Below, one piece after another: positions 1 through 64,000 of a DNA stretch of 64,000 nt. Position 1 is the stretch's first letter. Every line of letters starts with the position of its first letter. A program made the position numbers and the translations under genes. Source of the DNA: Odontocerum albicorne (Eukaryota; Arthropoda; Insecta; Trichoptera; Odontoceridae); NCBI GenBank assembly GCA_949825065.1, contig OX463859.1:10999606-11063605 (forward strand). Direction: 5' to 3'. The notes under the pieces were generated by a model. That model worked only from the letters and a program-made list of their open reading frames with translations. It had not been told where the DNA came from and searched no databases.

Positions 1-14
1 CGAAATGAAAACAA

Positions 15-235
15 TTGTATTGTTTATTTGTTGTAAATGATGTTCTGTTTAATTCTAGCTTCGTAAGCAAAAACAACATTTACTACATATTCGTATAAAA
101 TCAAACGTGAGATTCATATTCGTAAATTATTTGTAGTGTTTATTTCTTTTAAATGATACACGAATTAATTCTAGCCTTGTAAGATAAAAAAAAGGATTGA
201 CTGCAAACAAAATCAGATGTGAGATTTATATTTAA
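15..235. repeat. Diverged tandem duplication, about 112-bp period
   Basis: Two diverged copies lie head to tail. Each runs from a TGTTTATTT segment, through a TTAATTCTAGC segment followed by GTAAG, to a GTGAGATT segment. A third partial start with TTAATTCTGT appears near 233. No coding potential is seen. The family is not recognised. Confidence 0.6.
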
Positions 236-854
236 TTCTGTTACCCTTGTGAGCAAAATAAGCATTTTCTTTTTAAGACTTTCGCAACTGATTCTCTGAA
301 AATGTTTTATTCATCCATTTATTTTATTGGTTGAAAAGCTTCTGAAAGTTTTCTTCTTTATCGGTGAATGTTCCGTAAAGGAGGGACTTTCAATTAAAAT
401 TAATTTTCTCTCTACACAGACTACCGCCGAGTGTGGCTCTAGTGTATTTCCTTGATTAAACTGGGTACGTGCCTTGGTTCCTCAATGAAGGAGACTGGAG
501 CGTAACACAGTGGTGAAACATGATTTTGGAGGGGGAAAATAATTCTTAAAAACTATTAATCAAACAATAAAAAATGTTTTTTTTTCTCAGTGGTCAAGCA
601 CGCATCCCGTCTTAAAAAGAAAATGGTTTACACCAATAATCATTCAAAAGGAAGGAGGCTGTATAAAACATCTTGAAAATTACTGATATACTAAATATAT
701 TCGTATAATACGAGTATTAAGGGATTTGGATAGTCAATTTATTGTGACTAAATTAGTGTAGGATATGCTTTGTTATCTAGATCTTTACAAGATAAAATAA
801 TCTATAATGTTTTATATCTAAGTCTATATTTTTATGTTAAATAATAATTCCACG
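236..854. other. Unassigned AT-rich DNA
   Basis: I see no ORF of note, no repeat family shared with the rest of the window and no RNA gene. One octamer TACGAGTA occurs at 709. Confidence 0.5.
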
Positions 855-1018
855 ATCTTTTTGGCTTAGTTGGCAAGACGTTTATCTTTAGACCTGGATT
901 GTTTAAAAAACATTTTAGCCTGGTTTTCATTTAAAGCCTCTTAAACATGTTTCTGGTTGGTTGGAAGACATTGACACGTGTCCTTTAGGCAATACAACGA
1001 AAGTTTAATAAAATTATT
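855..1018 (+). mobile_element. tRNA-derived SINE copy, internally deleted
   Basis: The A-box-like TGGCTTAGTTGG is followed by AAGACG. The middle of the tRNA-like head with its B box is missing. The conserved body follows: CTGGTTTTCA, TTTCTGGTTGGTTGGAAGA, and the 3' end AACGAAAGT. The best full copies in this window (21026, 44499, 49907) are about 215 bp, so this one lacks about 50 bp. Confidence 0.8.
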
Positions 1019-1402
1019 TGTTGCCAAAGTATAGTAAAAAACTGGTAACGATAAAAAAAAGGGTTATTAAAATGTCTAGATGAATTAAAGAAGTAAAACC
1101 TTGCGGATTTATTGCTAAGCTGCAATAACTTTCAACCAGCAAGAAAGATGTTCAAGATCTTTAAATGAAACTAAGACTTAAACCCTTTTAACCGGTTAGC
1201 GAGTATGAACGCACGGGTGCGTGCGAGCCTAACTTATCTAAAGTTAGTACGAACGCACTGGTGCGTTTCACATTAATATCCAAGAAAAATATAGATTGTA
1301 CCAAAAAAAAAATTGAACTTACATAAAAAACTCACTACCTGGATACATATTGTTCCTATATAACTCACTAACTTACAGGTTCCTATATAACTCACTAACA
1401 AA
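1019..1402. other. Unassigned stretch with short palindromes
   Basis: Between 1209 and 1266 the pattern GAACGCAC-GGTGCGT occurs twice. Each copy is nearly self-complementary, and the two are separated by about 35 bp. Nothing else is identified. Confidence 0.4.
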
Positions 1403-1480
1403 ATTGACTATCAACGGGAATCAATCCCGTGTCTCCTGTGTTGGAAGATAAGTGTCTTACCTACTAGGCCACATAGGTCA
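1403..1480 (-). mobile_element. SINE head fragment
   Basis: The reverse complement gives the tRNA-like head: ATGTGGCCTAGTAGG as A-box region, then AAGACACTTATC, then a B-box-like GGGATTGATTCCC. The body is absent, so only about 78 bp remain. Confidence 0.75.
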
Positions 1481-1620
1481 TCATTTTCGGCGTCTAAAAA
1501 CCGAAGTGACAAAACAGTTATATCCCAAAAATCTCTCCGCTCTTGGCCGAAATCGTCCAATGCCTCCCTCACCCCTCAACCCTTGATGCGTGTATATCGG
1601 TACCAGTTCGAACAGCATTT

Positions 1621-1732
1621 AGTCTTGTTTGTGCTCCCCTGAAGATGAGGTGAAAGCCTTGAAACCGGTAGGGTTATACCGTTACAAAAAAGTGGAATAA
1701 ACAGTGTTTGATAAAAATAAATTACAATCTTA
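1621..1732 (+). mobile_element. 3' tail of an unassigned retroelement (tail D)
   Basis: This is nearly identical to 28234-28340. It contains CCCCTGAAGATGAGG, GAAACCGGTAGGG, a hairpin CGGTA...TACCG, then a GTGGAATAAACAGTG segment and an A-rich end TAAATTACAAT. The A-rich end fits a retroelement 3' terminus. An inverted pair of the last 36 bp occurs at 61762-61839. No coding part is attached. Confidence 0.6.
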
Positions 1733-2117
1733 GGTTAATATAAATCGATTAAGTTAAAATAAATTTATAATTGGGATTTAGTGCCACCCATGGTATCGAT
1801 CTAGGAACCTTTAATAAATTAAAAGTTAGTTACCAATAAACGTCTCGAGTGGCTACTTTACTGATGTTGTAATTTAAACAGCTATAATAATTTAACAATT
1901 ATAAAAATGGTCTTTGGTAATGTGTTTTGACATTTATACTCATATTTGCATAATAATGTAACATGTGAGTTTAATCAAGTACAAAATTATAAATTAGGGA
2001 CAAAGATATGCAAGATGAGAAATAAGAATGTCTCATAAAATGTAGTAGTTTGTACACAATGTGATGAGTGGCGAAAAAAAACATAGTTGAATCAAGTGGC
2101 ATTTTTAAAAGAAGAAA

Positions 2118-2640
2118 ATGTTGAGAGTAAGAAAAGGTATATATATGCAGAAGCATGTGAAAGGAATGTTTGGCGCTTTATCCTCTCTGCCTACACCAAC
2201 AGAGAAAATACGTGACGTTATGTATGTTATATATGGCGGTTTGGACATGAAACGATGGGTGGCGAAAAAATTGAGAAAAATACGATTAGATCTAGTGAAA
2301 AAAAAAAAAAAAATGAAATTTAGGGCGTACGAGAAACAGAATAAATTACATAAAGCAGCGTGTCATGAAAGGAAAATTTGGCGCTCTATCCTCTCCACCC
2401 ACCCCTACAGGGGAAATAAGTGATCTTATGTATGCCAGAGAGTACGCGTTTCAATTATTATTGTTCAGTATCTCACTGTCGGTTCCCTAAACATGTGCAG
2501 ATCCAGGGAAGTACTCGATCTAATGGCCGCTGGCACCTACTTCTTATCCGTACACTCAATTTATATTTTTATATGTCGTGATAGGAAATTTTGGCGCTCT
2601 ATCCTTTCCGTCTACACGAACAGAAAAATAATCATGATGG
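2118..2640 (+). mobile_element. Remnants of three LINE family A tails
   Basis: Three eroded copies of the C-terminal signature follow one another. They read ERNVWRFILSAYTNRE (about 2155-2205), HERKIWRSILSTHPYRG (about 2365-2420) and RDRKFWRSILSVYTNRK (about 2578-2627). The signature (C-x-D/E-R-x-x-W-R-S-I-L-S-A-Y) recurs in about 20 family A tails in this window. Frames are broken and a poly-A run lies at 2299-2312. The elements are dead. Confidence 0.7.
2447..2574 (+). mobile_element. Repeat B fragment
   Basis: This matches the central part of repeat B, an interspersed family reconstructed from about 12 copies here. Shared pieces are AAACATGTGCAGAT, GGGAAGTAC, TAATGGCCGC, CACCTACTTC and TTACACTCAA-like DNA. 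No ORF is present. Confidence 0.65.
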
Positions 2641-2669
2641 TATATTTGTCAGAGAATATGCCTTTAATT

Positions 2670-2915
2670 TACTATAGTTTGTATTTCACTGCCGTTTTTT
2701 TAAAACATATGTAGATATGGGGAATAATCCAATATTATATTGGATTATTCCCCATATCTACATATGTTTTAAAGACTGCAACAGACACCTTTTTATTCTT
2801 ACACTCAACTTATATTTTTTTGTAATAGTTTAATCTTGAAATATTAATAAGAGAGTTCGATTTTGAGATGAGTCTGCATTCTGTATAAATTGTCATTTAT
2901 TATTGATATACACGT
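2670..2915 (+). mobile_element. Repeat B copy carrying an inverted duplication
   Basis: The 3' half of repeat B is present, including the ACTCAACTTATATTTTTTTG segment and the end GTCATTTATTATTG. The AAACATATG...GGGGAA segment of the repeat is present twice, in opposite orientations, around 2736. Confidence 0.65.
2699..2773. repeat. Perfect 75-bp palindrome (37-bp arms, 1-nt centre)
   Basis: The arms 2699-2735 and 2737-2773 are perfectly complementary around a single T at 2736. The arm sequence is repeat B sequence. The palindrome therefore arose by inverted duplication inside a transposon copy and would form a very stable hairpin. Confidence 0.95.
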
Positions 2916-3490
2916 ACAGTACCCCCTGACAAAAAAAGTTACAGGACGCCCAACGCTCCTTTCGTGATTATTTTAATATTTATAATCCCGATGGTTGAAT
3001 TAAAAGAACTGAAGATAATGGTGTCTCCCGTCCATGGTATTCAATGTATCCACATCGTTAAAGCGGATATGTTAACGAGTATATGTTTTCACTATTATTA
3101 TGGCCGCTCTAGCCCGCGATGTACAATGGATTTTTTGCATCACTTGTGTTTTTCTGACCAAATCAAAATTGCATTCATTCATCCACCCACACTGTCACGC
3201 CTCGTTTTGCCCCCTGCAATACACATTAGTATTTATAATATATTTAATTTAAAGCATTCAATACTCCTCGGAACATTCAAACACGCCGCGCGCCGACCAC
3301 ACGGTAAAATCTCTTTGATGTGCTTTTTTATAGTTTTATGAATGAATTAGGGCAGTGGCTCTTAACTTTTGGTGCTATTTTTTCAGTTTTTGATATTTTC
3401 GAGTTGAATTCATTCTCTACCAATGCCACTAAAATGCCACGTTTGTTAGCAATTGGTGCCTGTCATTTTCATTAACATCAGCCTGGTTGA
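2916..3490. other. Unassigned; one open frame without recognisable product
   Basis: An open frame at 2964-3341 (+, 125 codons) has no motif I know, a composition typical of random AT-rich translation, and no introns or poly-A that I can see. At 3350 a CAGTGGCTCTTAAC motif resembles a hAT terminus, but no partner terminus is visible nearby. Confidence 0.3.
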
Positions 3491-3764
3491 TTACATTGTT
3501 GGATATAGGTTTCCTCTCTCCTCTTCTACTAGTTTATATCTTGAGTACGTTACTTTCAATTCCTCAAAGCCACTTTTCTGATGTGATCCGACGACATTGC
3601 TTAGGGTGTTCAGCATTTTCTGAGTCCACTTATTATCGGTACATCTAAAAATGTGTCCTGTCCCGTTCCACCTTTGGTTTGCAACCATCGCAGCGACATC
3701 TACAACTTTGGTCTGCTGCTTTATCCATTCTTCGTCTTCGGGTCTCGTGATGCGATCTTCAGCT
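3491..3764 (-). mobile_element. RTE-type LINE C-terminal tail fragment
   Basis: The minus-strand frame reads PEDEEWIKQQTKVVDVA then QRWNGTGHIFRCTDNKWTQK. This matches the familiar RTE-type tail layout: TKV.D followed by KW.WAGHIAR..D.RW. The frame is open for about 90 codons, bounded upstream by a stop. The same tail is better preserved at 18944-19474. There is no reverse-transcriptase domain, so this is a 5'-truncated copy. Confidence 0.75.
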
Positions 3765-5315
<1,551 letters not shown>

Positions 5316-5500
5316 AATATTCGAAGATCAGTCATAAGGATTAAATAACTGGATTGCCGTTGTTAGCATGTTTCAAACAGCGATTCAAAAATACTATACT
5401 TCCCTTCAGTAACATGGCGTTTTTCCTTGTTCCCCAATAAATATTCAAATCATTCATGTTTTCAGACAGATTGTTTTACTAGTCTGGTACTTTTTTTTAA

Positions 5501-5550
5501 GCCCCCGAATGGAAGTCAAGCGTCTTACCAACGAGGCCACAGAGGTCATC
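5501..5550 (-). mobile_element. SINE head fragment
   Basis: The reverse complement reads GATGACCTCTGTGGCCTCG then TTGGTAAGACGCTTGAC, the first part of the tRNA-like head. The B box and body are lost. Confidence 0.65.
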
Positions 5551-5869
5551 AAAATTATTCTCAATTTAACATTATGGGTCAAACCATGTATGGTAAAAAA
5601 CCCAATAACCTACGAAAAGAACGGTTGGTAACTGCTCTTTTAATACTTGTGAAACGGAAACCAGTTTTTTTGAATGATCATTCTGTTATTTTACAGCTCA
5701 CCAATGATATCTATAAATTTAAATAAGATGTTATTCATATTTATAGCTATTTTATAGATTATTAATTTCGACGCATTTGTTAGTAGTATAAAAATACAAT
5801 TATAAATTCGGATTCTTATTAATTAATATCCGTATAATTACAAAAATCTGTGCCACTGAAATTTTTTCA

Positions 5870-6118
5870 CAAAGGCTAATAAGTTTAAGGAGTTTTCTAA
5901 GGTTTTCATACCAAATACGTTTTTCTAAGCATATACAGATGCGGGAAGTACCCAATTCAATGTATATTCCTATATTTACACTCGGCTCATTTTATTTTTT
6001 GTAATTTTTCAAATTTTGGGTTTGATTCCTGAATTAGAGTACCCTTGAGGAGAGTCTGCTATATAAATGGCGCTATATTAATTATCCCTTTATTATGATT
6101 ATTATTTAAGATAAACTA
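5870..6118 (+). mobile_element. Repeat B copy
   Basis: Family landmarks appear in order: the TTTTCTAAGCATATACAGAT segment, GCGGGAAGTACCCAAT, TTACACTCGGCTCA, GGGTTTGATTCC (B-box-like), TTGAGGAGAGTCTGC, TATAAATGGCGC, and a trinucleotide-rich ATT end. The order agrees with the copies at 12300 and 40370. Confidence 0.75.
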
Positions 6119-6130
6119 TATAAAAAAGAG

Positions 6131-6448
6131 TTGTTTATTTGCACGTTAATTTATTTATTTATTATTGAAACTAATGATACTCACAGACAATTGACAATTA
6201 CTTCCGTATCCCAGTTGATAGAACGCTTGTATGACTCAGAAGTTTCGAGTTTGATTATCGATGGTGCCTTATACAAAAGTCTAAAAACTTTCGTTGTAAA
6301 AAATGTTCAAATGGATAATACGCAAGGTTGTACTAAATATGATATAGCGAAAATAAAATACAACGAACTTTTTAATACCTACCATTTAGTAAGAAACCTC
6401 ACCTCAAAGGCTCTTCAGTATAATTATAATAGATACGATACGCTCTAA
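6131..6448 (+). other. Unrecognised open frame, about 105 codons
   Basis: The frame has no ATG at its start (TTG). It starts hydrophobic and continues with a mixed polar sequence including QLIERLYDSEVSSLIIDGA. It contains no motif I can assign. It follows a repeat B copy directly. It could be a decayed exon, an unknown mobile-element coding remnant or chance. I give it no function. Confidence 0.2.
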
Positions 6449-7572
6449 AAAAGTTATACTTTTTATAGTTTATATTTTGACATCCTCATCTAATAATCTG
6501 AAAAATGCCTTTATCTTTTTAGATAATTATATTTATTTTCTTGGTTCGAAGATTAATGTCACAAGACACATAAAGGATATCCGCAGATTAAATATTCCAA
6601 CATCCTTCCAACAAAATAAGGCTTTTATCTTTTTAGTTACGCTTATTACCCCATTTTTATATTATTTAAATTGTATTGAAAAATTAAAAAAAATATCGGA
6701 AGTCATCGCAGGTAGATTTACCTGTCAAATCTTAAATGATTTCACGACTCGAATGTGTTGCCCCTATTTGAGATAATTTACCTCGGAATTATGGAATAAA
6801 TTGATGTATATACGCGAAAAGGAATCAACCCCCATTTTACCTATTTTGAAATTTCTTAAGAATTGAATGGTCGACACACACATACGAGTATATCGGCCAA
6901 AGCGTAAACTAGATTAAGTCATGTATTTGTTAAAAACTATTTATCGGTATTTTCGTTATTAACGTATTTGCGTTTATATAATATTATCGTAATTGAAAAT
7001 CTGTCATATATTAAATTGTCATTTATGAAAAATAAAAACCGTTGTTTCCTTTGCTAAAAGGGTTTAAACTGAATTTTTTTCATGAAGTTTTGAAAATCAA
7101 ATACGTTGCTTATGAATGCACAAAGTACTGAAAATAAATAAGTTGCTTATGAAAATTGTTGTAAATGTATCAAAAGGAAAAAAAAAATTGAAATGTGTTT
7201 TTTTTTGCCGAGTAGGTATTGAAATTTACAAAAAAACATTTAAAACATTTTCCTGTTGACTTATTTAAACTAAGCCCTACTGAATTAATCCTCTTGCATC
7301 ATTATATCTGTGTCGTTATGGCAGAAGTTGATATGTTCGTTTTACCTTAGTTTACAGGAGAAGCAATATTAACTTTGATAAGCTGTTAAAATCAGTACAA
7401 ATAAGCATTTTTTAAGTTTTTCCAAACCATATATCTTTTGTTTGGATAATGACTGACACACCAAATTTGGCCACAACATGCTGAGAAATAGTTTCTATAA
7501 ATTGGGAGAATAAACACAAAATGACAAAAAACGGACATATCAACTTCTTCCATAACGCCACAGATATGATGG
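6449..7572. other. Unassigned AT-rich DNA
   Basis: A second open frame at 6477-6776 has no recognisable domain. Two short stretches of it share the words GCTTTTATCTTTTTAG and GCCTTTATCTTTTTAG, 107 bp apart. One TACGAGTA lies at 6883. Nothing else is identified. Confidence 0.4.
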
Positions 7573-7765
7573 CATGCGTGGTCTAGTTGGTAAGATATAT
7601 GTCTTGTGATCCGGAGGTTGCGTGTTCGATTCTTGTTTGCTACTCATTTTTTTTAAAAGAGCATCAGTGTGGTCTTCACTTCAGTTTCACGCAAATCTTT
7701 CTGTTTCTTGTAAGCCCATCAGGTTATGCTGTATATAAGAAACGTGTTATGAAATAAAATTATAA
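7573..7765 (+). mobile_element. SINE copy, diverged, nearly full length
   Basis: The head has TGGTCTAGTTGGTAAGA (A box) and CCGGAGGTTGCGTGTTCGATTC (B box, split here as GGTTGCG and GTTCGATTC). A T-run at about 7648 ends the head. The body retains TTTCACG, TTTCTG, GCCCATCAGGTT and a degenerate end GTTATGAAAT. It is more diverged than 44499 or 49907. Confidence 0.8.
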
Positions 7766-8190
7766 TGTAATAATTTAAATGTCTATCTCAACATAAGAGG
7801 CAGCATTACTGATGCTAATACTCTGGTGGATAGACCACTTGTAATTCATTATTGGCATCCTGATTTAAAAAATTCGAATATACCTGAAGTGTTCTTAATG
7901 TGATGGTAAACGAAACAGCGCTATACAAGTCGTTGATTTTATTTTTAAAAACAAATGTTTTACCAAATAGGCTTAAGAGGTTGTCAATATCGTAATAAAA
8001 AACCAGGTTGCTTTTCATTTAAATCTTAGAAGAAAAAAAAGTTAATTCTATATGGGTTTTATAAAAACAGCGGCCATAAAAATATTTTGATACTCTCACT
8101 ACTTTAAATAAATAAAAAAAATGTTTTGAAGATTGGATATTTCATGCATATTTACGGGTACATCGAATTTTCCCAGGAAACAAAGTATAA
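7766..8190. other. Unassigned
   Basis: No gene, repeat family or RNA gene identified. Short minus-strand frames here look random. Confidence 0.4.
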
Positions 8191-8475
8191 TTTATCCTGA
8201 ATAAGGTGTCAACTATTAAACTACCCCATAACAACAACAAAAAAAACCTTAAGTTTCGAAAAACTGGCCGAAATCTCCTACCCCCCAACGTCTTCGACCA
8301 ATTAGCTGGCGACCTACAGGGGCGTCAAAAACCACACCTCAAAACTAATTACCAAAAGATTTATCTCAATATACTGCATATTTTGGATTCTGACCGGATT
8401 CCCAAAGATTTTTTTCGACTCGATGAAAAAACGTGTAACAAATTTTTGGAATCACCTATTAAAGACGGATTTTAA
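8191..8475 (+). other. Unrecognised open frame with distinct base use
   Basis: The frame is open from 8191 to a TAA at 8473. There is no ATG near its start; the first start-like codon is GTG at 8206. The middle is C-rich on the + strand and encodes TGRNLLPPNVFDQLAGDLQ, and the end is polar (DEKTCNKFLESPIKDGF). The composition differs from its AT-rich surroundings, which suggests once-coding DNA such as an exon, retrocopy or mobile-element piece. I recognise no family. Confidence 0.3.
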
Positions 8476-8859
8476 ATATAATTTTGCAATAGAATTTTAT
8501 TTTTAAAATTTGTTTTTTTTTTTAAATTTATTTAATATTTTATTGTATGTTGTTTATTGTCAAGGTGAAATATTTGTCAAGTGAAAAAAGTGATGTTAGA
8601 AAAAAAATCGTAGTAATTTTGGCAATCCCGCTAATTTCTTGTCAGACTGGGTTTAATGTAAATGTGTCCAGCTTTTGGGCGTTCCGATGGAATATTGGTT
8701 GTAAATTTTTATGCTGAGTGTTGTTAAATCTCAACAGTGGCTGCAAATTTTACTTGTTGGATTTTTATGTGTGAATTTCAAGGGTGTAAGTCAGCAGTCG
8801 AAAAACAGGCAATGAACCTAGTCAAACGGCTGATGTAGACCGTTTGTTTTGTGTAGAGT
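8476..8859. other. Unassigned
   Basis: AT-rich DNA with no supported feature. Confidence 0.4.
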
Positions 8860-9150
8860 AATAATAATAATAAACGAGTCATTTATATAGTGTCATTAAT
8901 GAAGAAAACTCTCTTCACGGGCGCTATAATTCGGGATTCGTACCGAGTGTTATATTGCAAATTATATCAAAGTTGAATGTAAGGATAGGAACATGGTGGC
9001 TGTGGCCGTTATATAGGTACTTCCCCGCGTCTGTATACGTTTAAAAAAACACATTTAGACAGATAACCGCAGTAAACTTACCAAGGGAACAACGAACTAC
9101 AAAGAAACCTTCGTAGATTTTTCTATATGTGATAGTAACACATTCGACTG
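8860..9150 (-). mobile_element. Repeat B copy, near full length
   Basis: It opens with a (TAA)n tract at 8860-8875, then TTTATATAGTGTCATT, CTCTTCACGGGCGC, GGGATTCGTACC, GGAACATGGTGGCTGTGGCC, ACTTCCCCGCGTCTG, and GTGATAGTAACACATTCG. The trinucleotide tract marks the 3' end in the opposite orientation. This copy and 40370 give the fullest picture of the family. No protein is encoded. Confidence 0.8.
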
Positions 9151-9231
9151 TAATTTTTGTGTGAAGTATTTATATAAGTATGTTATGTATACATTAAGAA
9201 AGAAAAACAAAACAAATATAGTTCTAAATTC

Positions 9232-9440
9232 CAAATGTGAGTGGAAGGCGTGGTAGAGGAATACCAAGGAAATTATGGTTAGACCAAGTGTACGATATTT
9301 TGAAAGAAAGAAATGGAAAAATTCTGCGAAATCATAGGAGCTACATGATAAGGTGTTTGAATGTGAACGAGGCGAAATATGTGTGTCGCGATAGGAATGT
9401 TAGGTGATATCGCTTTTCTGCCTACCTCGATAGGGAGATG
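9232..9440 (+). mobile_element. LINE family A tail
   Basis: One frame reads GRRGRGIPRKLWLDQV, then ILRNHRSYMIRCLNVNEAKY, then VCRDRNVR. A TGA follows where the family has the W of WRS, and SAYLDRE follows in another frame. The order (GRGRPRK, WLDQV, RNRR..MRRCMDVEEAK, CRDR.VWRS..SAY) defines family A. The element is 5' truncated and inactive. Confidence 0.85.
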
Positions 9441-9529
9441 TCTTGTAAACACTTGTCATGTATTATGAATAATTTTTTTATGTATATCACGTTTGCAAAT
9501 TTTTCACATGCATCTAGGAGAGGACTTGC

Positions 9530-9670
9530 ATTGAGTGCCCCGTGCCAAATGAGGCTCGGGCCGGCGCGGGGCGGCGCGGCCGCTCTCAGGTGCGACTAAT
9601 AACAGAGCCTTTGTGCCCTTTGTGCTGTGCCGAAATGCCGACACGCCCGCACATCACATCGTACGCTCCA
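9530..9670. other. Isolated GC-rich, CpG-rich block
   Basis: About 140 bp with dense G+C, including GGCGCGGGGCGGCGCGGCCGC at about 9564-9584, sit in otherwise AT-rich DNA. No ORF or repeat relative is seen. It could be a small CpG island, the edge of a promoter, or a foreign or mobile fragment. Confidence 0.5.
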
Positions 9671-11988
9671 AGTCGCAGAATACGTCTTTTGAAAATATGA
9701 GACATAATTTTTATGTTTTTCATTTTTACACTTCAAACACTGCTAGTGGTCGATTTTAAATGAATGAATGATAAAAAAATAATGCGTTTTTTAAACATTT
9801 TAAAGAAAATATAACATATTGTAAATTTCAGTAAATTGAGGTTAACAGTAAAAACATTGCGTGTTTTTCCTAGTTTTCCATCATGTGTTTTTTTTAAATC
9901 TCCCTTTCTTTTCCCGGATATCAATGACGTTGTTAATTTTTAAATTAACAATGGTTATTCTATGTTATTTCTCTTTTGTAAAACGATTATATGGTTGCTT
10001 AGCAGAGATTGCTAATTGGCAAATAGCCTGTCATATTATTCATAGTATAAGCAAAATAAATACATTTCAAAACTCAAATAGCAATATATCACACGTTTAA
10101 ATAAATAAATCGCAAAAACTCAAATAGCAATACGTCACAGTATGCCTAAATTACAAGTAAAGTATTTGTAAATAAATAACTTAAACTTTTAGTCAGTTTT
10201 TGTCTTATGCTATAAACTATTATGAAGATAAAAACATTCAGTTGTTTAAGAATCGTTACAATGTATAAAGATTTTGTATTTTCAGCTCAACTTGAAATTA
10301 AAAAAAGGCGCATAGCATGCAATGATGCAACTAACTGAATGGTTCAGCTTATTATTTTAATTTGGAAGCATTCGAATTGACTGTCTCCAATTGATTAACT
10401 AATTATTCACGAAAGACAATTGCTTAACTATTCCTACAGTTTTTAATAAACTTTGTAATCAATAGACGTGGAATGTGAAAACCTTTTATGAAAAATGTTC
10501 AAAGTTTTGGAATCTAACACAATTTAAATGAAAGGGAAAACTACGCGTTCCACTATGAATTATCATAAAGGATAACTATTGTTTTTTCAAATATTTTTTA
10601 ATACTAACAAAAGGGAAAGAATGGTAGATTTAAACATAATCTTTGTTAACAATTTGACGTATGTTATACACGAAAATATAATTTAACTATTTAACCCATA
10701 TTTAACTGGATTTGAGGTATTTATGGAAAGCCTACCTTACTTTGTATGGAATGTTTTTTTAAACGAAATAGAACCACGACATTTTTATTTAATTGACGTA
10801 AGATTTTTTCATGCATAAAATTAAGATATTCAATGTTCAAATAAACCAAAAAATACATTTTTGTATTGTATTACACTTCTTTTGTAAACAGTACAACGGT
10901 ACTCAGAAACAAACAGTACTCTGGAAAGCAATGATTTGAAAAAACAACCCCACATAAAGAAGAAGTGTGAGAAATAAGAAATCTCTTTTGCATGTTTACT
11001 AATTATTATAATATTATATTAGATAATTAACCAATACCACCCATGATTTCAGTTTTTTTATAACGTTTCTGTACCGTTACAAAGCGGTGCATTCACGTAC
11101 ATATAAAATATTCACTAGGTTAACTGATTACTACTTCTATAAACACGTTTTATATCAATTTCCAGAATAACAAACTACATAAAACATAATAATACAGCCC
11201 CGACACATCAACGAACAGCTGAATATCAAAACTATAAAATATTCACCCTAGTATTTATCCAACACTACTTCAGAACGTGAATAAAAAAATAAATTTCAAT
11301 TTTATAATTGAATCATTACAACGCGCGCTTCATTTTATTTATAAAAGTGAACATAATGCAACATCTGCTATTAAAAATTAGAAGTATTTAAATTATTATT
11401 GCCAATATTGTGCTGCTTTGGCGACATCTGTTTTTAAATGCATTTTTTTAAATAGATAAAATAATAACATTTATATTTGATTTTTCGCTGATATTCATTT
11501 AACGATTAACACTTCATAGTGTAATTGCGCCGCTGACACCTCAATAACATAAAAGGGGCGATGTTAAAAATAAGATGAGATGATGTCTGTCTACCGCTCT
11601 ACCGCTTTACCACTCTTCCACTCTGTCCGCCGCGAGAACACTCTCTCTTGGTCACTTGCCACTTGCCACTCGCTGCCAACATTATAATAACCCTTTTCCA
11701 CTTAATAGTCCCACCCGCACTCTAATCCTTACACGGATAACAATAATTTAATTGTTCCTAGTTTGTTATTAAACTTAGTTAGAGTAAGATCAGTAATAAT
11801 AAGTTATTCATTGACTTGGTTCTTCGAAGAGGAGTATACCTTTGAGGTCCATTTCGTATTAAACAAAGAATCGATCCAATATGACGGATATTAATAAAGG
11901 ACTTTTGTCGATGCTGGTTCTGTGGCGGAATCATCTGGCTTTAAGTGGTAGAGAAATAAGTGGCGTGTGCAACTTTAGGAAACACTTC
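9671..11988. other. Unassigned AT-rich DNA with one pyrimidine-rich tract
   Basis: About 2.3 kb without a recognisable gene, LINE or SINE. A pyrimidine-rich block at about 11585-11690 contains repeated CTACCGCT, CTCT and CACTTGCCACT words. A short duplication, CAAAACTCAAATAGCAATA, occurs at about 10068 and 10115. Confidence 0.5.
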
Positions 11989-12231
11989 TATGGCGTTTTG
12001 GTAAAGAGGTACAAGTCATCAATTACTTATTTGTCCGTTTGAAGCTTTGCAACACTTGTATTCCTGAAATACAGACATCAGGTAAATTTTAAAGGTAAAC
12101 TTTGAATACATAAATTATTTATGTATTCAAGTTTACCTGAGGTCTGTATTTCAGGAATACAAGTGTTGCAAAATTTCAAACTGACAAATAAGTAATTGAT
12201 GACTTGTACCTCTTTACCAAAATGCCATAGA
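11989..12231. mobile_element. Foldback element / long inverted repeat
   Basis: Two arms of about 110-125 bp face each other around about 12118. The outer end TATGGCGTTTTGGTAAAGAG pairs with CTCTTTACCAAAATGCCATA. Inner parts such as GCAACACTTGTATTCCTGAA also match. The left arm is slightly longer because a short GGTAAA segment is repeated. It would transcribe into a long hairpin. It could be a foldback MITE or an inverted duplication. No clear target-site duplication is seen. Confidence 0.85.
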
Positions 12232-12299
12232 CTTTAATACTATAGAACCCTTTTCAGAGATCTTACAAAAATCTATGACTATATATGAACATAACAAAT

Positions 12300-12484
12300 A
12301 TACATTACACTACACCTGAAGCTGAATATGTTTCTATCACATATCGGAAGATCCAAATATGTTCATTTGTGGTTCGTCTTCCTTGGTTAGTTTTCTGCGG
12401 TATTCTTGCCAAATACCTATTTTATTCTTAACATATGCAGATGTTTGGAATTCCTATCTAATGCCGGCAGTTGCCACCTTCCTA
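12300..12484 (+). mobile_element. Repeat B fragment
   Basis: It starts CACTACACCTGAAGCTGAAT, followed by CTATCACATATCGGAAGATC, GTTCGTCTTCCTTGG, AACATATGCAGATG and CACCTTCCTATCCTTAC. It then joins LINE family A sequence directly. Confidence 0.75.
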
Positions 12485-12920
12485 TCCTTACTCTTGAAAA
12501 AGAAAATATGGATGTGGAAAAATACTGAAAAGAGTCGAATAAATGTGTTTATTGAGAATATAAATGGGATGACAATGTATGGCAGAACACGGAATGCAGT
12601 AATTATAGATGAACATGCAGTTAAGTTTGATATATTAAATCAGATGAAGAAGAGTTCTGAGATGGTTTGGGCATGTAGAACGAATGAATAAAGACTAAAA
12701 AAACAAATATTTATTTAAATGTGTCTGAGAGGTGTGGTAGAGTAAAAAAAAGAAAAGTATGGTTAGATCAAGTGAATTATACTTTGAAAGAAGTAAATGT
12801 CAGAAAATGTATGTGTTGTATGAGAAGGTGTATGGGTGTAGAAGAGGCGAAAATCTTTGTCGCGATAGGAAAATCAAGCGCTCTGTCCTCTGCCTATCCC
12901 AGCAGAGAAACAGCGTGATG
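12485..12920 (+). mobile_element. LINE family A tail
   Basis: The tail is spread over three frames. Pieces include MTMYGRTRNAVIIDEHAVKF, then a decayed LRWFGHVERMN region, VWLDQVNYTLKE, CMRRCMGVEEAK, and CRDRKIK followed by SSAYPSRE. It extends further 5' than most copies here and is broken by frameshifts and stops. Confidence 0.85.
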
Positions 12921-14103
12921 GTTTGTATTGTAATTACCCAATATCATGTGTGTGATAAAATCAAACCAGGAAAAGGAGTATTTTATATTTATAGTGAATA
13001 TAAAAATAAATATAAGCTCAATTTATTTTGTTTATGCAATTTATTGTGTTGAACTGATATTTTGTATTTATTATTGTTGAAAAACTTTTTCACTTTCGCG
13101 TTCAATTCATTTGTACAAAATTTTCTTAAATCAATTCATGAAAGCTGTTATAAGACTTTTAAAATGTTTGAAAACGTGATTTGAACACAACATTTAGGTA
13201 ATTTCTTTAATTTAAGGTTAACGAATGACAAACCTAAGGAACTTAGGAGGATTTTTACCAAGAAATATACTGATTTCTTTAGGTTGAAATATTTCCTTAA
13301 TGACCCATTGTATTTTTTTATAAATCATTTCAAACTCTACTAAGAAACGGCACATTCGAAATAAACCAGAATATTTTTTCGCTAAATATCATATAAATGT
13401 CCTCTGGTAAAATATAAATTATTTACTGCAATTAACAATCATTAAAGTCGAAATCCTTCTGAGAAAGGGAAAAATTCCACAACTAATTGGTTTATTTCCT
13501 TAAACTTATAGTTTTTACATTTTTTCAACAAAAATCTTCGTTTTTTTTATAATTTACTAAATACAAAGTCTGATACAGAGGTAAAAAAACCTGAATATAA
13601 TTAATTTTTCATCAAAAGTTTCGGCGTTTACTTTATGCAACTCCATATTCGAATGATCAATAATAAATTATTTTGTAATTCCACTGATTACATTTATCAC
13701 CGCAATATGTGTTTCTTCCACCTATCTCGAGGCATACCCGCCAAAAAAAACCTCTAGAATCATATGTATAAGTTTCAGAAGACGTGGAAAAACATAGCAC
13801 GATCAAATTAATAAGTTAATATGTATGGCGGGGTTTATGGACGTGATATAAGTGAAATAGTGGTGTGTATGCCAGGATAGAATGAAGTTGTGTGCCTACC
13901 CTACCCTACCTCTTTGTTTACCCCAATATATATCAATATAACTTTTTCTCAAGACATTTTGTGACTTCTGGCATAAATTGAACGAATAAAACAATACACG
14001 ACAGTTAATAATAAAACAATACACGATTAATTATGACTAATTATCTTTTACGTCAACAAATTTAATACGCTATATTATTTGAAAATATTCCTAACAATTT
14101 TCT
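12921..14103. other. Unassigned AT-rich DNA
   Basis: No supported gene. Weak LINE family A resemblance (a CGATAGGAATG-like word and a YPTL-like end) may lie at about 13800-13910. A short duplication AAAACAATACACGA is seen at about 13988 and 14013. Confidence 0.35.
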
Positions 14104-14111
14104 GTCTAAAT

Positions 14112-14718
14112 CAGGGTTTCCCAAACTTATTTTTCCGTCCACCCTTTAACAGAAAAAATACTCAGCGCCCTCATCGAAGGTATCAAATATGAATTAAAAT
14201 GTTTAAATACTTTTTACACTTGTACTATTGTTAACTGCTTGTCATACAATTCAGAAACATATAAATTAGATATCAGACATTTCGCCAATTTATAGTATCG
14301 AATTGTAAACAATTCATTACACACATATAGTATTCCTACCGATGCATGTTGGACTTCTTGACAATACGCGACACTATCACCTGCTTGATTAATACTTGTG
14401 TTAAGACCTCTAGGCGGATTTGACCACTCGTACCGGATTCGACCTGTAGGCGGATTTGATCGGTTATAACTTACATTTTGTGTGTTTATTTGGAAAATTA
14501 AGTAACCACTACGACTTAAACTCGATGTTACACAGCAGATGAAACATGTACGAACGGTTTTTCAAAATTTTCTTATATTTTCTTCTTTTTTTATGCTTCA
14601 GCCACTCCCTTATTTTTATTCAACGTCCTCCAATTGAACCCGAGGCAACTACCGCCCCCCTGGATCGTTCCAGTGCCCCCCTGAGAGAGAGAGGTATCGC
14701 CAATTTTGGGAAGCACTG
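14112..14718. mobile_element. Non-autonomous hAT-type element, 607 bp
   Basis: The left end CAGGGTTTCCCAAACTTA and the right end, read inverted as CAGTGCTTCCCAAAATTGG, are imperfect terminal inverted repeats of the usual hAT form. They are flanked by GTCTAAAT (14104-14111) and ATCTAAAT (14719-14726), an 8-bp target-site duplication with one mismatch. Eight base pairs is the hAT hallmark. No transposase frame is left inside. Confidence 0.85.
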
Positions 14719-14726
14719 ATCTAAAT

Positions 14727-15474
14727 GCTTATTTATTGTTTCGTGAATCGTGTTTGTTGGTCTCATTCAGCAGAAAAAAGCTAAATCATATTAGGTGATT
14801 AGCTGCCAGATGGAATGTCGGCATTTTGCGGTATCGTTTTGTAGTAATTTTATTCATATTTAAGAATAGTAAGGAATGTCATTTTAATTTTTTTACTATG
14901 TTAAAAATTCTCATCATCGTTTTGCATTTCATATAATTTATTGATGTGTGACGACCTCCGCGATAGTTAACTTTTAATAATAATCCACATTAATAATTCT
15001 CGTCGTTTGTACGTCGGTCACGGCCAAGCATTGAAAGCTGTCATATCGGCAAAATAAAGATGATATGAAATATGTTTGGACTATGTTTTGCATTTTCGAT
15101 TGAATAATTCTAGAATTTCTGAATATTATGGACGGTGCGGTAATTAATTATAATAATAATGCAGTGGACTCTATATTTAATACATATTTCAGAACACATT
15201 TTTCATAACAATTTATGGCATGGAAATATAATATTATCCTTATTGCGAATCCTCGTATTTTCTGATAATACGGGGAAACTTTGCTTCTTTCTTCGGAATT
15301 ACAAGACCCAAGACCCAGGCAAGTACGCGACACCATCTGTGTTTTATCCAATAATTAAAAAAAAAACGCTCAATTCGAAAGACCCTTTATTATTGACATT
15401 AAAGCGGATACCTCACGAACGAAGGCAATCCTTAGAAATTAAGGTTTTGCGATATATATATATAGTAAAACACT
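14727..15474. other. Unassigned
   Basis: An open frame at 15159-15584 (+) overlaps the antisense of a LINE tail and is judged spurious. No other feature is seen. Confidence 0.4.
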
Positions 15475-15740
15475 TAAACTTCTCTCTTTACCTTCTTTTC
15501 AAATCTAGTATATTTGATCCATCCATGTTTACCCATGTCTACCTCTTCCATGCACATGTTACACTGACTTGTATACTCGCTTAGTCATTATTTTGTTGTT
15601 CATTCTCTCCACATGCCTAAACCATCTTAAAGCTCCTTTCTACATCTTACTCAAAACACTCATTTTACCCATTCATTCCCGATGTCTTTGTTCCTCCTTC
15701 TTTTATATATTGACACTCCACACGTTTTCTTAATTCCATC
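15475..15740 (-). mobile_element. LINE family A tail
   Basis: On the minus strand: CGVSIYKRRRNKDIGNEW, LSKM, GALRWFRHVERMNNKIMTKR, VHGRGRHG and WMDQI. This is an earlier part of the family A tail than at 9232. The 3' signature (CRDR, WRS) is missing. Several stops. Confidence 0.75.
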
Positions 15741-17354
15741 TCCATAGGATTAATCTCAATTCTTCCTAATCCAAGTTATACCAACACACTATTATACGAG
15801 TATAATATACTGTCGTATATTACATTAAATACTTCCATTATCATTGATCTCTGTCGCTATACTTCTTTCAATGTCTCTTTCAAATCGCTCATCACACGTT
15901 AACTGATAACAGAACTCCAATTGACTAATCAGATAACAGAACTCATCAACCTGCTCCAGTTTCTCCAAGATAACCCATACATCGTACACTTAGACGACAA
16001 CTTTTTCTATGTACCTATAACGCAATTATTAAATGAATATTTTTACTTGTTTCCAAAAACCTTTTTTTCAATACTTAATTATTTTCTAATTCAGTATTCG
16101 AAATAATAAAAATTGTAGATTTTTTTCTACAATAGTAATATTAACTTACAAAGATAAGTTCCGTCTTCTTTAATTTTATTTATGATTCCTTGGGTTGGAC
16201 GTACAAAAATGCATGTATTTTCGCATTAATACCGGAAAATATATGAAAACCATAATTCATTAATTAATTACCCGCTGATTTAGGTATTAAATTTTAGAAA
16301 CGATAAAAGCGTTCGCCGCGAAATTGAAATATTTCTTTATGGTCTGTGATTTCATTCAAAAAATGTCTTTGAAATTTTGCGAATATTTGACACTATGACA
16401 GAGGCGTAGAAAGAGGTTGACATCGGGGCATTTGCCAAGGGTGCTGGGTGACATGAGCTATTCCATGATATCTGTATATTAATTATAAAAAATAAAATTG
16501 AATGGTATGTTACCCGTGGTTAGTTAAATGGGGTTTTCTCGTAGTTCTTAGTTCGTTTGAACGTAAAAATATTTTTTTCATTTTATCGGTGGACATTTTA
16601 TTAGCCACCCCCTCCTGCATCACGCATGTCATAAAACAGCTTTGAGATGCAATTTTCAACTAATTACATTCCTTTTATAAATCATGCCGTTACAAAGCAG
16701 CTCAACTATTATATTATTATTTACTAATGGGCGAATTGGCTATTTAGCATTCAGCAATATGAAGTTTTACAACTTTTTAATTTCAATCATTTAACTTTTT
16801 TCGTGTTCAAAATACGATAACTCATTAGTATTTAAAAAAATATTTTATTTTACTTAGAAAAAGGGCATTAAATCAAGGATTCGACAAGAGCGCAAAAAAC
16901 CTAGCTCGCTTCTGACTATGAGTAAAAACTTTCGTTTTTTTTAGGCTTGGCTAGTTTTGACCCGTCAATTCAGGCATCATTCTCACGGAACTAGTTAGTG
17001 ATGAGTCTCGTGTTAGCATTTGCTCCATGAGGATGACGTCCGACAACTCGAAACTTTTTGAGTCTAAAAATACTAACGTGAATACAAACATTTCACATTA
17101 CGATGAAATATGGAGGATTAAGAAATATTGTTGATTTTACATTATATTTTTCCCCTTTTGAGGATTCATGGAATAACAAAAAGATCGCATTATTTAAAAA
17201 AAACATACAAGTGAGAAAAATTTAAAAAGCTCCCCTTGTGAAGTTTTTTATTCTTTTATCATATGTCCTTCGTTACACTCATTTCATCAAGTTTGAAAGA
17301 GGAATGAAAATATAAAATAAGGTTTAATAGTATAACCATTCCGTAATAGCAATT
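15741..17354. other. Unassigned AT-rich DNA
   Basis: A TACGAGTA lies at 15795 in a TA-rich site. No gene, RNA gene or recognisable repeat otherwise. Confidence 0.4.
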
Positions 17355-17425
17355 ATCCAGGAACTCGTGACCCCCGAGATGGAAAATAGACATTTTACCA
17401 ACTACGCCACAGAGGTCGTCGTTAA
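17355..17425 (-). mobile_element. SINE head fragment
   Basis: The reverse complement gives GACGACCTCTGTGGCGTAGT, TGGTAAAATGTCTA and GGGGGTCACGAGTTCC, i.e. A-box and decayed B-box regions of the tRNA-like head. Confidence 0.7.
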
Positions 17426-18824
<1,399 letters not shown>

Positions 18825-18943
18825 TATTAATCCCCTGTATTTTATTTATTTAAAATATATGCCACAATGTTAGTCCCCCCATCTTCGTAGTATATTATAA
18901 GATATTTTTATTTGTATAGGTATATGTATATCTCTGTACTTTA

Positions 18944-19498
18944 AATGAAATAAATAGAAGATCAAAACTAGCTTGGAGTTCCTTTGGACGACTAAACTAC
19001 ATCTTCAAGAGCAAGCTCCCAATCTGCCTCAAACGGAAGGTATTTAACCAATGCATCTTGCCAGTACTAACATATGGAGGCGAGACTTGGACTTTATCGG
19101 TACGAATGTTACAAAAGCTCCAAACAACACAACGCAGCATGGAAAGGTGCATGCTAGGTTATACCAGAAGAGACCGAAAACGTAATGAGTGGATACGAGC
19201 CCAAACAAAGGTTGAAGATGTTATAGAGGCTGCAAAAAGACTCAAGTGGAAGTGGGCTGGACATATCGCCCGAGCAACAGACCATCGTTGGACGTATGAA
19301 GTAATCCAGTGGTACCCAATAGGCATAAAAAAGCCTGTAAGAAGACCTAAGGCGCGCTGGGTGGACGAAATACGTAAGCATGCAGGTATTATGTGGCAGC
19401 AATGTGCAAAGGACAGGATTTTGTGGAGACAACTTGGAGAAGCCTACATCTTGCAGTGGATAGATACAGGCTGATGGTGATGGTGGTGATGGTGATGT
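18944..19498 (+). mobile_element. RTE-type LINE ORF2 C-terminal tail, intact frame
   Basis: This is the longest uninterrupted LINE coding piece in the window, about 175 codons to a TGA at 19472. In order: RRSKLAWSSFGRLNYIFKS, LPVLTYGGETWTLS, RSMERCMLGYTRRDRKRNEW, TKVEDVIEAAKRLKWKWAGH, IARATDHRWTYEV, RRPKARWVDEIRKHAG and DRILWRQLGEAYILQW. This order is typical of RTE-type tails downstream of the reverse transcriptase. After the stop comes a TGATGG-rich microsatellite, the usual RTE 3' terminus. The copy is 5' truncated (no palm domain) but young. Confidence 0.92.
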
Positions 19499-20432
19499 AT
19501 ATCTCTATCCTTTCTTTCTGTATATAGTATAAATGTAAACACGTGTTACATATAATAATTAAAGTATATCAAAATTTTACGTAAATATATTTTTATAACA
19601 TGAATATATGCATAAAAATTATCACGTTTTTCTCCTCACATCTCTATCAAATATCCTCGAATCTCTATCAAATATCCCACGTTCGTTTCATAAGTCCGAT
19701 GAAGGAGTAAGGTGTCCTCAAAATTGGACAGATATTCCGAGCGTAAACCATCAACTGTGTCACTCGTCTTTCAATATCGCATTTTGCAAAGTCATTCGAT
19801 GTGAACAAGCTTCTATGTAAGATACAACATTTCCTCGACCTCTAATGCTCTCGAAGGAAACAGAAAGCGCTCTCTTTTCTACCAAATTTATAATTCTTTT
19901 TTACATATCAATTTGCATATCTCAGGTTGGGACCAAGATTCCAAAGTGAGCTGATAGTTTTGCTTTGTTTCTTTATTCAAGACCAACTTATTTTCATAAC
20001 CAGTAATAAAACATGTAGTTAGTAATTTTCATAACCAGTAATAAAACATGTAGTTAGTAATTTAGTTGTCGTTAACAGGTTACTCAAAGTTGAGTACCTC
20101 TGTCAGTCAGAGTTAAATTCGGGTTCATAATTGTTCAGACCTTTGATCAGTCAACGACTCATGTTCTTCGGATGTCTCGGCTTTTATGAATGACAAATGA
20201 AGAGCGAAAACAAAAGAATTACTACGGATGTCTAAAATGGTGTCATACTGTAAATGTATGTTGTGATAAACCTGTAATTTGGGTACAATTCAATTCATGC
20301 ATTTGATCTTTAATCGCTCGAATGATAGGGTGAAAGTACCTATAAATGTGATTTGGGACTCTCGATCAATTGGGTATTTCTGCAATTTACAAATAATATT
20401 AAATAAAAAAAAATCAGTTTCAAAGAAGGTGT
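19499..20432. other. Unassigned, with a 35-bp tandem duplication
   Basis: At 19991-20060 a 35-bp unit (TTTTCATAACCAGTAATAAA plus 15 bp) occurs twice without change, so it is recent. An open frame at 19608-19820 has no recognisable content. Confidence 0.5.
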
Positions 20433-20905
20433 ATTTGAAAAAGAAAATGTGGACAAGGAAAAATAGTGAAATTCGTTAAATAAATACTGTAGAAACGCGT
20501 TCACTTGCTTGATAAGAATACACGGGGTGGCAATATATTATAGAACACAGAATTCAGTGATTAAGGATGAAAGTGAACTTCAGGCTGACGCATTGATGAA
20601 AAAGAACACTCTGAAATGGTTAAGGCATATGAAACGAATTAATGATGAAATACTAACAAAACAAATATACAGTGCAAATACAAATGAAAGCCGTGGCAGC
20701 GGAAGATCAAGAAAAGTTTGGTTAGATCAAGTGAATAATACTTTGAAAGAAGGAAGTGTAGAAATTCAGAGAAATCGTAGGAGGGGTATGAGAAGGAGTA
20801 TGGATGTAGAAGAGGTGAAATATGTGTGTAAATATAATATATGAAAGTATGGCATTTTATCGTATCTGCCTACCTCAACAGGGAAAAAGTGTGATGGTAT
20901 GTATG
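20433..20905 (+). mobile_element. LINE family A tail
   Basis: A long open stretch (20509-20844) holds VIKDESELQADALM, TLKWLRHMKRINDEILTKQI, GRSRKVWLDQVNNTLKEGSV, and RRRGMRRSMDVEEVKYVC. The last part (WHFIVSAYLNRE-like) is in another frame. The 3' end GTGTGATGGTATGTATGTAT provides the empty-site reference for the octamer at 46498. Confidence 0.88.
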
Positions 20906-21025
20906 TATATATATATGTGTGTGTGATGAAAAAATAAATGTTTTCTGGGTTGGATTATTTTTGTATAATTACGCCCATATTATCTTAAAATTTAATTGGG
21001 AAAAATTAACGATACAAGCATAAGG

Positions 21026-21240
21026 ACGACTTCAGTGGCCTAGTTGGTAAGTTGCCTGTCTCCCGACCCGGAGGTTGCGGGTTCAAATCTCGCTGAAACC
21101 CAGATTATTTTAATAAGGATTTTAGTCTGATTTTCGCTTAAGGACTCTTAAACATATTTATGTTGGTTGGAAGAGATTGCCACATGGCAATACGCCCGTT
21201 AGGTTGTATTGTTTGCAACGAAAGTTTTATACAAGATAAA
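21026..21240 (+). mobile_element. SINE copy, full length
   Basis: The tRNA-like head has TGGCCTAGTTGG (A box) and GGTTCAAATC (B box) and ends in CTGAAACCCAGA. A T-rich run follows. The body has CTGATTTTCGCTTAAGG, TGTTGGTTGGAAGAGATTGC, CACATGGCAATACGCCC, and the 3' end TTTGCAACGAAAGT. This is one of three best copies defining a family of about 215 bp. Confidence 0.92.
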
Positions 21241-23188
21241 AGGGTTTCGTATTTAATTTATATAAGTTGGCCAAATGAACTTTTTTTACATATTTTATTA
21301 TGAATACTTACAATAATATTCAATATTTAATGTTAATTAATATACTGTATGCAAAAAAATCGAGAAATAAAATACTTATGACAATGTCGAATAATACTTA
21401 TTAACATTTTCACATAATTATCATTTTTTAACAACAAAATATGCACAATACAATATTGGAACCAATAAAAAAACATAAAGTTAAACATATAAAAGCAATT
21501 TGCAGCAAATAACACGTAATTTACCACCCACTGAGAATCTGATAAATATCGTTAGAAACTTTCATGTCAACCGAAAAAAGTCATTTTGTATTCATAATTA
21601 TGTTAAAACGTATTCCTGAACAGGAAACGAGAAACTATAAATGACAACCTTATTAATGTCGTAAAAAAATGTCATTCTACATAATTTAACGTAATTATTT
21701 TATTGCTATTGCAAATTGGGACATATTTATTGGGTTTTACTGTAATATTTTTCCTGTACATTGGTCAATAATAATTTATCTGCGAGCCTTGATTGCATTA
21801 AAAAATTATAAATTTATGTGTTATACGAGTACACTTAACGCCGTTTCCATGCCGGTATAGGGAGATATACTTATCTATTCACTATGGAACAATATATTTG
21901 GAGATATGTCGAATTTTCTGCAAGTGAGATCCATAGCTAAGACCATCTTCCCGAGCGATTAAATCAGCTTTCTAGATTACTCAATTAAAAAATGTCTTAA
22001 GATACTCTTTACTTTTGAATTCATTCAAGTTTTTTGTCCATTGAATTGAAATTTAATTGTAACACACTAATAAATGTATTTTAATTTTATTAGGAAATGA
22101 GTATTTTCAAATGCATATTTTCGAGACATACATTTCTATAATATTTTTACTATACTGTGAATATACAAATAACATAAGTTGTTAATTACGTTATTAAATT
22201 ATACAAAATAGTTTTTTTCCCATACATTGAGTAGATTTTCTTTGCAATCCAGATTTTATAAAACTTAGTTGCCGACTCCTGCTCCAATCAATTCATCTAG
22301 AACTACCGTAACGAAATCAGAGTCATTATCACTTGGCCCAGTCGTGTCGCTTAGGGCCATTTTCCCTTCCAAAATCCTATGCAGACCGTTTCAAATCTCC
22401 CTTAGGACTTGTACAAGTGCGCATAGCGAATTGCTCACTGGTGTGTTGTTTATAAATTTGTTTTGTCGTCTAACGATAGTTCCCATTTCGATGAGAACGA
22501 CATTACAAAATAACAGACCGGGATAAAAAGAAACAATAATTTAATTTGGTTATTTTTGAGAAGCATATAAACACTTTTATTCCATTGTTATATTGAGTTG
22601 AAGAATTTTACTAATATAATATCTAGCGATTCTCCCTATTTGAATGATTTACTCGTATGCGAAACAAAATAACAATCCCGAATAAAAAGAATTGACCATT
22701 TGAATGCGTTATTTTAGTAAAGTAACCTATCGCTTCTATCCCCTTGATATAAGGACTTGTCCATTTTTTTAAAATATGATAATAAATCAGTCAATTGTGA
22801 ATAAGTGCCAGAAATTCGACACACAATAATGAACGCTATTGCTTTTATTAGCCTGGTAATAAAATTGAGTTTTGGCTATCAATGAAGCAATATAAATTTT
22901 TGTGTCAAACTTTGATTTTTTACATTTAGAAAATGGTTAAAAAATAAGAAAACTTAATTTCTACTTTTTTTCTTAAATATGCAATGCAACCAAACTAGGA
23001 TGATTTGTGTCACCCAATGAAAGTCATAGTGCAATTATATGAGTTAATATAAAAAAAATTAAAAAAATTACGATTCTAGATAAATCCCAGTTTTAACTAA
23101 TTAATCTTCAAAAATTCAACAATCGATCTGTAAATGGACCATTTCTAGTCTTAGAAGTATTTTTTCAGATACATAACATATATGGTAT
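21241..23188. other. Unassigned AT-rich DNA
   Basis: At about 22268-22520 the minus strand holds a fairly open frame with one stop (RRQNKFINNTPVSNSLCALV ... SDTTGPSDNDSDFVTVVLDE). It is less AT-rich than its surroundings and could be a decayed exon of unknown identity. Octamers TACGAGTA and TACTCGTA occur at 21824 and 22650. Confidence 0.35.
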
Positions 23189-23497
23189 TAGGTGTTAACA
23201 TAAGTTGTGTCCGTTTTTTTTTTCAATTTAAAAATGAGCACCAAAAGTAAAACAAAATGATGAAGGTTATACGCTCCAGTGAAAGAGATTTGGCTCCAAT
23301 GAAGAAGTGATTGCCGAAACTAACGCCTATTTTGAAACCAAAGATAAATCGTCCTACACGGCTGGCATAGAAAAGTTAGAAAGCGTAGGTATGAATGTAT
23401 CGCTCTTGAAGGAGACTATGTTGATGAATAAAGAAGAATTTTGGCAAACAAATGTTGTTTTAATAGTTAGTCCCTCAACTTATTGATCGATGTGTTA
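23189..23497 (+). mobile_element. mariner remnant, internally deleted
   Basis: The C-terminal end of a mariner transposase reads KRFGSNEEVIAETNAYFETK then SYTAGIEKLE. After a one-base frameshift it continues RYECIALEGDYVDE and stops. This is the usual C-terminal layout of mariner transposases. The 3' terminus GTCCCTCAACTTATTGATCG fits a mariner inverted repeat. The 5' end is probably TTAGGTGTTAACATAAGTTG. Most of the transposase, including the catalytic D,D34D core, is missing, so it is inactive. Confidence 0.8.
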
Positions 23498-23500
23498 CAA

Positions 23501-23880
23501 TCACGCTTTGTCCCTTACGGGGTAGGCAGATATAACAGATCTCCAAACTTTTTCATCCATGCAGATAACTTTCGACTAATTAAAATTCATACATCTCGCT
23601 ATGCGCAATTTTCCATTATCAATATTTTTCGCTTTACCTTCTTTCAAAATCTCGCAAACTTGATCCAGCCACGTTTTCCTCAGTCTACTTCTTCCACGCA
23701 CACTTTGAACTTCTGACTTGTTTATTCGCTTAGTCATTCTTTCAGCATTCATTCTCTCCGCATGTCCAAACCGTCTTAAAACTCAATATTTATTTTGTTA
23801 TACTTTTAATCTATCATTCTCTCTCTTCAGGTCCAAACCATCTTAAAGCTCTTAACATTTATTTTGTTATATTCATGACT
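23501..23880 (-). mobile_element. LINE family A tail, well preserved
   Basis: From 23785 down to 23501 one frame is open except for a single TAG. It reads FGHAERMNAERMTKRINKSE, RGRSRLRKTWLDQVCEILKE, LRIARCMNF, and CMDEKVWRSVISAYPVRDKA then stop. A partial tandem repeat of its 5' side (CCAAACC.TCTTAAA) lies at 23766 and 23834. It abuts the mariner remnant. Confidence 0.9.
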
Positions 23881-23965
23881 AGCTTAAGAAATTTATGTTT
23901 TTGAATACCACTAGTTTAGGCAATTCACTTTGCTGAGGGTGTTTCATATGATTAATTTCACGAAT

Positions 23966-24181
23966 GCAGGATTTAAATTGTTTTGTCACATTAAGATGTT
24001 AATTTTGTCAAAATAAAACGTTATCGGAAATACACTTTGAAAATTCGGTTAAACAATTTTACTATAAAGGTACAAAATATAATCTATATTGTTGGGAAGT
24101 GAGTTATTTTAACAAGTTACAATGCTTAATTTATGCTTTAGCGTGTTATATTTGTAAAACATTTCAGAGTTCCCTGATTAA
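23966..24181. repeat. Direct duplication, copy 1 (partner 26174-26413)
   Basis: About 215 bp are nearly identical to 26174-26413. Shared are CACATTAAGATGTTAATTTT, AACGTTATCGGAAATACA, ATTGTTGGGAAGTGAGTTAT and AACATTTCAGAGTTCCCT. The partner is fused to a SINE, this copy is not. The sequence encodes nothing recognisable. Confidence 0.9.
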
Positions 24182-24739
24182 ACGACGGCTAGAAAAAAAA
24201 ATGGTAGTCGTAGGAATAAATTGTTTTGATATTTTGACATCTGTCGTCGGTGGTGCTAAACGCTCGACTAGCAATAAAACGGAATGACAAGTTGATGACC
24301 TGAAGACAAACATATGGACCACCGAGTAATATGATGTGGTGTCGTTTAGTTCTGGGAAAAAGAAAATAAAAACAAAGCTTCGGTATTTTATGTCTGAAAT
24401 ATTATTCCACGAGATCCTGGTCGTTTGGTGAGGAATTTGTGCTGAAATATTAATTAGTTCTGGATGGATCGTTTTAGATATTTTATAATGTTTTAAACAA
24501 ATACTATAGTTTAGCGGTCAGGAAACTTTTATGAGTAATGTACAAAATCTATTATATTTGTATTAAATAATATAACCCCCAACTTGAAAAGAGAATCTTG
24601 GACTTAAAGAAAATAAATAAATAAATATAGGTTTATTGATAGCAACATAGTATGTGCATAATATATTTAAATACATTTCAAAAACACATAAATGACAGAA
24701 AATATATTTAAGACAGAAGCTATCAATCTTGGACTTGGC
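24182..24739. other. Unassigned
   Basis: No gene or repeat family recognised. Confidence 0.4.
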
Positions 24740-25170
24740 ATAATAAGGGTAAAAGTACGATTAATGCGTGCACTAAAGAAATGTTGTGGCGTGTCAATGT
24801 TTGAATGAGTGCAGAATGAAGATATAAGAAACGAATGCATGAATAAAATGGATGTTTTAAGTAAGATGAAGAAAAGAGCTTTAAGCTGGTTTGGACATGT
24901 GAAGAGAATGAATGATGAAAGAATGGCTAAGCGAGTATACAAGTCAGAAGTGCAAGATGTGCGTGGAAAAGGTACTCGTAGACCGAGGAAACGTTTCTGG
25001 ACCAAATTTTAAAAGAAGGTAAAGCTTGAAGTATGAATAATATAAAACTGTGCATGATGAGACGTATGCATGTGGAAGATGTTAAATTTGTGTGCTTGGA
25101 TAAACAACTTTGAAAACCTGTTATATCTGCCTAACCCGCAAGAGACACGGCGTGATGTAACATATTTACC
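24740..25170 (+). mobile_element. LINE family A tail
   Basis: The open part (24809-25010) reads QNEDIRNECMNKMDVLSKMK, ALSWFGHVKRMNDERMAKRV, and RGKGTRRPRKRFWTKF then stop. The 3' end follows, broken (MMRRMHVEDVKFVCLD, then a decayed SAYP region). Between GKG and RPRK sit two extra residues, TR, encoded by the 6-bp insertion at 24973-24980. Confidence 0.9.
24973..24980. repeat. TA-CTCG-TA, putative excision footprint in a LINE codon block
   Basis: Removing CTCGTA restores GGAAAAGGTAGACCGAGG, encoding the family's GKGRPR motif. The octamer is thus a 6-bp insertion at a TA, in frame by chance. Confidence 0.8.
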
Positions 25171-25200
25171 CCCCGAATTGAAAGTAAACAGAAACATCTA

Positions 25201-25415
25201 TAGTTCGGAAATTCTAGGATGAGTCCTGTGACAGCTCACAAATTTGCCCCACTACAACCTTATGTAATGTATTTACTTAAATAACTTGCTTTTTATTAGA
25301 ATTGAGGCTTATATTAAAGTTGATAAAATAATTAAAATTACTGAACATCGTTACAAGGTTGTATTGGGGCAAATTTGTGAACTGTCACAGGACTCATCCT
25401 AGAATTTCCGAACTA
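25201..25415. mobile_element. 215-bp MITE with about 70-bp terminal inverted repeats
   Basis: The ends TAGTTCGGAAATTCTAGGAT and ATCCTAGAATTTCCGAACTA are perfectly complementary. Complementarity continues with few changes (one in GTCCTGTGACAG) to about 70 bp. TA flanks both sides (25199-25200, 25416-25417), fitting Tc1/mariner-type insertion into TA. No coding capacity. Transcripts would fold into a long hairpin. Confidence 0.92.
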
Positions 25416-25417
25416 TA

Positions 25418-25671
25418 ATTGACCTTAAAATGAAGAATTGACTTATCTCAATGTGAAATATAATACTTTAATTGAAGAAAGTTCTTGATCAAGTTGAAAA
25501 ATGTATGTCTAACTTATTAATACTATTATTCGTTTTTGTGATTTAATTACCTCAAATAATTTCTATTTTAATTCATTTGGGGTAACTTACCCCTGTCCCA
25601 CGATCTTTGCTAACGGGGTGTAAAAATACTTACTCTAAAGTTAGAAGCGAATATATAAGTAAATAATTACA
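25418..25671. other. Unassigned
   Basis: No supported feature. Confidence 0.4.
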
Positions 25672-25799
25672 AACATACATACCATCTCATCGTTTTCCTA
25701 CCGGGGTATGAAAATAAGACAGAGCGCCAGACTAATTTAAATAGTATCTTGACACACATTTTTTGCCTCCTCCACATATCTGTACCTAACATATACCTT

Positions 25800-25975
25800 T
25801 TTTTTTTAACCTGGCGAGTTTATTTCCATGTGGGTATCTCTTCCAACCAACCAGAAAGATGTTTTTATAGGCCCTAAGTGTTAACCAGACTGGAATCCTA
25901 TTTAAAAAAATCTGGGTTCCAGCGGGGATCGAATCCGCAACCTCCGGATCGGCAGACAAGTGTCTTACCACCTTC
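25800..25975 (-). mobile_element. SINE copy nested in a LINE tail
   Basis: The reverse complement contains AAGACACTTGTC, CCGGAGGTTGCGG with GATTCGATCCCC (B box), AACCCAGATTTTTTT, CTGGTTAACACTTAGGG and TTTCTGGTTGGTTGGAAGAG. The extreme 5' end with the A box is eroded. Confidence 0.88.
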
Positions 25976-26173
25976 TAATGTAGCTCCATAGCTTTCTTTG
26001 ACATTTTACACTTTTGTCAAAATATTGATACAAACATAATTTCTTTGGTCTTCTACTTGATCCATCTATAATGTTTTTGTTCTTCGTCTATAACGCCTAC
26101 CACTCATATTTGCACTGCATATTCATTTATTCTTAGTTCTTACTTCATTTATTCATTCTACATGTACAAAACA

Positions 26174-26413
26174 GGATTTCATTTTTTTTGTCACATTAAG
26201 ATGTTAATTTTGTCAAATTAAGATGTTAGTTTTTGTCAAATTAAAACGTTATCGGAAATACATTTTGAAAATTCGGTTAAACAATTGTATAATATTATAA
26301 AGGGACAAAATATAAGCTATATTGTTGGGAAGTGAGTTATTTTAACAAGACATAATGCTTTATTTATGCTTTAGCATGCTATATTTGTAAAACATTTCAG
26401 AGTTCCCTCATTA
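26174..26413. repeat. Direct duplication, copy 2 (partner 23966-24181)
   Basis: Same segment as copy 1, with an extra internal 24-bp duplication (TTTTGTCAAATTAAGATGTTAG-like). It ends at CATTAA, four bases before the SINE at 26418. The block of duplicate plus SINE is inserted in a LINE tail. Confidence 0.9.
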
Positions 26414-26417
26414 ATCC

Positions 26418-26612
26418 GACCTCCGTGGCCTGGTGGTAAGACGCTTATCTGCCGATCCGGAGGTTGCGGGTTCAATCCTCGCTGTAATCCAGATTTTTTA
26501 AATGGAATTTCAGTCTGGTTTTCACTTAGGGCCCATTAAAACATCTTTCTGGTTGGTTGGAAGAGATTGCCACATGGCAATTAACACGCCAGGTGAAATA
26601 AATAAAAAAAAA
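26418..26612 (+). mobile_element. SINE copy, full head
   Basis: GACCTCCGTGGCCTGGTGG (A box region), AAGACGCTTATCTGCC, CCGGAGGTTGCGGGTTCAAT (B box), a T6 run, then CTGGTTTTCACTTAGGGCCC, TTTCTGGTTGGTTGGAAGAG, ATTGCCACATGGCAAT, and an A-rich end. The 3' AACGAAAGTGTAATAC segment is replaced by AATAAATAAAAAAAA. Confidence 0.92.
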
Positions 26613-26731
26613 CCATCTTAAAGCACTCTTCCTACTTAATACATCAGACTTCAATTACATTCATCCCCTATTTGCTTCATTCCGTATTCTGATACCAATT
26701 TTCAGTGGACGCATTTTTACAACATTTGTTG

Positions 26732-26739
26732 TACGAGTA
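26732..26739. repeat. TA-CGAG-TA octamer at a SINE 3' end
   Basis: Removing CGAGTA leaves GTATATTATTACACTTGCG, close to the inverted SINE 3' consensus GTATTGTATTACACTTTCG. Supports a 6-bp insertion, less cleanly than at 32644. Confidence 0.55.
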
Positions 26740-26740
26740 T

Positions 26741-26948
26741 ATTATTACACTTGCGTTGTACACAGTATAACGTGATATTTATATTACTATGTAGCAATCT
26801 TTTTCAACCAATCACAAAGACGTTAAATAGGCACTAAGCGAAAACCAGATATGAACCCTTTTTAAAACAAATTGAACTAAAACAAGAATCGAATACGAGA
26901 CCCGCTGGCTGAAAGACAGGCATCTTACGAATAAAGCCAAGGAGGTTA
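26741..26948 (-). mobile_element. SINE copy, old
   Basis: The reverse complement holds TTAACCTCCTTGGCTTTATT (A box decayed), AAGATGCCTGTC, CGGGTCTCGTATTCGATTC (B box), GGTTCATATCTGGTTTTCGC, TTAGTGCC, TGTGATTGGTTGAAAAAGAT and a 3' end AACGCAAGTGTAATAAT. Confidence 0.8.
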
Positions 26949-27033
26949 ATTTTCAATCTTAAAAATTAATGTATATTATTGAATAACAAAAGTTTTCCCA
27001 AATTTCAAAATGTCTACAATATTAACGCATTCA

Positions 27034-27210
27034 TACATACATACCATCACACTGTTTCCTTGCTGAGGTAGGCATAGAATACACAGCGCCAGACTTTCCT
27101 ACCTCAACAAAAATATTTCGCTTCTTCCACATCTATATACCTTCGCATACAGCTCCTATGATTTTTCTTTCATTCAAAATATCATTTACTTGATTCAACC
27201 ATACATTTGC
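27034..27210 (-). mobile_element. LINE family A tail, 3' part
   Basis: The minus strand encodes ..WLNQVNDILNERKI, IGAVCEGI.MWKKRNI, a VGKSGAV.SMPTSARK-like end and the DNA 3' end GTGTGATGGTATGTATGTAT. The frame is shifted several times. Confidence 0.75.
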
Positions 27211-27769
27211 GATCACTTGATGCAACTACAATATATATTTTTTTTATTTTCGCATTAATATTTTCGACATTTTTAATTTTACGGAATTCCTGATCAACGT
27301 CTCGATTACATTTATAAACGAATTCAACAAATTTTAAATAGTTCGAACGTTGCCATAGAATAGTTTCTATTGCAAAAGACGAGATATATACTTTGGGAAA
27401 CTCTGAAACGCTTCGAATAGTACGTACCTAAATAAATAATAACTTTCACGCTTATGATTTCTTCTCAATTATTTTTTTTCAATAAATAAAAAAATTATAC
27501 TAAGTATCCGAAGTGGATTCTCTCATTTTAACGGTTCTAAAGCAATTGATTCCAAACGTGGTGTAACCGCTAATATTTGTGAGATTCTGAAGTAGACATG
27601 TTTATTATAATAAGAAGATTGCATGAAAACAGTGGTGTAACTATGTAAGTTTAAAACAAATCATCATCAGCCTGTCGTGTAGGTCATGACGGAGCATCGT
27701 AAAAAAATATTTTCTTGAATCTTAGAAAAGACTTGTTCAGCTTTGTGGTGTCATGTTTATACATTTAAA
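27211..27769. other. Unassigned
   Basis: No supported feature. Confidence 0.4.
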
Positions 27770-27852
27770 AAAATCTTTATTTTTTGTGTTCACCACTGTT
27801 TAATTTGAGTTTACTACCGGTTTCAAAAACATCTTCCTCGTCAGGTGAGGTT
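27770..27852 (-). mobile_element. Retroelement 3' tail with hammerhead-like core
   Basis: Minus strand: CACCTGACGAGGAAGATG, TTTTTGAAACCGGTAG, then CAGTGGTGAAC and an A-rich end. CTGANGA followed by GAAAC is the hammerhead ribozyme core order. GTTCA...CAC before it can pair with GTG...TGAAC after it (stem I). Stem III is poor and the expected U at the cleavage triplet is absent. Similar cores are known from Penelope-like elements. The assignment is tentative. Confidence 0.4.
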
Positions 27853-28004
27853 GAACTAAATGAGGTTTAAAATACATTTTTTTTCTAATTGTAGTAGGTA
27901 CATGAGAAGTACAGGGGAAAAGTGGCTAAAAAGAGGAGGGGAGTAGGTAGGCGTCAAAAGGATGACTTGAACGAGAAACATATTTAACAGAGGACTATTA
28001 TTGA

Positions 28005-28208
28005 ATTTCAATCCAATGATGGCCTTCGATGGCTCCTCTCCATCCATCCCAGCACTCCGCGGCTCAGGGCAGTTGTTAACGGTAGTCCAATTGCATCACT
28101 CACTAGATCAGTACAACGTATGAGGATTATTCTTCTTGTGCGTCGTCCTTCAACGCCTCCAGAAACCACAAACCTCTCCAAACTGTGCCCAAAGAATCGG
28201 AGGAACAA
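28005..28208 (-). mobile_element. LINE tail fragment (family C)
   Basis: The minus-strand frame reads FLRFFGHSLERFVVSGGVEG, RRTRRIILIRCTDLV, and DAIGLPLTTALSR. After a frameshift it reads AECWDGWRGAIEGHHWI. This follows the widespread LINE tail layout LRFFGH...GKVEG.R.RGR...W.D...TGL. No palm domain. Not seen elsewhere in the window. Confidence 0.8.
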
Positions 28209-28233
28209 TGTCCTTAAAGAATTGAAGGAAAAA

Positions 28234-28340
28234 GTCTTGTTTGTGCTCCCCTGAAGATGAGGAAAGCCTTGAAATCGGTAGGGTTATACCGTTACAAAAA
28301 AGTGGAATAAACAGTGTTTGATAAAATAAATTACAATAAA
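28234..28340 (+). mobile_element. Retroelement 3' tail D, second copy
   Basis: Nearly identical to 1621-1732, with a 3-bp deletion in GATGAGG(TGA)AAGCC. It has the same hairpin CGGTAGGGTTATACCG and the end AGTGTTTGATAAAATAAAT. Confidence 0.65.
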
Positions 28341-28454
28341 AACGTATGTTAAATGACGAGAAATATTTTGAAATGAAATTTAGATTTCAGAATATCTTGA
28401 CTGTTTATTGCGTTTAAAAATGTGTCTTTATTTAATATTATTCAGTAAAATTTT

Positions 28455-28775
28455 GAGGATGACTGTGAACTTAAGGTTGATGTGTTGAGCAAGATGAAAA
28501 AGACCACTATGTGATGGTTTGGGCATGTGGAACGAATTAATGAACGAATACTAACAAAACAAATATACAGTGCAAATGAAGGCGTTACAGCGGAAGATCA
28601 ATTACATTATGGTTGAATGAAGTGTATAATATTTTGAAACAAGGAAATCTAAAAAGTCATGAAATTGTAGGAGCTGCGTGAATATAGAAGAGGCGAAAAA
28701 TGTGTGCTGCGATTGGAATGTTTGGCGATCTCTTTCATTTTGGTATACCCCGATAAGGAAACGGTGTGCTGGTAT
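28455..28775 (+). mobile_element. LINE family A tail
   Basis: The piece EDDCELKVDVLSKMKKTTM, stop, WFGHVERINERILTKQIYSA is followed after frameshifts by RSITLWLNEVYNILKQGNLK, a C.NIEEAKNVC region and RDWNVWRSLSFWYTPIRK. It has one in-frame TGA in place of TGG/CGA and several indels. Confidence 0.82.
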
Positions 28776-30096
28776 GTATTTTGAGGATTAAAAAAGACAA
28801 TGATCAGTTTTCAATACTTGTTCGAGTTAAGACGATAATGCATACCTATCACGAGGTTTACACTATCGCGTTACACAATTGTCTTCAAAGTGCGTGGTTT
28901 CTATTACAAAATTTTAGGGTGCAGTGTTGTCATTACAAAGATATATTTATTAACACACTAAATTTAGCAATATTCAAACAAGAATGCGCAACGCATATAG
29001 GGAAAATAGGAAACCTTTTGTTGAATGGCAAATTTTGATTTAATTTACTGAGCAATTATTTATGCTATCGTGAATTTAAATTATTTTCGGTACTATATAT
29101 ACGAACTGAGCTGTTACGGACATCGCCACTCGCATACGGAATGACCTGATTGAATGAATTTTCGTTTATAAATATTTTCCAAATCTTGGTAGATAAATTA
29201 AGTCACTACACACGAAAGCATGAGTAATATTGTTCTTGTTGTCATTACGCTATATTTAGAGTTTTAACAAAAAAATAATGTTGTTTGACTGAAAAAGGTT
29301 AATTATGTAATAAATGTAAAACAGTGAATATCTAACTTTATTTTGTAAAAATACATAAAATTACTTACAAAGGTTAACTTAATACCTTAGAGATATGTTT
29401 AATTAGTTTTACTTTAAAGGGACTAAGTTTCGATGAGAATAATTCTATAAACTCTGCATAATTATTACCTAACCCTCTCTTAAAGTACCAATGTCTCTAA
29501 ACAACAACGAAACGTAAATAAATGAATTAACCCCCCAATATACGAGTACATTATATGATTTGTTTTCGTAATGTGCGTTACCATATTATTTTCAATATCT
29601 GTACTGTGGAGTTGTATACGTATAAAATCAAAATAATAGTTAGAAAAATAAAAAAAGATATGCCACTGTATTACAAGCAGCAATAAAATAATTGTTTGAC
29701 AGGACTTTCACGGCTGGGAATGATAAATCGATTTGTTTCCAATCACACACTTTATTGCTTTACAATGAGTCATTTTCGGGCGACGCTCGCGATATCAGAG
29801 CGCCCAATAAATTATTACATGGGTCCGAGACGCCTCTGTAATTTGATGTGATTTGACATTTGATATTGAGCAAGTACTGGATTGTTTCCAGTGGACTTGC
29901 TTTTAGTGCATTTGCCAAAAGAACAATCAAAATTTGGAGGATAATTTTTTTTATTTATATGAAGGTTATCATCGCGAAATTAAATAGTGATACCTAAAGC
30001 TGTACACGCCACCCTTCAGATTTCCTGGGCGAATCGTGATATAAATTTAGAAGTGTTTGCCCCTATGTCAAAGAACTGAAAATTGCTTAAAACTGT
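28776..30096. other. Unassigned AT-rich DNA
   Basis: Frames at 28766-29038 and 29480-29683 have no recognisable content. A somewhat GC-richer, ordinary-looking segment lies at 29700-29900. Octamer TACGAGTA at 29541. Confidence 0.4.
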
Positions 30097-30268
30097 GAAA
30101 GGTTCGTACTCGTATGTTACAGTATCTCGGCCATATCGTGAAAGGTTCGTACTCGTATGTTACAGTATCTCGGCCATATCATGAAAGGTTCGTACTAGTA
30201 TGTTATAGTATATCGGCCATATCATGAAAGGTTCGTACTCGTATGTTACAGCATCTCGGCCATATCAT
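30097..30268 (+). repeat. Tandem array, four 43-bp units, inside a LINE tail
   Basis: The units start at 30097, 30140, 30183 and 30226 and begin GAAAGGTTCGTACTCGTATG. The LINE frame through the last unit reads MLQYLGHIMKD. Each unit carries the octamer (30107, 30150, 30236); in the third it is mutated to TACTAGTA (30193). The amplification therefore happened after the octamer arose. Confidence 0.95.
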
Positions 30269-30738
30269 GAAAGACGCCAGATACATAACACAACTGAGCA
30301 TCCAGGGAAAAATAAATGCCAAACCAGGCAGAAGAAGACGTTGCATCTCTTGGCTTTAGATCTAGTGGGAGTGGTTTGGGTGCAGTAAACAGGATAAGGA
30401 GTGCCATGTAGATGACTAACCTCCGACAAGAGTAGGCGACTCCTTGAGAAGTAGAAAATGATATTCTCTTGTTTTAAATAATAACTTTTTTCCAGTACAT
30501 TAACGTAGGCTTTATTGTAGTAATTGACAAACCAGACCGAAGAACACGCCGCATCTCTGGGTTTTAGAATTTGCGGAAGTTGTTTGGGTGCAGTAAACAT
30601 GATAAAGAGTGCCATGATGATGACTAACCTCCGACAAGAGTAGGCGACTCCTTGAGAAGTAGAAATTGATATTCCCTTGTCTTAAATAATAACTTTTTCC
30701 CAGTATATTGACGCAGGTTTTATGATGGTAATTTAAGT
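30226..30738 (+). mobile_element. LINE family E tail with duplicated 3' end
   Basis: Copy 1 (to about 30524): MLQYLGHIMKDARYITQLSI, QGKINAKPGRRRRCISWL, stop, then decayed. Copy 2 (about 30525-30738) repeats the last 210 bp: FGCSKH, then DKECHDDD in one frame or IKSAMMMTNLRQE plus stop in another. Both end with GAGTAGGCGACTCCTTGAG. The layout LGHI, QGKI.G..GRRR.SWL.N recalls the tails at 37270 and 57190. Confidence 0.8.
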
Positions 30739-31156
30739 TCAACAAATTTATTGCGTCCTTGTGAATGTTTTGCATATCTTCAGCGTGAATAAGGCAGTCA
30801 CTCACTCTTATGTATTTTGTGGTCTACATCTAACCACATACAAACTACAGTAACTCGTTTAAGGTCTCCATTTGTGCATAAATAGAATTGTGGTGTGTCC
30901 AGAAAATATCTTAGAAGGAAAAGTTCAAGAGATGGAGCATATTCGAACTCTGTATTTTATTCTCATTTAAAGACGATATATATGGATATAGAAGATGCAA
31001 GAACTGTATACGTGGATAGAAAGAAGTAGATAAATGTCGTTTGCGTCTTATTCAATTGGAACATGGCATGATATCATGTATTCATATATCTGAATCGATT
31101 ATAACAAAAGTAAATCTTTTGATTAAAATAACTTTTCTATTTAATGTATCTTTATT
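30739..31156. other. Mostly unassigned; small LINE family A remnant
   Basis: At 30975-31030 the frame MDIEDARTVYVDRKK matches the MDVEEAK..CRDRK part of family A. The rest is unassigned. Confidence 0.45.
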
Positions 31157-31361
31157 ACACTTTCGTTGTATAAAGCTAAAACGGGCGAATTTCCTGCCAT
31201 GTTGCTATCTCTTCCAAATAACCAGAAATATCTTCAAAAGGACTAGAGTGAAAATTAGACTGGAACCCTTTTTGATAAAATTTTGTACCAACAGGAATAA
31301 AACCCGTAATCTCAAAATCGACAGCTAGCCGTCTTACAAACTAGGCCACGCAGATCGCCAT
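31157..31361 (-). mobile_element. SINE copy, old, near full length
   Basis: The reverse complement has GGCGATCTGCGTGGCCTAGT (A box), AAGACGGCTAGCTG, GAGATTACGGGTTTTATTCC (B box), GGTTCCAGTCTAATTTTCAC, TTTCTGGTTATTTGGAAGAG, and TACAACGAAAGTGTAATA. Confidence 0.85.
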
Positions 31362-31440
31362 AATTAAATTAAATAATAAGTATGCAATTTCCTATAACAA
31401 AGAATATTAATACATTATATTTTAACATCATCGCAACATT

Positions 31441-31581
31441 TTTTTAGTGTTATAGTACACTCGTATAAAGACCCAATCCACATACCACTATTTTTAGTGT
31501 TACACTCGTATAAAGACCCAATCTACAAAACACAATTTTTAGCGTTACACTCGTATAAAAACCCAATCCACAAAATACAAT
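31441..31581. repeat. Tandem array, three units of 45-50 bp
   Basis: Units begin at 31441, 31491 and 31536. Each has TTTTTAGTGTTACACTCG, ATAAAGACCCAATC and CACAA. A related single stretch (GGACCCAACCAACAAAATA) occurs at about 41505, so the unit comes from a dispersed repeat. The word CACTCGTA in each may be a decayed TACTCGTA. Confidence 0.8.
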
Positions 31582-32059
31582 TTTCAAAATATCAAAAAAC
31601 ATAGATCAATCCTGATATGTGAAAAATTACATTTAAAAAAAATATATAACCCGATATAGAAAGCAGCTGGATATTTCCTCAGTCATCTCAGAACATGTAA
31701 AATGTGAATTGTTCTCTTTATGGATATTAACGTCCGTACTGTATTTAAAGAACCACTTGCCTACTCCAGTGGTTTTTAACCGGAAGGCTCGATTGACGGT
31801 ACCGAGGATATTATTTATATTCAATATGAACACACCACCAAAACGGATATGTCGAGGAGTTCGATACGAATGAATGAATGAGTGAATTACGAAGTTAAGG
31901 TCGCGTATTTGAACTAAAATATTTAAAAAGAACTGGTTACCTCTGTGAATATTCATGTTGATGTCTTTGGAGAAACACAATTTGTTACTGCACTCACCTG
32001 AAAATAATAAATACATAGGTTAATACTCGTATAGATAAAAATATAGGATATTTCAGTTA
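31582..32059. other. Unassigned
   Basis: A minus-strand frame at 31633-32016 is not recognised. TACTCGTA occurs at 32024. A CCAGTGGTTTTTAACCGG word at about 31768 recalls a hAT end without a visible partner. Confidence 0.3.
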
Positions 32060-32440
32060 TTTAATCAATGAATTTCTTTATTTATTTATTTACAGTACAT
32101 GAAAAACAATACAAACAATAAATGAAAAGTATGCACGCTTAATTTATATCGATCTAGGTTTATTGTATTGCATTTGTCGTGTCTCCAGTAAATATATATC
32201 GATCTAGGTTTATTGTATTTCATTTGTCGTGTCCCCAGTAAACATATATCGATCTAGGTTTATTGTATTGCATTTGTCGTGTCTCCAGTAAATATATATC
32301 GATCTAGGTTTATTGTATTTCATTTGTCGTGTCCCCAGTAAACATATATCGATCTAGGTTTATTGTATTTCATTTGTCGTGTCCCCAGTAAACAATGTTT
32401 TGGATTGTATTCTACTGAGGGCAAATAAACATGAAAAAAA
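32060..32440. mobile_element. Repeat T copy with five internal 50-bp tandem units
   Basis: The word GATCTAGGTTTATTGTATT starts at 32151, 32201, 32251, 32301 and 32351, a strict 50-bp period. Two unit types alternate (T-CTCC-AGTAAAT and T-CCCC-AGTAAAC) before the last repeat. Flanks and unit core (CATTTGTCGTGTCCCCAGTA) match single-unit copies at 41770-41960 and 53590-53768, so the array is an expansion inside one copy of a dispersed element. Confidence 0.92.
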
Positions 32441-32608
32441 GAGAAATATTTTTTTACTGATTAATTATTTAATACTTTGACTTAAATTCACATTAATTTA
32501 ACAAGTTGTGAGATCAAATTACAAACATGTACCACTTGAATCAACCCTTGGTGTACTTTATCTTTTCTTCGAGATTAATAGCCCCATCTCACAATTTCCT
32601 TAATACAT

Positions 32609-32781
32609 TTGTATTGTATACCTAACGCTTTCATTGTATAGAGTACTCGTAAAACCTGGCTGGTTTATTGCCATGTGGCAAACTTAAAACCAACCAGAAA
32701 GATGTTGAAGACTTTTGAATAAATTGTGTACCAACGGGAATCGACCCCACAACCTCCAAGTCTGAAACCACAAAGGTCGTC
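32609..32781 (-). mobile_element. SINE copy, internally deleted
   Basis: The reverse complement shows GACGACCTTTGTGGTTTCAG, TTGGAGGTTGTGGGGTCGAT (B box), TCAAAAGTC, ACATCTTTCTGGTTGGTTTT, TTGCCACATGGCAATAAACC and AACCAGGTTTTACG. Parts of the A-box arm and body are missing. Confidence 0.82.
32644..32651. repeat. TA-CTCG-TA, putative excision footprint in a SINE
   Basis: Deleting CTCGTA gives GTATAGAGTAAAACCTGG, which aligns base for base with the inverted SINE consensus GTATACAGTACAACCTGG. The octamer is a 6-bp insertion at the TA of AGTA. Confidence 0.8.
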
Positions 32782-33721
32782 ATATGCGTACAAAAAGATG
32801 TATTTTACTTTGGTACCCTGAACTTCGAAAATTGAATGGGGATAATGTATTTATATTTTATATACTATAGAATAATGTATTTATATTTTATATACTTAGT
32901 ACGGTTTGATGATTTCGACCAATAAACGGAGCTACATAAATACTAGTTAATTATTTAATGTTTCCATTACACAATCATAAATGTATCACCTGAATATAAC
33001 TGTAATATGTAAAAGACACATCAGTGTTCTTTTTGATAATATTTTCCTAAACAAATAAATGTTTTATGATAAAAAAAAGTTTCTTAATAGGTTGTCTATT
33101 GAATTTAAATTAATAGAAAATTTAAATGTAAGGATTTATAAAAGATAGAAGCGGACCTGTTAATAACTGTTTGTTAAATGAGATTTATAACAATTTCAAA
33201 CGCGAAATCATAAAAAAATGCAATAATTTCATATTTAGACGTTTCAAATTGTTACGCATTTACCTTAGCTCGAAATATTTTAGCCAATAAAATTATTATA
33301 AATTGAAGCAATTGATCACAAAATTTTTACTGTAGCTGAAAACTTCTACAAAATTAAAAAAAAAACGACAAAATACATAATTTAAAATTTCTAAAATAAT
33401 TAAACGTCTTAATTGCTTTCATGTTTTTCATAATATTATCGTCATGCGACAGATTTATTGAAATTTTATTAACATTTAAATTAATACTTATAAAACTGTT
33501 TGTTGCCAACATAAGAAATGTTACATGAAATATTAAAACGTTTTGGAATTTGTCTAATTAATAGGTTTTATTATTAATGCGCCTAATTATTAATATATGC
33601 TCGCGTAACTGATATTACAATGTTTAATAGCGTAAGAAATGATCGGATCAATAAATTAGAATGGATGTAATTAAGAAAGGAATTTTGAGATGTTTTCACT
33701 ATTTTGAAATAATAAGTTGCG
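32782..33721. other. Unassigned AT-rich DNA
   Basis: A short duplication (ATAATGTATTTATATTTTAT) is repeated at about 32840 and 32873. No gene seen. Confidence 0.4.
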
Positions 33722-33890
33722 AAAGACCTAATGCTCAGTATACCTATATGTCTAATATTAATGGAGAACACGGAAGATGTAGGCCGAAGCAACATTGGAA
33801 AGACTTAATAATCAGTGTATATGTCTAATATTACTGGAGAACAAGGACGATATGGGCTGAAGCAACATTGGAAAGATCTAATAATCAGTA

Positions 33891-33898
33891 TACGAGTA
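33891..33898. repeat. TA-CGAG-TA, putative footprint in the 73-bp array
   Basis: The unit is 79 bp instead of 73. Removing CGAGTA leaves AATCAGTATATATGTCTAAT, like the plain units (AATCAGTGTATATGTCTAAT). Confidence 0.85.
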
Positions 33899-34044
33899 TA
33901 TGTCTAATATTAACGGAGAACAAGGAAGATATGGGCCGAAGCAACATTGGAAAGACCTAATAATCAGTGGATATGTCTAATATTAATGGAGAACAAGGAA
34001 GAGGTAAGCCGAAACAACGTTGGAAAGACCTAATAATCAGTATA

Positions 34045-34052
34045 TACTCGTA
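34045..34052. repeat. TA-CTCG-TA, putative footprint in the 73-bp array
   Basis: The unit is 79 bp instead of 73. Removing CTCGTA leaves AATCAGTATATATGTCTAAT. The opposite orientation to 33891 shows a second event or reading from the other end. Confidence 0.85.
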
Positions 34053-34280
34053 TGTCTAATACTAATGGAAAACAAGGAAGATATGGGCCGAAGCAATATT
34101 GGAAAGACCTAATAATCTGTGTATATGTCTAATATTAATGGAGAACAAAGAAGATATGGGCCGAAGCAACATTTGAAAGACCTAATAATCAGTGTATATG
34201 TCTAATATTAATGGAGAACAAGGAAGAGGTAGGCTGAAACAACGTTGGAAAGACCTAATAATCAGTATACTTATGTTTTA

Positions 34281-34288
34281 TACGAGTA
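34281..34288. repeat. TA-CGAG-TA octamer in the 73-bp array
   Basis: This unit is 90 bp. Besides the 6-bp octamer insertion it has 11 further bases (TACTTATGTTT region). Confidence 0.7.
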
Positions 34289-34510
34289 TGTCTAATATTA
34301 ATGGAGAACAAGAAAGAGGTGGGCCGAAGCAACATTGGAAAGATATAGTTGGAGAAATTTTAATACAGGGAAAGGTTAGAAATATGAGAAATAAAATACC
34401 ATATTTGACAAGATGTATGCATGTAAACGAGGCGAGAGCTATGTATGTTAAATACAAGTATGCCGGGATCTGTCCTCTCTACCTACTCCACAAGGCATAA
34501 GGTGTGATGT
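34289..34510 (+). mobile_element. LINE family A tail, 3' end after the array
   Basis: The frame reads SNINGEQERGGPKQHWKDIV, GEILIQGKVRNMRNKIPYL, TRCMHVNEARAMYVKYKYAG and PLYLLHKA then TAA. It fits the family A order (GRPK, W.D.V..IL..GKVR..RNR, MDVNEAR), more diverged. The 3' end is GGTGTGATGTAATG. Confidence 0.85.
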
Positions 34511-35760
34511 AATGCATTACAATTTTTACAATATAAGTGTCTCAACGATTTACAAAATTTATTTTTAATAAGGTTTACAGTACTGCTGTTACCCAATAAT
34601 CATGACTCTGCAGTTAAGAGATATTGATTTAAAATGATTTCCGTCTTTGGAATTGAGAAATTATTACCAATGGACCAGTTTTTGTCTATTACTTTTTTGT
34701 GCATTTCAGAGATGGTGGTCCTGTGGAAAAAAGATGATAATGTGATCTTGATAAATTTCCACGTCAAACTATTATTAACTATCGACCCTGTTGAGGTTTA
34801 CCATGGAGTTACGTGACTACAAAAATTCTCAACATATATCACCAATTCCCATAGAGTGGTGGGAAACTTTTTGAGGTTCTGTTCATATTATAGAACCTGA
34901 TACAAAAAAATAAATAAAAAAGAAGGTTAGAATAGATATTTTTCATTTCGATCAGATGTTCACAAACTTTTTTGTATTGTACCTCCTATTAAGAGTTAAA
35001 AAAGTTGCGTACTACCACTTCTCTTCATGGGCTGATTTTCATAATAAAGGTCATTTATCTACCCTCTTTCCTACTCATTGTGTAATTAATATGCCTTAGA
35101 ATTTGAGTTAAGAAATTTATATATACGAGTATAATGCAAATTAATGAATACACATTGGAAATAATATCTCATAGGTTCAATAAACAATATTTATATAATT
35201 TAAGGATGAGAACTAATCTAATTTTATATAGACAGTTGCCAAACGCCGTACATTTTATTCTTTAAACTGGGTAACCCTAAGTTACCTCGATAAATATCGT
35301 TGGTGCAAGTCGACCTTTATATGCTTTTGTCGATTCTGTTTCATCGAATACCATTATTTTGACGTTTGCTTGCTCGCGTACCACAGTTTTCGAAACTTTG
35401 ATCTACGTTAATAAAATCAGCCAAAAAGTAAGTTTTGATAATGCTTTAAGTAGAGTTAATAAATTAATCTTGAGATGGTCTAGCCACATTGAGAGACCAA
35501 GTTGCGAAATACATCGGGTTTCTGCAACAAATTGGTAAGTGCGAAATTTCGAAAAGCGAGATTTTAGTAATCATCATCAAATGACCAATGTGCATGTCTA
35601 GTTATAATAATTTGATATTTATATTTTAGCTATTAATACTATTTTCACACAGTTGAAAAATATGTAAGTGTCCAAGACGGAATGAGGTTAAACCTTTAAA
35701 TTGAAATATATCCGAAAAAATAAAATATTACTAACTTATTTATGTCTGAAGTCTGACGAC
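34511..35760. other. Unassigned; possible hAT-like end at 34953
   Basis: CAGATGTTCACAAACTTTTT at about 34955 resembles a hAT terminus (CAG....CCAAACTTTTT) and is followed by GTACCTCCTATTAAG. No opposite terminus was found. Octamer TACGAGTA at 35124. Confidence 0.35.
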
Positions 35761-35763
35761 ATA

Positions 35764-35771
35764 TACGAGTA
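35764..35771. repeat. TA-CGAG-TA octamer at a LINE 3' end
   Basis: Without CGAGTA the sequence reads ATATACATACTTATATATCA, like the inverted family A 3' end (CATACATACATACCATCA). Confidence 0.6.
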
Positions 35772-36230
35772 CATACTTATATATCATCACGCCATTTCTC
35801 TGTTGGGGTATGGAGATAGGAGAGAGTGCTAAGTTTTTCTATCGCGACACAATTATTTTACGTTTTCTTCATCCATATACCGTCCTATACAACTCCTACG
35901 ATTTCTCAGTAATTTTCGTCTTTCAAATACACACTTGATCTAACTATGCTTTCCTTAGTATTCCTGCACCATGCCTCCACATTTTCATTGTTAATCTTTC
36001 TTTATTCATTCGTTCCATGTGCCCAAACCATCTCAGATGGCTTTTCTTTGCATTACTTAACACATCAGTGTTAAGTTTACATTCATCCCTTATTACTTCA
36101 TCACGTGGTCCTATCATATATTATTATTCCAAGTATTCGTCTCAGTACACACATTTATACAGCATGTATGCGGCTCCTTTCAGTATTTTTCTACGTCCAC
36201 GTTTCATATTCATACATCAAAATTGGTACT
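35772..36230 (-). mobile_element. LINE family A tail, long
   Basis: Minus-strand pieces in order: MIGPRDEVIRDECKLNTDV, LSNAKKSHLRWFGHMERMNK, ERLTMKMWRHGAGILRKA, a decayed LDQV region, NRRSCIGRYMDEENVK and the SLLSISPTEKW-like end with GGCGTGATG. Frameshifts separate the pieces. Confidence 0.85.
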
Positions 36231-36418
36231 AGTCTACTACTGTGAACTATCATCTTAGTTGATTTTGAAATTATCTATTTCAAGTATATATTTTAATGTC
36301 CCGTTAACTATGTTTCATATTGCTACATGATATATCTCTGAAATAAATCGAGAGTGAGGAAGAATGAAAAGATATAGTTCAAATATTTTAACCAGAGAAA
36401 AATGACAATATTTCAACA

Positions 36419-36592
36419 CCCATAACTTAGTTGGTAAGTCACCTATCTTCCGATCTGGTGGTCGACTCCCATTATATCTATCCAATTGTATTAAATAAGG
36501 GTTCCAGTCTGATTATATCACTTAAAGACTCTTTGAAATCTTTTTTCTCCGTTAGAATATACGATGTACGACGAAAGTGTAATAATACGAGT
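36419..36592 (+). mobile_element. SINE copy, eroded
   Basis: CATAACTTAGTTGGTAAG (A box), CCTATCTTCCGATCTGGTGG, GTCGACTCCC (B box remnant), GGGTTCCAGTCTGATT, CACTTAAAGACTCTTTGAAA, and a 3' end ACGACGAAAGTGTAATAATA. Confidence 0.8.
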
Positions 36593-36597
36593 GAGAA

Positions 36598-36665
36598 GTG
36601 TGAGAAAGAGAAGACCACGTATGACGAGATTTATGGATATGGAAGATACCAAGGCTGTGTATTGT
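36598..36665 (+). mobile_element. LINE family A remnant
   Basis: RPRMTRFMDMEDTKAVYCS resembles ..RRFMDVEEAK.VC. It follows the SINE directly. Very short. Confidence 0.45.
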
Positions 36666-37057
36666 TCAGCTTTTAGAAAAATCAGTTTTTCCTGCTTTTG
36701 AAAGAATGTTGATAACCGCGCGATATTCAATATAAAACATTTAAAAATACGAGTATAACTAAACAGGTCTTATATTTTAATTGTAACATCACTTGGCCAC
36801 GCATTGAACGTGTTTGTCTTCATAAATATTATATGTTACGTATTCTAATTTGTTCAGGCCGGAAACTTTTAGACATTAGTAGTTTATCTAAAAAAATATG
36901 ATCAACAAAGTAATGTAAAGTACAACTTTATAAGTAAGAAAAAAACCCCATTACAATTAGTTAAATTCAATCAATAATATCAGACTTCTAATATAAAATG
37001 TATAACTTAAGAAATAAAAATAAAATTCATGCTAAGCAAGCGGGCACCCCATATTTA

Positions 37058-37148
37058 TATTTGGGTAGGCAGAGCTGGTAAAATGCAAAGTTTTCGCCTT
37101 TTCATATCCATACACCTTCTCATACAACTCTCACGATTCCTCGGAAGG
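37058..37148 (-). mobile_element. LINE family A remnant
   Basis: Minus strand: RNRESCMRRCMDMKRRKL with LCILPALPT-like DNA after it. Only the MRRCMD region is recognisable. Confidence 0.55.
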
Positions 37149-37269
37149 TTCAATGACTGCCGAATTTACTTCCGGACTGGTTTTATTTTTAAGCCACATA
37201 ACGTCTGAATTTATGTATTTCTGCAGCTATATGCTAGATAATCAGATGGCGCTCTTGTTAACAACATTG

Positions 37270-37745
37270 GTGTTTCTCAACATCCCTTATTTATGTTGAA
37301 CTATTTACGAAGCGTATTCTGCGATGATAATCTCAACTTGAAACTTCGACAACGGTTAGTCAAATGCTACGTTTGGTCAGTGTTATTGCATGGAGTGGAA
37401 TCATGGACCTTCAAAGTTAGTAGTATGAACCGACTGGAAGCATTCGAAATGTGGATGCACCGGAGAATGCGACGGATATGGTCCGCAATACAAGGGTTCT
37501 TCAAAGAGCCAAAGTTGATAGAGAGTCGCTGACTCATATTAAAATCCGAAAGGGATCATCCAAGGCAAAATATAAGGCCGAAGAGGTGTTGGCAGGAGGC
37601 AAATCTCCTGGCTCCGCAATACACGTAAATGGACTGGCATTAGGGGCATTGGTGATCTTTTTCGGGATTCCGGGGACAAAGATGTCTACTCTCAAGTGAT
37701 ATTCAACGTTTGGGGGACCTGACATGACACTGGGAAGAAGAAGAA
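37270..37745 (+). mobile_element. LINE family E tail, two deletions
   Basis: 37293-37532 reads LRSVFCDDNLNLKLRQRLVK, CYVWSVLLHGVESWTFK, NRLEAFEMWMHRRMRRI. A shift leads to MVRNTRVLQRAKVDRE and HIKIRK. A deletion removes the LGHVLRG region. Then GRRGVGRRQISWLRNTRKWT and SGDKDVYSQVIFNVWGT follow in a third frame with one TAA. YGVESWT and GRRR.SWLRN are common non-LTR tail motifs. Related fragments: 51690 and 57190. Confidence 0.85.
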
Positions 37746-38504
37746 AATTTACGAAGTACCGTTAAGGTGATTATAATGATCGCTAAACTCAATATAGGTA
37801 TGGAATATCAATACTTTAGATTGATGAGATGCTGGAAAAAGATCCACTCAATAATATTTATAATAAAAATCCACCGATCCTCACACGCAGTTACATTTAA
37901 ATCTTCTTAAACTAACCCTAATGATCCCGATAAAGATCGAAATACTTTTCGTGTCATAATAAATATCGTCACAGATTGACTTGTCAACAGTCCATCGATC
38001 TGGGACTCGATTGGACAAACGTAACGAAGACAATTTCGTCTGATTGGATGAAGCAAATGTTTTTTTTTTTGCAATCTGTCATTTATTTTCGCATTGTCAC
38101 GCTGTGCCTGATTATGTGCAACCAACAGACGGGAGAGACGAGCGCGAAATATTTTACTGTAAATTGTAAACTATTTTGCTTTGTCATTTTGATCAAATCT
38201 TGTTTAAAATTGACTAAAACTTAGGCTCGAATTCATTGTCCGATCTTAATTTTAAATATTAAATTAAAACTTTTTTTTTAAACGTGGACAAGAAAAAAAC
38301 ACTGGAAGGAGCCGAATAAATGCTGTGAGAATGCGAGCGCGGACAAGATATATTGGGGGACAATTTATAACAGAAAACGGGGTTTTCACGGAGTCAATGG
38401 GGTACTAACACATATGTGTATATACTCGAACCCGGCAATATTAAAATCTGATAAGATAATGATAGTCCACAAAAGTATTTTTTCCCCGTTCACGTTTCAT
38501 TTCC
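37746..38504. other. Mostly unassigned; small LINE family A duplicate
   Basis: Positions about 38282-38335 (ACGTGGACAAGAAAAAAACA... GGAGCCGAATAAATGCTGTG) repeat the start of the LINE at 38534, so a short tandem duplication of that LINE is present. Frames at 37907-38224 are unrecognised. Confidence 0.4.
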
Positions 38505-38905
38505 ATGCCAACTTTGAGTTACGGAAGTGAAGTGTGGACGTAGAAAACAAATGGAAGGAGCCGATAAATGCTGTAGAAATGTGTGAACTTAAAATAATGC
38601 AGGACGTGACAATGTATGATAGAATACAAAATGAAATAATTAGAGATGAATGTGAACTTAAGTTTAATGTGTTGAGTAAGATGACAAATAGCACTCTGAG
38701 ATGGTTTGGGCGTGTAGAACGAATGAATGACAAAAGGCTAAGAAAACAAATACGTATATCATAATATTGTGCTGGAATGTGAGTGAAAGTTGTGTTAGAT
38801 GAAAATCATGGAAAGTATGATTGGATCAAGTGAATTATATTATATAAAAAAGAAACGTAAAATGTTAGAGAAATCGTAGTAGTTACTTGAGAAGGTGTTA
38901 CGGGT
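38505..38905 (+). mobile_element. LINE family A tail
   Basis: YGSEVWT is followed in another frame (38534-38764) by INAVEMCELKIMQDVTMYDR, IQNEIIRDECELKFNVLSKM, and TLRWFGRVERMNDKRLRKQI. Later parts (WLDQVNYI, RNRSSYLRRC) are frameshifted. This copy starts further 5' than most. Confidence 0.88.
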
Positions 38906-39195
38906 GTATAATACATCCCCATCTCCATATAAACCTCTTTCTATAACCATAATCTTCGATTTCGCTACATCAACTTTCAAACCTGAGGCATCTCTCATAC
39001 ACCTCAGTTATTACTCGTATATCTCCTAAATTGCCTTTATTTTCAGCAAGCATAACCATATTGTCAACATACAAATAACATTTCCACTCATTCTATCCTA
39101 TCATCTTTTAAATCGCGAACAAATGAATCTATATATAAATTAAACAACCTACGTGACATCACACACCCTTGCTTTACGCCATTAGTAATTAATAA
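38905..39195 (-). mobile_element. LINE reverse-transcriptase palm fragment
   Basis: On the minus strand TNGVKQGCVMSRRLFNLYID and SFVRDLKDDRIE give the palm block before the catalytic site. After a frameshift WKCYLYVDNMVMLAENKGNL carries YVDN where active enzymes have (F/Y)ADD. Then LRFESCC..IEDYGY. It is the only palm domain I find in the window. The catalytic motif is broken. It lies tail to tail with the family A copy at 38505. Confidence 0.85.
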
Positions 39196-39205
39196 ATTTT
39201 CTTGA

Positions 39206-39706
39206 TCAAAATTTTAAATGTTGTATAATTAATTGATTTTTTACCACCCTGTCCGCTTTACTTCGCACTAATGGTATTAGTCACTCAGTGTGAAGAATTC
39301 GCATCAAGTACAGTAAGACAACATCAAATTGCAGCTAGTTAGCATTCGATCTGATGCACGGTCGAGTGCATCTCAATTTATGCTACTGTACGTCGCTGAC
39401 CGATTGCTCAATAATGCTCTTCCATTGTAACATTAGGAGTAAGATTGTAAAAGGCTTTCGGATCAATTTAAGTTACAAGGTAAGGTAACCAAAGATTGAT
39501 TTTTTAAAATGTATATTTAGCTCAGAAAATAATTTCATATTTCTCTGATAGATGTAGTAAGGATCTAATTTTCATTATTAACTGAATATCAAATGCCCTG
39601 AATGTATATTATTTTAAAATGCAATAGTTAAATGTATTTTTCGGATTTTAATTTACTCAAATTGTTTGAGTGATTTTTAGCGTCATTTAGAAGATATAAA
39701 CATCTA
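39206..39706. other. Unassigned
   Basis: A somewhat balanced-composition segment at 39250-39480 contains the words GTACAGTAAG and CTACTGTACG in opposite orientation. No element defined. Confidence 0.35.
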
Positions 39707-40005
39707 CGCTATTTCCCTGTTAGGATAGGCAGAGATGACAAAGCACCAAACTTTTCTTCTTCGACACGCATACTTAGCATACGACACACATATCTATACA
39801 ACATCTACGATTTTTATGACTATCTTCGTTTCATTCTTTCAGAATATTATTTACTTGATCCAACCATATTTTCCTTGGTCTTACTCTCAAAAGTCTTCCA
39901 TTTATAACTTAACGGTATATCTGTTTTGTTAATCTTTTTTCATTCATTATTTCCACATATCCAAACCATTTCAGCATGGTCTTACTCGTCTTACTTAATA
40001 CAAAG
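39707..40005 (-). mobile_element. LINE family A tail
   Basis: Minus strand: KTMLKWFGYVEIMNEKRLTK, RKTLRVRPRKIWLDQVNNIL, KE.NEDSHKNRRCCIDMCVV and RRRKVWCFVISAYPNRE, with several frame changes. Near complete tail. Confidence 0.85.
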
Positions 40006-40104
40006 ATGAAAGAGAATAATATATTTTATCGGCGTTTGGTGCCATTTTACTACAGTAGCAGAAAAAATGCAACACAAATTTAAAAAAAAACTATTTGTAC
40101 AATT

Positions 40105-40350
40105 AATGGCGAAGATGGAGTTAGCGATCGTGTGGGTCAAATATGGTTTAAAATATTCTTATTGGTGATACTATACTCGAAGATGGCGTCCGCTCTGGAA
40201 GGCCATTGATGACGACCAAATCAGGGCTTTTGTCGGAAATACCTAACGTTTTACGACGCGATAAACTGAGATATTCTTAATATCGAAAACCACTGTTAAA
40301 AAGCATTTGGTACGTTTTGCCTTTGAAATTGACTTAAAATACGAAATTAC
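40105..40350 (+). mobile_element. mariner transposase N-terminal fragment
   Basis: INGEDGVSDRVGQIWFKIF matches the mariner helix-turn-helix block (YGE..VS...C..WF..F). After a shift GDTILEDGVRSGRP corresponds to GDF.LED.PRSGRP. Further on ISKTTVKKHLVRFAFE corresponds to the second helix-turn-helix (ISK.TV..HL..LG). The catalytic part is absent; several frameshifts. Confidence 0.85.
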
Positions 40351-40369
40351 TTTCCAAACAACCCAAAAT

Positions 40370-40742
40370 TTCGATATTGAAGATCGTGCACACATGCATT
40401 ACACTCCACCTAAAGCCGATATGTTACAATCACATATTGGATGATCTACAAAGGTTTCTTTGTAGTTTGTCTTCCCTAGGCAAAGTTTTGCGTTATTTTT
40501 TATCAAATATGTTTTTAAAGACATACATATATGGTATGTGTTATAGATGCGAGGAAGACCCAATTTAGAGGAGGGGGGAGTACGCAATGACCGAGGGCTG
40601 CCACCTGCCTATCCTTATATTAAACATATTTTTTTTATTATTTTTCATTTTTTAATAATAGTGGGTTCAATTAATGAGTTAGAGCTCCCTTGAGAAAATT
40701 TGGCTCTCTAAACAGCGTTATTTAAATTGCCGTTTCTTATTT
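40370..40742 (+). mobile_element. Repeat B copy, longest in this orientation
   Basis: It has CACTCCACCTAAAGCCGATA, ATCACATATTGGATGATCTA, CTTTGTAGTTTGTCTTCCC, AATATGTTTTTAAAGACATA, TGCCACCTGCCTATCC, GTGGGTTCAATTAATGAG, CCCTTGAGAAAATTTGGCTC and GTTATTTAAATTGCCG. About 370 bp, which sets the family length. It directly follows the mariner fragment. Confidence 0.8.
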
Positions 40743-41691
40743 CCTCAGTAAGATACAGGCATAGCTTTGTTTAAAGTTGATACGATAAATGAAAGGCAAC
40801 AAACCCAGATCCATAAAAATGGTGCGTCCGCATGAAATTACCTGCTGTTTTTTACACAAATTACGAAGTTTTAAAATTTCTTATCATACGTAAAAAATAA
40901 AAGTATCGTATTTTTGAGACGCTTTTTTGGCGCATTATTTCTTTCTCTTGAGACTTTTATGGCATTAAATTTAGTCGACCTCTAGTCTTAAGTGTAAAAT
41001 TTAAGTAATTTATCCCAACATATTTAAAAAAAATCATGGATATCCATAAGAAATGATGGATTGTTACCCTCGAAGATTGCCAATAGAAGTTTCCCACAGT
41101 AACTACTTGATCGAGGTCTCGGAAGACCAGCTGGCGGACCTCTTGGTGTTATTGTGCTTCTGCATTTGTGGTTTAACGGATGGTTTGATGTGCAACCATA
41201 AAACAACATGGACCTATGGGAATCTGGACTGATCAGTGGGAGATTAACATTCCGAGTGATTCTTGACCGAGTTTTCTACTTGTCATTTTTTTAACTACTC
41301 GTTTATTATATTTTGCGAACTTTAAAAGTTTATTTTTTGGTTTATACTATCTTATACTCGTATACTATTTAATAGGAATATCATTATTTTTGTGAAGTAA
41401 AATGAAGGACTGTGTATTTAGTTTGCACGGATTTCTTCCCCCGATTTCGTCTTTAGTTTTCCCACCAACTTAAATACATTAGTTTGGACAAAATATACAA
41501 AAAGGACCCAACCAACAAAATAAAATACTTTAAATTTACTTGAAATGACGAAAACGCATAAGTTAATCCTGTGTGCAAAATTGTCAACCAATATATGAAA
41601 AAAAAAAAAAAAAAATTAGTAAGGCACAACGTTGCGTAGAAAGTATAGAAAATATAAATTAATGAAAGTCAAATCAAATTCAAGGGGGGAA
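40743..41691. other. Unassigned
   Basis: About 41505-41560 resembles the 31441 array unit as a single dispersed copy. TACTCGTA at 41355. No gene. Confidence 0.4.
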
Positions 41692-41770
41692 GAGTGAAAA
41701 GCCTTTATAAGGAGAGTGCTTGACGAAGTGTATTGACGTAGTAGTAGCAAAATATGTATGCCAAGATTAA
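41692..41770 (+). mobile_element. LINE family A remnant
   Basis: CLTKCIDVVVAKYVCQD matches the CM.RCMDVEEAKYVCRD block. It ends against repeat T. Confidence 0.55.
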
Positions 41771-41960
41771 TTTATTTTTTATTTATTTATTATTACACAT
41801 GATAAGAATTATACATAATTTGCGAAAAAACAACAGGTAATTTAATTTAGACATACATTATTTTAATGGGTCTGGGTTTGTCGCCTTTCATTTGTCGTAT
41901 CCCCAGTAAACTAGGCTTTTGCCTGTATCTCACTGAGAATATTTAGCATGAAAAAATAAA
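41771..41960. mobile_element. Repeat T copy, single unit
   Basis: Landmarks: TTTATTTATTTATTATTACA, ACATAATTTGCG, ATTTTAATGGGTCTGGG, CATTTGTCGTATCCCCAGTA, TAGGCTTTTGCCTGTAT and CACTGAGAATATTTAGCATG. Compare 53590 and the expanded copy at 32060. No coding content; class unknown. Confidence 0.75.
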
Positions 41961-42059
41961 TCGATACTTCTCTCCGATTTTTTATTACACAAAAACAAAA
42001 CCCCGTTGCACGTTCTCATCAACCTGACAAACAGTGACACTCAATTACAACTGGAAACA
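41961..42059. other. Unassigned
   Basis: Nothing recognised. Confidence 0.3.
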
Positions 42060-42395
42060 TCATACGGAATCAAACTCTTCACACATCATCAATCCAGAAA
42101 GACAAAACCTGTTCATCCCATAATATACAGCACACAATATAGAATTAATTGTTCTCTCTGCCTGCCCCAATTGTGTTGATGTAGAAAATGATAAATAATA
42201 TGTCAATTGTGATAAAACGTTGATGCCATCACTTGGATAGTTTAGGCTAGTGTCGCAAGAGCCACGGAATAACAAACCCATTGCACTCAGTTTTATTAGA
42301 GAAGTAATAAACACAGTGTTGCTACAATAGTTGACCACAAGTGTCGGCGCCAGGTGTCGCCTGCATCGCAATCCGTCGCCGCAATATCTGCCTGA
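42060..42395 (-). other. Unrecognised open frame behind a splice-acceptor-like site
   Basis: On the minus strand TTATTATTTCAG at about 42396 resembles an intron 3' end. An open frame of about 110 codons follows: RYCGDGLRCRRHLAPTLVVN, then CSNTVFITSLIKLSAMGLLF and a polar C-terminal part ending CEEFDSV. The start is Cys/Arg-rich. I recognise no family. In AT-rich DNA a frame this long can be chance, so this is a weak exon candidate. Confidence 0.2.
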
Positions 42396-43069
42396 AATAA
42401 TAAGTATTCTCTCTATGAAGACACTTCACTTCTCTGTTATCTCTCCATTTACACGGAACTGATTTTTATTTTATTTTATCGCACGTAAGAAAACCGCTGT
42501 TGCATAAATCGATAGATTCACGTACACACAGTAATCACAAAATGTCGTCCATTGAATAAATTGATTGTTCCAAATAAATCCAGTCCACACAAAACGGATT
42601 TCTTCTGTCTTCTTTTTCGCGATTTTGGATCTGTTGTTGCGAACATCGTTTTTAGGAGGTAGACCGCCAGCTATCTCTTCACCTTTAAGACGGCCTTTTT
42701 GACATCTTATATGATGATCTCGTGTGCCGCTATGTATGGGATTATGTCTCTGTCCATCTTATCCACACGGTCAAACCCGTATATATTGCCTATTCTTCTT
42801 GAACCATCAGATGATATCCTTTGTAAAATAGAGAATGATTTCTTGCAGGATTGTAATTATTGGAAACATAACAAAATTATGGGGAACACAACAGTCGTGT
42901 AATATATAAGAGGAATATTAGTGTGCCTGTAATGTTGTTGGACTGTTAAAATCACATTATAATAGAGCTTTTGCCGTTGCAGGTTCTGTGATATAGATGA
43001 TGTTTGCAAATTTAGGAATCATTTGAAGATAACCCTTTTTGGAAAATTTTAAAGATGAATACTAAATTC
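42396..43069. other. Unassigned
   Basis: No supported feature. Confidence 0.4.
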
Positions 43070-43199
43070 CATCTGAAGTCGAATATATTACTGTCATAAA
43101 AACTACAATGATTCCATTTTAGTTTGTCATTGGTAAATTTTCTGCGATTTTCTTATCAAATATGTTTTCTAAATATATACAGATGCGGAGTACCTTTGG
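43070..43199 (+). mobile_element. Repeat B fragment
   Basis: CCATCTGAAGTCGAATAT, TTTAGTTTGTCATTGGTAA, TTTCTGCGATTTTCTTATCA, TATATACAGATGCGGAGTAC. It then joins LINE family A sequence, as at 12484. Confidence 0.7.
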
Positions 43200-43475
43200 T
43201 GGAATGGAGTCATTAGAAATGAATGCATATCATAGATAAAATTGATATTTTAAGTATGACAAAGAAATCTACATTAAGATGGATTGGACATGTGGAAACA
43301 ACGATTAACGAAATATTGACTAAATGAGTAAATAAGTAAGGTGTACATGGCTGGATAAAGTGGACCAGATATCGAATGATAGTACTCGTAAATTGTACGT
43401 AAACTATCATAGAAATAATAGAAAATTGTAATTATACACGATGAGATTTATGAAATTGGAAAAGGCCAAGGATCG
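43200..43475 (+). mobile_element. LINE family A tail, decayed
   Basis: GVIRNECIS, KIDILSMTKKSTLRWIGHVE, then WLDKVDQISN and MRFMKLEKAKD. Stops and shifts throughout. It contains the octamer TACTCGTA at 43383. Confidence 0.75.
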
Positions 43476-43934
43476 AACGTGATTCGTGAGCTTCCCTTCC
43501 TTCTGATTTCAAAAATTCCAACGACAACTCGACGAAAAAAACACCTTACTGTACAAATCAAAATATGTGAATCATAAATCGTGTAAATAGAGACTTTTTG
43601 AATTATTAATAATGTCTGTACAACGTTCACATAATAACGATAGCGATGGCTTTATTTTTTTGCAATCGCTTGTATTTTGTTCATTGTAATTTTCAATTTG
43701 TTAACTCTGATCATTGGGTAACGAGACTTTGTGATTTATTACTTAAAAACAAATGAAGTGTCAAAGAGATTGATTTTTTACGCCATTTGAAGAACGTGAA
43801 TGGGGCTACAGGAAATATTCGCATCAATTTCGCAAGTGATGTGCGTAATATCAACAACCAAGACTCATATTTTTTACTAATAACTATTAATGATCATATA
43901 AAAATTAAGTATTGTAATTTTTTGTTTTATACAG
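43476..43934. other. Unassigned
   Basis: Nothing recognised. Confidence 0.4.
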
Positions 43935-44010
43935 TACAGTTGGAAGAGTTTGCCACATGATAATAAGACCACCAGGTTGCGCCATATACAACGAACGCGT
44001 AATAATATGT
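43935..44010 (+). mobile_element. SINE 3' fragment
   Basis: GTTGGAAGAGTTTGCCACAT, AATAAGACCACCAGGTTGCG and ACAACGAACGCGTAATAATA match the last 75 bp of the SINE. Confidence 0.75.
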
Positions 44011-44498
44011 TGCCCTGAAATTAGTTTCGAATTTCTTGGATAGATGCCATTTAAACAACATTTTCGTTGTTAACTTGATTTCAAACGTACTTCATTTATA
44101 TTATTATAAAAAGGTAATACTTACGCTCATGTTTTGGGCAAATTTTAGCCAAATTACTTTAGTGAGTTTCTGATGTTATTTTGAAGATGGAGTCTTTAAA
44201 ACTAGCCCAAAGAGGTCTTCAATTACGTTCGTTTCTTATTATGAATAATATTTTATTCTTTCAAACTTTAGACCTTTAATGTATTTTTGTATTCTAGTTG
44301 GACGTAATATGCATAAACGGCGTAAATCACATTTTACTTGTTCTGAAATAATTAAGAACCCATCACGTCGGATTCTATGTTTCTTTTCTATGTATAGGCT
44401 TATATAGAACGTTTTGTTATGACAGAACCATGAAACACCCATTTAAGTGGATTAATATTATCGCACATACGGTTTTTTTTTACTATTTTACAGTGCAT

Positions 44499-44720
44499 GA
44501 CAACCTCCGTGGCCTAGTTGGTAAGACGCTTATCTCCCAGCCCTGAGGTTACGGGTTCAAATCCCGCTGAAACCCAGATTTTTTTTAAAAAAGGTTCCAG
44601 TCTAGTTTACACTAAATGCTTCTTTAATATATTTCTGGTTGGATGAAAGAGATTGCCGCATAGCAATAGGGCTACCAGGTTGTACTGTATGCAACTAAAG
44701 TAAAATATAATACAATACAT
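44499..44720 (+). mobile_element. SINE copy, full length
   Basis: GACAACCTCCGTGGCCTAGT, TTGGTAAGACGCTTATCTCC, GAGGTTACGGGTTCAAATCC (B box), GCTGAAACCCAGATTTTTTT, GGTTCCAGTCTAGTTTACAC, TTTCTGGTTGGATGAAAGAG, ATTGCCGCATAGCAATAGGG, and a 3' end CAACTAAAGTAAAATATAAT with AATAC repeats. A T8 run directly follows the tRNA-like head. Confidence 0.93.
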
Positions 44721-45958
44721 AATTCACCATTGAAATAAAATTTAAATAAAACAGAAATGCGATATTGAAATGAAACCGAAATTCGAACCGCAGAGAACCA
44801 GAAAATAGCGATACACTATATTGTGGGAATAGAAAATCACTTTGCTAGGCAAGAACTGTGACGAAGTGGTCTTACTCTGCATTCATATACAGTTTAATTT
44901 GTCTATATTTTTCGAAAAACTAAAAATAAGGGGTTGGTTGAGCAGGGTATTTTTTTTAAAATACTTTCAGTTTTTATTATTGCTGTTTGACACGATTAAA
45001 AATCGCACATAATTTGTCAAATAAAATTGTACACTTCATATACACGTTATTAACAGCTTTTATATTTAGTAAATGTCATTTAAGTTATTTAAAAAAACTT
45101 TAATGGAAAAATAAACATTATAAAAAAAATGTTGTCCAAAATAACAGTTAACCGATAAAAAAAATTGTGGGAATATTTCACATTTTATCTTAACAAATAT
45201 ATGACCACCTGTTAACGATATTAATTACTAAAAACACAAACTGAGATCAAAATATTTTGTTACGCCCTTGCAAAAAAAAAACAATAAGATTCTCTCTCAT
45301 TCGTTTTTATTACAACTCCATACTATGAAAAAGGATACATATACCATATTTGTTTTGTTATCACACATAACATTTAGTAAACAAACATAGAAAGTGCCAA
45401 ATGATATTTGAAAATGTCTTCTTTTTTCTTAAACGATTAAATGGTGAAAGAACGAGATAAAAATAGCTCAATCAATATTTGTTTTGTTTTCTCACATTAC
45501 ACTTAATATATATAATCGTGTTAGGTGTAAACTAAAATTGAATCATGTTGTCTTATTTTATCTTTGAGGAATACATTGCGAAAGAATGAGATGAAATCAA
45601 CTCGGTTCAACATTTGTGTTTGTTTTGTAAGATAAACTGCCGACTGAATTATCATCATTTCATCCTTTTTTTCCATTAGGTTGATATGGCGATAGAATGA
45701 GATGAAACTAGATCGGCTTTCAAGCAGCAGATTGACTTTGTCCCTCACAAATGGAGTTTGAATAAAGATTTATGGCAACCGATGAAACAGTAGTGAATGA
45801 TTTAGTTATTAGATACAGGTTGTACCAATGTGTCTTAAACTTGGTTTAAACATTAAATTTGAATCGTTTAATTGCACTTAACGAGTTTAACTATCCTACC
45901 AAAAAGAAATGTAGCAAAAAATGGCGATACATAATAATAGTGCGCTGGTGCCCACTTT
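44721..45958. other. Unassigned AT-rich DNA
   Basis: At about 45300-45740 related words recur (GATTAAATGGTGAAAGAACGAG, GAAAGAATGAGATGAAAT, GATAGAATGAGATGAAACTA, with TTTGTTTTGT). This suggests an old tandem repeat of about 110 bp in three or four diverged units. No gene. Confidence 0.45.
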
Positions 45959-46510
45959 GATTTATAAAAGTGAAACTTTGACTTGGCAGAAGGTAAAATA
46001 AATATTGTAGAGAATGTGCACTAAGAAAAAAATGTGAAGTGTCAATGTATGAAAGATGGCGTGTTGAAAACGTTTTGTTGGAATTTGATGTTTATATACG
46101 ATGAAGAAATAACTATTTATATGGTTTAAACATGTGAATAGAATCAATGAAGCAAGAATGACTAAGTGGGCTTACAACTTAGAAGTGGGTGGAAGAGGTG
46201 GACTGAGTAAAACGTAGTTGGATTAAATTGACTAGATTTTGAAAGAAGGTACAGTAAGAAATATGAATTATTGTCCAATACGAAATGTGTGAATGTGGAA
46301 AATGTATAAAAGTACGTACAAACATATTTTGTAAATTAACCAGATTTTGAAAGAAGGTAGGGTAAAAAGTATGAATATAAGATTATGCATGACGAGATAA
46401 ATGAATGTGGACGAAACGAAAGTTGTGTTCTAGAATAGAAAAGTTTGGAGATCGGTTCTCTCTGCTTATACCACAAGAGACACGGCTTGATGATATGTAC
46501 TCGTATGTAT
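45959..46510 (+). mobile_element. LINE family A tail with internal repeat
   Basis: Decayed pieces: LLFTWFKHVNRINEARMTKW, GGRGGLSKT, LD.ILKEGTVRNMN, a partial second copy LTRF.KKVG.KV.I.RLCMT, MNVDETKVVF, EKFGDRFSLLIPQETR. The ILKEG segment occurs twice (about 46240 and 46345). The 3' end carries the octamer at 46498. Confidence 0.75.
46498..46505. repeat. TA-CTCG-TA, putative footprint at a LINE 3' end
   Basis: Removing CTCGTA gives GATGATATGTATGTATGATA, matching the family A 3' end GATGGTATGTATGTAT seen at 20890, 27040 and 25680. Confidence 0.78.
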
Positions 46511-47234
46511 GATAATCAAACTAACCCTATATAATTTTTTTTTAAATTATCTTATTTATCGTAGAACTGTTTTAAATTATTGTATTTTTTTCAATAACTA
46601 TTTCAAACCTGTCGAGATTTCTCCTCAAACTGGCTATTCCATTGAAAGAAATAAAAAATTAATACCGAGCACCAATAAATCGTCGAATTCAAGGTGGAGA
46701 ATTAAATTAAGATAAACTGTGATTAATCCGCAATGCTCTATTAGTGACGCCAATATGTTAACACTGAGAGAGGGCGAAAGAGAGAGGGAGGGGGTAGTCT
46801 GGATTTTGAGTGGGGAGGTATATATAAATCCTGGTAATGGCAGATCATGAGAGATGTTGGTGATCCATTTCCAAGAAAGGTCTTCCCTAATATTCCTCAA
46901 ACGGAAGGAATTAGGGCGCTATGACCGTGATTTGTTACGTCACAAAATTTTAAATAGGGGTGTGATTGAACTAAAAAAAATACTTTGAACACTACTATAT
47001 TGTCGGAAACATTCTGAATAAAATAATAATGGCTTACACAACACATGCTACTTTGTCTGAACATCGGGTCTACATAGTCTGGGCAGGACTTGATTGATGC
47101 GAATAACAGCGATATTTATTGCTTCTTACTGGAAACACGTAGCATGATTGATTATTGATGATTCGGACACGGAAATGAATGAAAAAAGAGTTACTCGCAC
47201 AAAACTTTAAGATTCCAAATTAACGAAATAAATA
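46511..47234. other. Unassigned with a GA-rich block
   Basis: A GAGAGAGGGCGAAAGAGAG-type tract lies at about 46765-46795. No coding support. Confidence 0.4.
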
Positions 47235-47430
47235 CGACCTCCATGGCTTAATTGGTTTGATGCCTGTTTCTCAACACGTGGATTGCGAGTTCAGTTTAAT
47301 TAATTTTTGAAAAGTGTTTGTGTGTTTTTTTATTAACGTACTTGTTAACATCTTTCTTGTTGGTTGGAAGAGATTGCCATATCGCGATGAATCGTCCAGG
47401 TTCTGCTGTATACAATGAGAGTGTAAAACA
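47235..47430 (+). mobile_element. SINE copy, diverged
   Basis: TACGACCTCCATGGCTTAAT, GATTGCGAGTTCAGTTTA (B box decayed), TTTCTTGTTGGTTGGAAGAG, ATTGCCATATCGCGATGAAT and TACAATGAGAGTGTAAAACA. Confidence 0.85.
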
Positions 47431-47489
47431 ATACTATATACAAAAATAGTCAATTTCATATTGTCTGTTGCGTAATTATAATGTTAAAA

Positions 47490-47735
47490 AAAATACAATT
47501 TATATAGCTTCGTTTAGAAAGCAAACTCCTCGAATCCACTATTAATGATAGATTAAAAATGTTCGACCATTATATTAGGCACTTCCCCGCATCTGCATAT
47601 GTTTAGAAAAACAAACTTGGTAATAAAACCACAGATAACTTACCAAGGTAAAACGAGCCACAGGAGTATTTTTAGTTGAGCCACCGATATGTAATAGTAA
47701 CAAATTTGGCTTTAGGTGTAGTGTAGCGTATGTCT
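47490..47735 (-). mobile_element. Repeat B copy
   Basis: AATTTATATAGCTTCGTTTA, CTCGAATCCACTATTAATGA, CCATTATATTAGGCACTTCC, CCGCATCTGCATATGTTTAG, CTTACCAAGG, GATATGTAATAGTAACAAAT and GGCTTTAGGTGTAG. It has an internal deletion between the two blocks. Confidence 0.75.
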
Positions 47736-48774
47736 CTAATATCCACATATAAACATAAAAAATCGAATAAATCACGAACAGCTACAGAAGCGCCCGAGCG
47801 TGTCAACATGATCATCATATTTAAATAATTTAATTTATTCAAAATTTTCTCTAATATTTTTTTCATCGAATTTAATAGGAGATAATTAGGTTTATGATAA
47901 AAGGTTTTTCAAAATAACTTTTATTTATGTAACACTTCATTGAAAAACAAACTGATGGGATTATTGACAGGTGGCAATCTCTTCCAACCAAACAGATTAT
48001 ATATTTAATGTAAATTTATTAATATAGTTTTAGGCGGTTAAACTTCCAGCAACAATAACTCCAAAATAATTTTACCATAAATTATTTGAAAACTAACAAG
48101 ATTCACTATAAATACACGAATTTCGAAAATCTTCTAATGTAAAATAAATAAATAATTATTTTGAGGTTCTAAATCTGCTGGATGTATTTGCATTAAAGGT
48201 TTTAAATAAACATTTCATTAAGTCCCACTATACATAATACAGTTTGTTAAATAAATTATGTTAAATTTAATCAAGCCACGCAATGAACAGTGATACAACA
48301 AAATAGGGTTATAAAATAATACGAAATGCTGATTTTTTAATGAAACAACTGAAGTCGGATAGAAAGCGCAAAGTAGTAAATCTGGTCGATTTATTTTTAT
48401 TCCGATTCGGGGATGAAATTGATTACGGGAAGACCCTTTTGTGTCGTTTTTCGTTTTATTATTTTTAATTATTTCGGTCGAGAGGATTTCAATATGCGCC
48501 AACCCTGCATTAGGGCAGGGGGTGACCCAAGGTAAATAAATCTCTTTTCGTGGGGGTTGCGAAACAAATCTGTGGAGCGGGGAAGCTAATAGACTAATAT
48601 TGAGTGTGAAGGAAGCAGGATGGGTGTTTGGTTGTTTGAGCATGTTGACACTTTTGTTGCTCCCGTGTGGTCACCCTGTTAGAAGGGGTGCTTAAAGAGC
48701 GACTCGCGGTTTATTTTATGTTAATTTAAAAATAAATCTTTGACATGTGTTCCGATTCTGTTACCTACTAATAA
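47736..48774. other. Mostly unassigned; SINE scrap at 47968-48005
   Basis: GGTGGCAATCTCTTCCAACC is an inverted SINE body scrap. A minus-strand frame at 48218-48643 (141 codons) has no recognisable domain. GCATTAGGGCAGGGGGTGAC at about 48507 is part of a small GC-rich patch. Confidence 0.4.
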
Positions 48775-48870
48775 TAATAATGAAAGACAATTTATGTAGC
48801 GCCATTTAGAGAACAAGCTCTCCTCAAGGGCGCTCCAACTTAGGATTCGAAACCACTAACCAATTTTCAT
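48775..48870 (-). mobile_element. Repeat B 3' fragment
   Basis: (TAA)n then AATTTATGTAGCGCCATTTA, GAGAACAAGCTCTCCTCAAG, GGCGCTCCAACTTAGGATTC. It is the trinucleotide end of the family. Confidence 0.75.
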
Positions 48871-48904
48871 AAGACCTCCCAAAAAGAATTTTCTTTAAGT
48901 AAAT

Positions 48905-49130
48905 CCTAAAACTTCACACGCCACCCACATTTCTGAGACTAGGTGGCTGACCATTCCATGCCACAGGATCAGCAACGGCAAAAGCTCCATCATAATACCC
49001 TGCCCTATCGGATTTGTTTGGAACAACCAATTTAATAGATGAAGAAGAAATCGATCTCAAAGTTCTATTTCTCATCGAAGGATCAACACAGATTTGAAAG
49101 ATAAAATGGATATATCCCATCAAGGGACTT
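48905..49130 (-). mobile_element. LINE family F C-terminal tail
   Basis: The minus-strand frame reads RTLRSISSSSIKLVVPNKSD, GYYDGAFAVADPVAWNGQPP and SLRNVGG. This is the common non-LTR ending R.LRSS....L.VP...... .G..AF.VAAP.LWN.LP..LR. About 70 codons intact. It recalls tails of Jockey/R1-type elements; the clade is uncertain. Confidence 0.75.
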
Positions 49131-49259
49131 GAATATAAAGAGACAAAGTTTTAAATCAATTCGTTCGTGACACTTACAGCAGTGTAGACTTTTTAGAAAC
49201 GCACCAGTACCTATGAAAATATTTATGACTACCATATATCAACATACTTGTAGTAGCTG

Positions 49260-49435
49260 CATTGAAAACATACTGTAGTCTAGAAATTTGTGGTAAGTCA
49301 CTATCTTCCTATCTTTACATCCAACTTTTATATATTTATTTTGAAATATTTTAAATTTGTCAATAATAGTGCTCTTGAGGAGAATTTACCCTCTAAACAA
49401 TGCTATATAAATAACCCTTTTATTATTATTATTAA
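49260..49435 (+). mobile_element. Repeat B 3' half
   Basis: CCAACTTTTATATATTTATT, TTTGTCAATAATAGTGCTCT, TGAGGAGAATTTACCCTCTA, AACAATGCTATATAAATAAC and (ATT)n. It lies between two family F fragments. Confidence 0.7.
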
Positions 49436-49444
49436 ATAATCTGA

Positions 49445-49550
49445 ACTTAAGAATCCCTTTGAACCCCTCTTAGCCATCAGCTTGCTTAAACTCCAGATGA
49501 CGTTTATTCCATGTTACAGGGTCAGCCACTCCAAAGGACCAACAAAGGTA
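49445..49550 (-). mobile_element. LINE family F fragment, second copy
   Basis: FGVADPVTWNKRHLEFKQAD corresponds to FAVADPVAWNGQPPSLR in the neighbour 48905. The two pieces repeat the same region. Confidence 0.6.
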
Positions 49551-49906
49551 AATAAATATTTAACACTCGACTTAGACGAGTTCAATAAAGAATATTAAAA
49601 GTATAAAAAGGGAAAGATCGGGATAAAATGGGTTACTATGAGGAATGCAGCAAAAACGAAAGTTTACATTCTACGATTATAATATAATAGGTTATATATC
49701 GTGATCGAGTATAATAGTCAGCCATCCTGTGAATGCAAGACGCCTGTGCGTGTTTGGTTTATTGCATATAGGAGTATGCTGTTAGCTTCAGCAAGCATTG
49801 CCTTTCGATTCCAAAAATCCGGTAGCAAAGAGATTAAGCTTCTATGACGATCGGTTTGTTCAATCTACTAGAGCCTTTCGTTAGGTAGTTTTATATAGCC
49901 TAATTA
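49551..49906. other. Unassigned
   Basis: Nothing recognised. Confidence 0.4.
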
Positions 49907-50126
49907 TTGGACGATCTCCTTGGCCTGGCTGGTAAGACGCTTGTCTCCCAACGCTGAGGTTGCGGGTTAAAATTCAGCTGGAACCCAGATTTTTTTAAAA
50001 AGGATTTCAGTTTGGTTTTGACTTAAAGCCTCTTTAACAACTTTCTGGTTGGCTGGAAGAGAAAGCCATAAGGCAATAAGCCCGCCAGGATGTATACTAT
50101 ACAGCGAAAGTGTAATACAATACAAT
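49907..50126 (+). mobile_element. SINE copy, full length
   Basis: GACGATCTCCTTGGCCTGGC, TGGTAAGACGCTTGTCTCCC, GAGGTTGCGGGTTAAAATTC (B box), GGAACCCAGATTTTTTT, GATTTCAGTTTGGTTTTGAC, TTTCTGGTTGGCTGGAAGAG, GGCAATAAGCCCGCCAGGAT, CAGCGAAAGTGTAATACAAT. One of the reference copies. Confidence 0.92.
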
Positions 50127-50344
50127 ATTGTTTTTCTCAACATCACTAACAATTTATGATAAGTAATATAAAAGCTACAGAAACCGTGAATTCAGATGTA
50201 AAATGGTTTAAGAGTAAAACATAATTAAACCTGGGATACCCGCTTGCTTAGTATAAATGCTAGTGTTAGACCACACACACAACGCTTACTACCTAGAGAC
50301 GATATATGTTTTTAAATTTGTGTGTTTTTTAAAGCATATGACCC

Positions 50345-50490
50345 GACTATCACCATTACTCTACAGTTCGGAGTGGGTCTAGCCCTTGTTCTACAATCTG
50401 CGCTCCCAGTCGTGTAACATAAGCACTCCGAGGCTTTCTTCAAGTCTACCGAACCATTTGAGTCGAGGTTTGTCTTTGCTTCTTATTGCT
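50345..50490 (-). mobile_element. LINE tail fragment, family H
   Basis: Minus strand: AIRSKDKPRLKWFGRLEESL, GVLMLHDWERRL. This matches the widespread GRP.LRW.D.VE.DL..LGVRDWR..A layout. Only about 40 codons are recognisable. Confidence 0.6.
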
Positions 50491-50861
50491 TATACTCTAC
50501 CAATAGTCATAGCTTTAAGGAATCTAAACTTTATATTTTTGGATTTATGGATTTACTAGATTACTAAATAAGACAGCTTAAAAATTCCATTTTTCTGGAC
50601 TATTACTTGATCTCCCCTGCATGACACTAAGATCCAGTGTTTATGAGGTGTAAAGAGATATTGACGCAGTGGCTGTGAACAGACCACTATTATGGAGACA
50701 GGAGATAAAATATAGAGGATAGGAAATAGGGAATAGGAAATACTGGGACATATGCGGTGACGATCAGTTGCTAACATTTTTATAGTACTTTTGTGATATG
50801 TATGTTTATTTAACTACCAAATAAACTGACTTTTAGTGTCTTTAATAGACTTCCAAAATAT

Positions 50862-51076
50862 ATTGTATTAAACTTTCGTTGTATAAATGTATTATAATTT
50901 TGTGGGTATATTGTCACATGACGATCTCTTTCAATCAACCAGAAAAACGATCATAACACTGTAAATGAAAACTAGACTAGAAAACGTTTAAAAAAATGTG
51001 TACCAACAGGAATTGAAGCCGTAACCCTCAGGTCGTAAAATGGGTGTCTTACCAACTAGGTCACCGAGGTTATCAA
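50862..51076 (-). mobile_element. SINE copy, near full length
   Basis: The reverse complement shows GATAACCTCGGTGACCTAGT, TTGGTAAGACACCCATTTTA, GAGGGTTACGGCTTCAATTC (B box), TCTAGTCTAGTTTTCATTTA, TTTCTGGTTGATTGAAAGAG, and TACAACGAAAGTTTAATACA. Confidence 0.88.
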
Positions 51077-51424
51077 ATGTAGAATACAAAATAGATCTCT
51101 TAATTATTCAAAAGATTCGAAGTACGAGTATTTTCAATTCCAAGAGGCTTTTTATACGTAAATTGTCAATTTTCGACAGATGCTCCAATGAATCAAAAGT
51201 GACCTTGGATCACTTGTGTATCAATTTAGATATCGATATTGGTAAATTCGTTCAACAAGGTCATTCTGTGTGCGAGTGGTGACGCTCTTAATAGCCCAGA
51301 TCGTAATTATGTCTCCGAAAACATTATTAATGAACAATAGCGTAAATAATTGTCAGGTATAATAACTAATAGTTTGTCTATCTACAAGGGGCTCGCTATT
51401 TCTTCTATAAGTGATTTGTATATA

Positions 51425-51685
51425 TACGAGGGTCATCCAGAAAGTAAGGTTACAACATTTATGTAGGATCGAAAAAAACTTTACAAATATATTAAACTAT
51501 TTTTTAACGTAATCGTCGTCGAGATCGAGACATTTATGTTGTCGGGGCACCAGCTTTTGTATGCCTGTGGCATAGACCTCCGCCGCCAGCTCTTTCAGCC
51601 ACTTCTTCACACCTTCCTCGACCTCCTGATCGTTGAAAAATTGTTGGGATGTAGTGACACACCCACGTCTCATCCCCCGTTACGA
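51425..51685 (-). mobile_element. mariner 3' end with CGAG terminus
   Basis: The terminus CGAGGGTCATCCAGAAAGTA follows a TA (51423-51424) and is a typical mariner-type inverted repeat. Inside, the minus strand encodes FFNDQEVEEGVKKWLKELAA, EVYATGIQKLVPRQHKCLDL and DDDYVKK, the transposase C-terminus. The rest is cut where LINE family E begins (51690). Its last bases CGAG equal the core of the abundant TACGAGTA octamer. Confidence 0.85.
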
Positions 51686-51689
51686 TCGA

Positions 51690-51990
51690 GTCCAGAAAAG
51701 CTTCTATACCAGTCCAATCACGTATATTGCGGAGTCAGTAGATTTGCCTCCTGCCAACACCTCTTCGACCCTCTATTTTGCCTTGGATGGTCAGGTGCAG
51801 TAATTTGTACTTTAGTCCTCTAAGTACATGCCCCAAACAGGACACATTTCGGATTTTAATATTAGTCAGCAACTCTCTATCAACTTTGGCTCTTTGAAGA
51901 ACCCTTGTGTTGCTGACCATATCCGTCCAGGGTGTCCGTAGCATTCTTCGGTGCATCCACATTTCGAATGATTCCAGTCGGTTCATACTA
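51690..51990 (-). mobile_element. LINE family E tail
   Basis: The frame 51735-51986 reads NRLESFEMWMHRRMLRTPWT, DMVSNTRVLQRAKVDRELLT, NIKIRNVSCLGHVLRGLKYK, LLHLTIQGKIEGRRGVGRRQ. It then breaks off at the mariner junction, so its own 3' end (present at 57190) is lost. Confidence 0.88.
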
Positions 51991-52572
51991 CCAACTTAAA
52001 TAATACATAGGTACGTGTATGTTATACAAAGGATTTTGCTGTCATCACATTGGAGGAAAAGTCCATGTTGAGAATGAAAATTGAATTTTTCACACAGATA
52101 CTACCATAAGGTCAGCTTGTATTGTTTAACACTCCAAAGAAGATTGACAGAAAGTAAAGGTTTCTTTACTGTTTTATTTTAAGCCACTGGAGTTTGGTAC
52201 GATATACATGATCATATTTTTTTTATTAATAGTGAAACATGATACCTATTTGAAAATTTTAATTGCGACAATCCTTGATTTCGGTAATCCTCCAAGAAAA
52301 TTTTAATTGCAACAGTGCAGATTCTAGTTGCGAATCACCATCAGCTCTAATATAAGAATAATACAGAATAAATACAAAAAGTCCTTAAATATCAATGTTA
52401 CAGAACAAAGGTTCATTACCCAAAATATGCGCATTATGTTATGTCGAACTTATCACTGTGCGTAACTATATAAGCTTCGAAACAATACTGCAATAATCCA
52501 TTGCGATATTTCTACAAATGATTTTTCAAGTTTAGTTTAACTGTACCGCGATACTAGAAACACTAAGTTTAG
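51991..52572. other. Unassigned
   Basis: A short duplicate GAAAATTTTAATTGC(G/A)ACA occurs at about 52252 and 52294. Nothing else. Confidence 0.4.
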
Positions 52573-52773
52573 GTATATGTCCCCAATAAATATAGCCGTG
52601 CAAGGAATCACCCTCTGTTCTACATGCCAACTTACAGAACGAATGTCATAGCTAAACAGTCAGTCACGCGTGGTATAGAGATATTGAACCAACTGAGTGA
52701 CACTTTGGATATATTCTCGGCACTGCCTAGCAGTATGAGACGAATCCTGGCTGATATTCTTCGTTACGAATAA
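52573..52773 (+). mobile_element. LINE family G C-terminal tail
   Basis: Open frame of 66 codons ending in TAA: NKYSRARNHPLFYMPTYRTN, VIAKQSVTRGIEILNQLSD, TLDIFSALPSSMRRILADIL. This is the usual ending LF..P..RTN...S...R....N.L....DIF..S...FR. Same family layout as the C-terminus at 58311-58901. 5' truncated. Confidence 0.85.
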
Positions 52774-53589
52774 GCTAAGTAGAGACAGACTCACCTTGTG
52801 TAACATGGAAAATCAATGCAAAGTGGATAAATAATCATCCGAGGTGTCTTTAAAATAGAAAATATTATACAATCAATGCAAATATTAGATTAAACACAAG
52901 CAATTTGATGAAACTTGGTTTGTAGAATAGATGAGGCGATGTCTAAGCGGATAATAAACCCAATTCAGCTGAGTGCTGTATAAAATTATATCTGAACTAT
53001 AGATGAAAGATATTCCATTTCAGAAGATGAGATCTCATTAAGTTTCAAGGTATTAGCTAAAGACACCAACTACCATTAGTTTCGTTTTCTGACTTCTATT
53101 TAATTATTGACAGTTTACTCTGTTTCACTAAGGAAGAGATAAATCTCTCTTTCGCCATCGGCACACAGTCTTCAGTCTTCCTCCCTTCCTTCCATCAACC
53201 TCACCGTGTTTCTATAAATGTCCCCTATTTATATCCCACACCCCTGTCTCACAAGCAAGTGATTGTTGGTAATAAATCTAAATTCACTCCTTAATGATAC
53301 AAATTGGCCACCAACTTATTTGAAAACAGGGTTGTCTCAAATTTATTACTGCCGTTAAATACTTGACTTTATTTGTTTTTGCATAATTTATTGAAGAGAC
53401 GTTTTAAAATATGTATCAAATTCATTTATTAATTTGTATTTGTATCCAAATTTGACAGTGTGGTTGTATGGAATAATGTGGCTAGGAGGCTATAATTTCT
53501 TTGCCCCCCTTAATAAAGCTTTTAGGCTGAGAACCACTGGAGTAAGCACATAACTCGCAGTTTTTATCTGCAGTTCGAGTTTGACAATT
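52774..53589. other. Unassigned
   Basis: A GAGAACCACTGGAG word at 53530 resembles an inverted hAT terminus; a candidate partner CAGGGTTGTCTCAAA at 53327 lacks a matching target-site duplication. A pyrimidine-rich patch lies at 53140-53200. Confidence 0.35.
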
Positions 53590-53768
53590 CATTTTTTTTA
53601 ATTTTATTTTATTTACACACGGTAATAAATATTTAAATACATAATTTGCGGAAAAAAAAAATTTGGACACACAATTTTAATGGATATGGGTTTGTTGTAT
53701 TTCCTTTGTCGTGTCACCAGTAAACTAGGCCTTTTGCCTGTATATTACTGAGGACAGACGTTAAATGA
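53590..53768. mobile_element. Repeat T copy, single unit
   Basis: Same landmarks as 41771: ACATAATTTGCGG, ATTTTAATGGATATGGGTTT, CCTTTGTCGTGTCACCAGTA, TAGGCCTTTTGCCTGTATAT and TACTGAGGACAGACGTTAAA. Confidence 0.75.
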
Positions 53769-53774
53769 AGTTAG

Positions 53775-53870
53775 GACTTGGTAACTAAAGTAAGCTTCTC
53801 AAGTGGTTGGGTCACTTAAAATGAATAAACAGCGAAATAATGGCTAAGAGAGTAAAACAGAATCCAAAGA
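53775..53870 (+). mobile_element. LINE family A remnant
   Basis: LKWLGHLK, stop, INSEIMAKRVKQN matches LRWFGHVKRMN.E.M.KRVY. Confidence 0.55.
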
Positions 53871-54156
53871 ATTAACTAATTTTCAATAGTTATACGGTGT
53901 GTTAAGAGAAGCTCTCTCCATTCGATTATGTCCCATTACTTAATCGAATGAAACGAGCTTCTGAGGAATATTGGAGTCTGGAAAGGAGTGGTTATTCAGT
54001 TTAAAACACTCAAAGTGATGTGATGACAACGATGGTGATTATACAAAGTGTCTTTTTCTGATCTTATCTACGAGTAATTTGGAGAAAACAATTCAGGATA
54101 AAATAATTATGCGTACCAGTGCTCGAGTATTTCGGACTGTTAATATGTGTACATAA

Positions 54157-55250
54157 CTACCGTCACGTCTTGCTCCTATTGGAGTAGACAGAAAGGCAAA
54201 AGCGTTAGACTCTCCAATCGAGACATTAGTCTTTCGCTTCGTCTGGATTCAGAGACCTTCTCATATAGTTTCTCTGATTTTTTGTATTTCCTTTTATCAT
54301 AATGCCTTTCTTTGGCCTTCCGGAAAGGATTGTTCACAATGGAATGAATTCGTTCATATACAGCTTACATGGATTATTTGCAAGTGAGAAACGAACCAAA
54401 CTCGAAACTTTTATCATCATTATTGTATAGTATCATCACATCGTGTCCCATGCGGGGTAAGCAGAGTAACAAATCTCCAAACATTTCTATCCAAGCACAC
54501 AAATCTCGCCTTCATGCTACATTCATACATCTCGTCATGCGCAATCTTGTTTTATTCATAACTCTAGCTTACCTACTTTTTACATATGGTCCAGTCATGT
54601 TTTATTAGTCAAGCTCTTATACGCACACGTTGCACTTTTGACTTGCATACTCGCTTAGTAATTTTTTAAGCCATTTATTTTTCCACATGTTCATGCCATC
54701 TTAAATCCCCTTTCTTCATTATACTTCAAACAATCATGTTGTTCTTGGTCTACCTCTTACACGCATACCTCTCACTTTTGACTTGTGTGCTCACTAAGTC
54801 ATTCTTTCGTTATTTTTTCGTCATTCATTCTCTCAGCATGTCCAAACCACCCTACTTCATTATACTTAAAACCTTTATTTATTCATGTATCAATTTATAA
54901 TGCCATCCTTTTGCCTATTTTCATACATTCACACTTTACATTTTTTTCATAGTGTAGCATCTCCACTGCATCTGCTGCCAAATCCAAGATATTATTTATG
55001 ACATTTTTGAAACAAGACTTTTTCGAGAGTGTTAACTATGTTATTATAACTATTACGGAGAATTTGCCCATCTTAAATCTTCTTTTTTCATTATACTTAA
55101 AACATAAATTTTTTCATGCATCAATTTCTGATGTCTTTTTTCCGCCTTCTTGATACGTCATTTTTGACACTCCATAAATTGGCACTTCATATTTTTTCAT
55201 CTGCAGCCAAATCCAAGAGATTTTTTATGCCATTTTTGAGACAGTAACTA
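54157..55250 (-). mobile_element. LINE family A tails, several overlapping partial repeats
   Basis: The tail is present in repeated partial blocks. The 3' end is at 54430-54560. The SEVQ.VR.RSL..LIKHDW region is at 54570-54640. The block for LSKHTSQK/RVCVRG occurs at about 54620-54700 and again at 54745-54850 (FGHAERMNDE). A further 5' block occurs at about 54905-55010 and again at about 55090-55240 (shared CCAAATCCAAGA and CATTTTTGA words). Direct repeats within one LINE copy suggest local duplications. Confidence 0.7.
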
Positions 55251-55774
55251 AACTATGTTATTTAAAAATATGTGTATAACAAAGAATTTTTATTTAGTTA
55301 AAATTAATATCCGGTATTCGGGTGGATATTAATGATTTTTAAAACACTACATTTGTTATAATTAAAAAATTTAAAAAACCTGTTTAATTAAAGATTCAGT
55401 TACGATAATTGATCTAATCTATGTATTACAATTCAATTAGTAGCATCAGAACATTAAGAGGTAAAGGCAGCGAGCATTGAGCACAGAGTTAAGCGGCTTG
55501 GCTTGATAGCTTGTTACGAGAACAAATTGGTCCAGTGATTAACAGAGTGGGATAATTAACATGTTAATTAGTTGTAATAATGCATTATACATTGTTGGGT
55601 TTATCTTCTGCGATCACAAGAACGCGTAAAGTGAATGCAAAAATCAAATTGCTTAACGAGAATCACGCGAGATATTATGCCTAGATGGGGAATATTATAC
55701 GAGTATATCGGTAGGTCTATGGAAAATAAAGAGAGTAATGCAGGTATAACGAAAATAAAATAGTAATGTATATA
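55251..55774. other. Unassigned
   Basis: TACGAGTA at 55698. No gene seen. Confidence 0.4.
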
Positions 55775-56030
55775 GTGCTGATTAGAAAGCTGAATCTCAT
55801 CAAGGGCGTTTTAACTGGGGATTTGAACCCAACTATTAATGACAGATTAAAAATAAAAGAAATTTAAGCGTTTCGTATAATGTGTGGAGTAATAAATTAT
55901 GATTTTAAACTATAGAATACAAAAGGCTATTTCCATATCAACATTTAGAGAACAGACTTCTATCAAAGGTGCTCAATCTTAGGATTAGATCCACTCTTAT
56001 TAATATATTAAAAATATTACAAAATAAATG
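55775..56030 (-). mobile_element. Two repeat B 3' pieces in a row
   Basis: TCATCAAGGGCGTTTTAACT with GGGGATTTGAACCC (55797-55830) and TATCAAAGGTGCTCAATCTT with AGGATTAGATCCACTC (55962-55998) are the same region of repeat B twice. Confidence 0.65.
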
Positions 56031-56127
56031 TTTATAGGTAAGTTTATTGTAGTGAAAAAATGTCTTCTTTTGAATGTTGATTTAATCCTAAATTTTCTGC
56101 ACGTTTACCATTTTCAATTCATTTTTT

Positions 56128-56190
56128 GAGGTTAGGTTAGGTTAAGTTAGGTTAGGTTAGGTTAGGCTAGTTATAGTTAGGTTAATTTTG
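56128..56190 (+). repeat. Interstitial TTAGG-type repeat
   Basis: About nine GGTTA/GGTTAA-like pentamers in a row with a few changes. TTAGG is the common insect telomere unit. The tract is short and could also be a microsatellite of other origin. Confidence 0.75.
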
Positions 56191-56214
56191 TCTAGGTGAA
56201 TAATGATTTGAATA

Positions 56215-56410
56215 TTTTTTAGGAAGGTGGTGGCTGTGGCCATTATATTAAGAACTTCCTCGTATCTGTACATGTTTAGAAGAAAAAAAACATGTTTGGT
56301 AAGAAACTCTGAAGAAAAAGACAAAGACAGACTACAAAGAAACCTTTGTATGTCTTCTTATATGTGATAGTAACACATTCGGCTGCAGATGGAGTTAAGT
56401 GTATGTGTGT
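56215..56410 (-). mobile_element. Repeat B 5' half
   Basis: GGAAGGTGGTGGCTGTGGCC, ATTATATTAAGAACTTCCTC, GTATCTGTACATGTTTAGAA, CTACAAAGAAACCTTTGTAT, GTGATAGTAACACATTCGGC and a TGTGTGTGGTG-like end. Confidence 0.75.
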
Positions 56411-56689
56411 GGTGTTCACATATAAAACTATGTTATTATTATATTAATCAATACTGAAAGTTTGAGAAGCACTTCTATATAAGATTATGGTACATCTTCA
56501 GGATGCTTAGCGTACAAGAGTTATGTTGCATGAGTCAGAAAAATTGCATATGTAGTACATACAATTTTGATACGACAACAAAGCTATGCCAAATTATAGC
56601 GTCGGCTGGACAAATTAACAGCGTTTTCAAAATGTTTTTCAGTGATTTATTTTTGCCTGAGAAATTCATTTCAGCTCGAACTGTTAAAA
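56411..56689. other. Unassigned, possibly older part of the next LINE
   Basis: A frame at 56503-56694 has no clear motif. Confidence 0.25.
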
Positions 56690-57010
56690 CGTGAGAAATA
56701 GGCGCAAAATTGGCATATTGTTACTATTGCATAATATCCTTAACTGTCACGCCGCACCTTCTTATCTTATCGAGAATATTCCGCGTTTTCCGACAGTGGG
56801 CTTAGGCTACGCTCAAACATATTATATATTATCTACTGACTTTCGTACTTCACCGCTCTTCTTGTTTTACGTCCTCCTTTACTATCCATGCAGTTAGACT
56901 CTGGAACCAGTTACAAACTAATACTATAGTCGCTCCGTTATTGGCATTAAAAACTTTTGATTTCAAGTCAGTAATATGCGGTGTTTCTTTTTTTATTTTT
57001 CTTTCCTCTC
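56690..57010 (+). mobile_element. LINE C-terminal tail, frameshifted
   Basis: RRKIGILLLLHNILNCHAAP then SYLIENIPRFPTVGL correspond to RR....L.KIL....PSYL. After a shift SSFTIHAVRLWNQLQTNTI and APLLALKTFDFKS correspond to SF.V.AVRLWN.LP....S...FK, a standard non-LTR ending. It is probably the same broad group as family F. Confidence 0.75.
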
Positions 57011-57189
57011 CACCATCCCTTTTTTTTGTTGATTGATGATATCTCACTTTTATTTTGACAACGTATCATTTATTGTTTATGAATTTTGTCTAAGTGAATA
57101 ATGGTTTGAATATTTTTTTGTTGCTGTGTAACTTTCATTACTTTTGTCTGGTTGACTGGAAGAGATTACCATCTGGCAATCTTTTATTT

Positions 57190-57430
57190 CTTCTCAGTGT
57201 CATGTCAGGTCCCCCTAACGTTGAATATCACCTGAGAGTAGGTATCTTTGTCCCCGGCAGCCCGAAAAAGATCCCCAACGCTCCTTATACCAGTCCAATC
57301 ACGAATATTGCGGAACCAGGGGATTTGCCTCCTGCCAACACCTCTTCGACCCTTTATTTTGCCTCGGATGATCAGGTGCAGTAATTTGTGCTTTGCTCCT
57401 CTAAGTACATGACCCAAATAGGACACCTTT
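57190..57430 (-). mobile_element. LINE family E tail, intact 3' end
   Basis: Frame 57205-57426: SYLGHVLRGAKHKLLHLIIR, GKIKGRRGVGRRQIPWFRNI, RDWTGIRSVGDLFRAAGDKD, TYSQVIFNVRGT, then TGA. This is the best-preserved end of family E. A SINE body scrap (TCTGGTTGACTGGAAGAGAT) lies just outside at 57148-57182. Confidence 0.9.
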
Positions 57431-57973
57431 CGGATTTTTCTGGCAATAAACCTACTAAATTATTTTACAATGAAGTATTGAATAAATAAATAAACTATAA
57501 TATTAAATACATTGAAACCATATATGGCAGACTTTTAGTGAATCATGATACTTCCATCATTCGAATACTAAGTATTGATACATGCTTTCATGTGACAAAG
57601 TATCCTTGTATATAGTCAGTGTCGTAACACAATGCTGTCGAGATATCGCACAAGGGGCAGAGCATAGCAGACAGAGAAAGAGAGAGAAAGAGTAAGGGCT
57701 GGATATGGGGTGGGGATGTTATTTGTCGCGCCATTAAGCCAGAGGAATTCCCGCGCCATCAGGGAGCTGCCGAGCGAGAAATGCCGCTGAGTTGGCGTCC
57801 TCTGCTCATTCTCAACTGTAATAGCATACGCCATTTTGGTGACAAATTCAAAAATCTGTTAAAAATAGCAGAAATACAGTCCAGTTAATTTAAGGGTGAT
57901 AGGTTACTCGGCCGAGTTAGGCCTATTATTTGCATACTCTACTTTCACCTTTTGTCTGGTATATATTTCAATA
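57431..57973. other. Unassigned with a purine-rich block
   Basis: GAGAAAGAGAGAGAAAGAGT at about 57675 is followed by a GC-richer stretch to about 57835. No coding support. Confidence 0.4.
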
Positions 57974-58133
57974 CAGTAAACTTTTGACTATCCGGGGTCG
58001 CATTAACCGAGTTACGGATTAATTTATTTCAACTATTTTTGTAAATATAAAAATAATTAATAAAATATATTTAAAAAAAATCGAATGTTTTCATTGTCCC
58101 GGTTACAACGATCCCGGCTAATCGAATCTACTG
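57974..58133. mobile_element. 160-bp pogo/Tigger-like MITE
   Basis: The left end CAGTAAACTTTTGACTATCC and the right end, read inverted, CAGTAGATTCGATTAGCCGG, are flanked by TA on both sides (57972-57973, 58134-58135). The CAGTA...CGA.TA.CCGG terminus is typical of pogo-type elements. The inner parts GGGGTCGCATTAACC and GGGATCGTTGTAACC continue the inverted repeat. No transposase. Confidence 0.85.
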
Positions 58134-58310
58134 TATTTCATACATAATTTAACGCGTAAAGGTGTTTTTCACAATACCTTGAAATTCCTCGAGATACATA
58201 TGTTTATTTTCTTTTTGTTCTCACTGTCATTTGTTTTCCTTTCTCTTGTACTTCAATTCCCTTCCCCGAGCAGAATAATACAATAATATAATAACACGAG
58301 TATTCGCTAA

Positions 58311-59405
58311 ATCAATATACCTATATTAAAACGTGTAGCTTCTATAAGGGACTTAGGAATTATATTTGATGAAAAACTTTCATTGATAGAACATGTGAAT
58401 AAAATCACTCGGGAGAGTTCAAAAATCTTGGGATTTGTACTAAGAACTGCCCAACATTTCTCAGATTTTCGAACATTAAAACTGCTGTACTGCTCATTGG
58501 TACGTAGGCGCCTTGACTACAACTCATCAATATGGTCTCCTCATTACGCCGCCCATGCGCAAACTTTAGAACGTGTACAAAACAAATTTCTAAGATTCAT
58601 ACATTTTAAACTTGGAATACCACATAAACAAAGAAATTATCCCTACTTATTAAATGCAATGAAACTCTTGAATCTGTGTGACAGAAGAAAAACAGCCGAT
58701 ATAGTACTGCTATACAAAATCATTCACTCAGTGATTGATGCACCTCACTTACTCGCAAGCATTTCATTTCGTATTCTCACTAGATCCACAAGACAGCTCA
58801 ATCTCTTTTATACCGAAAATTGCTATACTAATTATAAAATCAACTCCTCTATAATTCGTATACAAAGACTTGGAAATGAGTTTTGCAACAATTATAAATA
58901 ACCTAATATAAACGAAACATTCAGGACAACACTTCGCCTCTGGAGTTGAGTAACCCTGCATCAACATGTGGAAAGTTTCGATTCTGCAAAGCAACTTGCA
59001 TCTCGTTCTACAAGTGAGCCCATCTGTTTTTTTGTATCTCAAGATCTGTCCATAAAATTCTCAAAAAATGCAATTTTTGTTCTATGTAAGCGTTGTTCCA
59101 CTAAAAACAAATCTGAGTTCTTCACCTCTATAAAATAAGTATCCGACTATTACGTAAGTCTGCTTGGTGAAGTTAGGTAATATTTTGTGGTATACATACA
59201 TACATAACATATATTGAACTTAAATATACGCATAATTATTAAATAATTTTAAACAATGACTGTAATCTATTATTACTGCTGCTTTTGTATCTTCATGTTA
59301 GTTTAAGATAAAGTTTTGTATTATTTGTCAATAATTTTAAGTACTTGTATAACCTGTCACATGTTCATCTGTATATAAAGACACTTGTGTCGTTAATAAA
59401 ATAAA
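58311..59405 (+). mobile_element. LINE family G tail, long intact frame with 3' UTR
   Basis: A frame of 196 codons (58311-58901, stop TAA) has no start codon of its own. It reads VASIRDLGIIFDEKLSLIEH, SSKILGFVLRTAQHFSDFRT, LKLLYCSLVRRRLDYNSSIW, SPHYAAHAQTLERVQNKFLR, later DRRKTADIVLLYKIIHSVID and APHLLASISFRILTRSTRQL. This is the region after the reverse transcriptase in Jockey/CR1-like elements (RDLGV..D..L....H, SLVR..LEY...W.P, LE.VQ..FLR). The 3' UTR ends in TTAATAAAATAAAATTTAAA. Palm and endonuclease are missing. Confidence 0.92.
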
Positions 59406-59689
59406 ATTTAAAAAATAAATATCCACTATTTGTTATTTTATTTATAATATTAACCGTAGCTAAAGTTGGTTGGCTGGAAGTAATCGGTGAATATCAAAAT
59501 TTATAAGGATTTTTTGCATGATAAAACCATTTTAATCAAAGAATAAATGAACAAGTCGCAATGAATTGTTAAATTAATAAGAAAAAACATAAAATGCAGC
59601 CATTTTTTATATATGAGCATATTATATACTTTCGACTTCTTAAAACCAAAATTACAATAAGCTAAAATAGCTTACAATAATAATTACAA
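59406..59689. other. Unassigned
   Basis: Nothing recognised. Confidence 0.35.
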
Positions 59690-60000
59690 TAAAAAGTACA
59701 ATTTATATAGCTCCGGTTAAATGGCATACTCTCCTCAAAGGCGCTTTAACTCGAGATTCGAATCAACTTTTATTGATAGAGTAAAAAAATATTAAAAAAT
59801 AATCTCATATTATAAGTTGAGTGTAAGGATATGAAGGAAGGAGCTGCGGTCATTAGATTACGTACTTCTTTGCATCTGCATTTGTTTATAAACAAATATT
59901 CGGTAAAAAATTTACCAACGAAAGACAATCTACAAAGACACCTTTGTAGATCAGTCGATATGTGTTGGTAATACGAGTACATTCGGCTTTAGGTGTAAGT
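59690..60000 (-). mobile_element. Repeat B copy, near full length
   Basis: AATTTATATAGCTCCGGTTA, CTCCTCAAAGGCGCTTTAAC, TCGAGATTCGAATC, AAGGAAGGAGCTGCGGTCAT, ACGTACTTCTTTGCATCTGC, CTACAAAGACACCTTTGTAG and CATTCGGCTTTAGGTGTA. Contains the octamer at 59972. Confidence 0.82.
59972..59979. repeat. TA-CGAG-TA, putative footprint in repeat B
   Basis: Without CGAGTA the copy reads GGTAATACATTCGGC, matching AGTAACACATTCGGC in sister copies (56372, 9138 region), with C to T creating the TA. Confidence 0.78.
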
Positions 60001-60829
60001 ACATTCTGTTGTCCCTCGTCTACCCATACTGTTTCTAGGATCTAATTAGGTTCTCTTAGAGTGCGATTGTATTTGGAATAAAAATGAAATAAATCATACT
60101 TTGATGAAAGAGCTATCCGCGGGGTAGGGGAGGAATCTCGTCTATGTGTGCCACACTGGAGTGTAAAAAGGATAGTGGTGTCACAGATACAAACTTTCTG
60201 ATACAATAGACTGACATAAAATTATGTCACAAGGATATCCTTAAAGAAAGAATGATTAGAGCTTATCATTTTATATCGAATAAAAAGGAAAATAAAATAA
60301 AATTTCTTTTATAGGATAATAGCCAAATGTAAATTTTTTAGTAACATTTTTGAAAAGAACAATTGATGATATATCTAGAATTTTATTTCTTCAGATTCAA
60401 AAAATAAATTAGACCAAACATGGCGTCCGATTATTTATCTTTTGTACACAGTGTCCTCACGCTATCCTGCCAGTAAGTACTCCAAGTCACCCCGGAAAAC
60501 TAACTAAAAGGGGGTGGCGAGAGGGATGAAAGGACAGATTTTATTGCGAATCCCGAGATCCCACCCCACTGACACCAGAAGTGTTTAGCTCGGAGTGTTT
60601 GTTACTATTTGATGAGATTAACAGAGCACGAAATGCATTAAAACGAAAAGGATCTACGAATAATTATGTCAAACTATTTAATTTGTACATTATAAAATTC
60701 GTATTTCACACTTTATTATTCTTCATATCTCAGAAGAGATAACAACATATGTATGATAGTTGAAGTTCCTTTGTCCTGGTGAAAAAAAAACTATTTTCAA
60801 ACAAAAACTGATTCTTGTTAACCGAATAT
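60001..60829. other. Unassigned
   Basis: No supported feature; GC-richer patches at 60115-60180 and 60470-60600. Confidence 0.4.
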
Positions 60830-61445
60830 GAACATAAATTGATAATCGAACATGAACATGAATTGTGTCTGAATATGAATATAAATTGGCAACCAAACAT
60901 GATAGTACATTTTATTAGAATATGAATATAAATTGATAACCTAATAGGAACATAAATTGTATCCAAATCTGTAAACAAGTTGTATCCTTTATGAATATAA
61001 ATTCGTATACAATAGATAGTTTTCGAATATGAACATAAATTGGCAACAAAATGTGAACATGAATTTTATCTGAATATGAAAACAAATTGTATCCTAATAT
61101 GAATATAAATTGGTATCCATGTATGCACATAAATTGGTATCCAAATACGAAGAAAAAAATATTCTTATCATATATGTACAATATTGTATATAAATTGGCA
61201 TTCAAATTCGAAAATAAACTGTATCCGAATATGTAGACAAATTGTATCCTTATAAGAATATAAATTATCCAAATATGAACGCAAATCGTACCCGAATATG
61301 AACATAAATTGTATTCGAATATTACCTAACATTAATTTATAACTGAACATAAACATGAATTGTATCCGAATATGAACACAAATTGATGAATATGAACACA
61401 AATTCGTATGCAAATACGAACATTAATTTTATTCGCATATGAACA

Positions 61446-61453
61446 TACTCGTA
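61446..61453. repeat. TA-CTCG-TA, putative footprint in a minisatellite unit
   Basis: GAACATACTCGTAAATTATA loses CTCGTA to become GAACATAAATTATAATCCG, the normal unit phase (GAACATAAATTGTATCCG). Confidence 0.8.
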
Positions 61454-61480
61454 AATTATAATCCGAATATGAACATAAAT

Positions 61481-61714
61481 TGTATCTGAATTTAAATATA
61501 GATTGGTATCCAAACATGAACAAAAACTATGTTTGAATATGAACATAAATTGTAAACTGAACATGAACGTTAATTGTATCCGAATATGAACATAAATTGT
61601 ATCTGAATTTAAATATAGATTGGTATCCAAACATGAACAAAAACTATGTTTGAATATTAACATAAATTGTAAACTGAACATGAACGTTAATTGTATCCGA
61701 ATATGAACATAAAT
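61481..61714. repeat. Higher-order repeat, 117-bp period, two copies
   Basis: TGTATCTGAATTTAAATATA starts at 61481 and again at 61598. The following five minisatellite variants recur in the same order (GGTATCCAAACATGAAC, AACTATGTTTGAATAT, GTAAACTGAACATGAACG). A five-unit block was thus duplicated recently. Confidence 0.92.
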
Positions 61715-61761
61715 TTTATTCGAATATGAACATAGATCATAAGCGAATATATGAGTATGAT

Positions 61762-61839
61762 ATTGTAATTTATTTTATCAAACGCTGTTTATTCCACTTG
61801 TCGGTGGAATAAACTATGTTTGATAAAACAAATTACAAT
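61762..61839. repeat. Inverted repeat of retroelement tail D ends
   Basis: The arms 61762-61797 and 61804-61839 (36 bp, few mismatches, spacer TTGTCG) both equal the 3' end of tail D (GTGGAATAAAC...GTTTGATAAAA). It is a head-to-head pair. It could be a terminal-inverted-repeat structure or a recombination product. Confidence 0.85.
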
Positions 61840-62754
61840 GTCTTTAAACCTCCACAATTTTAATGGCTCAACTATAAATAATATATTAGTACCTATGAAT
61901 TGAAAATACAATATGTACACAGGATGTGTACAACCAAATTAATCTAACTCTGAAAGAGGAAAGATTGAAGACTTAAAGTAAGCATGTATGGTAGGATAAC
62001 ATATATCAACCTACACTAATAATATGATGTGATGATGATGACAACTGGGATGAATAAAATTTTTTGTTGATTTGACCTCAATCTAATCATGACTTTTTCG
62101 CTTTGAATTTTTATGAAGTTCTACAAGTAATATTCAGCTCTCATTCTGAAGCTAAAGACATAGCTTCAAAATTATTGCTTTCTTAACTAGATAATCAGCA
62201 ATCTCATGTTGAAGACTTTCCAGAGTTCTTTTGATATTTATATTCTTTATACAAATATTACCAAATAAATCATTCAACTGGTACAAGTCCAATTTTCACA
62301 TCGAGGATCAAATTCCTGTTATTAATTTAAACGACTCAGCTCTTTGATGACAAATTCGGTGACGACAGAACGAGACAAAAAATAATCCATAGTCACTTTA
62401 TTTTTTCTAACGCCTCGCCTCCTTCGTTTGATAGAAAGAGACACACTGCTTTAGATTCCTAGAATCAGAGTTGACACTCATTTTTGCCGCCTTTTAAATC
62501 GTTTTTTTTTTTAAATATTTGACAATTTTTTTTTCAAACTATTAACACTCTCAGTACCTAATAAAGGTATTAATTAGTATGTAATGAGTTGAAGAATTCT
62601 GGTATTTGGGAAATATATATTCTCAGAAGACGGAAAGGAGTATAAGATATGTTAAAAGACGAGCTGCAATAGGAAATAAAGTTAATGGGCTACTAAAAGA
62701 CATATACCCAACCCAAGCATTATAATTATCCGCCAAAATAATTGTTAACAATAG
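61840..62754. other. Unassigned
   Basis: A TGATGTGATGATGATG run at about 62030 resembles the microsatellite end of RTE elements. No coding part can be identified in front of it. Confidence 0.4.
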
Positions 62755-63090
62755 CGAACATATATGGGAGTGAAACATGGATATAAAAAAAATGAGTTGA
62801 GTGAATGCGATGGCAATGCGTTTATTGAAAAGAATGTGTGGCGTATTGATGTATAACATAATAAGAAATAACAGGACAAGCAGGAGTGGAAGTCGTGGTA
62901 CAGGATGACAGAAAACAAATAGTTGGACCAAGTTACTAAAATTTTTAAAAGAGTAAATCTAAGTAGTAAGAGACACCGAAGGGACTGTACGAGCAGATGT
63001 AAAGATGTAGAGGAGGCGAAGAAATTAGGATAGAAAATTTAGTTGGTCTATCTTCTTTGCCTACTCTAGTAAGCAAATAGCGTGAAGATA
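62755..63090 (+). mobile_element. LINE family A tail with internal deletion
   Basis: IYGSETWI, then MRLLKRMCGVLMYNIIRNN (frameshifted), a deletion of the LRWFGHV region, SGSRGTG, WTKLLKFLKE, RHRRDCTSRCKDVEEAK, and a NLVGLSSLPTLVSK end. It keeps the earliest motif (YGSETW) of the family. Confidence 0.8.
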
Positions 63091-63109
63091 CGTAGAACGT
63101 AGTGATCGA

Positions 63110-63240
63110 ATGATAAAAAAAATAACTGCGAACAACTGGAAGCAATATGCCCAAGATAAAAACAAGTGGAGATACGGGTGGTCTACATTCAATACTGCAG
63201 TCAATTGGGCTAATGATGATAATGTATATAATTCACTGAA
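63110..63240 (+). mobile_element. RTE-type LINE tail end
   Basis: MIKKITANNWKQYAQDKNKW matches ..I.......W.Q.A.DR..WR at the end of RTE tails (compare DRILWRQLGEAY at 19440). The following ANDDNVY region is AATGATGATAATG-rich, like an RTE 3' microsatellite. Confidence 0.6.
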
Positions 63241-63699
63241 TTATTTATAAACATAAAACTAAAAACTGTAAAATAAAATAAAATTTTAAAGCGTGAATAA
63301 TATACACGCGTATCAAATGTTTGTGACACTCGTTCGAATAGCTGCCTGCGAGCAGAACACAAATTGCACACAGACAAGTGACGGTCCTGTTTGTGAAAGA
63401 GAGAAAGACCGACAGTGTCATCCCGACTAGAAGTGTCCCATCCAGATAATGGAAAAGGAGGGGGGAGGGTCTCACCCGGGAACTAAACGATTCTCCCTGA
63501 CAAATGAGGATTGTAGGCGGGGTTGAGGGCGAGAGGGAACGTGGGGGAAGCTGATGAATGGGGATGTTAAACAGACATAATTATAATTTATGGCGTATTT
63601 TATTGGATAAATATAGAACACCCATAAATAGAGTACTATAAGGCAGGGAAACTACTAAAATATGGCTATTTTTGTACAAATTGTATTGGATTACACTTT
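63241..63699. other. Unassigned, purine-rich GC-richer block
   Basis: About 63310-63560 is clearly less AT-rich, with GGAGGGGGGAGGG and GAGGGCGAGAGGGAACGTGG tracts. No coding support or known repeat. Confidence 0.4.
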
Positions 63700-64000
63700 G
63701 AATTACCAAATGTATATTGTAAAACAGTACAATTGCTATAATTGTTAGCATTTTTTCCTTCTTCTTTTCATTCACCTTATCTCATCCATTTCGGCCACTT
63801 GAACTATCTTCCTCCATGTCTCTCTATCTAGACAGCCACTCGGGGATAGTTCGATCTCTTCAAGTCGTCTTCCTTTTTCTTATTAATGTCTTCTTGGGTC
63901 TCTTTTTGTGTCTATTTGGGAGTTTCCATGTGGCTATCTTCTGCGTAGACCTTTCGTTGCAAGTGCTCATACCAGAGTAGCCATGCTTCTTCTGCTTTAT
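63700..64000 (-). mobile_element. LINE tail fragment at window edge
   Basis: From the window end on the minus strand: EEAWLLWYEHLQRKVYAEDS, then TQKETQEDINKKKEDDLKRS, then in another frame DRETWRKIVQVAEMDEIR. This matches the LRWYGH..R......GRPK..W...V..D......DR..W.... tail layout, with two stops. The element continues beyond the window. Confidence 0.65.

Follow-up and report, generated by a model that had tools for sequence, protein, structure and literature searches.

Excision scars of transposons are usually examined locus by locus, and Mos1, for one, leaves 3-nt overhangs. Among the closest described systems, the Tc1-like element Minos of Drosophila hydei leaves a characteristic six-bp footprint (PMC3386967), and its end, taken from a primer, is TACGAGCCCCAACC, which with TA reads TACGAG (PMC3680223). 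The inverted ends of human Hsmar2 contain CGAGGG and reconstructed Hsmar2 left non-canonical scars (PMC3770610), while Tc1/mariner scars arise from 2–3 nt overhangs (PMC3878927). Literature searches found no Tc1/mariner footprint density comparable to that of the genome described here.

In this genome (assembly of 1.287 Gb, ~1.29 billion bases), we analysed a 64-kb stretch of DNA (the window) rich in the octamer TACGAGTA or its complement TACTCGTA, presumably precisely the scar left by Minos. We conclude, with a probability of roughly 0.8, that the octamers are excision scars of a CGAG-ended, TA-targeting cut-and-paste transposon, probably at least one resident CGAGGG mariner family. The first-pass annotation had likewise read them as footprints of a CGAG-ended, TA-targeting element, and this is supported by empty sites, word-blind surveys, a palindromic target, and a genome-wide excess over one control word.

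Abundance of the octamer in the window and the genome

The window contains the octamer at all 30 positions given in the first-pass annotation and nowhere besides, 16 times as TACGAGTA and 14 times as TACTCGTA. Specifically, word matches place TACGAGTA on the + strand at 709..716 (a likely excision footprint), 4472..4479, 6883..6890, 15795..15802, 21824..21831, 26732..26739, 29541..29548, 35124..35131, 36748..36755, 51123..51130, 54069..54076, and 55698..55705, and TACTCGTA on the - strand at 4764..4771, 22650..22657, 32024..32031, 39012..39019, 41355..41362, and 43383..43390. The low expected count that had been proposed holds: Markov models of orders 1–3 predict 1.5–2.0 octamers in the window, and 100 order-3 simulations gave a mean of 1.95 and a maximum of 6. 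The octamer has the highest observed/expected ratio (16.1) among TA-NNNN-TA words in the window; the second-ranked word, TATATATA (6.9), is derived from long TA tracts, and its ratio becomes 13.8, with a z-score larger than that of the octamer, when its palindromic expectation is halved. The octamer is again first in 13 further loci (130 kb, L014 excluded), with 42 copies vs 3.6 expected (ratio 11.6), nearly equalled there by TAGGTATA (11.0) and less closely by TACCTATA (8.5).

The whole genome contains 381,502 octamers (190,753 + 190,749; 296 per Mb), nearly 13 times the count of the reversed word (30,151; 15,081 + 15,070), which is the one control word against which the genome-wide excess, on which the first-pass reading had been made to depend, was measured. 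The excess amounts to ~350,000 octamers, part of them multiplied in tandem arrays. Such arrays (C1:24114-24699, C1:72037-72787, and the 43-bp array of the window), together with the strong over-representation of TAGGTATA and TACCTATA in the sampled loci, would suit a functional or favoured word, such as a binding site or repeat-unit component, spread by arrays and dispersed repeats. We regard this explanation as extremely improbable, given that 82 of 85 sampled octamers remain separate after merging of same-strand octamers with similar flanks within 1.5 kb, that octamers occur as additions of exactly 6 bp at TA within SINE, LINE, and array units unrelated to one another, and that one-mismatch words show no excess, with 49 vs 47.5 expected for the 24 neighbours of the octamer in the window and 160 vs 158.8 in the sample. 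The sample thus has no decay halo around the octamer, and the mean divergence of the octamers has an upper bound of ~4%.

Empty sites, target sites, and inherited scars

The empty-site test covered 244 kb from 19 places, containing 85 octamers, 16 of them with an alignable paralogue. When exact 6-bp gaps at TA in repeat copies are scored, as the first-pass annotation had advised, 10 of these 16 octamers have a paralogue exactly 6 bp shorter, compared with 4 among 333 other TA-NNNN-TA words (Fisher 1e-12); merging one duplicated pair gives 9 of 15. An exact empty site is missing at 6 of the 16. In the best cases, the paralogues are 92–93% identical (CTTATACGAGTATTAA vs CTTATATTAA, and TAAATACGAGTACATT vs TAAATACATT). 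Surveys of 6-bp insertions made blind to the word point the same way: in the window, the octamer class accounts for 5 of 21 loci, and in 204 kb, 8 of 44 loci are rotations of CGAGTA (two of the 8 in related units), with no other 6-mer class above 2.

Exact empty sisters had been claimed at eight places in the window, of which those at 24973, 32644, 33891, 34045, 59972, and 61446 are reproduced, and those at 35764 and 46498 are not. In particular, the octamer at 24973..24980 (- strand), in a LINE tail, adds two codons within a GKG..RPRK motif, and three paralogue alignments, all of decayed copies, are 6 bp shorter. The octamer at 32644..32651 (- strand) lies in a SINE-like repeat, where nine alignments to paralogues are shorter by exactly 6 bp, and the octamer at 61446..61453 (- strand) lies in a minisatellite with five alignments 6 bp shorter. 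At 59972..59979 (+ strand), in a dispersed repeat, four sister copies lack the six columns in a multiple alignment, but the site does not count as empty in the stricter alignment test. The octamers at 35764..35771 (TACGAGTA, + strand) and 46498..46505 (TACTCGTA, - strand) yield only alignments of 61–74% identity, without a clean 6-bp gap.

A 73-bp array contains three octamers. Two of them occupy 79-bp units at neighbouring TAs and in opposite orientations, at 33891..33898 (+ strand) and 34045..34052 (- strand), each with four unit alignments 6 bp shorter; the third, at 34281..34288 (+ strand), occupies a 90-bp unit that is 17 bp longer, not 6. At the junction, the four units with an insertion (three octamers and one TACC) read CAGTATA, and the four units without one read CAGTG or CTGTG.

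The 82 sites that remain after merging have palindromic flanks, ATA-[TACGAGTA]-TAT, a Tc1/mariner-type target (base counts, n = 82: A51 T47 A48 [octamer] T45 A41 T50). A-TA-Y is present at 48 of the 82 sites vs 22.2 expected (p 2e-9), and the orientation of the octamer is independent of the flank (A..C 13, G..T 8). The octamers display the hallmarks of a Tc1/mariner footprint, namely a 6-bp insertion at TA with empty sisters, occurrence in both orientations, and a palindromic, AT-rich target.

Some scars were inherited. In the 43-bp minisatellite at 30096..30273, TACTCGTA is present in units 1, 2, and 4 (at 30107, 30150, and 30236, which represent one event copied within the array) and TACTAGTA in unit 3; here one footprint was amplified and unit 3 later mutated. 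At locus L011, the octamer is present in two related repeat units with identical flanks. Such scars were inherited before duplication. An octamer ancestral to its repeat, the observation that would have undercut the first-pass reading, was encountered at only 2 of the 16 sites (two minisatellite units). These cases bear on programmed or somatic elimination, in which a germ-line element would be cut from the sequenced tissue and the assembly would retain the scars. The small number of resident copies relative to scars and the absent decay halo would be in keeping with elimination, but the scar in three of four minisatellite units, with a one-base variant in the fourth, and in the two L011 units was inherited before duplication, and many CGAGGG mariner ends are still in the assembly; we consider elimination very unlikely.

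Resident CGAGGG-ended mariner-like elements

The excision-scar reading calls for a source, and the CGAG-ended mariner envisaged in the first-pass annotation has a counterpart in resident CGAGGG mariner families. The search that it recommended, for TA-flanked CGAG...CTCG elements, returned an abundant CGAGGG end word, with copies facing each other in pairs. Specifically, the family-A terminal word TACGAGGGTTGCTACT occurs 3,363 times in the genome vs 6 times for its control; the 100 exact places listed include 16 opposed pairs, 512–1,334 bp apart, and 68 of the 100 have no exact partner among the matches listed. Among 100 ATATACGAGV places listed, 23 are, by eye, CGAGGG mariner-like ends or close variants, and no other word family appears more than about twice. 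Family-A copies are mutually 91–95% identical over alignments of at least 235 bp, whereas the octamers have no decay halo; the ~4% divergence bound still permits a match in age.

Transposase pieces accompany these ends. The piece at L049 matches HTH_48 (46.2 bits; cut-off 24.1) and, below the cut-off of 24, Transposase_1 (21.8 bits), and its translation has 34 residues from the second to the third D, counted by eye; the piece at L013 matches Transposase_1 (51.7 bits; cut-off 24). A mariner transposase adjoins a CGAGGG end in one copy examined, and no partner end was found at three family-A loci or at L027 when up to 3 mismatches were allowed. End words, pairs, and domain matches together describe TA-flanked inverted CGAG ends with a mariner transposase, the opposed TACGAGGGTTGCTACT pairs being known from end words and both ends occurring together in 0 individually examined family-A copies. 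With TA-CGAG-ended elements resident, the footprint corresponds to the terminal bases of one element end.

The window itself contains one CGAG mariner-like end, in agreement with the earlier statement that the element is mostly no longer resident here. This end, at 51425..51460 (+ strand), follows TATA, reads TACGAGGGTCATCCAGAAAGTAAGGTTACAACATTT, and is assigned from its similarity to the L013 end and an adjacent TGDETWV piece read by eye; no partner end was found, and the TGDETWV piece has no Pfam match. The same end family recurs at 15 of the 100 ATATACGAGV places listed.

As an alternative source, a Tc1 element of the Minos type, with CGAG ends, a 4-nt stagger, and a 6-bp footprint, could have spread through the genome and since become rare or disappeared. 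A 6-bp footprint (PMC3386967) and the end TACGAGCCCCAACC (PMC3680223) would predict TA-CGAG-TA with no new assumption about the stagger, and the 3-nt mariner scar is not enriched. Against this, the exact Minos end, and hence any element with ends CGAGCCCCAACC, has 0 occurrences in 1.287 Gb, and the near-matches (3,433 vs 1,861 for the control) yielded nothing recognisably Minos-like at 29 places examined. Two repeated near-match words lie mostly inside other repeats whose upstream flanks are conserved, and eight 2.2-kb stretches lack the inverted partner word; the remaining places comprise 17 stretches of 351 bp, too short to include a partner, and four 3-kb loci read around the match only. 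The ATATACGAGV places listed include, by eye, no non-mariner-like word family beyond about two occurrences. The Minos-like source named in the first-pass annotation thus appears unsupported by end sequence, and we judge it rather unlikely. We infer that the scars were made by the mariners and not by a Tc1-like element since lost.

Proposed excision and comparison with known systems

In the proposed mechanism, the transposon would insert at a ATATATAT-like site with duplication of TA, and excision would leave behind the last four bases of the element, flanked by TA on either side. The cut would fall 4 nt inside each end, giving CGAG/CGAG 3′ overhangs; the outer bases of these overhangs may pair (C-G, G-C), leaving the central two bases mismatched, and repair may then settle on CGAG or CTCG, yielding TACGAGTA or TACTCGTA. 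The two-overhang word TACGAGCTCGTA and twelve more long variants have 0 occurrences in the window, most being expected less than once anyway. A classical 3-nt mariner stagger would leave TACGATA, a word that shows no enrichment, with 29 occurrences in 194 kb against an expectation of 31.5. Since Tc1/mariner scars arise from 2–3 nt overhangs, a mariner source would require a non-classical 4-nt stagger.

The ~350,000 excess octamers, set against 3,363 family-A words, would correspond to about a hundred germ-line excisions per resident copy, and to fewer if further families contribute. We offer, tentatively, a fuller proposal: that CGAGGG mariners may cleave four bases in from each end, in contrast to the mariners studied to date, and leave about a hundred heritable scars per resident copy, which would place the scar among the most frequent recent indels of a 1.3-Gb genome and make it a legible record of where the elements have been. 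A single assembly would then offer ~350,000 landing sites of known orientation, all marked by one octamer, so that preferences in insertion, the choice of strand in repair, the rate of excision, and the number of excisions per surviving copy could be counted. A mobile element could in this way shape a genome mainly through short insertions of 6 bp, or two codons, that keep the reading frame, leaving few copies for repeat annotation, and a mariner source, if true, would change the cleavage rule assumed for mariners.

Among known systems, Minos resembles the proposed source in its 6-bp footprint and TACGAG end, and differs in that its exact end is absent here and the scars here number hundreds of thousands. 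Sleeping Beauty, Hsmar1, and other Tc1/mariner elements share overhang bases within the duplicated TA, NHEJ repair, and bendable TA sites, but have overhangs of 2–3 nt (PMC3878927), compared with the 4 proposed here. The DD34D mariners, such as Hsmar2, share the CGAGGG ends, the TA target, HTH_48 and Transposase_1, and the 34-residue D spacing seen in L049; for other mariners, shorter staggers have been described, whereas the scar here would be 4 nt.

Excess of the octamer and its variants

All 30 octamers (TACGAGTA or its complement TACTCGTA) reported in the window by the first-pass annotation were confirmed, and the window contains no further copies. Markov models of orders 1-3 predict 1.5-2.0 octamers for the window, and in 100 order-3 simulations the count never exceeded 6. 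The octamer has the highest observed/expected ratio among TA-NNNN-TA words of the window (16.1), followed by TATATATA, which derives from long TA tracts (6.9, or 13.8 with the palindromic expectation halved), and it ranks first again in 13 other loci (42 observed vs 3.6 expected, ratio 11.6). The sampled locus L014 was left out of these word statistics, and of the one-mismatch count below, because of a TACGAGG-containing satellite (L014:200-2100, contig C20; some 45 units of ~39 bp). Two other words, TAGGTATA (11.0-fold over expectation) and TACCTATA (8.5-fold), nearly match the octamer in L001-L013, perhaps reflecting a tandem array.

In the genome as a whole, which comprises 1,287,057,991 bases in 1,241 contigs and has the window at C28:10999606-11063605, the two strands together carry 381,502 copies of TACGAGTA, compared with 30,151 of the reversed word, a control with neither the CpG nor the flanking TAs. 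The order-2 expectation of 5.92 octamers in a 234-kb sample scales to ~33,000 genome-wide, close to the control count, and the two values together place the octamer excess near 350,000, part of which lies in tandem arrays such as the one of 50-bp period at C1:72037-72787. The density is about one octamer per 3.4 kb over the 1.3-Gb genome.

One-mismatch octamer words show no excess in the sample (160 vs 158.8 expected). If the octamers are excision scars, as is most likely, these counts limit their mean divergence to no more than about 4% per site, the point estimate being close to zero. The words expected from CpG decay are at expectation in the sample (TACAAGTA, 14 vs 12.4; TATGAGTA, 13 vs 14.2). 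We looked for 20 variant words in the window: 13 longer words, including the two-overhang word TACGAGCTCGTA, are absent, most having an expectation below 1 anyway; the seven others are TACTA (146 copies), TACAGTA (23), TACGTA (14, at its expectation of 15), TACGATA (12), and TACGGTA, TACCGTA, and TACGAAGTA (one each). CAG-ended Tc1 elements would be expected to leave TACAGTA, whose count is twice its expectation of 11.6. A paralogue 4 bp shorter was found at TACATA sites in 17 of 99 alignable cases (window, L001-L014, and L045-L048), attributable either to Tc1-type 2-nt scars or to CATA microsatellite slippage.

Empty sites and target sequence

We aligned paralogues across each octamer and compared their lengths there, in a sample made up of the window plus 18 stretches of 10 kb drawn from 16 other contigs (244 kb, 85 octamers). 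Sixteen of the 85 octamers have an alignable paralogue, and at 10 of these 16 a paralogue is exactly 6 bp shorter; the remaining six comprise two minisatellite units with paralogues of the same word or length only, two sites with same-length different words only, and two sites with something else. Among 850 control TA-NNNN-TA words (at least two G/C in the middle), a 6-bp-shorter paralogue is present at 4 of 333 alignable sites (Fisher test vs octamers, 1e-12; 2e-11 with two octamers in related units of L011 merged). The cleanest empty sites are L011:739 against L003 (93% identity; CTTATATTAA for CTTATACGAGTATTAA) and L004:6493 against the window (92% identity; TAAATACATT for TAAATACGAGTACATT). 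A word-blind survey of 6-bp insertions agrees with the octamer-centred test: in 204 kb, rotations of CGAGTA account for 8 of 44 separate insertion loci (two of the eight in related L011 units), every other class for at most 2, and in the window alone for 5 of 21. Six of the eight empty sites claimed by the first-pass annotation were reproduced, while those at 35764 and 46498 gave poor alignments only. A protein-level test at 24973 found no homologue for the 67-residue piece.

The flanks of 82 collapsed sites oriented as CGAG show A51 T47 A48 before the octamer and T45 A41 T50 after it. They are thus palindromic about TA, the symmetry required of a transposase that targets TA and acts on both strands. 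A-TA-Y targets make up 48 of the 82 sites, against an expectation of 22.2 (p = 2e-9). We considered and dropped a bias in scar orientation relative to the flank (7 vs 2 in the window with two of three minisatellite octamer copies left out, p = 0.18; 13 vs 8 in a larger sample).

A 73-bp array (33749-34289) is a small natural experiment on target choice: CAGTG or CTGTG stands at its four insertion-free junctions, and CAGTATA, the better target, at the four with an insertion (three octamers, one TACC). Window positions 33721-34343, spanning this array, encode a piece like a LINE reverse-transcriptase tail, with weak tblastn similarity to protein P0040 (E 0.004-0.008), and the array may be an amplified LINE fragment. 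A LINE reverse-transcriptase tail, a 184-codon open frame with 64% identity to protein P0001, lies at 18920-19474. In a 43-bp minisatellite (30096-30273), three of four units contain TACTCGTA and one contains TACTAGTA, indicating that this scar was being inherited before the array expanded.

Resident elements with CGAG ends

No TACGAG...CTCGTA pair 60-6000 bp apart in the window has good inverted ends (best match 15/24). TA-flanked mariner-like ends starting CGAGG are present in the sampled DNA: at window 51425 (CGAGGGTCATCCAGAAAGTAAGG, adjoined by a piece without a Pfam match); at L013:46-976, an element with inverted ends matching at 22/24 positions and a Transposase_1 match of 51.7 bits; and at L005/L027 (CGAGGGTTGCTACTTATG, preceding a remnant of a mariner transposase that was recognised by eye). 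The TACAAGATATTGTGTTTGC family was ruled out as a TA-CGAG end, since the repeat extends upstream of the TA.

In the genome, CGAGGGTTGCTACTTATG with one mismatch allowed occurs at 3,363 places, compared with 6 for a control. Among the 100 exact places listed, 32 form 16 opposed pairs, nine with a spacing of 1,150-1,334 bp and seven with one of 512-835 bp, and the other 68 have no exact partner among those listed. These spacings, taken from end positions, are what a mixture of full-length elements and copies with internal deletions would produce. Locus L049 contains a frame-broken mariner transposase (HTH_48, 46.2 bits; Transposase_1, 21.8 bits, just below the cut-off of 24) in which, counted by eye, 34 residues lie between the second and third catalytic D. 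L049-L051 and L027, which share this CGAGGG-ended family, are 91-95% identical over alignments of at least 235 bp, some of them in inverted orientation, the pattern expected of opposite ends; both ends were seen in one copy at none of these four loci.

With A, C, or G as its next base, ATATACGAG occurs at 8,272 places, compared with 4,169 for a control. Among 100 places listed, all in the first 16 Mb of contig C1, 23 are, by eye, CGAGGG mariner-like ends or close variants: 15 belong to the family of window 51425, including one opposed pair (C1:6947991-6948917), and the rest comprise 3 like GGTCCGATAAGTACTT, 3 like GGATCAAATATAAACGAGA, 1 GGTTCAATAAGTATCC, and 1 of the GAGATATG family. Pfam matches tie only the L049 and L013 families to a transposase; the other families are putative mariners by resemblance.

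Further inverted repeats are present. A 219-bp element (25199-25417) with 63-nt inverted arms (97%), TA-like flanks, and ends TATAGTTCGG is perhaps a different TA-targeting MITE. Positions 2699-2773 contain a perfect 37-nt inverted repeat with arms one base apart, and positions 11987-12231 a foldback element whose arms, each of 106 nt, are 93% complementary and lie 33 nt apart. Dispersed elements whose inverted ends contain TACAAG[AG]TATTGTGTTTGC lie at L002:1705, L009:7752-8151, L012:2997-3419, and L014:7668; two are about 400 bp. By eye, the interior sequence resembles a mariner-type N-terminus. Rfam and tRNA searches gave no matches, and words from the window's dispersed repeats have none in viral and prokaryote collections.

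Probable source of the putative scars

The first-pass annotation had proposed a Minos-like or CGAG-ended mariner element as the source, and its Minos-like alternative found no support in the end sequences. The Minos end TACGAGCCCCAACC, as given by a primer in PMC3680223, has no exact match in the 1,287,057,991-base genome and none in a pattern search of the viral collection. Near matches number 3,433 in the genome, compared with 1,861 for a control, and 29 places were inspected: four 3-kb loci, read around the match; eight 2.2-kb stretches, none of these eight having an inverted partner word; and seventeen 351-bp stretches, too short to show one. Both repeated near words lie mostly inside other dispersed repeats: five of the eight copies of TACGAGCCCAAACC inspected share an upstream flank, attcattcgtt or attaattcatt, and all five inspected copies of TACGAGCCCCAACA share ...ctcga[cg] upstream. 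At L034 and L035, TACGAGCCCCAATCTAGTGGTACG lies within a repeat carrying CTAGTGGTAC words.

We propose that the non-transferred strand of a CGAG-ended element would be cut 4 nt inside, leaving 3′ CGAG overhangs; these would pair at their outer positions (C-G and G-C) with two mismatches between, and repair to either strand would yield TACGAGTA or TACTCGTA. The Mos1 overhang is 3 nt. Tc1/mariner overhangs are given as 2 or 3 nt, and the Hsmar1 scar as T(T/A)A, in PMC3878927. Known overhangs of 2-3 nt, together with the lack of enrichment of TACGATA, the scar of a 3-nt stagger (29 vs 31.5 expected), point to either a 4-nt mariner stagger or a CGAG-ended Tc1-like element not found here. We favour the resident CGAGGG mariners over a Tc1-like element as the probable source, since no other CGAG-ended element was seen in abundance in the sampled DNA and end-word searches.

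Marks of this kind, excision footprints, are already known. The case here stands out for how many octamers there are, for how scarce the resident element is in comparison, and for a mariner stagger that may be 4 nt. Our searches of open-licence papers showed no similar genome-wide census of excision scars, which is weak evidence of absence. The proposed 4-nt CGAG scar would be a Minos-type outcome, Minos being described in PMC3386967 as leaving a characteristic six-bp footprint on excision. Hsmar2, for whose reconstructed enzyme PMC3770610 describes only non-canonical scars, resembles the mariners here in having CGAGGG in its ends.
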